From Olivibacter sitiensis DSM 17696 (GTDB lineage Bacteria; Bacteroidota; Bacteroidia; Sphingobacteriales; Sphingobacteriaceae): DNA of 33,871 nucleotides. The stretch spans positions 1-33,871 of the forward strand of contig NZ_ATZA01000051.1 of assembly GCF_000427965.1 (NCBI RefSeq). The letters are read 5' to 3'. This document shows positions 1 to 33,871 of the stretch, piece after piece (position 1 is the first letter of the stretch; each line of letters opens with the position of its first letter). The notes below the pieces were generated by a model that was given only the letters and a program-made list of their open reading frames with translations, was not told where the DNA came from and searched no databases. Both the position numbers and the translations under genes were made by a program.

Positions 1-246
1 AGTCCAGGAGAACGCAATCCGATCGAAGGAAAGTTTGGTCAAGCAAAGACTGGTTACGGAATGAATCTCATTTTAGCTCGTCTAGCAAGAACCAGCGAAG
101 CTTGGATTAGCTGCATCGTATTGGTGCTTAACTTGGTCAAATTGGCCGAGCTAGCACTTTATTGCATTATCAATATAGTAATCAAATATGTGGTAGATCT
201 GCGCAAAGATTACAACCTCATACCCCAATACTCAAAAATCTGCTGA
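1..246 (+). CDS. IS5/IS1182-type transposase, C-terminal end (partial)
   Basis: The reading frame is open from base 1 to a TGA at 244-246, so the gene starts outside the window. The first residues read RNPIEGKFGQAKTGYG, followed by LILARLARTSEAWI and a hydrophobic stretch with the pattern LVLNLVKL. This is the usual C-terminal block of IS5/IS1182-family DDE transposases, where the Glu of the IEGKFG segment is normally the last acidic catalytic residue (family knowledge). The internal ATG at 61 is not a real start. The stop codon lies inside the inverted repeat that probably marks the IS end. The element would catalyse its own cut-and-paste movement. Whether it is complete cannot be judged from here. 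Confidence 0.8.
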   Translation, partial: SPGERNPIEGKFGQAKTGYGMNLILARLARTSEAWISCIVLVLNLVKLAELALYCIINIVIKYVVDLRKDYNLIPQYSKIC

Positions 247-275
247 AAAAATCATTGAGTTTTTCAGCAGACCCT
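240..275. repeat. Hairpin and probable right end of the IS5-type element
   Basis: An 11-bp perfect inverted repeat (CTGCTGAAAAA at 240-250 and TTTTTCAGCAG at 260-270) surrounds a 9-nt loop. It overlaps the transposase stop codon. The outward end continues TTTTTCAGCAGACCCT up to about 275, which looks like a terminal inverted repeat (inference; the left end is not in the window). It could also end transcription of the transposase gene. It directly abuts the stop codon of the M14 peptidase. Confidence 0.6.
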
Positions 276-2937
276 ATTTATATAAGGTGTTAAATACCAG
301 TTTAAAAGTGCTATGCGATTGTCCTCTAAAAGTGATTTCCGGCCCAAAAGCGTAAAGCGTACCTTTACCTACGCTTGCTTCAAAAGCTGCCACCTTATCT
401 TTCAAAAGCTGTTGTCCCCAAGCCCATCCACTTCTAAGTGATTTGTCACTGTCGAACCACATCAAAGGCCTCACTTGTTGCTTGTCTCCATTTAAAATGA
501 AAACAGGATTATTGCTAAAGACAATATCGGCCCTTTCGTTCATTCCAGACGTTGCCACTGTTGAATTGTCTACCTGTACGTTCAGGATACTTCCAGGTAT
601 ATAGAACTTGTCATTGGGCAATGGTTTGCCGTTTTCTTCCAATGCATTTTCTACAGGTAAACCAAGGTGATAGGCAAGATCTGTAGCGCTACCCAAAGCC
701 ATTATTTGTCCGCCACTTTCTAAAAACAGCTTTAGCTGTGGTATGGATGTCTCCTTGGTGACAGTGCCCAGCATGTGCCGATATTCTTCTGGAATACTTA
801 GCGAATCTGGTTGTCTTCCCATTCCCATGCGATTCTCGGTTGCATTGATAGGGGGGATGCCTGCTTTTACAAAAAGGATGATGTCATATTTCGTTGCTAG
901 GTTTCCCTTGTCGATATCTTTTGGATAGATAACTTCATATGGATAGTGATATTGTTCCAGTATCCATCTCATCCATCCAGACGGAATACCCCCTCCATAT
1001 TGGTCATACAGTGCAATCCTCTTCAGGCCAATACGTTTTGCTTGGCTTGGCTTCTTGTCTACAGCAGTTACTTTTACGCCTAGACTATCATTGGAGGTGC
1101 CCAATTTGGATCTTGATTTAGCTTCTACATAAAACGATCCTACGGGGAAACCCGCTTGAGCTTCAGCAAGACGGAATACATTGACACCCTGCCGCAATAG
1201 ATCGTTTGCCAAGGTGAAACCGTTGTTGATCTGACTGCTCCATACATAGCCTCCCTTGGAAAGAGGAACCTCTTGTTTGATGGGTGTTTGATCTTCGCCG
1301 TAAGCGATCGCTTCGAATGGACCATCTACTACCCCCAGTGCCCTGTCAAAGTCAACACCCATTTGAAATGCCAATGTCCACCCTGCTGCGTCATATGGCC
1401 TCACGGGAGGACCACCTGGATACAGAAAATCATTGGGATGGTCTTGCGGCTCGAACATATCCAGCACATGCGGACGAAATGCCTGATTTGTCCGTACGAT
1501 ATAGGAATCTTTTGGATATTTCTTACCATCATAAACGAAATCGGCTGTTGCTCGCTCCACTTTGATGCCTGAACGCAAGAGAGCATTGATAAATTTGACC
1601 GCCGTAGGGAAGTCTTGTTGATCTGATGGTACGATATAGGCCCTAGCATCGCGGTGAGCAGGATTCTCGTATACCTGTTCGTATTGCGTACGATTGGGGC
1701 GTTCTTTTTGGGCCAATGTCACTAGTGAGTCCCTGTATTTGGGCAACAGCGTCCAATTGTCCCGATTTCCACGCTCTATGGCATTTTTTCCCATCAGATA
1801 AATGTTGTAGAGCAGCTCGTCCCCATGCCTACTTGCATAGTCCAGGATGGCGTAGTTCAAGGAAAGGGAATAGTCGATGGACTGCCTAAAATGCCATTTT
1901 TGTGGCTTAATGGGATTGGGTGTAGCATTGTCCGGAATCAGTCTATCAGGAACAATGGGGATTTCCATTGGCGTAGGGTTTCCAATGATTTCGGTGAGGA
2001 TACCAATCATATTGTGGAAATAGGGCGTAGTGCGTAGTCCACCGTTCCACCAGGTGGAGTAGACCGACCCTTTTAATCGTGTATAGCCAGGCTTCTCCTC
2101 GGCATTGAGCCTGTTGATCATGGCAGCGCTTACGCCGTCTATGCCAGTGATGACCAAAGGGTCATAGACCTGATTGAACGGATCGCGATAGGGGGGGCCT
2201 GCCACTACTGTTCCCGCAGGACCTGTCTGGTGATGATTGTATATGATCTGGGGCATCCACTCGATGTACTGTTGCCTAGAGATATGGATGCTTTCCTTCA
2301 TGTTGTTCATGTAAAAATCCCTATTATTGTCGTGGCCGATATATTTCTGATAGAGTCTGGGAATGTCCATAGCTCTTTTTAACGTATCTGGCCGCATCAT
2401 ATACCAATTGGACATTAACTCTTGTCCATCGGGATTAACTTGAGAAAGCAGGATTACTACGTTGTCCAAGATACGTAAGGTCTCGTCGTCTTGCCGACTT
2501 GCCAACTGATAAAAAGTTTCTATGAGTTGATGAGCACCAACGGTTTCGTTGGCATGTAGACCGCCATCTATCCATACCACCGGCTTGCCCTCCAGGGATA
2601 ATTTTTTGGCTTCTTGAGGACTTATGCCTTCAGCTCTGGTAAGTTGCTGCGAAATGTTTTTCAGCTTGGAGAGCTGAGCGATGTTTTTGGGAGCAGAGAC
2701 CACCATGACATATTGTGTTCTGCCTTCCTCTGTTTTGCCTATCTCCGTCAGCAATACCCTATCGGACTGATCGGCAATTTTCTTAAAATAGGCCTCCGTC
2801 TGTGTATAGTTTGCCAATTGATAATCGTCACCAATAGTGAAACCGAAATGTTCCTTGGGCGTAGTTATGCTTGTTTGAGCAAGAAGGCCATTAGGAGAGA
2901 TAATGAGAAATAGGAGGAGAAGGTAAATACTACGCAT
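274..2937 (-). CDS. Secreted M14-family zinc carboxypeptidase
   Basis: The 887-residue protein begins with a signal peptide (MRSIYLLLLFLIIS, likely cleaved after LLAQ, residue 21). The M14 domain spans roughly residues 40-370. It shows the zinc motif HANE (H128, E131) in GGLHANETVG, the substrate-binding NNRD (N205, R206), a third zinc His in NHHQTG (H235 or H236), and the catalytic Glu in GILTEI (E315). The C-terminal half (about 640-887) resembles a glutamine-amidotransferase-like domain often attached to these large Bacteroidota M14 enzymes. It should hydrolyse peptides in the periplasm or outside the cell. The gene is single, divergent from the LytS/LytTR pair, with a TAnnTTTG box about 50 nt upstream. 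Its stop codon touches the IS end, so the last codon may be altered by the insertion. Confidence 0.88.
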   Translation of the reverse strand: MRSIYLLLLFLIISPNGLLAQTSITTPKEHFGFTIGDDYQLANYTQTEAYFKKIADQSDRVLLTEIGKTEEGRTQYVMVVSAPKNIAQLSKLKNISQQLTRAEGISPQEAKKLSLEGKPVVWIDGGLHANETVGAHQLIETFYQLASRQDDETLRILDNVVILLSQVNPDGQELMSNWYMMRPDTLKRAMDIPRLYQKYIGHDNNRDFYMNNMKESIHISRQQYIEWMPQIIYNHHQTGPAGTVVAGPPYRDPFNQVYDPLVITGIDGVSAAMINRLNAEEKPGYTRLKGSVYSTWWNGGLRTTPYFHNMIGILTEIIGNPTPMEIPIVPDRLIPDNATPNPIKPQKWHFRQSIDYSLSLNYAILDYASRHGDELLYNIYLMGKNAIERGNRDNWTLLPKYRDSLVTLAQKERPNRTQYEQVYENPAHRDARAYIVPSDQQDFPTAVKFINALLRSGIKVERATADFVYDGKKYPKDSYIVRTNQAFRPHVLDMFEPQDHPNDFLYPGGPPVRPYDAAGWTLAFQMGVDFDRALGVVDGPFEAIAYGEDQTPIKQEVPLSKGGYVWSSQINNGFTLANDLLRQGVNVFRLAEAQAGFPVGSFYVEAKSRSKLGTSNDSLGVKVTAVDKKPSQAKRIGLKRIALYDQYGGGIPSGWMRWILEQYHYPYEVIYPKDIDKGNLATKYDIILFVKAGIPPINATENRMGMGRQPDSLSIPEEYRHMLGTVTKETSIPQLKLFLESGGQIMALGSATDLAYHLGLPVENALEENGKPLPNDKFYIPGSILNVQVDNSTVATSGMNERADIVFSNNPVFILNGDKQQVRPLMWFDSDKSLRSGWAWGQQLLKDKVAAFEASVGKGTLYAFGPEITFRGQSHSTFKLVFNTLYK

Positions 2938-2989
2938 ATTTAAAATCCAGTTTTATTTTTAAAATAAATAGTTGAGAAAAGTAATGAAC

Positions 2990-2997
2990 CAAAAATA
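2990..2997 (-). promoter_or_regulatory. Candidate -7 box of the M14 gene
   Basis: On the minus strand the sequence reads TATTTTTG, an exact match to the Bacteroidota -7 consensus TAnnTTTG. It lies about 52 nt before the start codon. No convincing TTG at -33 was found, so support is limited to one box. Confidence 0.4.
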
Positions 2998-3123
2998 CTT
3001 GCTTTACTTGGCTTTATAAATCTATTTCTCATGTTGTTATGTATTATTTTTGTTGCTCTTGCGAAAAAAAGTGCAAAGAACTCTTTGCAGTTGTCTGTAT
3101 AAGGAATTTTTATCCATTTCACC

Positions 3124-3131
3124 TATCTTTG
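3124..3131 (+). promoter_or_regulatory. Candidate -7 box of the histidine kinase operon, very close to the ATG
   Basis: TATCTTTG matches TAnnTTTG exactly but ends only 9 nt before the ATG at 3141. If it is used, the transcript would have a leader of only a few nucleotides. No clear -33 TTG was seen at the usual distance. Confidence 0.35.
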
Positions 3132-3140
3132 TAGGCTATC

Positions 3141-3884
3141 ATGAAGGGAACTTTGCCGTTTTTTGTTCTTGTTTTGGGGGTGTTGCTTTTCGTGGCATTG
3201 GCTCTTCTTATATTTCTTTGGAGGCAGTTTAGCCAATTGAAGCATGATAAGCAGCACTTACAGGCTAAGTATAAGGAGCTAGAGCAAAAAACGACCGGCC
3301 TGGATGCAGACCAATTACGATATAAGCTCAATCCCCATTTGTTTCGAAATGCCTTAAATGCCATACAATCGCATGCCTATCAAAGCTATTATGCACTTGA
3401 CAAGCTTTCCAATGTACTGGATTATATCTTATATGACAGTGATAACAGGATGGTAAGCCTGGCCGAAGAGATCAATTTTGCAAAGAGCTTGGTGGAGATC
3501 AATAAGCTAAAGACGAGCCCGCTTTTTGATATTCGGTTCAAGAATAAAATCAGGGAGGACGAGACGATTTATCATGAAATGATGATCGCTCCGTTTTCCT
3601 GTGCCAATCCTATAGAGAATGCCTTTAAGCATGCCGATATTCAAAGTGACGATGCCTTTATAAGTATTGTTTTTTCCATCGAAGACGATAATTGGTTTCA
3701 GTTGTATGTGGCCAACAAGATACCAAGGGGCAAGAAAGAGCAAAAAAATAAGGGAGGACTTGGAAATGTCATGTTCAAAAACAGGCTGAAAGCCATTTAT
3801 GGCATTGATGGCTTTTCCCTGATCGAGACTATAAATAATGAAGTATATATTTCGCAGTTGAAAATAAAGCTGGATAAGCCATGA
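3141..3884 (+). CDS. LytS-type sensor histidine kinase without a sensor domain
   Basis: The protein has 247 residues and one N-terminal membrane segment (about 5-27). A short coiled linker follows (about 30-52), then a His_kinase domain with LNPHLFRNALNAIQ; H66 is the likely phosphorylated residue. The ATP-binding part shows NPIENAFKH (156-164) and GGLGN (205-209), variants of the usual VENAIKHG and GIGLxN. It lacks the multi-helix or periplasmic sensor regions typical of larger members, so it probably senses through its membrane helix or a partner (inference). It overlaps the response regulator by 4 nt (ATGA), so the two are translationally coupled. The pair is a standard LytS/LytTR two-component system of Bacteroidota. 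Confidence 0.9.
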   Translation: MKGTLPFFVLVLGVLLFVALALLIFLWRQFSQLKHDKQHLQAKYKELEQKTTGLDADQLRYKLNPHLFRNALNAIQSHAYQSYYALDKLSNVLDYILYDSDNRMVSLAEEINFAKSLVEINKLKTSPLFDIRFKNKIREDETIYHEMMIAPFSCANPIENAFKHADIQSDDAFISIVFSIEDDNWFQLYVANKIPRGKKEQKNKGGLGNVMFKNRLKAIYGIDGFSLIETINNEVYISQLKIKLDKP

Positions 3885-4585
3885 CGTTGAGGTGCATATT
3901 ATTGGACGATGAGCTGCCTGGGCTTCGCTATCTGCGCAGTATATGCGAGCAATTTACCGACGTGGAAGTCGTAAGGGCTTTTGACGACCCACAAAAATTC
4001 CTGTTGCAGGAAGCAGATCTAGACTACGACACCTGCATCATGGACATACAAATGCCTTTGGTAAATGGTGTGGAAGTAGCGTCCCGATTGAATAACAAAG
4101 CGATTATATTCGTTACCGCTTACAAAGAATATGCTGCGAATGCCTTTGATCTGGAAGCTGTTGACTATATCGTTAAGCCCATTCAGCCTATGCGTCTAAG
4201 AAAAGCCATAGATAAAGTCGTCAAGGTATTGGAAGCGAAAAAGGACAAGGGAGGTTTTGCTCAGCTAAATAGCAACCGCGGAAAAATCCTGCTTTACTTT
4301 TACCAGATTGCCTTTATCTCCGTTTCGGAAAGTGATAAGAGAGATAAGCAGGTTGTCCTTGATGATGATGAAGTCGTGTTGAAAAATATTTCCTTTGATC
4401 AACTGCTGCAGTTATTACCCGCAAATGAATTTTTGAGAATCAATAGGCAAACAATCATTGCCAAACGCATCGTACTGTCCTATACACATGATTCAGTATT
4501 GACCAAACGGAAAGACATTCATGGGAAGCACCTTGGCTTTCAACTGTCGGAGAATTATAGGAAAGCCTTTCTGGAAAATCTGTAA
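3881..4585 (+). CDS. LytTR-family response regulator
   Basis: The 234-residue protein has an N-terminal receiver domain (about 1-120) with the acidic pair D9/D10, the phosphoacceptor D55 in CIMDIQMP, T79 in FVTAY, and K99 in DYIVKP. The C-terminal LytTR DNA-binding domain (about 130-230) contains KNISFDQLLQLLP and FLRINRQTIIAKR. It should be phosphorylated by the preceding kinase and bind pairs of direct repeats on DNA. Such a pair, with a 21-bp pitch, lies just downstream in front of the antiporter gene, which is therefore a plausible target. Confidence 0.92.
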   Translation: MTLRCILLDDELPGLRYLRSICEQFTDVEVVRAFDDPQKFLLQEADLDYDTCIMDIQMPLVNGVEVASRLNNKAIIFVTAYKEYAANAFDLEAVDYIVKPIQPMRLRKAIDKVVKVLEAKKDKGGFAQLNSNRGKILLYFYQIAFISVSESDKRDKQVVLDDDEVVLKNISFDQLLQLLPANEFLRINRQTIIAKRIVLSYTHDSVLTKRKDIHGKHLGFQLSENYRKAFLENL

Positions 4586-4589
4586 CCAA

Positions 4590-4622
4590 CCTTCATTACA
4601 ATTTTTCCCCCCTTTATTACAA
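4590..4622 (+). promoter_or_regulatory. Direct repeat with 21-bp pitch, candidate LytTR operator
   Basis: CCTTCATTACAA (4590-4601) and CCTTTATTACAA (4611-4622) match at 11 of 12 positions and start exactly 21 bp apart, which is two helical turns. LytTR regulators are known to bind two direct repeats with this spacing. The site lies between the regulator's stop codon and the antiporter start. Confidence 0.5.
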
Positions 4623-4693
4623 AATATGTCCTAGCTTATTTTTTATTGTTAGTCTTTCACTAAATTCGCTTCGCACAAAAGAGCAAAGTCTGA

Positions 4694-6964
4694 ATGAAGC
4701 GATTTAAAGAACTCATATTTTACATACTTACCATAGGCGGACTTTCCGTCTTCATTTATTTCTTAATTCATCAAGGAAGTGCTTTGGAGGCGGGGAAATC
4801 CATCCCCTCAAGTCAAGGCGATGGCGTGAATGCCTTTGATCACTTTGTTGAATCTTTGCAAGAAAACCTTTCGTATCCTTTGGCTATCCTGCTGCTGCAA
4901 ATTATCACCATTATTCTTGTAGCGCGTTGTTTTGGTTATGTGTGTCGCAAGATTGGCCAGCCAAGTGTTATTGGAGAGATATTGGCCGGGATTGTTTTGG
5001 GACCGTCCCTGTTAGGGGCGTATTTTCCTGAATTTTCCACTTTCCTTTTTCCCGCCAGCTCGTTGGGCAATTTGGGGGTGATGAGCCAGATAGGCCTTAT
5101 TCTTTTCATGTTTGTAGTCGGTATGGAACTGGATTTGGGTATCTTGAAGAACAAGGCCCATGAGGCCGTTGTGGTAAGCCATGCCAGCATTATATTCCCT
5201 TTTGCACTAGGGGTGGTACTTGCTTATTTTATCTACGAGCAGACAGCACCAGAGCAAGTCAATTTTATTTCCTATGCGCTTTTCATTGGTATATCGATGA
5301 GTATTACGGCTTTTCCCGTATTGGCACGCATCGTTCAGGAAAGAGGACTTTCCAAAACCAAACTGGGAGCGATGGCCATTACCTGCGCTGCGGCAGACGA
5401 TATTACCGCATGGTGTATACTGGCAGCGGTAATAGCTATTGTAAAGGCGGGTTCCCTAGCTAGCGCCATATACACTATCATGCTATCTGTGCTTTACGTT
5501 GTGGCCATGCTCAAACTGGTAAGGCCATTCTTGCGAAGAATAGGGGATCTATATTCCAGTAAGGAAAGCCTTAGCAAGCCCATTGTCGGTATATTCTTCG
5601 TAACGCTGTTGATCTCTGCTTGGAGTACCGAAGTGATCGGTATACACGCACTGTTCGGTGCTTTTATGGCTGGGGTAATTATGCCGGCAAATGTCAATTT
5701 CAGGAATATTTTTATAGAAAAAGTAGAGGATCTCGCGCTGGTGTTACTATTACCACTGTTTTTTGTCTTCACGGGACTTCGTACACAAATAGGCTTGCTG
5801 AACGAACCCGGCCTTTGGGGTCTGTGCTTTGTTTTCATAGCTGTGGCCGTGGTAGGCAAATTTGTAGGTAGCGCCATAGCGGCACGTTTTGTAGGTCAGG
5901 ATTGGAAAGGCAGCCTCACCATAGGCGCCTTGATGAATACCCGGGGACTCATGGAACTGGTGGCCCTCAATATTGGTTATGACCTTGGCGTACTATCGCC
6001 AGAGGTATTTGCCATGCTAGTGCTTATGGCATTGGTAACCACTTTCATGACGGGACCAGCCCTGGATTTGATCGACAAACTATTTAAGGCGGATGATGAC
6101 TTACTAGCACCAAAGCTGGAAATAGACAAATACAACATACTCATTGCTTTTGGAAATCCTATAAGCGGGCAAAAGCTGGTGAGATTGGCCAATGGCTTGA
6201 CTAACAAGACCAAAGAAAACGTCAGTCTTACAGCCCTGCATCTTTCTCCTGCTAATGAGTTGAATCAGTTTAATGCTTTTGAATATGAGCGGGATAGTTT
6301 TGCCCCCATTCAATTTGAAGCCGATAGATTGGGACAAAAAGTGGTCGCTCTATTCAAACCTAGCCAAAATATCGATGAAGATATCATTGAAATTGCCAAT
6401 AAGGGTGAATTTGATCTTCTTCTTATAGGTATTGGCCGTTCTGTATTTGAAGGTACTTTTTTGGGTAAAATATTGGGTTTCACTACCAAAGTGGTCAATC
6501 CAGAACGACTTTACGAAAGTATAAAAGGCCGAAATGCCTTGTTTACCTTAGGGATATTCGATGAGAGAACAAAACACATCCTTCGCAATACGAAGATACC
6601 TACGGGTATATTTATTGACAAAAACATGGATGTCATAAGGCAGGTTGTTGTCCCAATTTTTTCGTTGAGCGATAGTTTTCTGCTGATATATATCCAAAAG
6701 CTGATCCATAATGGAGGTGTGAAGATCACATTGATGGACCTATCGGGAACTATCAGGCAGAACGTCGAATTTAAGGAAGCGATTAGGTCTATTGAACTGG
6801 TTGCTCCAGAGCAATTGATGCTCGTTCATGAAAACAAAATGGACAAGTCTTTCTTGCAACAGTATGATTTAATGCTGATTAGCTTAGATAGTTGGAAGAA
6901 AGTGGTAGAGTCTAGAAGCATTTGGCTGGCGGATACGCCGTCTGTCCTTATCGTAAAACCATAG
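4694..6964 (+). CDS. CPA2-type cation/H+ antiporter with cytoplasmic C-terminal region
   Basis: This 756-residue membrane protein has an N-terminal helix (about 8-26), then an Na+/H+ exchanger domain of roughly 12 helices (about 60-465). It carries the family segment GQPSVIGEILAGIVLGPSLLG (88-108, shown here in part of its length) and an acidic pair in AAADDITAW (D235, D236) at the expected ion-binding place. The last 290 residues are soluble and look like two UspA-like halves, as in Bacteroidota antiporters of this size. It would exchange Na+ or K+ for H+ across the inner membrane. A LytTR-type direct repeat precedes it. The exact ion cannot be told from sequence. Confidence 0.9.
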   Translation: MKRFKELIFYILTIGGLSVFIYFLIHQGSALEAGKSIPSSQGDGVNAFDHFVESLQENLSYPLAILLLQIITIILVARCFGYVCRKIGQPSVIGEILAGIVLGPSLLGAYFPEFSTFLFPASSLGNLGVMSQIGLILFMFVVGMELDLGILKNKAHEAVVVSHASIIFPFALGVVLAYFIYEQTAPEQVNFISYALFIGISMSITAFPVLARIVQERGLSKTKLGAMAITCAAADDITAWCILAAVIAIVKAGSLASAIYTIMLSVLYVVAMLKLVRPFLRRIGDLYSSKESLSKPIVGIFFVTLLISAWSTEVIGIHALFGAFMAGVIMPANVNFRNIFIEKVEDLALVLLLPLFFVFTGLRTQIGLLNEPGLWGLCFVFIAVAVVGKFVGSAIAARFVGQDWKGSLTIGALMNTRGLMELVALNIGYDLGVLSPEVFAMLVLMALVTTFMTGPALDLIDKLFKADDDLLAPKLEIDKYNILIAFGNPISGQKLVRLANGLTNKTKENVSLTALHLSPANELNQFNAFEYERDSFAPIQFEADRLGQKVVALFKPSQNIDEDIIEIANKGEFDLLLIGIGRSVFEGTFLGKILGFTTKVVNPERLYESIKGRNALFTLGIFDERTKHILRNTKIPTGIFIDKNMDVIRQVVVPIFSLSDSFLLIYIQKLIHNGGVKITLMDLSGTIRQNVEFKEAIRSIELVAPEQLMLVHENKMDKSFLQQYDLMLISLDSWKKVVESRSIWLADTPSVLIVKP

Positions 6965-7014
6965 AAACAGAAACGATCAAACATCATCAATTCTTTAACT
7001 GCAAATATTTTGAT

Positions 7015-7233
7015 ATGGAAACCTTAAAATTTAGAACGGACTTTTATTCTTCTGAATCGTTAGGAGAATTGCTCAAGATTATGAACACCATCAATGGTAT
7101 AGTGGAATGGAAGATAGACTTTGATTCGATATATAAGCTCCTGATAGTAAAAGGCAAGAATTTAAATGCTTTCGGGATCAAGAAGGCTATAGAAGGAGTG
7201 GGGCACAGTGCCGTACGGATGTACGAGGAATAA
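7015..7233 (+). CDS. Small protein with HMA-like fold lacking the metal-binding CxxC
   Basis: The ATG at 7015 is preferred. An in-frame ATG at 6922 would lie inside the antiporter gene, and 7015 follows its stop by about 50 nt. The product has 72 residues. Its pattern (METLKFRT, then LLKIMNTINGIVEW, then LLIVKG, then AIEGVGHSA) follows the beta-alpha-beta-beta-alpha-beta outline of heavy-metal-associated domains, but it contains no cysteine, so it cannot bind Cu(I) in the usual way. It may be co-transcribed with the antiporter. The function is unknown. The HMA resemblance is my pattern reading and needs a profile search. Confidence 0.6.
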   Translation: METLKFRTDFYSSESLGELLKIMNTINGIVEWKIDFDSIYKLLIVKGKNLNAFGIKKAIEGVGHSAVRMYEE

Positions 7234-7245
7234 TTTAAACACAGC

Positions 7246-7305
7246 ACAGCACCTTAATGTAGACGGCTCAAAACTAGTTTTGAGCCGTCTACATTAAGGT
7301 GCTGT
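7246..7305. terminator. Perfect 60-bp palindrome without a loop, likely bidirectional terminator
   Basis: Bases 7246-7275 and 7276-7305 are exact reverse complements (30 bp per arm), with ACT|AGT at the centre. It lies between two convergent genes and contains the last codons and the stop (7289-7291) of the dienelactone hydrolase gene. It can act as a terminator in both directions. Such a long stem with no spacer is unusual. Confidence 0.75.
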
Positions 7306-8140
7306 TAAACAAATCTATGCTACGTTTCCAAGCCAATTTGGACGCTTGTTCGTCATAGCGCGCAGCCGAAGTCTCATTGTTGAAGGCATGGTTTACTCCT
7401 TCGTATATAAATAGTTGATAATCTATATGGTTACTATCCAAGGCTTCTTGAAAAGCGGGTATACCCACATTGATTCTTTCATCTAAACCCGCGTAGTGCA
7501 ACAAGAGCTTTGCCTTGATATGGGGGACATCTTCTTGCCTTGCCTGTCTGCCATAATAGGACACTGCTGCATTCAATCTAGGATCTTTGGTGGCAAGGTC
7601 ATTGGCTATTCCGCCACCCCAGCAAAAACCGATGCATCCTGTCTTGCCATTGCCGTAGGGCAATTGACGAAGATATTCCAAAGTATCCAAGTAGTTCGTG
7701 AGATTTATCTCGGGATCTAGTTTACCTATCAGCGTACGCGCTTCGTCCTGATCTTCAGGAGTACCGCCATAAGAAGAAAGGGCGTCAAGAGCGAGCGCTA
7801 TAAACCCTTCTATGGCCAGGCGTTTTGCTATATCCTTGATATGGGCATTCAATCCCCTGTTTTCATGAATGACCAGTACGCAACCATGCTTTCTGGTTTT
7901 TTTCGGTCTTGATAGAAAACCTGTTAAAGGGCCGTTGCTTGCATTGAACGTAATGTCCTCGTTAATGATATCCTCATTAGGTATTTCGGATGCGTGCGCA
8001 TAGTTGTTTTCCAACAAGGGTAATACCGACATGGCCACGGCCATGCTTCCTGTAAGGCTAACCAATTGTCTAATAAAGTCTTGCCTAGATAAAGGCTTGT
8101 GCGTATACTCGTCATAGAGTTTTATCAATTCCTTGTCCAT
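7289..8140 (-). CDS. Dienelactone hydrolase family protein
   Basis: The 283-residue alpha/beta hydrolase shows the full dienelactone-hydrolase triad: nucleophile C173 in GFCWGG, D220 in YAGLDERIN and H251 in GVNHAF. The family's conserved Glu is present in HENRG (E93). A hydrophobic N-terminal stretch (about 24-43) preceded by SRQDFIRQ resembles a Tat-type leader, but the second Arg of the twin pair is replaced by Gln. Export is therefore likely but the route is uncertain. Substrates of these enzymes are lactones or small esters; none can be named here. The gene lies downstream of the NDH-2-like gene on the same strand with a 97-nt gap holding an inverted repeat. Its 3' end is embedded in the 60-bp palindrome. 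Confidence 0.88.
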   Translation of the reverse strand: MDKELIKLYDEYTHKPLSRQDFIRQLVSLTGSMAVAMSVLPLLENNYAHASEIPNEDIINEDITFNASNGPLTGFLSRPKKTRKHGCVLVIHENRGLNAHIKDIAKRLAIEGFIALALDALSSYGGTPEDQDEARTLIGKLDPEINLTNYLDTLEYLRQLPYGNGKTGCIGFCWGGGIANDLATKDPRLNAAVSYYGRQARQEDVPHIKAKLLLHYAGLDERINVGIPAFQEALDSNHIDYQLFIYEGVNHAFNNETSAARYDEQASKLAWKRSIDLFNSTLM

Positions 8141-8168
8141 TTGCCAGTACTTTAAGGGCCACTATATT

Positions 8169-8194
8169 GGAAAACAATACCATAATTGTTTTCC
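8169..8194. repeat. Inverted repeat upstream of the dienelactone hydrolase gene
   Basis: GGAAAACAAT (8169-8178) and ATTGTTTTCC (8185-8194) are perfect 10-bp arms around a 6-nt loop, 28 nt before the hydrolase start. No T-run follows on either strand, so an operator or processing hairpin is as likely as a terminator. Confidence 0.5.
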
Positions 8195-8237
8195 TCATAT
8201 GTAAAGAACAAGGTTAGGTGCTATGTGTTTTTCGGGT

Positions 8238-9518
8238 TTATTGATTTATTTTTTTAGATTCATCAATAATATATCTAAACGGTTTGTCCTTTGAAAAATA
8301 AGATGCCATCCACTCGAAGAAAGTTCTAATACGGTTCCTATAGCTTACCAGGAACATCAGGTGAATGAAAAGCCAAAGTAGCCACGCGAAAAAACCTGAG
8401 AAGCTCCATTTGGGTTTGGGTAAGTCAGCGACCGCAATACTCTTTCCAACAATGGCCATTGTACCCTTGTCGTAATAGGAAAACGGATGTAATGTTTTGC
8501 CTTTGGTGATATTGACGAGGTTTTTTGCCAGGTTCTTTCCCTGTTGTATGGCCACCTGTGCCAATTGAGGGTGTCCGTCTGGATAATTCTCGTCGCTTTT
8601 CTGTAAACAGATGTCGCCAATGGCATATATGTCCTCATAACCTATCAGGCGGTTATAAGCATCGACTAGCAGACGGTTCCCGCCTCCATAAATCTCTTCG
8701 TTGAAGCCTTCGATCGTTTTTACCGTAACGCCCGTAGTCCATACCAATTGCCTAGCGCGAATAACCTCTCCTGTATCAAGGAACACTTCCTGACCATTGT
8801 AATCCTGTACACGCTTTTTGAAATGTACCTGTACTCCTGCTTTTTCCAATGCTTTAAGGGCTGTTGTTTGCGCCTTTTCTGACATAGCCTTCAACAAGCT
8901 GGTGCTGCCGTCTACCAAATGTATGTCCAGCCGAAATCCTCTTTGGGCTAGGGATCTGAAATCATGTGCAAAGAGTGTGTTGTTGTACTCGGCCATGATG
9001 CCGGATAGTTCTACCCCCGATGGCCCTCCACCGGCAATTAATATGGTGAGCCTTTCCCTGATTTCATCTTCATTCGTAGCACTGGCCGCCAATTCAAAAT
9101 TGTTGAGCAAACATTTCTTCATGTACAGTGCGTCATCTAGGTTCTTCATGCAAAGGGCGTATTTCTTCAGGTTTTCATTGCCAAAAAAATTGGTGTCCGT
9201 ACCCGCGGCAATCACTAGTTTGTCATATTGCAGCTTGCCTGATGATAGATAGACCGTTTTGTTGGCAGGATCGACTCGCTCCAGTTCACCCATTAGAAAA
9301 TCGAGGTTGTGCTGCTTTTTGAAAAGCGTGCGAAAGGGAAGCGTTACATTGGAGATCTGTAAATAACTGGACGCTACTTGATAGATAAGAGGGGGGAAGA
9401 AGTTGTAATTGTTTCTGTCAACCAATGTAATATGGTAATAGGGACTGTTGGCAAGTGATCTGGAGAGGTTCACCCCAGCAAAACCGCCACCAATAATAAC
9501 GATATGTTGTTTGTTCAT
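8238..9518 (-). CDS. NDH-2-like FAD-dependent NADH dehydrogenase
   Basis: The 426-residue protein has two dinucleotide-binding motifs, GGGFAG (10-15, FAD) and GGGPSG (163-168, NADH). It also has the FAD-contact IGD (300-302) and the quinone-side segment HPQLAQVAIQQG typical of type II NADH dehydrogenases. A hydrophobic stretch near the C-terminus (about 375-391) would anchor it to the inner membrane. It should oxidise NADH and reduce menaquinone without pumping protons. A well-formed promoter lies about 90 nt upstream and shares the intergenic region with the divergent DUF885-1 gene. The dienelactone hydrolase gene follows on the same strand. Confidence 0.9.
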   Translation of the reverse strand: MNKQHIVIIGGGFAGVNLSRSLANSPYYHITLVDRNNYNFFPPLIYQVASSYLQISNVTLPFRTLFKKQHNLDFLMGELERVDPANKTVYLSSGKLQYDKLVIAAGTDTNFFGNENLKKYALCMKNLDDALYMKKCLLNNFELAASATNEDEIRERLTILIAGGGPSGVELSGIMAEYNNTLFAHDFRSLAQRGFRLDIHLVDGSTSLLKAMSEKAQTTALKALEKAGVQVHFKKRVQDYNGQEVFLDTGEVIRARQLVWTTGVTVKTIEGFNEEIYGGGNRLLVDAYNRLIGYEDIYAIGDICLQKSDENYPDGHPQLAQVAIQQGKNLAKNLVNITKGKTLHPFSYYDKGTMAIVGKSIAVADLPKPKWSFSGFFAWLLWLFIHLMFLVSYRNRIRTFFEWMASYFSKDKPFRYIIDESKKINQ

Positions 9519-9606
9519 CAGTGTTTTTGTTTAGAAAAGCCTTCTTGTAGATTCAAAGGCTGGATTGTGCTTTTTCGGCAACAAGAACAGTGCCTAAAGG
9601 ACGATA

Positions 9607-9636
9607 CAAAGATAGCCTAAGATACGATCAATCAAA
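9607..9636 (-). promoter_or_regulatory. Promoter of the NDH-2-like gene
   Basis: Read on the minus strand, TTTG (9633-9636) is followed by 18 nt and TATCTTTG (9607-9614). This fits the Bacteroidota -33 TTTG / -7 TAnnTTTG pattern and is the best promoter match in the window. A GATCAAT box shared with the DUF885-1 side lies in the spacer. Confidence 0.6.
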
Positions 9637-9689
9637 ATAAATCTTTTTCAGGAAGTTGTTTTTCGTAACAATCATGTTAACCTAGATTT

Positions 9690-9739
9690 TGATCAATATA
9701 TGGGCAAAAATGATCAATATTTAAAAATCTGATCATTGT
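9690..9739 (+). promoter_or_regulatory. Repeated TGATCA boxes upstream of DUF885-1
   Basis: TGATCAATAT occurs at 9690-9699 and 9711-9720 (21-bp pitch), and TGATCATTGT at 9730-9739. A near -7 box, TATTTTG, starts at about 9739. The boxes sit 50-100 nt before the DUF885-1 start and look like a regulator binding array (inference). Confidence 0.45.
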
Positions 9740-9790
9740 ATTTTGCGTATCTTAGCCCAACGTATTATTGAAGCTAAACCCAAACAGACC

Positions 9791-11569
9791 ATGTCAAAAA
9801 CTAGTGTTCCTAGGCTCATCGGCCTCTTCCTATTGATGAAAGTAAGTTGTTGCCAAATTTTTGCGCAGGAAATCCTGGATTATGCGCCATGCAACGAGAT
9901 TCCCGCTCTTATGCAAGAGTTCACTGCAGATTATGGAGCGTTAGTGCGCTTTTATACCCCATCGACTGGCTCTGGAGGACAGGCCGCTGGGGGACGTGGA
10001 ACTTCTAATACAGGTGGTTCGCCGGAGCGTACTGGACGTCTACTGAAACTATATGACGGTTATCTAAAAAGGTTGGGTGCATTGGATTTTAATGCCCTCC
10101 CACAAGAATGCAAAGTGGATTATATCCTGTTTAAGAGGGACTTAAATGACCGGCTTTCGCGAGCAAAAGAGGAGGCAAACGCGTACGAACGGGTAAAGAC
10201 CTGGTTCCCCTTTTCCAAACGGATTTATTCCTATAACAAGGATCGTCGTAGAGGACTAAGGCCAGATGCAGCTCAGCTGGCTAAGGATTGGAATCAAGCA
10301 ACCAAAGAAATCGAATCGCTTACCAACAAGCTGAAAGCTACGGAAGTATTGGACAAAGAGGACGTCGATGAATCCCTGTTGGTTATCAATGACCTGCGCA
10401 ATGCAGCAAGCAGTGTCTATGAGTTCTACAATGGATACGACCCCTTGTTTACTTGGTGGGTACCGGCCACCTATACCAAGCTGGACAGTAGCATGAACAA
10501 TTACGCTCGTCTGTTCAGACAAAAAACGGAGAAGGGCAAGGAGGTCGATAAAAGCGGCATCGTAGGCAATCCCGTAGGACGAGATGAACTTGCAAGGCAA
10601 TTGCAGTTCGAGTTCATTCCCTACTCGCCAGACGAACTGGTGGATATCGCCAACAAGGAATTTGCCTGGTGCGATGCCGAAATGCTAAGAGCAAGTAGGG
10701 AAATGGGATTTGGCGACGATTGGCATGCCGCATTGGAAAAAGTAAAGAACACCTATGTAGAACCGGGCGAACAACCCGAAATGATCTATGGCCTTTACAA
10801 AGAATCAATTGATTTTCTGAAAGAACACGATCTGATTACCGTACCGCCATTGGCGGAAGAGGTTTGGGGCATGTACATGCTTTCGCCCGAAGCCCAGAAG
10901 GTAAGTCCCTTTTTTCTGGGAGGCACCAATATCATGATCTCCTATCCAACCAATACGATGGACTACGACGATCGCATGATGAGCATGCGGGGCAATAATC
11001 CGCATTTTTCTAGGTCCACCGTGCACCACGAACTGATAGCGGGACATAACCTGCAAGGGTTCATGAACGCACGACACCGCACTTACCGCAATTTCAGGAC
11101 GCCTTTTTGGACAGAGGGTTGGGCACTCTACTGGGAACTATTGCTTTGGGACTTGAATTTTCCCAAAGGACCCGAAGATCGCATAGGTATGTTGTTCTGG
11201 CATATGCACCGCTGCGCGCGAATCATCTTCTCGCTCAATTACCATTTAGGCAAATGGACTCCACAGCAATGTATCGACTTCTTGGTCGATCGCGTGGGCT
11301 TTGAACGTGCCAATGCAGAGGGCGAGGTTCGCAGATCGTTTATTGGTAGCTATCCTCCCTTGTACCAATTAGCTTATCTTACTGGTGGTCGCCAGTTCTA
11401 TGCCTTGCACAAGGAACTAGTGGGCGGTGGAAAAATGACTGACAAAGCCTTTCACGACAAGGTTATCAGCTTGAATGCGATGCCCGTGGAAATGGTGCGG
11501 GCTATACTGACAGACCAAAAGCTGAATAAGGATTTTAAGACGAATTGGCGTTTTTATGATGGAAAGTAA
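9791..11569 (+). CDS. DUF885 putative zinc metallopeptidase, copy 1
   Basis: I place the start at the ATG at 9791 rather than the in-frame ATG at 9743, because only the later one gives a normal signal peptide (MSKTSVPRLIGLFLLM, ending IFAQ). The 592-residue product matches DUF885. It has QECKVDYILF, the FYNGYDPLFTWW block, SREMGFGDDW, SMRGNNPHFS, the metal motif HHELIAGH (H413, E414, H419) and a downstream Glu in FWTEGWALYWE (E442), a likely third ligand. Many DUF885 proteins are annotated as peptidases, but substrate is unproven. Compared with the other two copies it has a Gly/Ser/Thr-rich insert of about 19 residues after RFYTP. Its last codons overlap the GH127 gene. Confidence 0.85.
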   Translation: MSKTSVPRLIGLFLLMKVSCCQIFAQEILDYAPCNEIPALMQEFTADYGALVRFYTPSTGSGGQAAGGRGTSNTGGSPERTGRLLKLYDGYLKRLGALDFNALPQECKVDYILFKRDLNDRLSRAKEEANAYERVKTWFPFSKRIYSYNKDRRRGLRPDAAQLAKDWNQATKEIESLTNKLKATEVLDKEDVDESLLVINDLRNAASSVYEFYNGYDPLFTWWVPATYTKLDSSMNNYARLFRQKTEKGKEVDKSGIVGNPVGRDELARQLQFEFIPYSPDELVDIANKEFAWCDAEMLRASREMGFGDDWHAALEKVKNTYVEPGEQPEMIYGLYKESIDFLKEHDLITVPPLAEEVWGMYMLSPEAQKVSPFFLGGTNIMISYPTNTMDYDDRMMSMRGNNPHFSRSTVHHELIAGHNLQGFMNARHRTYRNFRTPFWTEGWALYWELLLWDLNFPKGPEDRIGMLFWHMHRCARIIFSLNYHLGKWTPQQCIDFLVDRVGFERANAEGEVRRSFIGSYPPLYQLAYLTGGRQFYALHKELVGGGKMTDKAFHDKVISLNAMPVEMVRAILTDQKLNKDFKTNWRFYDGK

Positions 11570-13931
11570 AATAATGGTTGGCATGATTAGATATAAGTCA
11601 TTGTTTTACAATATTCTGTTAGCGATCGTATTAATAGCAGCCTGTAAAAAGCAAAAAGATGTAAGGCTTGTTCATGCTTTTCCGCTTTCAGATATCAAGT
11701 TGCTGGACGGACCTTTCAAGCATGCAACAGATTTGGGAAAGGAAACCCTATTGAATTACGAACCAGATCGCTTGTTATCCAAATTTAGGAAGAACAGCGG
11801 TCTCGAACCCAAGGCTGAAAGTTACAAGGGATGGGAAGATGGTTCGCTGGCGGGCCATAGCTTAGGTCATTACCTTTCGGCCATATCGCTGATGTATCAA
11901 ACCACAGGAGACAGGCGTTTCCTCGATCGTGCCAATTATATAGTGTCCGAATTGGATTCTTGTCAGCAGGTAAGTGGCAGCGGGTATTTGGGAGCTTACG
12001 ATAAGGCAAAGTTGATTTTTGAGGAGCAAATAGCCAAAGGTGAAATAGAGTCGCAGGGATTTGACCTCAATGGTCTTTGGGCACCGTTCTACGTACAGCA
12101 CAAAATTATGGCTGGCTTGCGAGACACTTATCATTTACTGGGTAATCAACAGGCGTTGACAGTGGAAAAGCGTTTTGCCGATTGGACACAAAATATACTC
12201 AGCCTGCTGACAGAAGATCAATTACAAGAAATGTTGCACTGTGAGCATGGCGGTATGAATGAGGTACTAGTAGACCTTTATACCGACACCGAAGAAGATA
12301 AATACCTCCAGTTGGCTGATAAATTCTATCACAAGGCGGTATTAGATCCTTTGGCAAATAGGCAGGACAGTCTTTCTGGCTTACATGCCAATACACAAAT
12401 ACCCAAAGTAATAGGAATCGCCAAACGTTATGAGGCTACTGGCGACGTAAGAGATTCCATCATTGTGGCCTATTTTTGGGATCGGGTGGTAAACCATCAC
12501 AGCTATGTAACAGGTGGAAATGCAAATTTCGAGTATTTCGGCCATCCAGACCATTTGAGTAAGCGTCTGAGCGACAAGACTACCGAGACCTGTAATGTGT
12601 ATAACATGTTGAAGCTCTCGGATATATTCTTCCAATGGAATCCAGATGCCAAGATGGCCGATTATTATGAACGGGCACTGTTCAACCAGATACTGTCGTC
12701 TCAACACCCCGAAAGCGGAAACGTGATCTATAACCTTTCATTGGAGATGGGCGGGCACAAGCATTACCAAAATCCCTTTGGCTTTACTTGTTGTGTAGGT
12801 ACTGGCATGGAGAATCACGCCAAATATGCTGCCCATATATATTACTATAATGAGAATGAGCTATATGTCAATCAGTTTATTGCTTCTGAGCTAAACTGGA
12901 AAGAAAAGGGATTGAAACTTGTTCAGAACACACAATTTCCTAACGAGCAAAATACTAATTTGCTGGTCTACACTGAAAAACCAACAAAACTGACAATTAA
13001 GATTAGATACCCTTACTGGGCAGAAAAAGGCATGGTCGTAAGTGTGAACGGTGAGAAAATAAATGTGGAGAGCAAAGCGGAAAGTTATGTGTCTGTGACG
13101 AGAAAATGGAATAACGAAGATCAGATCTCAGTAGATTTTCCTTTTACCTTACGTTTGGAGGCAATGCCAGATGATAGTAAAAGAATTGCCATGCTTTATG
13201 GTCCCCTGGTCTTAGCTGGCGATCTTGGCCCATCAGACGACCCCATGGTAAACACACCCGACTATGTGCCAGTATTGTTCACTGAAAACCGTGATCCAAA
13301 AGTTTGGACACGTCCAACAGGCGAGACCAATACCTTTGCTTTGTATGAAGTGGGTAAACCGAGGGATGTGATCTTGAAACCATTTTATACTACGCATGAT
13401 AGAAATTATTCGGTCTATTTTGATATGTTTACCCAAGCGGAATGGGAAGCACAACGGGTTGCTTATGAAAAAGAAACAGAGGCAAAGCGATTGTTGGAAT
13501 CCATAACCTATGATTTTGTGCAACCAGGCGAGATGCAACCAGAGCGAGATCATAATTTTCAGGGAGAAGGGACTCATACGACCTCGCAACAAGGACAAAA
13601 AGCAAGACAGGCAGAACGGGGTGGCTGGTTTTCCTTTGACATGAAAGTAAGCGGCGAGGAACCTATGGCACTTGCTGTTGATTATTGGGGGGGATACACC
13701 GGATCCAAAACCTTTGATATATTGATAGACGATGTGAAAGTTGCTACCGAGAATATTTCCGGCAAAAAAGACGGAGCTTTCTTGACGGAAAAATATGCTA
13801 TACCAGCTGGTCTTCTACAAGGTAAGAAAAAGATTACGGTGAAATTTCATCCTCACAAAGGACATCGCGCAGGTCCAGTGTTCGGTTTGCGCACCATCCG
13901 ATCGATAAACTTAAATGAAAAGGGCAGCTAG
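11556..13931 (+). CDS. GH127 family beta-L-arabinofuranosidase, lipoprotein
   Basis: The frame starts at 11556, overlapping the DUF885-1 end by 14 nt. ATGs at 11574 and 11583 are also possible, and the last gives the neatest lipoprotein signal. From 11556 the length is 791 residues with lipobox LIAAC (C30). The GH127 (DUF1680) domain covers about 40-600. Residues fitting the known enzyme HypBA1 are acid/base E326 in NFEYF, metal ligands E344 and C346 in TETC, and C412/C413 in FTCC, one being the nucleophile. A C-terminal beta domain (about 650-785) follows. Characterised members release L-arabinofuranose from hydroxyproline-linked oligosaccharides; some act on other furanosides. It sits between two DUF885 genes in one operon. 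Confidence 0.88.
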   Translation: MMESKIMVGMIRYKSLFYNILLAIVLIAACKKQKDVRLVHAFPLSDIKLLDGPFKHATDLGKETLLNYEPDRLLSKFRKNSGLEPKAESYKGWEDGSLAGHSLGHYLSAISLMYQTTGDRRFLDRANYIVSELDSCQQVSGSGYLGAYDKAKLIFEEQIAKGEIESQGFDLNGLWAPFYVQHKIMAGLRDTYHLLGNQQALTVEKRFADWTQNILSLLTEDQLQEMLHCEHGGMNEVLVDLYTDTEEDKYLQLADKFYHKAVLDPLANRQDSLSGLHANTQIPKVIGIAKRYEATGDVRDSIIVAYFWDRVVNHHSYVTGGNANFEYFGHPDHLSKRLSDKTTETCNVYNMLKLSDIFFQWNPDAKMADYYERALFNQILSSQHPESGNVIYNLSLEMGGHKHYQNPFGFTCCVGTGMENHAKYAAHIYYYNENELYVNQFIASELNWKEKGLKLVQNTQFPNEQNTNLLVYTEKPTKLTIKIRYPYWAEKGMVVSVNGEKINVESKAESYVSVTRKWNNEDQISVDFPFTLRLEAMPDDSKRIAMLYGPLVLAGDLGPSDDPMVNTPDYVPVLFTENRDPKVWTRPTGETNTFALYEVGKPRDVILKPFYTTHDRNYSVYFDMFTQAEWEAQRVAYEKETEAKRLLESITYDFVQPGEMQPERDHNFQGEGTHTTSQQGQKARQAERGGWFSFDMKVSGEEPMALAVDYWGGYTGSKTFDILIDDVKVATENISGKKDGAFLTEKYAIPAGLLQGKKKITVKFHPHKGHRAGPVFGLRTIRSINLNEKGS

Positions 13932-14010
13932 CACTTGCTAGATATAGTTGTAGAATAAGGTATTGGCATGGATCAACTATGAATGAGTGTCTAACTTACT
14001 TTTTTTGACG

Positions 14011-15738
14011 ATGAGAGTTAATTTTAAGTGCTTAATGTGTGCGCTTACCTTCGCGGTTTTTACCAAGCTATCGTATTCCCAGTCTTACTCGGAAACAAAG
14101 GATAAGTTTGTTCCTTGTGACGTGATGCCTCAGCTGCTACATCACTTCAATGCTGACTATGCGGCACTCCAACGTTTTTATGTGGTGCGGCAGTCACCGG
14201 CTAGAAGAGCTCGGCTGGAAAACTTATATAGCGACTACATCAATCAATTGGATGGAGTCGACTTTAAGTCACTTTCGCAGGAATGTAAGGTGGACTACCT
14301 TTTGTTCGGCAGGGATTTGAGGGAAAAATTGCGCTTGTCCAAAGAAGAAGCGAACGAATTGCATCAAGTGGCTTTCCTTTTCCCGTTTGCAGATAAAATC
14401 TATGAAGCGGAAAAGCAGCGAACACGAGGAACCTACTTGGACTCTAAGAAACTGGCCATCGACCTACACCATACCACCCTAGAAATTGGTGCATTGAGTA
14501 CAAGTCTACGGGACAGCGCCATTATCCTAGATGCCACCTCTATCGTGCGTGCAGAGGAAACCATCAATGGTCTAAAGACGGCATTGAATAGCGTCATGGA
14601 GTTTTACAATGGGTATGATCCCTTGTTTACCTGGTGGGTGCCTGTGCCGGCAGGTCAGGTGGATTCTGCCCTGACGGCCTATGCCACAGTCATTAAATCA
14701 AAGGGGAAAACATTAGGTAAATATAATATCATTGCCCGTACACCCGTAGGAAAGGAGGAATTAAGTAAATTGCTTGAGCACGCTTTAATTCCTTATACCA
14801 TAGACGAACTGATAGCTATTGCAACCAAGGAGTTTGAATGGTGTGAAACGGAGTTCAGGAAAGTATCGCGGGATATGGGGTTTGGAGATGATTGGAAGAA
14901 GGCCGTGGAATTTGTCAAAGATACCTATGTGGATCCTGGCCATCAACCAGAAGCGATCTATGACTTGTACAAGCAGTCCGTAGACTTTGTCAACGCACAT
15001 GACCTCGTTACCGCCCCGCCCCTGGAAGAAGAGGTGTGGGGTATGAAGATGAGGCCTTCGGAAAGGGGCAGTGGTCGTTTTTTCCAAGGGGGACGAGATA
15101 TTACAATTACCTATCCCACCAACAACTGGTACATCAATTACCGTTTGGAGAGCATGCGTGGCAACAATCCCAATTTTTCGTTTGCTACGGTGCACCATGA
15201 GTTGATTCCCGGCCACAATGCTACATCCTATAATGACCAGCGCTACCGTTCCTACAGGAACTTTGGCTCTTCTTTTTCTGGAGAAGGCTGGGCGCTCTAT
15301 TGGGAGTTCTTATTGTGGGACATGGGCTTCCCTAAGACCAACGAACAAAAGATCGGTATGCTGTTTTGGCGTATCCATAGAGCAGCGAGAATTATTTTCT
15401 CCTCCAATTTCCAGATGGGCAACTGGACGCCAGACCAATGCGTGGACTTTTTGGTCAACAAGGTGGGCCACGAGTTTGGGAATGCTATTTACGAAGTGGG
15501 CGGACACGTGAGACCTAATAACTACCCCTTATACCAATTATCCTACTTGGTGGGCGGTCTGCAATTCTATTCACTAAAGAAAGAATTGGTAGACAGTGGA
15601 AAAATGCCTATTAAGGAGTTCCATGACAATATTCTGCACTTAAGTAGTATGCCCGTGGAAATGGTCAGAAATATCTTTTTGGACAATAAACTGATCGAGA
15701 ACTACCAATCAAACTGGAAATTCTATAATTTCAGGTAG
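14011..15738 (+). CDS. DUF885 putative zinc metallopeptidase, copy 2
   Basis: The ATG at 14011 is chosen because it starts a clean signal peptide (MRVNFKCLMCALTFAVF, ending SYSQ). An in-frame GTG at 13987 is less likely. The product has 575 residues and the same blocks as copy 1: QECKVDYLLF, FYNGYDPLFTWW, SRDMGFGDDW and SMRGNNPNFS. Its metal motif, HHELIPGH (H396, E397, H402), is the most typical of the three because it keeps the Pro usual in the family. E425 in SGEGWALYWE is the likely further ligand. It is the last gene of the DUF885-1/GH127/DUF885-2 unit, 79 nt after GH127, and a strong terminator follows 22 nt later. Confidence 0.87.
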   Translation: MRVNFKCLMCALTFAVFTKLSYSQSYSETKDKFVPCDVMPQLLHHFNADYAALQRFYVVRQSPARRARLENLYSDYINQLDGVDFKSLSQECKVDYLLFGRDLREKLRLSKEEANELHQVAFLFPFADKIYEAEKQRTRGTYLDSKKLAIDLHHTTLEIGALSTSLRDSAIILDATSIVRAEETINGLKTALNSVMEFYNGYDPLFTWWVPVPAGQVDSALTAYATVIKSKGKTLGKYNIIARTPVGKEELSKLLEHALIPYTIDELIAIATKEFEWCETEFRKVSRDMGFGDDWKKAVEFVKDTYVDPGHQPEAIYDLYKQSVDFVNAHDLVTAPPLEEEVWGMKMRPSERGSGRFFQGGRDITITYPTNNWYINYRLESMRGNNPNFSFATVHHELIPGHNATSYNDQRYRSYRNFGSSFSGEGWALYWEFLLWDMGFPKTNEQKIGMLFWRIHRAARIIFSSNFQMGNWTPDQCVDFLVNKVGHEFGNAIYEVGGHVRPNNYPLYQLSYLVGGLQFYSLKKELVDSGKMPIKEFHDNILHLSSMPVEMVRNIFLDNKLIENYQSNWKFYNFR

Positions 15739-15759
15739 AAATACTTTTTATAGGAAGAA

Positions 15760-15797
15760 GAATGCCTTACGATTGATTCGTAAGGCATTCTTTTTTT
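15760..15797 (+). terminator. Rho-independent terminator after DUF885-2
   Basis: Arms GAATGCCTTACG (15760-15771) and CGTAAGGCATTC (15779-15790) pair perfectly over 12 bp with a 7-nt loop, followed by seven T. It separates the first operon from the SusC/SusD operon. Confidence 0.92.
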
Positions 15798-15966
15798 AAT
15801 ATAGATATTAGTTACAATATCTTACAACTACCAATACCTGTAATGTGCCTAAATTCTTTTTCCGAACAACGTAGTTAGGAACTAGAGTTTATGCTAACCA
15901 ACCCTTGTTGGCAGTGGAAAATCACAAGGATAGTGAACATTTAAACGAGAAATGGACTAGGCAATC

Positions 15967-15998
15967 GCAATGTCTTTTGTTACATAACAAAGCAATGT
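15967..15998. promoter_or_regulatory. Palindrome flanked by direct repeats upstream of susC
   Basis: TTTGTTA (15976-15982) and TAACAAA (15985-15991) form a perfect inverted repeat around CA. A GCAATGT direct repeat flanks it at 15967-15973 and 15992-15998. The site lies about 85 bp before the -7 box, a usual place for an activator. Confidence 0.45.
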
Positions 15999-16074
15999 GT
16001 ATTAGGTAATTACAATAGTTAAATATTGGTTTAAAGAAGTTAATATACGGTTAGCAAACCGCCATCCTCCCAGT

Positions 16075-16082
16075 TATATTTG
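16075..16082 (+). promoter_or_regulatory. Candidate -7 box of the susC operon
   Basis: TATATTTG is an exact TAnnTTTG match. The best -33 candidate is TTA at 16051-16053, 21 nt upstream, which is weak. The same octamer is found before the decayed DUF885-4 gene. Confidence 0.45.
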
Positions 16083-16301
16083 TATTGTTGAACCGGTATT
16101 CCGGACAACCGCTCACCAAAAAAACAATCGTTAAATTTTGAGGGTAATTGTGCCATGTTTTGCTGGCACGAGAGCTATCAGAATATGGCAATAGTCACCG
16201 CCCTTTTCCAGATAGTTGCTTTTTTTAATTGTGATATGGATATGTTGTATATATACATATTCGTGTCCTCCAAAAACAGAAAATTAACTAAACTAAATAA
16301 T

Positions 16302-19300
16302 ATGAAAAAAAGAGTAGTACTTTTTATCTGTTGTCTCTTTATGATACATGGTGTCATAGCGCAACAAAAAACCGTTACAGGAAAAATAACGGCGGCCAGT
16401 GATGGCTTGGCCGTGCCAGGTGCATCTATAAAAGTGGAAGGATCGAATGTTGGAACGCAGACTGACGCCAGTGGTTCTTATTCTATCCAAGTGGCCGAAG
16501 GCGCTACGTTAATTATATCTTCAATTGGTTATCAACCACACCGTATTACGGTTGGAACAACTAGTCGTTATGACGTCACGTTAAGCGAGCAGGCTACGGA
16601 TCTAAATGAAGTGGTAGTTACCGCATTGGGTATTTCCAGGGAGAAACGATCACTGGGGTATTCTACACAGGAAATATCTGGAGATGTCGTGAGTACAATT
16701 AATACTGGAAATGTCACCAGTGCACTTTCCGGTAAAGTGTCGGGTGTGCAAATTCGTTCCAATAATGGATTAGGAGCTTCTGCCAGCATTGTAATTCGAG
16801 GGAATAAGTCGCTAACTGGTAATAATCAGGCTCTATGGGTGGTGGATGGTGTGCCTATTGATAACTCAAATAGGAACTCGACCAATAACGGCTATGATTT
16901 TGGAAATCTGGCTACCGATATTAATCCGGATGACATCGAATCTGTGAATGTGTTGAAAGGGGCAGCGGCTACGGCACTGTACGGATCAAGAGCTGCAAAT
17001 GGGGCCATTATTATTACCACAAAGAAGGGGGACAAGAAGGTGGGAGTTGGCATTGCCGTTAATTCATCTACAACATTTGGAACTATTAATAGGAGTACTT
17101 TTGCGGAGTATCAGACAGAATATGGGGCAGCTTATGGTCCCTTGTCTGGAGGATTGCAGTCAAATAATTATTTTGTGCAAGAAGACGTTGATGGTGATGG
17201 CGTGCTGGATCTAGTGGCTCCATATACTCAATATGGTGGTTTCGGTGCTGCTTACGATCCCAATTTGATGGTTTATCAATGGGATTCGTTTTACCCAGAA
17301 TCACCCTATTATATGCAGCCACGTCCTTGGGTGATGCCTGATAGTGATCCTTTGGAGCTCTTTCAAAATCCGGTAACGCTGAACAATAGCTTGTCTCTGA
17401 CTGGAAATGACACTAAGACAACTTATCGTTTTTCTTATACGAATTTTTACGACAGAGGTATTGTACCTTATCAATCCTTGAACAGAAATGTTTTTTCCTT
17501 CAATGGATCGTTAAAGTTAACACCAAAGATGAAAGCTACAGCCATGGCAAATTACACCGTATCGGGTACAAGGGGCAGAAATCAGCGCGGAACGGGTAGC
17601 TCATATAGTAACTACATAGTTAATATCCGTCAATATTGGCAGCCAAATATTGATTTCAGCAGGGTTGAAGGAAGTATATGAGTTGACTAAATTAAATCTT
17701 ACACAATTTCCAAATGGCACCATAGATAATCCCTACTATGTTATCGAAAATAACCAGCAGTCGGACGATAGAAATCGTTTTGTGGGCAATGCCTCTTTGT
17801 CTTATCAGCTAACAGACTGGCTCGAAGTCTATGGTAGGGTAGCGGTCGATAGCTATAATTATATCATGGAAGAGAGGCAAACGGACCTGATACGGGTGCC
17901 AGCAAGGTACAATATACGGAATGTGGCATTCACCGAGGCGAACTACGACCTCATGTTTAATTACAATAAGGATATTACCGAGAAATTTAACACAAGTGGT
18001 GTGTTCGGGACAAATATCCGTCGTAGTAAGAACCAATCCATATACAATTCTACCAGTGGAGGTTTAATTGTAAAAGACTTATATGCCATCAATAATTCAG
18101 TAGCCAACCCGCCCGCAGCTACGGAGACTTTCACAAAGATAGGAGTGAATGGTTATTTTGGTTCACTATCATTGGGGTATGATAAGACATACTATCTCGA
18201 TGTGACTGGGCGGGTGGACCAGTCCTCTACGCTTCCCGAAAAGAACAACACCTATTTTTACCCCTCCGTGGCGGCTAGTTTTGTGTTTTCCGAATTATTG
18301 CACAGCTCGGTGCTTTCTTTTGGCAAACTGAGGTTAAATTATGCCGAAGTAGGCAATGATGCTCAAGCGCAGAGTTTATTTGACGTGCTGAACAAGTCGG
18401 CATATGCATTTGGCTCGGCTCAGCGTTATTCGGTTAACGATACCAAAAACAATGAAAATCTGAAATTGGAAAGTACGCGGAGTTGGGAGGCTGGTGTGGA
18501 AACCTCCTTTCTGAACGGAAGAGTCTCATATAATGCTTCCTTATATAACACTAATACGTTGAATCAGATCATGCCAGTTTCCGTTACTGCGGCTACGGGC
18601 TATACGCGGAAATACGTTAATGCAGGTGACGTCAGAAACAGGGGGATAGAAATGACCCTTTCTGGTAAGCCTCTTGTAAAACAGGGTTTCTCCTGGACCA
18701 TAGACTTAAACTGGTCTATGAATCGTAGTAAGGTCATGTCTCTTTATGAAGGGGTAAATAACCTAAATCTGGGAAACTACAGTACAGACATGTCACTTAA
18801 CGCAACGGCTGGGCGACCATTCGGTGAATGGCGGGGCTCTGATTTTGTGTACCTCGATGGTAAACCAGTAATCAACCAAACTGACGGCAAATATTTAAAA
18901 TCTGATGCTACTTCAGTTTTGGGTGACATGAACCCCGACTGGATAGGTGGTTTGATGAATACGTTCACGTATAAGAACTTATCATTTAAATTCTTGATTG
19001 ATATGCAAACTGGCGGTGACATATTCTCCGAAGATATGGCAATCGGAACTAGGAATGGCCTTTACAGCAATACTACCGGTCTAAATGAACTGGGAAATCC
19101 CATGCGTGATCCGATTTCTGCGGGAGGAGGTCTGTTGCTGGATGGTGTTGCACCCGATGGAACTGTCAATACAATACGCACGGAAATGAGAGATCGAAAC
19201 CATGCCTTGGGTTCGCCAAGCGCGCCCAGTGTCATGTTCCTTTACGATGCTTCGTATGTGAAGTTACGGGAAGTGTCCTTATCGTACACTTTACCTTCAA

Positions 19301-19491
19301 AATTTGTTCAACGCTATGGCATATTCGGCGCTCAGGTTTCGCTTATTGGGGCGAATTTATGGATCATTCACAAAAATCTCCCATACGCCGATCCAGAAGC
19401 TGGTATAGCAGGTGGAACACTACAAGGTTTTCAGTCTGGTGTTTTCCCTTCCACTCGCAATTTCGGATTTAATCTTAAACTTAATTTCTAA
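16302..19491 (+). pseudogene. SusC/RagA-type TonB-dependent outer-membrane transporter, frameshifted
   Basis: The start at 16302 gives a signal peptide (MKKRVVLFICCLFMIHG, ending VIAQ). A carboxypeptidase-regulatory-like domain follows (about 24-95), then a plug domain with ALSGKVSGVQIRS, LWVVDGVPID and VLKGAAATALYGSRAANG (about 140-233). The first frame stops at 17681 and a second frame covers 17650-19491, completing the barrel and ending in NLKLNF with the expected terminal Phe. Removing one G from the GGG at 17662-17664 restores one protein of about 1,060 residues, a normal SusC length. There is no STN domain, so control by an anti-sigma partner is unlikely. It would import peptides or glycans with SusD. 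The shift may be real inactivation, switching or a sequencing error. Confidence 0.9.
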
Positions 19492-19503
19492 AAAACTATT
19501 CAC

Positions 19504-20943
19504 ATGAAGACAATTATTAAAATACTCTTTATAGTATCCCTGTTTCAGTGTCTTTCTTGTGCGGATGATCTGCCTAGAATGAACGAGAATATTAAGGATG
19601 CTACAAGCACATCTGGCGACATGTTTTTTTCCAAGGTATTGGTCAATTTGGCCAGTCAGGTTGGTTCTACTGGCTATACGGCAAATGGAACTCCGGCGGC
19701 CAAGCTATTCGCTCAATTGGTAACATCCGTTACCTATACAGAAGGAGTTCAATATATCAGAGATTTTTCCTGGAATCCCTTGTACGACATGCTCAGAGAT
19801 CTGGACGAAGCGACCAAGATGGTCAATCTGGTAAACCCGCAGTCTCCAGCCGCAGAGGTTCAAAAGGAAAATCAATTGGCCATTTTAGAGGTTACCAAGA
19901 TCTATATCAATGAAATACTTGTTGAATCTTATGGGAATGTCCCATATTCGGAGGCGCTGAATATTGATAATGTTCAACCCAAGTACGACAATCAGCAAGA
20001 AATATATTTGAATTTGATCAGCAGATTGAGTGCCGCCATAGCGGGCCTAAATCCCTCAGGAACGGGTTTCGGAACGGCAGACCTATTGTATAACGGAAAT
20101 GTCGGAAGTTGGTTGAAATTTGCCAATTCCGTGAAGCTGCGCATGGGTATGCGTATCATCGATGCTATACCGGCTTCAGGCGAGCAAGCAATAACCGAGG
20201 CTATAGCTGGCGGTGTGTTTACTTCTAATAGCGAAAATGCCTTGTTTCACTACCTAGACGACCAAAATAATGGCAATCCGCATTGGGCTTTCTTAGTACG
20301 ACAAAACTTGAAATACTATGTCGGTACCAAGCCTCTGGTAGATTATATGCTTTCAGTGGATGATCCCCGATTAGATGCCTATTTCTATCCAGCTACAACT
20401 GGCCCAAATGCGGGTAAACATGCTGGTGCGGCTTCGGCAGATGTGGTGCCTTACGACAATTATTCCATTTTAGGCGCCCGTTTCCGGGAACTGACACTAC
20501 CGGTTATTTTTATGGACTATGCATCAGTCGAGTTTTTTCTAGCCGAAGCAGCTGAGCGTGGAATTGCCGGCATAACGGATGCGAAAGATCATTACAACAA
20601 AGCGATTGCTGCTTCATTCGCTTATTATGGAGTAGGGGGAGTGGACGCCTATTTGGCACAACCAGGAGTGAATTACGATACGACAGAAGGTACTTGGAAA
20701 CAGAAGATAGGCATGCAGAAGTGGGTCTCGCTCTTTGAACAAGGATTCGAAGCTTGGACGGAATATCGACGTCTGGATTACCCCGTATTGCAGGCTCCAG
20801 CAAGTGCCTATTCCGATGTGGTGCCGCGCAGGTTCCTGTATCCATTGAGCGAGCAGTCTGTCAACGAAGCTAGGTACGTAGAGGTCTTGGCTGATATGGG
20901 TGGTGATGAATACAATATCAGGTTGTTCTGGGATATCTATTGA
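19504..20943 (+). CDS. SusD/RagB-like nutrient-binding outer-membrane lipoprotein
   Basis: The 479-residue protein begins 12 nt after susC. It has a lipoprotein signal with C19 in the CLSC segment as the likely lipidated residue. The body fits the SusD-like type 2 group: YGNVPYSEAL, WLKFANSVKLRMGMRI, a helix-rich scaffold, and near the end KQKIGMQKWVSLFEQGFEAW followed by YRRLDYPVL. It forms the lid of the SusC transporter on the cell surface and binds the substrate. Members of this group are often linked with peptide or peptide-like ligands, but ligand choice cannot be read from sequence. It is followed after 33 nt by DUF885-3, which suggests that the imported ligand is the substrate of that enzyme. 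Confidence 0.9.
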   Translation: MKTIIKILFIVSLFQCLSCADDLPRMNENIKDATSTSGDMFFSKVLVNLASQVGSTGYTANGTPAAKLFAQLVTSVTYTEGVQYIRDFSWNPLYDMLRDLDEATKMVNLVNPQSPAAEVQKENQLAILEVTKIYINEILVESYGNVPYSEALNIDNVQPKYDNQQEIYLNLISRLSAAIAGLNPSGTGFGTADLLYNGNVGSWLKFANSVKLRMGMRIIDAIPASGEQAITEAIAGGVFTSNSENALFHYLDDQNNGNPHWAFLVRQNLKYYVGTKPLVDYMLSVDDPRLDAYFYPATTGPNAGKHAGAASADVVPYDNYSILGARFRELTLPVIFMDYASVEFFLAEAAERGIAGITDAKDHYNKAIAASFAYYGVGGVDAYLAQPGVNYDTTEGTWKQKIGMQKWVSLFEQGFEAWTEYRRLDYPVLQAPASAYSDVVPRRFLYPLSEQSVNEARYVEVLADMGGDEYNIRLFWDIY

Positions 20944-20976
20944 GTTAAGTGTAAATGTGATTGGAAATTAAAGAAT

Positions 20977-22737
20977 ATGAAGAAAAATGGTTGGTATCAA
21001 TTAGTCGCATTTGCCTTTCTGCTATTTTTAGGCAATGCATCCTCCGCTCAGATATCGAGCGAAGAGTACGTTCCATGCCAGGTAATGCCGGCACTGATCA
21101 GCAATTACACGGAAGACGTGAGCTCTTTGCAGACGGGCTATGTGGTGGAGTATTCCCCAGAGCGGCGGGCCCGTTTCGAGAAGTTGGAGAAAGACTACCT
21201 GGCCCGTCTGGCGAAAGTGGACTTCAACAGCCTGAGCCAGGAATGTAAGGTCGATTACATTTTGTTCAGGTCGAACCTGGAGGAGAAGCTCCGCCTGTCG
21301 GCGGCGGAGGCTGCCGAAGCCACCTTGGTGGCCAAATGGTTTCCCTTTGCCGATTCGATCTATGCGGTGGAAAAGTTCCGCCGCTATGCGGGGGTGAGCC
21401 CAGATTCGGAGCGGCTGGCCCTGCTATATGACGAGATTACCAAGCAGGTCCAGGGGCTGCGGGCGAAGCTAAAGACGGACGAGACGCTGGGAGCGCTGAA
21501 CATCTATACGGCAGACAATATTATCACGGGGCTGAAGAGTGCCTTGCAGAGCTCGTACGAGTTTTACTACGACTATGATCCCCTTTACACGTGGTGGATA
21601 CCGAGGCCGTATGAAAAGCTGGTGAAGGAACTAACGGCCTATGCCGACGATTTCAAGCAGCAACTGACAGCCGGCCGGCTGCAGATGGACAATAGCGGCA
21701 TCGTGGGCAAGCCCGTGGGTAGGGAAGAGTTGATCAAGCTGTTGCAAGCCCAGTTCATTCCGTATACCCCCGAGGAGCTGATCGAGATAGCCAGCAAGGA
21801 ATTTGAATGGTGCGATCAAGAGGCCCTGAAAGCCTCACGCGAGATGGGCTTCGGCGATGATTGGAAGGCGGCGCAGGAGAAGGTGAAGCAGACCTACGTG
21901 CCTGCGGGGGAACAACCAGTATTGATCCGCCGTTTGTTCAACGAGTCCATCTCATTTCTGAAGAAGAACGATCTGGTGACGATAGACCCGTTGGCAGAAG
22001 AAGTGTGGGGGTTGCGGATGATGTCTCCGCAAAGGCAGTTGGTAAATCCCTTTTTCACTGGAGGCAAGTCCATCAGTATATCCTATCCAACAAGCACTAT
22101 GGATGTGGCCGATCGGATGATGAGCATGCGTGGCAACAATCCACACTTCTCCCGAGCTACAGTGCACCACGAATCCATTGCCGGTCACATGTACCAAGGT
22201 TTCAAAAGAAGCCGGAACCGTGCCTATCGTTCTATATTCAGCACTCCTTTTTGGAGCGAGGGCAATGCCCTATATTGGGAATACCTGCTATATGACATGA
22301 AATTCCCGGAATCTCCACAGGACAGGCTGGGCATGTTGTTCTGGCGCATGCACCGCAGCGCCAGGGTGATCTTCTCGCTGAACTACCACTTGGGCAACTG
22401 GACCCCGCAGCAGTGCATCGACTTTTTGGTTGACCGTGTGGCTTTTGAACGGGCCAATGCCGAGGCAGAGGTGAGGCGCTCCTTCGGACTGCGTATCACA
22501 CCACTATACCAGCTGGCCTATATGATGGGGGGATTGCAGTTTTCCGCCATGAAAATAGAGCTGGTAGATAGCGGTAAAATGGGTCTGAAGGAATACCACG
22601 ATGCTATCCTTCAATTAAGCGGTATGCCAGTAGAGATGGTTCGCGCCATCCTAACACAGCAAAAACTGACCAAGGACTTTAAGACAAGCTGGAAGTATTA
22701 TGACAAAGCCCCCTTATGGAAACATCCAAGCTGGTAG
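20977..22737 (+). CDS. DUF885 putative zinc metallopeptidase, copy 3
   Basis: The 586-residue protein starts with a signal peptide (MKKNGWYQLVAFAFLLFLG, ending SSAQ). It aligns over its whole length with copies 1 and 2: SQECKVDYILF (about 87-97), SREMGFGDDW, SMRGNNPHFS and the PLYQLAY tail. The metal motif reads HHESIAGH (H398, E399, H404), with Ser in place of Leu, and the second Glu block is SEGNALYWE (E428), with Asn in place of the Trp found in both other copies. This suggests different specificity rather than loss of activity, as the ligands remain. The 5' two thirds are visibly richer in G+C than the sister genes. The gene is third in the SusC/SusD operon. Confidence 0.87.
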   Translation: MKKNGWYQLVAFAFLLFLGNASSAQISSEEYVPCQVMPALISNYTEDVSSLQTGYVVEYSPERRARFEKLEKDYLARLAKVDFNSLSQECKVDYILFRSNLEEKLRLSAAEAAEATLVAKWFPFADSIYAVEKFRRYAGVSPDSERLALLYDEITKQVQGLRAKLKTDETLGALNIYTADNIITGLKSALQSSYEFYYDYDPLYTWWIPRPYEKLVKELTAYADDFKQQLTAGRLQMDNSGIVGKPVGREELIKLLQAQFIPYTPEELIEIASKEFEWCDQEALKASREMGFGDDWKAAQEKVKQTYVPAGEQPVLIRRLFNESISFLKKNDLVTIDPLAEEVWGLRMMSPQRQLVNPFFTGGKSISISYPTSTMDVADRMMSMRGNNPHFSRATVHHESIAGHMYQGFKRSRNRAYRSIFSTPFWSEGNALYWEYLLYDMKFPESPQDRLGMLFWRMHRSARVIFSLNYHLGNWTPQQCIDFLVDRVAFERANAEAEVRRSFGLRITPLYQLAYMMGGLQFSAMKIELVDSGKMGLKEYHDAILQLSGMPVEMVRAILTQQKLTKDFKTSWKYYDKAPLWKHPSW

Positions 22738-23087
22738 CACTACGGCAAACTAGTTGATTTTTCCTTTAATAATAGATTTAGTCAAATATGAACGGCACGA
22801 TAATTACAGACCGTGCCGTCCTTAGTCAAAGTTGCCGTTATAAAAATGTTTCCATACGAATTAAACGTATATGAAATTATTAGCCAATATTAAGCAAGAC
22901 CTTCGTGCCATCCGTTAGATAGAAATGCGTATAGTAGTTTCTGGTTCTTAGTCGGATAATGGTGCGAGTTAACAAAGCTTTCATGTTTGAACATAAATTG
23001 CTTTCTTTGTTCTTAATAGACATAAGACGTTAGACATAAGTATCAAGACGTATAAGATGTCAGGTATCAGCAATATATAGATTTTTC
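22738..23087. other. Intergenic region with a hairpin and short direct repeats
   Basis: No gene is seen. ACGGCACG (22792-22799) and CGTGCCGT (22812-22819) form an 8-bp stem without a T-run, possibly a weak end of the SusCD/DUF885-3 transcript. Near the luciferase-like gene, TAGACATAAG occurs twice (23017-23026 and 23031-23040, 14-bp pitch), followed by degenerate copies to about 23070. No good promoter box was found before the ATG at 23088. Confidence 0.5.
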
Positions 23088-24116
23088 ATGGAACTAGGAA
23101 TAAGCATGTTTGCCGATTTGCCAGTGGATAAGGCCACAGGTAAACATAAATCAGCTCAAGAACGAATACAAGAATTAATAGAAGAAATAAAGCTGGCAGA
23201 CGAAGTGGGCTTAGATGTATTTGGCATCGGCGAGCATCACCGCGAGGATTATGCCGTTTCCAGTCCAGAGATTATCCTTGCCACCGCCGCTACCGTGACC
23301 AAGCATATCAAATTGGCCAGTGCCGTCACCGTACTGAGTTCTTCGGATCCGGTCAAAGTATATCAAAATTTTGCAACCATAGACCTCATTTCAAATGGTC
23401 GTGCCGAGCTGATGGTGGGGCGGGGCAGCTTTATCGAGTCTTTTCCTTTGTTTGGTTATGATCTGAAAGATTACAATAAGTTGTTTGCCGAAAAGTTGGA
23501 TCTCCTGCTCCAGATCAACAAAAACGAGACTGTGAACTGGAAAGGAACGGTAAGGGCACCTTTGCAAAATCAAAAAGTATTGCCAAGGGCCGTGAACGAT
23601 CATCTGAATATATGGATAGCCGCAGGAGGTACACCTGAGTCTGTCTATCGTGCCGCGAAACTAGGCTTGCCGCTCATGATAGCTATCATAGGTGGTTACC
23701 CCATGCAATTTACTCCTCTGTTCAATTTATACAAGAAAGAATATGAAGCGCATGGACATGATATGGCAAAGTACCAGATAGGTACACATTCACACGCCTT
23801 GATAGGGGAGAATAGTCAAGAAATTGCCGATTTGTACTATCCTTATTATGCTGCACAGATGGATCGGGTAGGTAAGGATAGGGGGTGGCAGCCGTACACC
23901 AGAGCGCAATTTGACATGGGCAGGGATAGAGAAGGAGCCCTATTCGTAGGCGAACCCGCTGAAGTGGTCGATAAGATTCTTTATCAAAAGGAAATGTTCG
24001 GCCTCACCCGCTTCGTGGCTCATATGGACGTGGGCGGCGCACCGCATGATGTCATTATGAAATCTATTGAGTTATTTGGCACGAAAGTGGCGCCCGAGGT
24101 TAGGAAGTCGAACTAA
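23088..24116 (+). CDS. LLM-class flavin-dependent oxidoreductase
   Basis: The 342-residue protein is a bacterial-luciferase-like TIM barrel. Signs are the N-terminal LGISMFADLP, GIGEHHREDYAVSSPEI (a family block around the active site), the SAVTVLSSSDPVKVYQNFATIDLISNGR strand-helix pattern, VGRGSF, and the late FVGEPAEVVDKI. These enzymes use FMN with O2 or oxidise small organic molecules; the substrate is unknown. The gene has no overlap with its neighbours, sits between the SusCD/DUF885-3 unit and the decayed DUF885-4 gene, and shows no obvious functional link to peptide use. It may be an insertion into the locus (inference). Confidence 0.88.
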   Translation: MELGISMFADLPVDKATGKHKSAQERIQELIEEIKLADEVGLDVFGIGEHHREDYAVSSPEIILATAATVTKHIKLASAVTVLSSSDPVKVYQNFATIDLISNGRAELMVGRGSFIESFPLFGYDLKDYNKLFAEKLDLLLQINKNETVNWKGTVRAPLQNQKVLPRAVNDHLNIWIAAGGTPESVYRAAKLGLPLMIAIIGGYPMQFTPLFNLYKKEYEAHGHDMAKYQIGTHSHALIGENSQEIADLYYPYYAAQMDRVGKDRGWQPYTRAQFDMGRDREGALFVGEPAEVVDKILYQKEMFGLTRFVAHMDVGGAPHDVIMKSIELFGTKVAPEVRKSN

Positions 24117-24518
24117 GCCTTTAGCATCACCTTTTTAAATCAGTACCTGATAGCTTTATTTCGTAGGGCCACTGCTCGTCGTTCTCGTCTTTGCCATCTA
24201 TCAGGTGTATCTAATGCTCAGTAGGCTGGTTTTAAAGTTTAAAGACTTGACTAGCAATAATTACCTTTATCTGCAAGGGCGGTATGTGGGCAATCGCGAA
24301 GATATGGACTATGGTGTGTTTAGGAATTTTCGGCTTTATTTTTACAAAATACGCTAATTAAAGGTTAATATGTGGTCATCTTGATTAAGGGCAAAAAGCT
24401 ATATTTGTTCCGCTAAACAATGCCAATTAATTAGGCCTATCTAGACTGTCAGGGCAATATTTCCATGTGGTTGGCACATGCTGGCTTATTGGTTGATTTG
24501 ACTGATAATTTAACAAAG
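24117..24518 (+). other. Intergenic region with a short unrecognised open frame
   Basis: An open frame from the ATG at 24214 to TAA at 24355-24357 encodes 47 residues ending FRNFRLYFYKIR. The pattern of alternating aromatic residues recalls a beta-barrel end, but I do not recognise it, and it may be the tail of a deleted gene. An inverted repeat, ACCTGATAG (24145-24153) and CTATCAGGT (24198-24206), spans its beginning. A promoter candidate for the next unit starts at 24381. Confidence 0.3.
24381..24407 (+). promoter_or_regulatory. Candidate promoter of the psi-DUF885-4/APC/M61 unit
   Basis: TTG (24381-24383), 16 nt and TATATTTG (24400-24407) fit the Bacteroidota pattern with a slightly short spacer. 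The ATG of the decayed DUF885-4 gene follows about 110 nt later. Confidence 0.45.
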
Positions 24519-24805
24519 ATGACACGGAAACCTTATTCCTATACCAAGTCGATAGCCATATGCTTGTCGTTATCGCTGTTTTTGATGCAATCACATATCA
24601 AGCAGCCTATCTGTTGGGCGGTTTCCAGATCATGAAACTGAAGGAGGAACTGGTAGACGGTGGCAAAATGAGCATGAAGGAATTTCACGATGCCTTCCTA
24701 AAAGAGAACATATTGCCCATTGAGCTGATGCGTGCGGTATTGACCAATCAAAAATTAACCAAGGACTTTAAGACTAAATGGAAATTCTATGACTTCAAAA
24801 AATGA
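24519..24805 (+). pseudogene. DUF885 copy 4, internally deleted remnant
   Basis: The ATG at 24519 opens a signal peptide (MTRKPYSYTKSIAICLSL, then LFLMQSH). At about 24590-24600 the sequence jumps, in another frame, to the C-terminal end of a DUF885 protein: YQAAYLLGG, LKEELVDGGKMSMKEFHD and QKLTKDFKTKWKFYD, ending at TGA 24803-24805. The sister copies have about 485 residues between these parts, including the whole metal site, so roughly 1.45 kb is missing. The ATG-started frame now ends after some 38 codons. The short frame beginning at 24560 is an artefact of the junction. The C-terminus overlaps the permease start by 17 nt, showing that an intact DUF885 gene once headed this operon. Confidence 0.85.
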
Positions 24806-26258
24806 TATGGGGTCGTCTGTCCCTTTGGAAATCGCGCCAGCAGAAAACAAGGAAGAGACCAAATTCAGACCCTCCCTGCGTTTGATAGATGCGACCATGC
24901 TGGTGGCAGGCAGCATGATAGGCTCGGGTATCTTCATCGTAAGTGCCGATATCGTGCGCCAAACGGGTAGCTCGGGCTGGTTGATGGTGATATGGGCCAT
25001 AGCCGGTTTCATGACCCTGATTGCGGCATTGAGCTACGGCGAACTGAGCAGCATGTTTCCCAAGGCAGGTGGCATGTATATCTATCTGAAGGAAGCCTAT
25101 GGCTCTTTGGTGAGCTTTCTCTACGGCTGGAGCTTTTTCACGGTGATACAGACAGCTACCATTGCCGCCGTGGGTGTTGCCTTTGCCAAGTTCACGGCCT
25201 ATATCTTTCCCTCGGTGAGTGAGGACCTGGTGCTTTTTGATCTTGGGTTCCTGCTGGTTTCTCCCGCTCAGGTTCTGAGCATTGTCGTCATCTTTGTCTT
25301 GACCTATGTGAACACCTTAGGGGTGAACAATGCCAAATGGGTGCAGACGATAATCACCCTCGCTAAGATAGGTAGCTTGGCGGCATTGGTTGTATTTGGA
25401 CTCTTTCATTTGGACAGCTCGGTCTGGGCAGCCAATTGGGCCTCTGGAAGTTCTTGGGACCTACATCGATTGAATATCGATGGCACGATAGAAACCTATA
25501 CTACCATGGCTGCCTTTGGTGCGGTGGCCGCGGCCATGGTAGGCTCTATTTTCAGTAGCGATTCTTGGCACAATGTGGCCTTCATTGCCGGGGAGGTGAA
25601 AAATCCCAAACGCAACGTAGCCTTGAGCTTGGCCTTGGGAACCATTATCGTGACGGTACTCTATATCCTGACCAATATCATGTATACGGGTGTGCTTACT
25701 TTACAAGAAATGGCTTCGGCCGAGAAAGACCGTGTGGCGGTGACGGCCTCACAGGTTATCTTCGGCTCGTCGGGTACGGCCATCATTGCCATCATGATTA
25801 TGGTATCAACTTTTGGATGCAACAACGGGCTCATCATGGCCGGCGCCAGGGTATACTATTCTATGGCGAAGGACGGGCTGTTTTTCAAAAAAGTGGGCGT
25901 GCTGAGCAGCCGTGCAGTACCGGCGATAGCTTTATGGCTGCAGGCCGTAATCGCTTCCTTATGGTGTCTGAGTGGTCGTTATGGAGATTTGTTGGACATG
26001 ATCTCCTTTGTCGTGGTGATATTTTATATGCTGACGATAGTGGGAATCTTTATACTGCGCAAAAAAAGACCTGATTTGCCTAGACCCTACAAGGCTTTCG
26101 GCTTTCCTATACTGCCTATCGTATACATCCTGATGGGACTGTCATTTTGCATACTGCTGATTATTTATAAGCCAAATTATACTTGGCCTGGGCTTATCAT
26201 TACCTGTTCTGGCATACCCATTTATTATTTAATTGCAAAAAAACAGTTAGATGATTAA
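24789..26258 (+). CDS. APC-family amino-acid permease
   Basis: The 489-residue protein (or 483 from the ATG at 24807) has about 12 membrane helices. The first carries the APC signature GSMIGSGIFIV, which binds the amino-acid backbone. Later features are FPKAGGMYIYLKEAYG in helix 3 and the GEVKNPKRNVALSLALG loop, followed by a helix 8 region with the small-residue pattern usual in LAT-like members. It should bring amino acids, and perhaps small peptides, across the inner membrane, either by exchange or with protons. The substrate is unknown. It overlaps the decayed DUF885-4 gene and, by 8 nt, the M61 gene. This tight context links it to peptide breakdown. The deletion upstream leaves its own reading frame intact. 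Confidence 0.9.
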   Translation: MTSKNDMGSSVPLEIAPAENKEETKFRPSLRLIDATMLVAGSMIGSGIFIVSADIVRQTGSSGWLMVIWAIAGFMTLIAALSYGELSSMFPKAGGMYIYLKEAYGSLVSFLYGWSFFTVIQTATIAAVGVAFAKFTAYIFPSVSEDLVLFDLGFLLVSPAQVLSIVVIFVLTYVNTLGVNNAKWVQTIITLAKIGSLAALVVFGLFHLDSSVWAANWASGSSWDLHRLNIDGTIETYTTMAAFGAVAAAMVGSIFSSDSWHNVAFIAGEVKNPKRNVALSLALGTIIVTVLYILTNIMYTGVLTLQEMASAEKDRVAVTASQVIFGSSGTAIIAIMIMVSTFGCNNGLIMAGARVYYSMAKDGLFFKKVGVLSSRAVPAIALWLQAVIASLWCLSGRYGDLLDMISFVVVIFYMLTIVGIFILRKKRPDLPRPYKAFGFPILPIVYILMGLSFCILLIIYKPNYTWPGLIITCSGIPIYYLIAKKQLDD

Positions 26259-27771
26259 ATTCCGTTATTTAATAGTCCTACTAAATAGTTTATTGCTATG
26301 TGCCCTCGCTCATGCGCAGGATACCCTACGCTACCATGTCTCCTTTGCATTTGACACTGTGCCACGCTTTTTGGTAAAACTCGATACGAAAGTCAAACCG
26401 AACGAATACCCGGAGCTACGCATGCCGGTATGGAGCCCTGGATATTACCAATTGCTCAATTATGGTCAATATGTGGACAACGTGGAGGCCAAGGACGACA
26501 AAGGGGCTACGCTAAAAGTAGAGCGCGTGGATACCAGTACATGGAAAATATGGACCAAGGGAAGCAGTGAGGTGAGCTTAGGCTATAGGGTGCGCATGGC
26601 TAGGCAATTTGTGGCTGAAAATGCGCTGGATAGTGCACATGCCTACATCATACCTACTGCCACATTTGCTTATACCAAGGAGTGGTTAAAAAGACCCTCG
26701 GTAGTTACCGTTGATAAGCCCCATTTTTGGAAAGATGTCGCTACAGGTCTGGACAGAGTAACATCGGTAGTAGGGCAAGCGTTCGAGGCAAGTGACATGG
26801 ATCAGCTTTATGATTGCCCGATACTCATCGGGAACCTCACCCAATTGCCCTCTTTTGAGGTTGCGGGAATAAGTCATTATTTCTACGCTTATGATGTGCC
26901 GGAGGGCGATTATCAGGTATTTATTGATACATTGGGTCGAATCGTTAAGGCGGCAAGCGATGTCATTGGTGAAATACCATACAGGCATTATACCTTTATC
27001 GGCATAGGAAAGGGGGCTGGAGGAATAGAGCATACAAATTCTACGACGGTGAGTTTTTCCAATCCCTTACTGACTGGCCGTGCGGGAAAAAGGCAGTTCA
27101 GTTTTCTTGCGCATGAATACTTTCATCATTATAACCCCAAACGAATTCGCCCCTTGGAACTCGGACCATTTGACTACGGTAAGCCCGATAGAACCAAACA
27201 GTTGTGGATTTCGGAAGGTTTGACCGTCTACTATGAACAATTTATTTTGTACAAAGCAGGTGTATTGGATAGAGCAGGTGTGCTATCCCAATGGCTTGCA
27301 CAGATCAATACTTATGAATCCAAGCCGGGCAAGGCATTCCAGACGCTGGCACAATCTAGTGAGCATACCTGGGAAGACGGCCCCTTCGGCGATCAGTCGG
27401 GCAAGACGATATCCTATTACGAAAAAGGCCCCATAGTGGGGCTCTTGCTAGATATAAGTATCAGAAAATCGACCAAAGGAACTAAATCGTTGCAGGACGT
27501 AATGCGTTACCTGTATGATACTTATGCCAAGAAACTGGATCGAGGCTTTACCGAAAATGAATTTTGGGCTACTTGCCGGCATGTTGCCGGTACCGACCTG
27601 ACAGATATTAAAGACTATGTATATACAACCAAGCCGCTTGACTATGATAAATATTTAGGCTATCTAGGTCTACAATTGGTTAAAATTGACGATGAAAACA
27701 CCTTTGTAATGAAACCGTTGTCCCAAATAGACAGCGAACAGGCGAAATTGCTGGATGTTTTTTTTGAATAG
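26251..27771 (+). CDS. M61-family aminopeptidase (glycyl aminopeptidase type), no PDZ domain
   Basis: The 506-residue protein has a signal peptide (MIKFRYLIVLLNSLLLC, ending AHAQ), an N-terminal beta domain with MPVWSPGYY (58-66), and the gluzincin site HEYFH (H288, E289, H292). The site is followed by NPKRIRP and the third ligand E322 in WISEGLTVYYE. This matches M61, whose characterised members prefer N-terminal Gly or Ala. Usual M61 proteins continue with a PDZ domain and are near 600 residues; this one stops where that domain would begin. The ATG overlaps the end of the permease gene by 8 nt. The enzyme would act in the periplasm on imported peptides. Confidence 0.88.
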   Translation: MIKFRYLIVLLNSLLLCALAHAQDTLRYHVSFAFDTVPRFLVKLDTKVKPNEYPELRMPVWSPGYYQLLNYGQYVDNVEAKDDKGATLKVERVDTSTWKIWTKGSSEVSLGYRVRMARQFVAENALDSAHAYIIPTATFAYTKEWLKRPSVVTVDKPHFWKDVATGLDRVTSVVGQAFEASDMDQLYDCPILIGNLTQLPSFEVAGISHYFYAYDVPEGDYQVFIDTLGRIVKAASDVIGEIPYRHYTFIGIGKGAGGIEHTNSTTVSFSNPLLTGRAGKRQFSFLAHEYFHHYNPKRIRPLELGPFDYGKPDRTKQLWISEGLTVYYEQFILYKAGVLDRAGVLSQWLAQINTYESKPGKAFQTLAQSSEHTWEDGPFGDQSGKTISYYEKGPIVGLLLDISIRKSTKGTKSLQDVMRYLYDTYAKKLDRGFTENEFWATCRHVAGTDLTDIKDYVYTTKPLDYDKYLGYLGLQLVKIDDENTFVMKPLSQIDSEQAKLLDVFFE

Positions 27772-27793
27772 AAAAATGTAATTGACACAGACG

Positions 27794-30043
27794 ATGAAAG
27801 AAAGATTTGGAATAGTGGTTTTTTTAATTTTCGGCATGCTACAGGCCTTTGCACAGGGAACTAGGGCCGACTATGACCGAGCGGATTCTCTTAAAAAGGC
27901 GATACAGGGCAAGGTGAAATTCAGTCCATGGAACATCAAGGCCATTGGTGACTCACATCGATTTGTCTATACCCAATATACGGACAAGGGCGTAGAGTTT
28001 ATCGAGATCAATGCAGACGATAGAACAAAGTCGGCTGCCTTTGATCAAGTACGTTTGGCCAAGTCCTTGGCCGCTGCTAGTAGCGAGACCGTAGAAGCTT
28101 ATAAATTGCCCTTTACTGAAGTCAACTATAGTAGAAAACAGGATAGCCTATTGTTCAGCGCTTTTGGCAAAAATTGGGCATGTAGCCTGAATGACTATAC
28201 CGTGAAGCCATCCGAAGCGACAGGAAGGAATGCGCGGGGCTATTGGGGAAATAGAGGCGATGATAGAAAAGGAGAACCCATTGCCTCGCCAGACAAAAAG
28301 TGGTTGGCCTATGTGAAAAATTTCAACGTATACGTAAAAGCCGCCGATGGCAAAGGGGAGGAGATGGCATTGAGTTTTGATGGTTCTGAGGGCGAGTATT
28401 ATTCGGCTTTCATCAGTTGGTCCCCCGACTCCAGGAAACTGGCTGTTAACAAGGTGCGTCCCAATACCGAGCATAAGATTTACCTCATCGAATCTTCCCC
28501 AAGCGACCAGCTACAGCCCAAGCTGCAATCGAGGGATTACCTGAAACCTGGCGACGCCTTGCCCCAGCGTTTCCCTACCTTGTTTGTTTTGGACGGTAAA
28601 AAGCGAATACAAGTGCCACACGATCTGGTACCCAATCAATACGATGTGTCTGCACGATTGCAGTGGCGCAAAGATAGCCGTGCTTTTACCTTTGAGTACA
28701 ATGCGCGCGGGCATCAGGAGTACAAAATATACGAGATGGATGCGAGCACGGGAGAGGCAAAGACCTTGATAGCGGAAAACAGCAAGACATTTATCGACTA
28801 CAGCGGCAAGAAATACCGCTATGACGTGGCAGATGGAAAGGAGGTAATTTGGGCATCGGAAAGGGATGGCTGGAATCATTTGTACCTGTACGATGGTATA
28901 ACCGGAAAGGTGAAAAATCAAATTACCAAAGGTGAGTGGGTGGTGCGTAAAGTGATACATGTGAACGAAGAACAGCGGAAGATTATTTTTGAGGGAAGCG
29001 GAAAGGACAAGGGTGTAGATCCCTACCTCATCCAATATTATATGGTCAATTTTGATGGTTCGGGACTTCGTGCGTTGACGGATAGTCCTGTCAATCACTC
29101 GGCCACTTTTTCTGCCGACTTTTCTTGTTTCGTCGATCATGCATCGCGGGTGGATCAGCCATCGACTACGGTGTTGCGAAATGCTACAGATGGAAAAGTA
29201 TTGATGGAATTGGAAAAATCCAATATTGATGGGCTGTTGCAGACTGGCTGGAAAATGCCGGAAGTTTTTTCCGCCAAAGGCAGGGACGGGCAGACGGACA
29301 TTTGGGGTATCATTGTGAGACCGACCAATTTCGACCCGAGCAAAAAATATCCGGTCATTGAATACATCTATGCCGGACCACATAGCTCCTTTGTGCCCAA
29401 ATCTTTCACTGCCAACCTACCCGCTAGCCTACACGAACTGGCCGAATTGGGTTTTATCGTGGTGCAGATAGACGGAATGGGCACGTCCAACCGCTCCAAG
29501 GCTTTTCACGACGTTTGCTGGCAAAACCTAAAGGATGCCGGTTTTCCAGACCGTATTGCTTGGATGAAAGCGGTGGCAGCAAAATATAGTTATATGGATT
29601 TGGACAAGGTGGGTATTTTCGGCACCTCTGCTGGGGGGCAAAGTTCGGCCGGAGCCGTATTGTTCCACAACGACTTTTACAAAGTGGCAGTATCATCTTG
29701 CGGTTGCCACGACAACAGAATGGACAAGATCTGGTGGAACGAGCAATGGATGGGATTCCCGATAGGGGAGCATTACGCTGCCTCTTCCAATGTGGTCAAT
29801 GCTCACAAACTCCAAGGCAAATTAATGTTGATTGTGGGTGAAGTGGATGACAATGTAGATCCTTCCTCTACCTATCAGGTAGTCAATGCATTGATAAAGG
29901 CCAATAAGAATTTCGATTTTCTAATGGTACCGGGCATGCCCCATTCTTCCGGTGGCGAATATGGAGAGCACAAGCGTAGGGATTATTTCGTGAAGCATCT
30001 ACTGGGAATCGATCCACCCGTTTGGGATGGGATGGATTATTAG
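27794..30043 (+). CDS. S9-family prolyl/dipeptidyl peptidase (DPP-IV-like)
   Basis: The ATG at 27794 is chosen over an in-frame TTG at 27782; it opens the signal peptide MKERFGIVVFLIFGMLQ, ending AFAQ. The product has 749 residues: a beta-propeller domain (about 50-480, with SPDKKWLAY, SWSPDSRKLA and WASERDGWNHLYLYD) and a C-terminal hydrolase domain. In this numbering the catalytic residues are S612 in GTSAGG, D685 in GEVDDNV and H717 in GMPHSSG. The usual aromatic residue after the Ser is Ala here. Family members remove X-Pro or X-Ala dipeptides. It begins 22 nt after the M61 gene and is probably co-transcribed with it. Confidence 0.9.
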   Translation: MKERFGIVVFLIFGMLQAFAQGTRADYDRADSLKKAIQGKVKFSPWNIKAIGDSHRFVYTQYTDKGVEFIEINADDRTKSAAFDQVRLAKSLAAASSETVEAYKLPFTEVNYSRKQDSLLFSAFGKNWACSLNDYTVKPSEATGRNARGYWGNRGDDRKGEPIASPDKKWLAYVKNFNVYVKAADGKGEEMALSFDGSEGEYYSAFISWSPDSRKLAVNKVRPNTEHKIYLIESSPSDQLQPKLQSRDYLKPGDALPQRFPTLFVLDGKKRIQVPHDLVPNQYDVSARLQWRKDSRAFTFEYNARGHQEYKIYEMDASTGEAKTLIAENSKTFIDYSGKKYRYDVADGKEVIWASERDGWNHLYLYDGITGKVKNQITKGEWVVRKVIHVNEEQRKIIFEGSGKDKGVDPYLIQYYMVNFDGSGLRALTDSPVNHSATFSADFSCFVDHASRVDQPSTTVLRNATDGKVLMELEKSNIDGLLQTGWKMPEVFSAKGRDGQTDIWGIIVRPTNFDPSKKYPVIEYIYAGPHSSFVPKSFTANLPASLHELAELGFIVVQIDGMGTSNRSKAFHDVCWQNLKDAGFPDRIAWMKAVAAKYSYMDLDKVGIFGTSAGGQSSAGAVLFHNDFYKVAVSSCGCHDNRMDKIWWNEQWMGFPIGEHYAASSNVVNAHKLQGKLMLIVGEVDDNVDPSSTYQVVNALIKANKNFDFLMVPGMPHSSGGEYGEHKRRDYFVKHLLGIDPPVWDGMDY

Positions 30044-30100
30044 TTGATTGGTTGTGAATAGTGGATTTGTCATTGGTTTATAGTTGGTCAGCGAGCCGTT

Positions 30101-30161
30101 CGTCATTCCGAGTCCCGACCTAGTCGGGAAGGAATCTCATCCGTCGACAGACGGACGGATG
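30101..30161. repeat. Intergenic GTCATTCCG...GGAATCTC repeat with two hairpins
   Basis: CGTCATTCCG begins at 30101. A 7-bp stem, TCCCGAC/GTCGGGA (30113-30119 and 30123-30129), follows, then GGAATCTC (30131-30138) and an 8-bp stem, CATCCGTC/GACGGATG (30138-30145 and 30154-30161). This type of element is spread between genes in many Bacteroidota genomes. It separates the S9 gene from the next gene and may end or stabilise the transcript. Confidence 0.6.
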
Positions 30162-30228
30162 TGCTGAAAGCTGACAGGTTGTTATTGAGGTATTTGCTTT
30201 TAGTGGAATGCCCGTACTTTAGATAGAA

Positions 30229-32943
30229 ATGGTTTTAAAGAAGATTTCAGGTTTGGGAATGATCTTGTCCATGACAATAGGTCTTTCATTTGCACAGTCG
30301 CCATGGGAAAGATTGGCACAAAGGCCATCGGTATTGGAACTGGATAAAGGCCTTATAAAAGGCACAAGCCAATCACTGCTATTGGAGCTGGTGAGTAGTT
30401 CGCAAACGGTCAGTTCGCTAAGGCCAAAAAGCGATGAGCACTTTGACTTTACGCCGAATGACCGCCTGCAAATGAGAAGCGGGAATGGCTTATATCACCT
30501 GGGGGACGTCAATATCCGCTATCGGCTAGGCGAACAGGATGATTGGCAGTCGGTTTCTACTGCTGCCGATCGGAAAGCGGTGACAGCCCTGACGACGGGA
30601 GAGGGGCATATCTTGGCAACGGCCGATTTGGCCAATACCCTGCCTACCGATCTACCCTTTGGCATCAAGCGTTCGTGGGAGGTGATAGATGGAAGGCTGA
30701 CCCTCAAATTTGAATTGCAGAACAAATCTTCGGTGCCATTGGAAATAGGTGCCTTGGGCATTCCCATGATATTCAACAACATCTTGCACGAGAAATCCTT
30801 GGAAGATGCTCATACCCAGAACGTGTTTTATGATCCCTACATTGGAAAGGATGCGGGTTACCTACAGGTTTCCCGATTGGACGGTAAGGGAAATGTCCTG
30901 CTGGTGGTACCTTATGGCCAGACACCTTTTGAGGCATACCGTCCATTGCTGGACGATCCGACGCCTAGGGGCATTACCTTTGAAGGTTTCCACGAATGGA
31001 TGCTCTGTAGCAAAGCTTATGCCGGGAACGAATGGAAAGGAATTGAACAGTGGAACGAGGCTACCTCTTTGCTGTTGGAACCCAATGATGTACGGGTATT
31101 TGGCTTGCAGTTTGTCCTTGCCCCAGAAATCAGGATGATCGAGCAAACACTTTTGGAAAACAAAAGACCGGTGGCCATGGGTGTACCCGGGTATGTGGTG
31201 CCGATGGATGTGGAAGCCAAATTGTTTCTGCAGTACCCCGAAAGAGTACGGAGCATGGAGGTTTATCCAAAAGATGCACTGACGATAAGTCAGGTTAAGC
31301 ATAAAGATAAGGGAATCCAATCTTATGCGGTAAAAGGAAGGAAATGGGGTAGGGCAAGGCTTACCGTGACCTATAAAGACGGATTGAAGCAGACGATTAA
31401 TTACAAGGTCGTCAAGCCTGAATCGGAATTGGTAGCCGACGTGGGGCATTTCCTGACTACGGAACAGTGGTTTGACCAGCCCAATGACCTTTTTGGGAGG
31501 AATCCATCCGTCATCAGTTATGATTATGAGGCAAAAAAGCAAGTTACCCAAGACAGCAGGGCATGGGTGGCAGGACTGAGCGACGAAGGAGGTGCCGGTA
31601 GCTGGCTAGCGGCCATCATGAAGCAATTGGTATTGCCAGATAAGGAAGAGGTAAAGCAATTGGAACAATTCGTCAATCAGACCTTATGGGGGAATATCCA
31701 ACATAAGGAAGGCGCTCGAAAATACGGGGTAAAAAAGAGCGTTTTTTACTTTGAGCCCGATTCCATGCCAAAAGGTACCTATAGCGATAGCATCAATTAC
31801 AAGGTTTGGTCGGCCTGGAACAAAAAGGGAGCCGATGATGTAGGCCGTTCTTACAACTATCCGCATGTGGCGGCCGCTCACTGGGTGTTTTATCGGCTTG
31901 CTCGGTTCCATCAAGGTTTGGTCTCCGAAAGACCTTGGGCATGGTACTTGGAAAATGCGTTCCATACCAGTATGGCTATGGTGAACCAAGCACCTCATTA
32001 TGCCCAGTTTGGCCAAATGGAAGGAACCATATTTCTCCTGGTGTTGAGTGATTTGAAGTCGGAAGGGTATATAGACATGGCCAATGAATTGGAAATGGCT
32101 ATGAAGAAAAGGGCGGATCACTGGCGTAGCCTCAAATATCCTTTTGGCAGCGAAATGCCCTGGGACTCTACCGGTCAGGAAGAAGTCTACATGTGGTCGG
32201 ATTACTTTGGCTATGCGGATAAGGCGGAGGTCACCTTAAATGCCATCATGGCTTATATGCCCACCATACCGCATTGGGCTTATAATGGCAATGCCCGTAG
32301 GTATTGGGATTTCCTATATGGAGGTAAAATTTCTAGGGTAGAAAGACAGATCCATCACTATGGATCGGCCTTGAATGCTATCCCCGTACTAAAGGCATAC
32401 AAAAAGGAGCCCACGGATCTGTACCTGCTCCGAGTGGGTTATGGTGGATTGCTGGGCGGAATTGCCAATGTGACCCAAGATGGCTTTGGTCCTTGTGCCT
32501 TTCATTCCTATCCATCTACCTTGGATATAGACCCCCTGTCGGGCGACTATGGCAGTGGCTTTTTTGGTTATGCTGTCAATACATCCAGTTACCTGATTGA
32601 GGATAAACGCTTGGGCTGGCTTGGCTTTGGCGGTAATGTTGAACAGAAGAAAGATTGGATCAGCTTGGAGCTGACCAATGGGGCAAAGGACAAGGTATTT
32701 ATAGCACCGGCAAAATTATGGATTACCTTGGATGCAGGGAAAATAGAAAGTGTGAGCTACCACGCAAAGAACGGTAAGGTAAAGCTCGTTCTCGCCAAAG
32801 GAGGTGAACATACGCCTCAAGCTTTCCTCCATGTCTATGATGCTGATGGCAATATCTCGGAGAAGGTAAAGCATAGGTTAGACTTGAAACAAAATACCCT
32901 TATTGTGGATGTACGAGAAAATGGTGCTACGCTAAATTTTTAG
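30229..32943 (+). CDS. Large secreted DUF5695-like protein, putative carbohydrate-active enzyme
   Basis: The 904-residue protein has a signal peptide (MVLKKISGLGMILSMTIG, ending SFAQ). Residues about 30-400 look beta-rich, and about 420-780 are helical, with repeated Trp/Tyr/His-rich blocks such as SYNYPHVAAAHWVFYRLAR, QMEGTIFL, EEVYMWSDYFGYA and GFGPCAFHSYPSTLDIDPLSG. This arrangement of a beta-sandwich before an (alpha/alpha)6-type barrel is common in polysaccharide lyases and glycosidases. I believe it matches DUF5695, but this is from memory of the family's appearance. No function is known to me. It lies 185 nt after the S9 gene and is closed by a terminator. Confidence 0.6.
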   Translation: MVLKKISGLGMILSMTIGLSFAQSPWERLAQRPSVLELDKGLIKGTSQSLLLELVSSSQTVSSLRPKSDEHFDFTPNDRLQMRSGNGLYHLGDVNIRYRLGEQDDWQSVSTAADRKAVTALTTGEGHILATADLANTLPTDLPFGIKRSWEVIDGRLTLKFELQNKSSVPLEIGALGIPMIFNNILHEKSLEDAHTQNVFYDPYIGKDAGYLQVSRLDGKGNVLLVVPYGQTPFEAYRPLLDDPTPRGITFEGFHEWMLCSKAYAGNEWKGIEQWNEATSLLLEPNDVRVFGLQFVLAPEIRMIEQTLLENKRPVAMGVPGYVVPMDVEAKLFLQYPERVRSMEVYPKDALTISQVKHKDKGIQSYAVKGRKWGRARLTVTYKDGLKQTINYKVVKPESELVADVGHFLTTEQWFDQPNDLFGRNPSVISYDYEAKKQVTQDSRAWVAGLSDEGGAGSWLAAIMKQLVLPDKEEVKQLEQFVNQTLWGNIQHKEGARKYGVKKSVFYFEPDSMPKGTYSDSINYKVWSAWNKKGADDVGRSYNYPHVAAAHWVFYRLARFHQGLVSERPWAWYLENAFHTSMAMVNQAPHYAQFGQMEGTIFLLVLSDLKSEGYIDMANELEMAMKKRADHWRSLKYPFGSEMPWDSTGQEEVYMWSDYFGYADKAEVTLNAIMAYMPTIPHWAYNGNARRYWDFLYGGKISRVERQIHHYGSALNAIPVLKAYKKEPTDLYLLRVGYGGLLGGIANVTQDGFGPCAFHSYPSTLDIDPLSGDYGSGFFGYAVNTSSYLIEDKRLGWLGFGGNVEQKKDWISLELTNGAKDKVFIAPAKLWITLDAGKIESVSYHAKNGKVKLVLAKGGEHTPQAFLHVYDADGNISEKVKHRLDLKQNTLIVDVRENGATLNF

Positions 32944-32967
32944 CGGTTGTTGATGCGCTTGATATTT

Positions 32968-33007
32968 GCCCGGTCGCAGGCTCCATGGCCTATGACTGGG
33001 CTTTTTT
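32968..33007 (+). terminator. Rho-independent terminator after the DUF5695-like gene
   Basis: GCCCGGTC (32968-32975) pairs with GACTGGGC (32994-33001) with one G-T pair. An inner AGGC/GCCT stem adds to it, and six T follow. It lies 25 nt after the stop codon and ends the plus-strand block. Confidence 0.8.
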
Positions 33008-33155
33008 AGTTTTGCTTTTCTTTTATCGTCTTTAAATCGAATATTTTGGTTCTATGACGGATGGTGTGGGCAACGGTAGATTACATTTGCTTGGCAAAAA
33101 GCAGATACGATAGCCATTTATACGACCTTGCCTTCGCACTGCCGTGGTGGATCAC

Positions 33156-33302
33156 TATCCCCCTCTGGAGAGGCAGGGCGTGTCCGCCTACTGGCGGATA
33201 GGGGGGAAGCAGGACTGATAACACATTGCAGATAAATGCATTAACGCAATTCCTCCCCCTTTCCTCCGCACTGGCCAGGCACACTCCCCCTCAAGAGGGG
33301 GA
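33156..33302. repeat. C/G-rich intergenic repeat module with hairpins
   Basis: The region has a C-run at 33159-33164 facing a G-run at 33201-33206. Between them is a stem, TCCGCC/GGCGGA (33183-33188 and 33193-33198). Further on, CCCCCTC (33286-33292) and GAGGGGG (33295-33301) pair around AA. It resembles the CCCCCTC/GAGGGGG intergenic elements seen in Sphingobacteriaceae (recollection, not searched). Confidence 0.5.
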
Positions 33303-33518
33303 CAAGCATATGTGCTACCTGCCGACCGCCAATATATAGTTGCCTATTTTTCTACATACGATAGTCCACCCATACAAAATATCATAGAATCCATATTTTT
33401 CATCAAATAGGCATAAAATGACAAGACGATTTGGATTTAATGCGTATTTACCGATATTTGACATTATTGGCTGGAACGTCAAAAAACGCAACTTAAACAT
33501 ACTAATCCTACCATTCAA

Positions 33519-33635
33519 ATGGAATACAACTGCCCAAACTGCAACCAAGCCATCAGCGGAAATTTTTGTAGCAACTGCGGACAGAAAAAATATAAGCGAA
33601 TAGACAAAAAATCACTACTGACCGACAAAAAATAA
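33519..33635 (+). CDS. 38-residue zinc-ribbon peptide, probable DUF3667 remnant
   Basis: This short frame reads MEYNCPNCNQAISGNFCSNC, then GQKKYKRIDKKSLLTDKK and TAA. The four Cys (C5, C8, C17, C20) form two CxxC pairs of a zinc ribbon. The start of DUF3667 membrane proteins looks just like this, including the KRID segment, but those continue with several membrane helices. Here the frame stops after 38 codons and a terminator follows at once. It is either a remnant or a free-standing zinc-ribbon peptide. The nearby IS may be responsible for the loss (inference). Confidence 0.6.
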   Translation: MEYNCPNCNQAISGNFCSNCGQKKYKRIDKKSLLTDKK

Positions 33636-33640
33636 TTTAA

Positions 33641-33671
33641 GGAGCTGCCATATCTGGCAAGCTCCTTTTTT
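33641..33671 (+). terminator. Rho-independent terminator after the zinc-ribbon peptide
   Basis: GGAGCT plus GCCA (33641-33650) pair with TGGC plus AGCTCC (33655-33665) with one bulged A, followed by six T. It shields the IS from upstream transcription or marks the end of the remnant. Confidence 0.8.
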
Positions 33672-33701
33672 CATATTTTGGTTTTACGACAAACTAAAAA
33701 T

Positions 33702-33871
33702 ATGAGTGATAAAAATACAGAAAAGAAATTAGTCGGTCAGCCAATCTTCAAACAATTATTAGGTTTTATTCCAAGGAACAAATTTGAGATGCTTGTGAGC
33801 AAGCACCGGTCTGACCGCTATTACAAGACCTTTGATTCATGGACACAACTCATGACGATGCTGTTCGGAAT
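33702..33871 (+). CDS. IS4-family transposase, N-terminal start (partial)
   Basis: The frame starts at ATG 33702 and runs off the window after 56 full codons. FKQLLGFIPRNKFEMLVSKH, then YYKTFDSWTQLMTMLFG, matches the DUF4372 domain found at the N-terminus of one group of IS4-family transposases. The catalytic DDE part lies outside. The terminal inverted repeat should lie between 33672 and 33701 or just upstream, but cannot be defined from one side. Confidence 0.8.
   Translation, partial: MSDKNTEKKLVGQPIFKQLLGFIPRNKFEMLVSKHRSDRYYKTFDSWTQLMTMLFG

Follow-up and report, generated by a model that had tools for sequence, protein, structure and literature searches.

The window, which is the whole stretch of 33,871 nucleotides of Olivibacter sitiensis DSM 17696 analysed here, lies on contig C54 of a 5.05 Mb genome in 110 contigs and carries a block of genes that a Pfam scan of the window proteins placed entirely on the + strand. 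The block begins with a DUF885 gene (copy a, 9743-11569, with ATG 9791 as likely start), followed by a GH127-superfamily, GH146-like enzyme with Pfam catalytic and middle domains and a DUF6805 domain (11556-13931) and by a second DUF885 gene (copy b, 13987-15738). SusC is divided between an N-terminal part with CarboxypepD_reg and plug domains (16155-17681) and a C-terminal part with the beta-barrel (17650-19491). A SusD-like_2 protein (19504-20943) comes next and a third DUF885 protein directly after it (copy c, 20977-22737). Then come a luciferase-like monooxygenase (TIGR03858, 23088-24116), the C-terminal fragment of a fourth DUF885 gene (24596-24805), an amino acid permease (PF13520, 24789-26258), an M61 peptidase (26251-27771), an S9/DPPIV-type peptidase with DPPIV_N and S9 domains (27782-30043) and a DUF5695 protein (30229-32943, 1331.4 bits in Pfam). 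Motifs are unbroken in the three DUF885 proteins (HExxxGH and EGxALYWE), the glycoside hydrolase (GH), the M61 peptidase (HExxH) and the S9 peptidase (GxSxGG). The initial annotation had described SusCD, three intact DUF885 proteins, M61, S9, the permease, the GH and DUF5695 on one strand, and Pfam confirmed this. The luciferase-like gene and the DUF885 fragment were missing from its gene list; the former lies within the block but is probably unrelated to it. No tRNA genes were found in the window.

The adjacency of SusC and SusD, a PUL hallmark, is present, with SusC frame-changed. The two SusC ORFs overlap in different frames, and an intact relative (70-75% identical) aligns to one frame over residues 1-455 and to the other over 454-1061, which points to a single frame change, either real or an assembly error. 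Since SusC is frame-shifted and one DUF885 gene has decayed, the copy of the block in this strain may be failing. Gaps are short inside the groups DUF885a-GH-DUF885b, SusC-SusD-DUF885c and permease-M61-S9 and longer between them, and they include gaps of 416, 350, 672 and 185 bp; three or more transcription units are therefore more likely than the single operon proposed at first. A promoter and terminator scan over 9400-29000 showed no enrichment relative to shuffled sequences (39 promoters vs a mean of 36.5, 14 terminators vs 17.2), so the borders of these units are supported by the gaps only.

The GH had been labelled GH127. The superfamily and the motifs hold: the Pfam GH127 catalytic domain is matched at 410 bits, and the protein has ETC at position 344 and CCxGT at position 412, which provide the Glu-x-Cys and Cys-Cys zinc/nucleophile motifs. 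The N-terminus is lipobox-like, as judged by eye. The family assignment does not hold, as Pfam detects no GH127-type C-terminal domain (PF20737) in this protein, DUF6805 being found instead, and the best solved relative is 5opj (499 bits), which we take to be BT0349, a GH146. The scores are 228 bits for 8k7x, 78 bits for 6ex6 and 70 bits for the GH127 chain 4qjy; 3wkw, presumably HypBA1, was not among the six solved matches at E 0.001. We treat 5opj and 8k7x as GH146 enzymes. When membership of GH127 is defined by PF20737 plus closest likeness to GH127 proteins, the window enzyme fails and a GH127 protein of a same-genus relative (G063) passes; the window enzyme meets the GH146 definition of highest similarity to a characterised GH146. 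On sequence evidence it is thus nearer GH146 than GH127, without a formal CAZy assignment and with its activity inferred. According to the accessible parts of PMC10850190, the characterised GH146 enzymes include some that hydrolyse Araf-beta-Hyp or the beta1,3-Araf of AGPs. Because GH146 enzymes acting on such linkages are known, the proposal of hydroxyproline-rich glycoproteins (HRGPs, here meaning the extensin-type and arabinogalactan-type proteins found in the walls of plants and algae) as substrate survives the renaming of the enzyme.

The DUF5695 protein has an export signal, as judged by eye. No solved relative was found by single-sequence search. A profile of 20 sequences searched against PDB sequences to E 10 gave 5no8 as the sole match (E 3.6e-9), with 0.0034 for the best single stretch and about 15% identity. 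The structural model (pLDDT 84.9, pTM 0.88) also has 5no8 as its best PDB match (E 1.8e-24, TM 0.60 query / 0.79 target), the next different protein, a GH116, following far behind (5.7e-7, TM 0.22), and it meets the PL27 fold of an N-terminal beta-sandwich and an (alpha/alpha)6-barrel. The available portions of PMC8377490 describe 5no8 (BACCELL_00875) as a PL27 built as a beta-sandwich plus (alpha/alpha)6 barrel and acting on gum arabic, where its beta-elimination at glucuronate releases rhamnose. Because of the fold and profile match to this L-rhamnose-alpha-1,4-D-glucuronate lyase, DUF5695 is probably glycan-active and perhaps acts on HRGP glycans; the activity is inferred and the catalytic residues are unmapped. 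At about 15% identity, and being longer, the window protein is only remotely related to PL27 and we have not filed it there. In openly licensed PMC literature we found only incidental mention of DUF5695.

The three DUF885 proteins match PF05960 at 144.5-162.9 bits (cut-off 32.4), and the four DUF885 matches of the window genome, one of them the fragment, all lie inside the block. Copy a has an export signal, again judged by eye. The H-E-x3-G-H motif and downstream Glu residues are invariant in 27 DUF885 sequences. A model of copy c (pLDDT 87.8) matches the three solved DUF885 structures, whose function is unknown (3u24, 3iuk and 3o0y), with angiotensin-converting enzyme as a weak further match (E 2.7e-3, TM about 0.3). 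DUF885 is placed in the Peptidase_MA clan, according to the part of PMC12572635 that was available. A zinc-peptidase role fits the invariant residues, with peptidase activity itself remaining a prediction. No title found in openly licensed PMC literature had DUF885 function as its subject.

A tree of 38 DUF885 proteins puts the three window copies together with most of the copies that lie beside SusD in relatives into one group (group I; 13 entries, support 85/73, of which 12 have 95/97). The 21 entries of a second group (84/99) include 18 that adjoin a permease gene, a count made by hand from locus stretches chosen around hits. The window fragment, directly upstream of the permease, is 81-82% identical to the permease-linked copies of the same genus in this second group and at most 65% identical to the first. 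From this likeness it can be inferred that the strain has lost its permease-linked DUF885 and retained the SusCD-linked type.

In relatives, the neighbours of DUF885 include genes for an AraC regulator, a DHDPS-family protein, an aldehyde dehydrogenase, a PF05544 protein and a FAD D-amino-acid oxidase-type protein (DAO). These families form the route from trans-4-hydroxy-L-proline to 2-oxoglutarate. The window genome holds the set AraC-DHDPS-ALDH-Pro_racemase-DAO on contig C85, that is, on a contig other than that of the block, so physical linkage within this genome is unproven. The C85 PF05544 protein reaches 564 bits with the 4-hydroxyproline epimerase model NF010578 (cut-off 376) and 317 bits with the proline racemase model, under its cut-off of 556; it stays under the cut-offs of the 3-hydroxyproline dehydratase model and of two other 4-hydroxyproline-epimerase models. 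Its nearest solved chains are named proline racemases (276 bits). For the other four proteins of the set, no specific NCBIfam cut-off was reached among the matches listed. NF010578 was passed by all seven Bacteroidota relatives tested (573-607 bits), or 8/8 with the window genome, while three Bacillota PF05544 proteins scored 254-369 bits with it, passed no cut-off and had proline racemase as top score. Judged by these model scores, 4-hydroxyproline is the best assignment for the Bacteroidota epimerase, not proof.

Co-occurrence was counted in 151 genomes of the family, the window genome among them. DUF885 is present in 41 (copy c as query, E<=1e-50), PF05544 in 52, DUF5695 in 34, and homologs of the window GH in 55 (E<=1e-100); PF05544 is counted at family level (proline racemase/hydroxyproline epimerase). 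PF05544 occurs in 39/41 genomes with DUF885 vs 13/110 without it and in 33/34 with DUF5695. DUF885 and DUF5695 occur together in 30 genomes, all 30 of which have PF05544. The genes are also close to each other: DUF885 and PF05544 lie within 20 kb in 23/39 genomes, over six genera, with about 0.4 expected; DUF885 and DUF5695 in 23/30 (window counted); PF05544 and DUF5695 in 21/33; and DUF885 and the GH in 9/30, chance expectations being 0.29-0.44 for each 20-kb pair. A GH127-superfamily gene is within 20 kb of PF05544 in at least 17 of the 46 genomes holding both (expected 0.8), which is a lower bound because it rests on the 150 PF07944 matches listed. The expectations were calculated for genomes of 5 Mb and without correction for phylogeny. 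Pair counts within 20 kb used 37 of 43 DUF5695 matches, the remaining six being further pieces of the same genes, and the six-genera and best-GH-hit neighbour counts used 33. The GH127-superfamily, six-genera and best-GH-hit counts used one of two broken DUF885 pieces of one genome (G007) and start-to-start distances. Unbiased counts are the per-genome presence of GH, DUF885, PF05544 and DUF5695 in the family and the phylum-level counts. The co-occurrence in relatives that the initial annotation had asked to be checked is strong for DUF885, DUF5695 and the 4-hydroxyproline catabolic genes, and above chance but weaker for the GH.

These linkages bear on the plainest reading of the block, that of ordinary oligopeptide uptake by SusCD, peptidases and permease with the GH and DUF5695 as chance neighbours. 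In general proteolysis SusCD is often combined with S9/M61 peptidases, and the luciferase-like gene is evidence that unrelated genes can sit in the block. Nevertheless, the DUF885-DUF5695-PF05544 linkage far exceeds chance, both in several genera and in a different family, and linkage of the GH exceeds it more weakly. We rejected this explanation on the 20-kb linkage of the three families across genera and hold it to be very improbable.

The gene order in relatives was read from stretches selected for hits to DUF885, PF05544, DUF5695 or the GH, which do not form an unbiased sample. The four same-genus relatives sampled each hold PF05544, two DUF885 types and DUF5695 inside 40-53 kb. In all four, the DUF885, permease and S9 genes are consecutive, and DUF5695 comes either immediately afterwards or after one intervening gene. 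On the opposite side, three of them (G015, G052 and G063) have GH97, two of these also a GH51-like gene, and the fourth a GH43-type gene; G015 continues with genes for an AraR-like regulator and for an FGGY kinase. M24 aminopeptidase P/prolidase, DPPIV, GH43, GH51-like, GH97 and GH127 proper are also found in the loci of relatives. A genome of another family (G347) has M61-AraC-DHDPS-ALDH-PF05544-DAO-permease-S9-GH-DUF885-DUF5695-GH43-M24-DUF6055 in series, co-directional save for AraC. M24 was identified there by Pfam; the other labels, like those of the GH-fetched and Bacillota loci below, were assigned by blastp (E 1e-15) to a reference set of our own, a search that may overlook distant genes. 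At phylum level, PF05544 is over the cut-off in 9/13 DUF5695 genomes vs 79/296 overall, three of the four DUF5695 genomes without it belonging to one family (f23). Outside the family, PF05544 is within 20 kb of DUF5695 in 3/9.

Loci fetched with the window GH gave a different picture. Searching genome contigs with it returned 18 loci, of which two contained PF05544 and none DUF885; in most of these loci, which come from further afield, the co-occurrence is missing. Both of the loci with PF05544 are from Bacillota. The Cohnella locus (L018) has M24, DAO, two PF05544 genes, DHDPS, aldehyde dehydrogenase, GH127 twice, a GH146-like gene, M3, M24 and a DUF5695 gene whose protein matches at 214 bits, and the Paenibacillus locus (L011) has DHDPS, AraC, GH, two M24 genes, DAO and PF05544 with other genes interspersed. 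Ten loci at 52-61% identity, mostly from Bacteroidota (L001-L008, L010 and L016), had no PF05544, DUF885 or DUF5695 within their stretches of 7-22 kb, many of them short; one S9 gene was the sole partner recognised, and none of ten neighbours identified by Pfam in three of these loci was a module gene. A draw of 197 genomes centred on Cohnella yielded 82 with a GH hit, from which we checked stretches of 12.6-20 kb around 11 of the 12 close hits (the twelfth being L018) and, as controls, 9 of the 74 remaining matches. The 11 close hits included one with PF05544, DHDPS and S9, two others with M24 (one of these with GH127) and eight without a recognised partner. No PF05544 was found in the nine distant controls, one of which had DHDPS- and GH127-like genes. 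Since most GH-fetched loci lack the module genes, the window-type GH branch also serves other settings, and the genes in tight linkage are DUF885, DUF5695 and PF05544.

The absence of PF05544 from 16 of these 18 loci, together with 5opj as the nearest solved relative at 499 bits, would also suit a role in pectic arabinan side chains, the GH acting on arabinan oligosaccharides like BT0349 and the peptide genes being incidental. However, the window genome has a separate and much closer 5opj relative (892 bits) on contig C45, beside araA and genes for an FGGY kinase and a class II aldolase, that is only 37% identical to the window GH, and its presence makes the arabinan role less likely. BT0349, a GH146 of a rhamnogalacturonan-I locus according to the accessible text of PMC10850190, is of the same superfamily and has the same zinc-cysteine motifs as the window GH, but is more distant from it than from this paralog of the arabinose locus. 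Furthermore, the closest homologs of the window GH in the family sit near hydroxyproline genes: among the 16 best hits (46-100% identity, window included), 11 have PF05544, DUF885 or DUF5695 at a distance of up to 20 kb, vs 3 of the other 55. No arabinanase was found by Pfam among the window proteins scanned. We regard the arabinan role as improbable.

The main rival to a plant glycoprotein substrate is a locus for animal hydroxyproline peptides such as collagen or gelatin, in which S9/DPPIV, M61, DUF885 and the permease would handle Gly-Pro-Hyp and the neighbouring GH and DUF5695 genes would serve another purpose. Hydroxyproline occurs in collagen too; hydroxyproline catabolism and X-Pro peptidases fit this substrate equally well, and 32/41 DUF885 genomes have no window-type GH within 20 kb. 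On the other hand, the linkage of GH127-superfamily genes to PF05544 exceeds expectation as given above, GH43, GH51-like and GH97 genes recur in the chosen stretches of relatives' loci, and DUF5695, which accompanies PF05544 in nearly every family genome that has it, resembles an AGP-directed lyase. We know of no arabinose or rhamnosyl-glucuronate in collagen. Because GH and PL27-like genes are present, we prefer plant HRGPs and consider the collagen alternative unlikely. The initial proposal of a plant hydroxyproline-rich glycoprotein substrate is supported by the conserved linkage of DUF885 and DUF5695 to 4-hydroxyproline genes, the substrate itself being inferred. Its emphasis on extensins was too narrow given the resemblance of DUF5695 to the AGP-directed PL27, and we have widened it to HRGPs generally.

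Several parts of such a system are already known separately, namely HRGP arabinosidases in Bifidobacterium and Xanthomonas and hydroxyproline catabolism. Bifidobacterium longum likewise uses GH127/GH146 beta-L-arabinofuranosidases on HRGP arabinosides (HypBA1/HypBA2/HypAA and the GH146 enzymes Bll3 and Bll4), but with an ABC transporter, and the parts of the sources available describe no SusCD, DUF885, DUF5695 or hydroxyproline catabolism in that cluster (PMC10850190, PMC7263609). The xehypBA1/BA2/AA cluster of Xanthomonas euvesicatoria likewise has a GH146 enzyme acting on Araf-Hyp, as far as the accessible text of PMC10850190 goes. It also has an adjoining prolyl oligopeptidase gene, a likeness to the window peptidases; this is described as a pseudogene, and no DUF885, DUF5695 or hydroxyproline genes appear there in the excerpts available (PMC6085000). 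An in silico account of HRGP degradation in Latescibacteria also takes GH127 as an extensin arabinofuranosidase alongside peptidases, whereas no linked locus, SusCD or hydroxyproline catabolism is described in its accessible passages (PMC4454575). The gene families of the bacterial trans-4-hydroxy-L-proline pathway are present on C85 and beside the loci of relatives but, unlike in the known pathway, are linked here to glycan-active enzymes and SusCD. The linkage of SusCD, DUF885, DUF5695, a GH146-like enzyme and hydroxyproline catabolism looks new. A locus combining an expansion of DUF885 with GH127 in one operon had been called unfamiliar, and we found no description of the gene set in the titles, abstract starts and passages of openly licensed PMC literature.

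We conclude that the block is probably a SusCD-linked utilisation locus for HRGPs. The gene content, the conserved linkage and the presence of the epimerase gene set and araA in the window genome are direct observations, and the substrate, the order of steps, the locations of the proteins and their activities are inferred from them. HRGPs resist proteolysis through their sugar coats and imino-acid backbones, and the block would cover that half of an HRGP-feeding system which takes them up and processes them. SusCD would bind HRGP fragments and import them. The exported PL27-like DUF5695 protein and the GH146-like enzyme would strip sugars from the peptides, that is, uronate-capped arabinogalactan ends, beta-L-arabinofuranose and perhaps Araf on hydroxyproline. 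Cleavage of the bared imino-acid-rich peptides would then fall to the exported DUF885 proteins, which are putative metallopeptidases, and to M61 and S9, and the permease would carry products into the cytoplasm. There the C85 set (AraC, DHDPS-family deaminase, aldehyde dehydrogenase, epimerase and FAD D-amino-acid dehydrogenase) may convert 4-hydroxyproline to 2-oxoglutarate, and arabinose may enter metabolism via AraA. More speculative, and in our estimate falling short of an even chance, is the broader proposal that DUF5695 and DUF885 are both dedicated to hydroxyproline-rich glycopeptides, the former as a new family of lyases or hydrolases and the latter as a new type of peptidase, and that together with the GH146 branch and hydroxyproline catabolism they make up a complete HRGP-to-central-metabolism system across Bacteroidota, with a counterpart in Bacillota. 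A system taking both sugar and peptide to central metabolism would explain the use of HRGPs as carbon and nitrogen source, and DUF885 and DUF5695, two families of unknown function, gain a concrete and testable substrate hypothesis.

The genes at 274-9518, upstream of the block, encode an M14 carboxypeptidase, a histidine kinase and response regulator, a Na+/H+ exchanger, a dienelactone hydrolase and an NDH2-type dehydrogenase, and nothing indicated that they belong to it. Inside the block, a luciferase-like monooxygenase of the TIGR03858 family (23088-24116) formed a singleton cluster, with no homologue among the relatives' stretches compared. By eye only, transposase-gene-like pieces were seen at the ends of both the window (33400-33871) and C85, the contig of the same genome that carries the hydroxyproline gene set (positions 1-336, stretch L070). 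These ends may be the cause of the contig break that separates the window from the hydroxyproline genes.

A second GH146-like gene of this genome, a close relative of the solved structure 5opj, was found in stretch L071 (G000:C45:96000-114000). It adjoins genes for L-arabinose isomerase, an FGGY kinase and a class II aldolase, and GH97- and GH43-cluster genes are also present, so that L071 is probably an arabinan/arabinose locus.

In Bacillota, GH146-like, proline-racemase-family and M24 peptidase genes were clustered together in Cohnella sp. (L018), with an additional GH127, and in Paenibacillus alkalitolerans (L011). No SusC- or SusD-like gene was recognised in either cluster. In three stretches from one genus (L050, L054 and L055), ornithine-cyclodeaminase-family and acyl-CoA-dehydrogenase-family genes lie beside DUF885, possibly representing another imino-acid route; the family labels come from Pfam searches on L050 and on the L052 member, respectively.

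Finally, DUF5695 genes were found in L103, L113 and L115, from genomes of family f23 in which PF05544 (proline racemase/hydroxyproline epimerase) over the cut-off is absent. Because DUF885 and S9 genes still follow DUF5695 in L103, despite this absence, the role of DUF5695 may extend beyond hydroxyproline.
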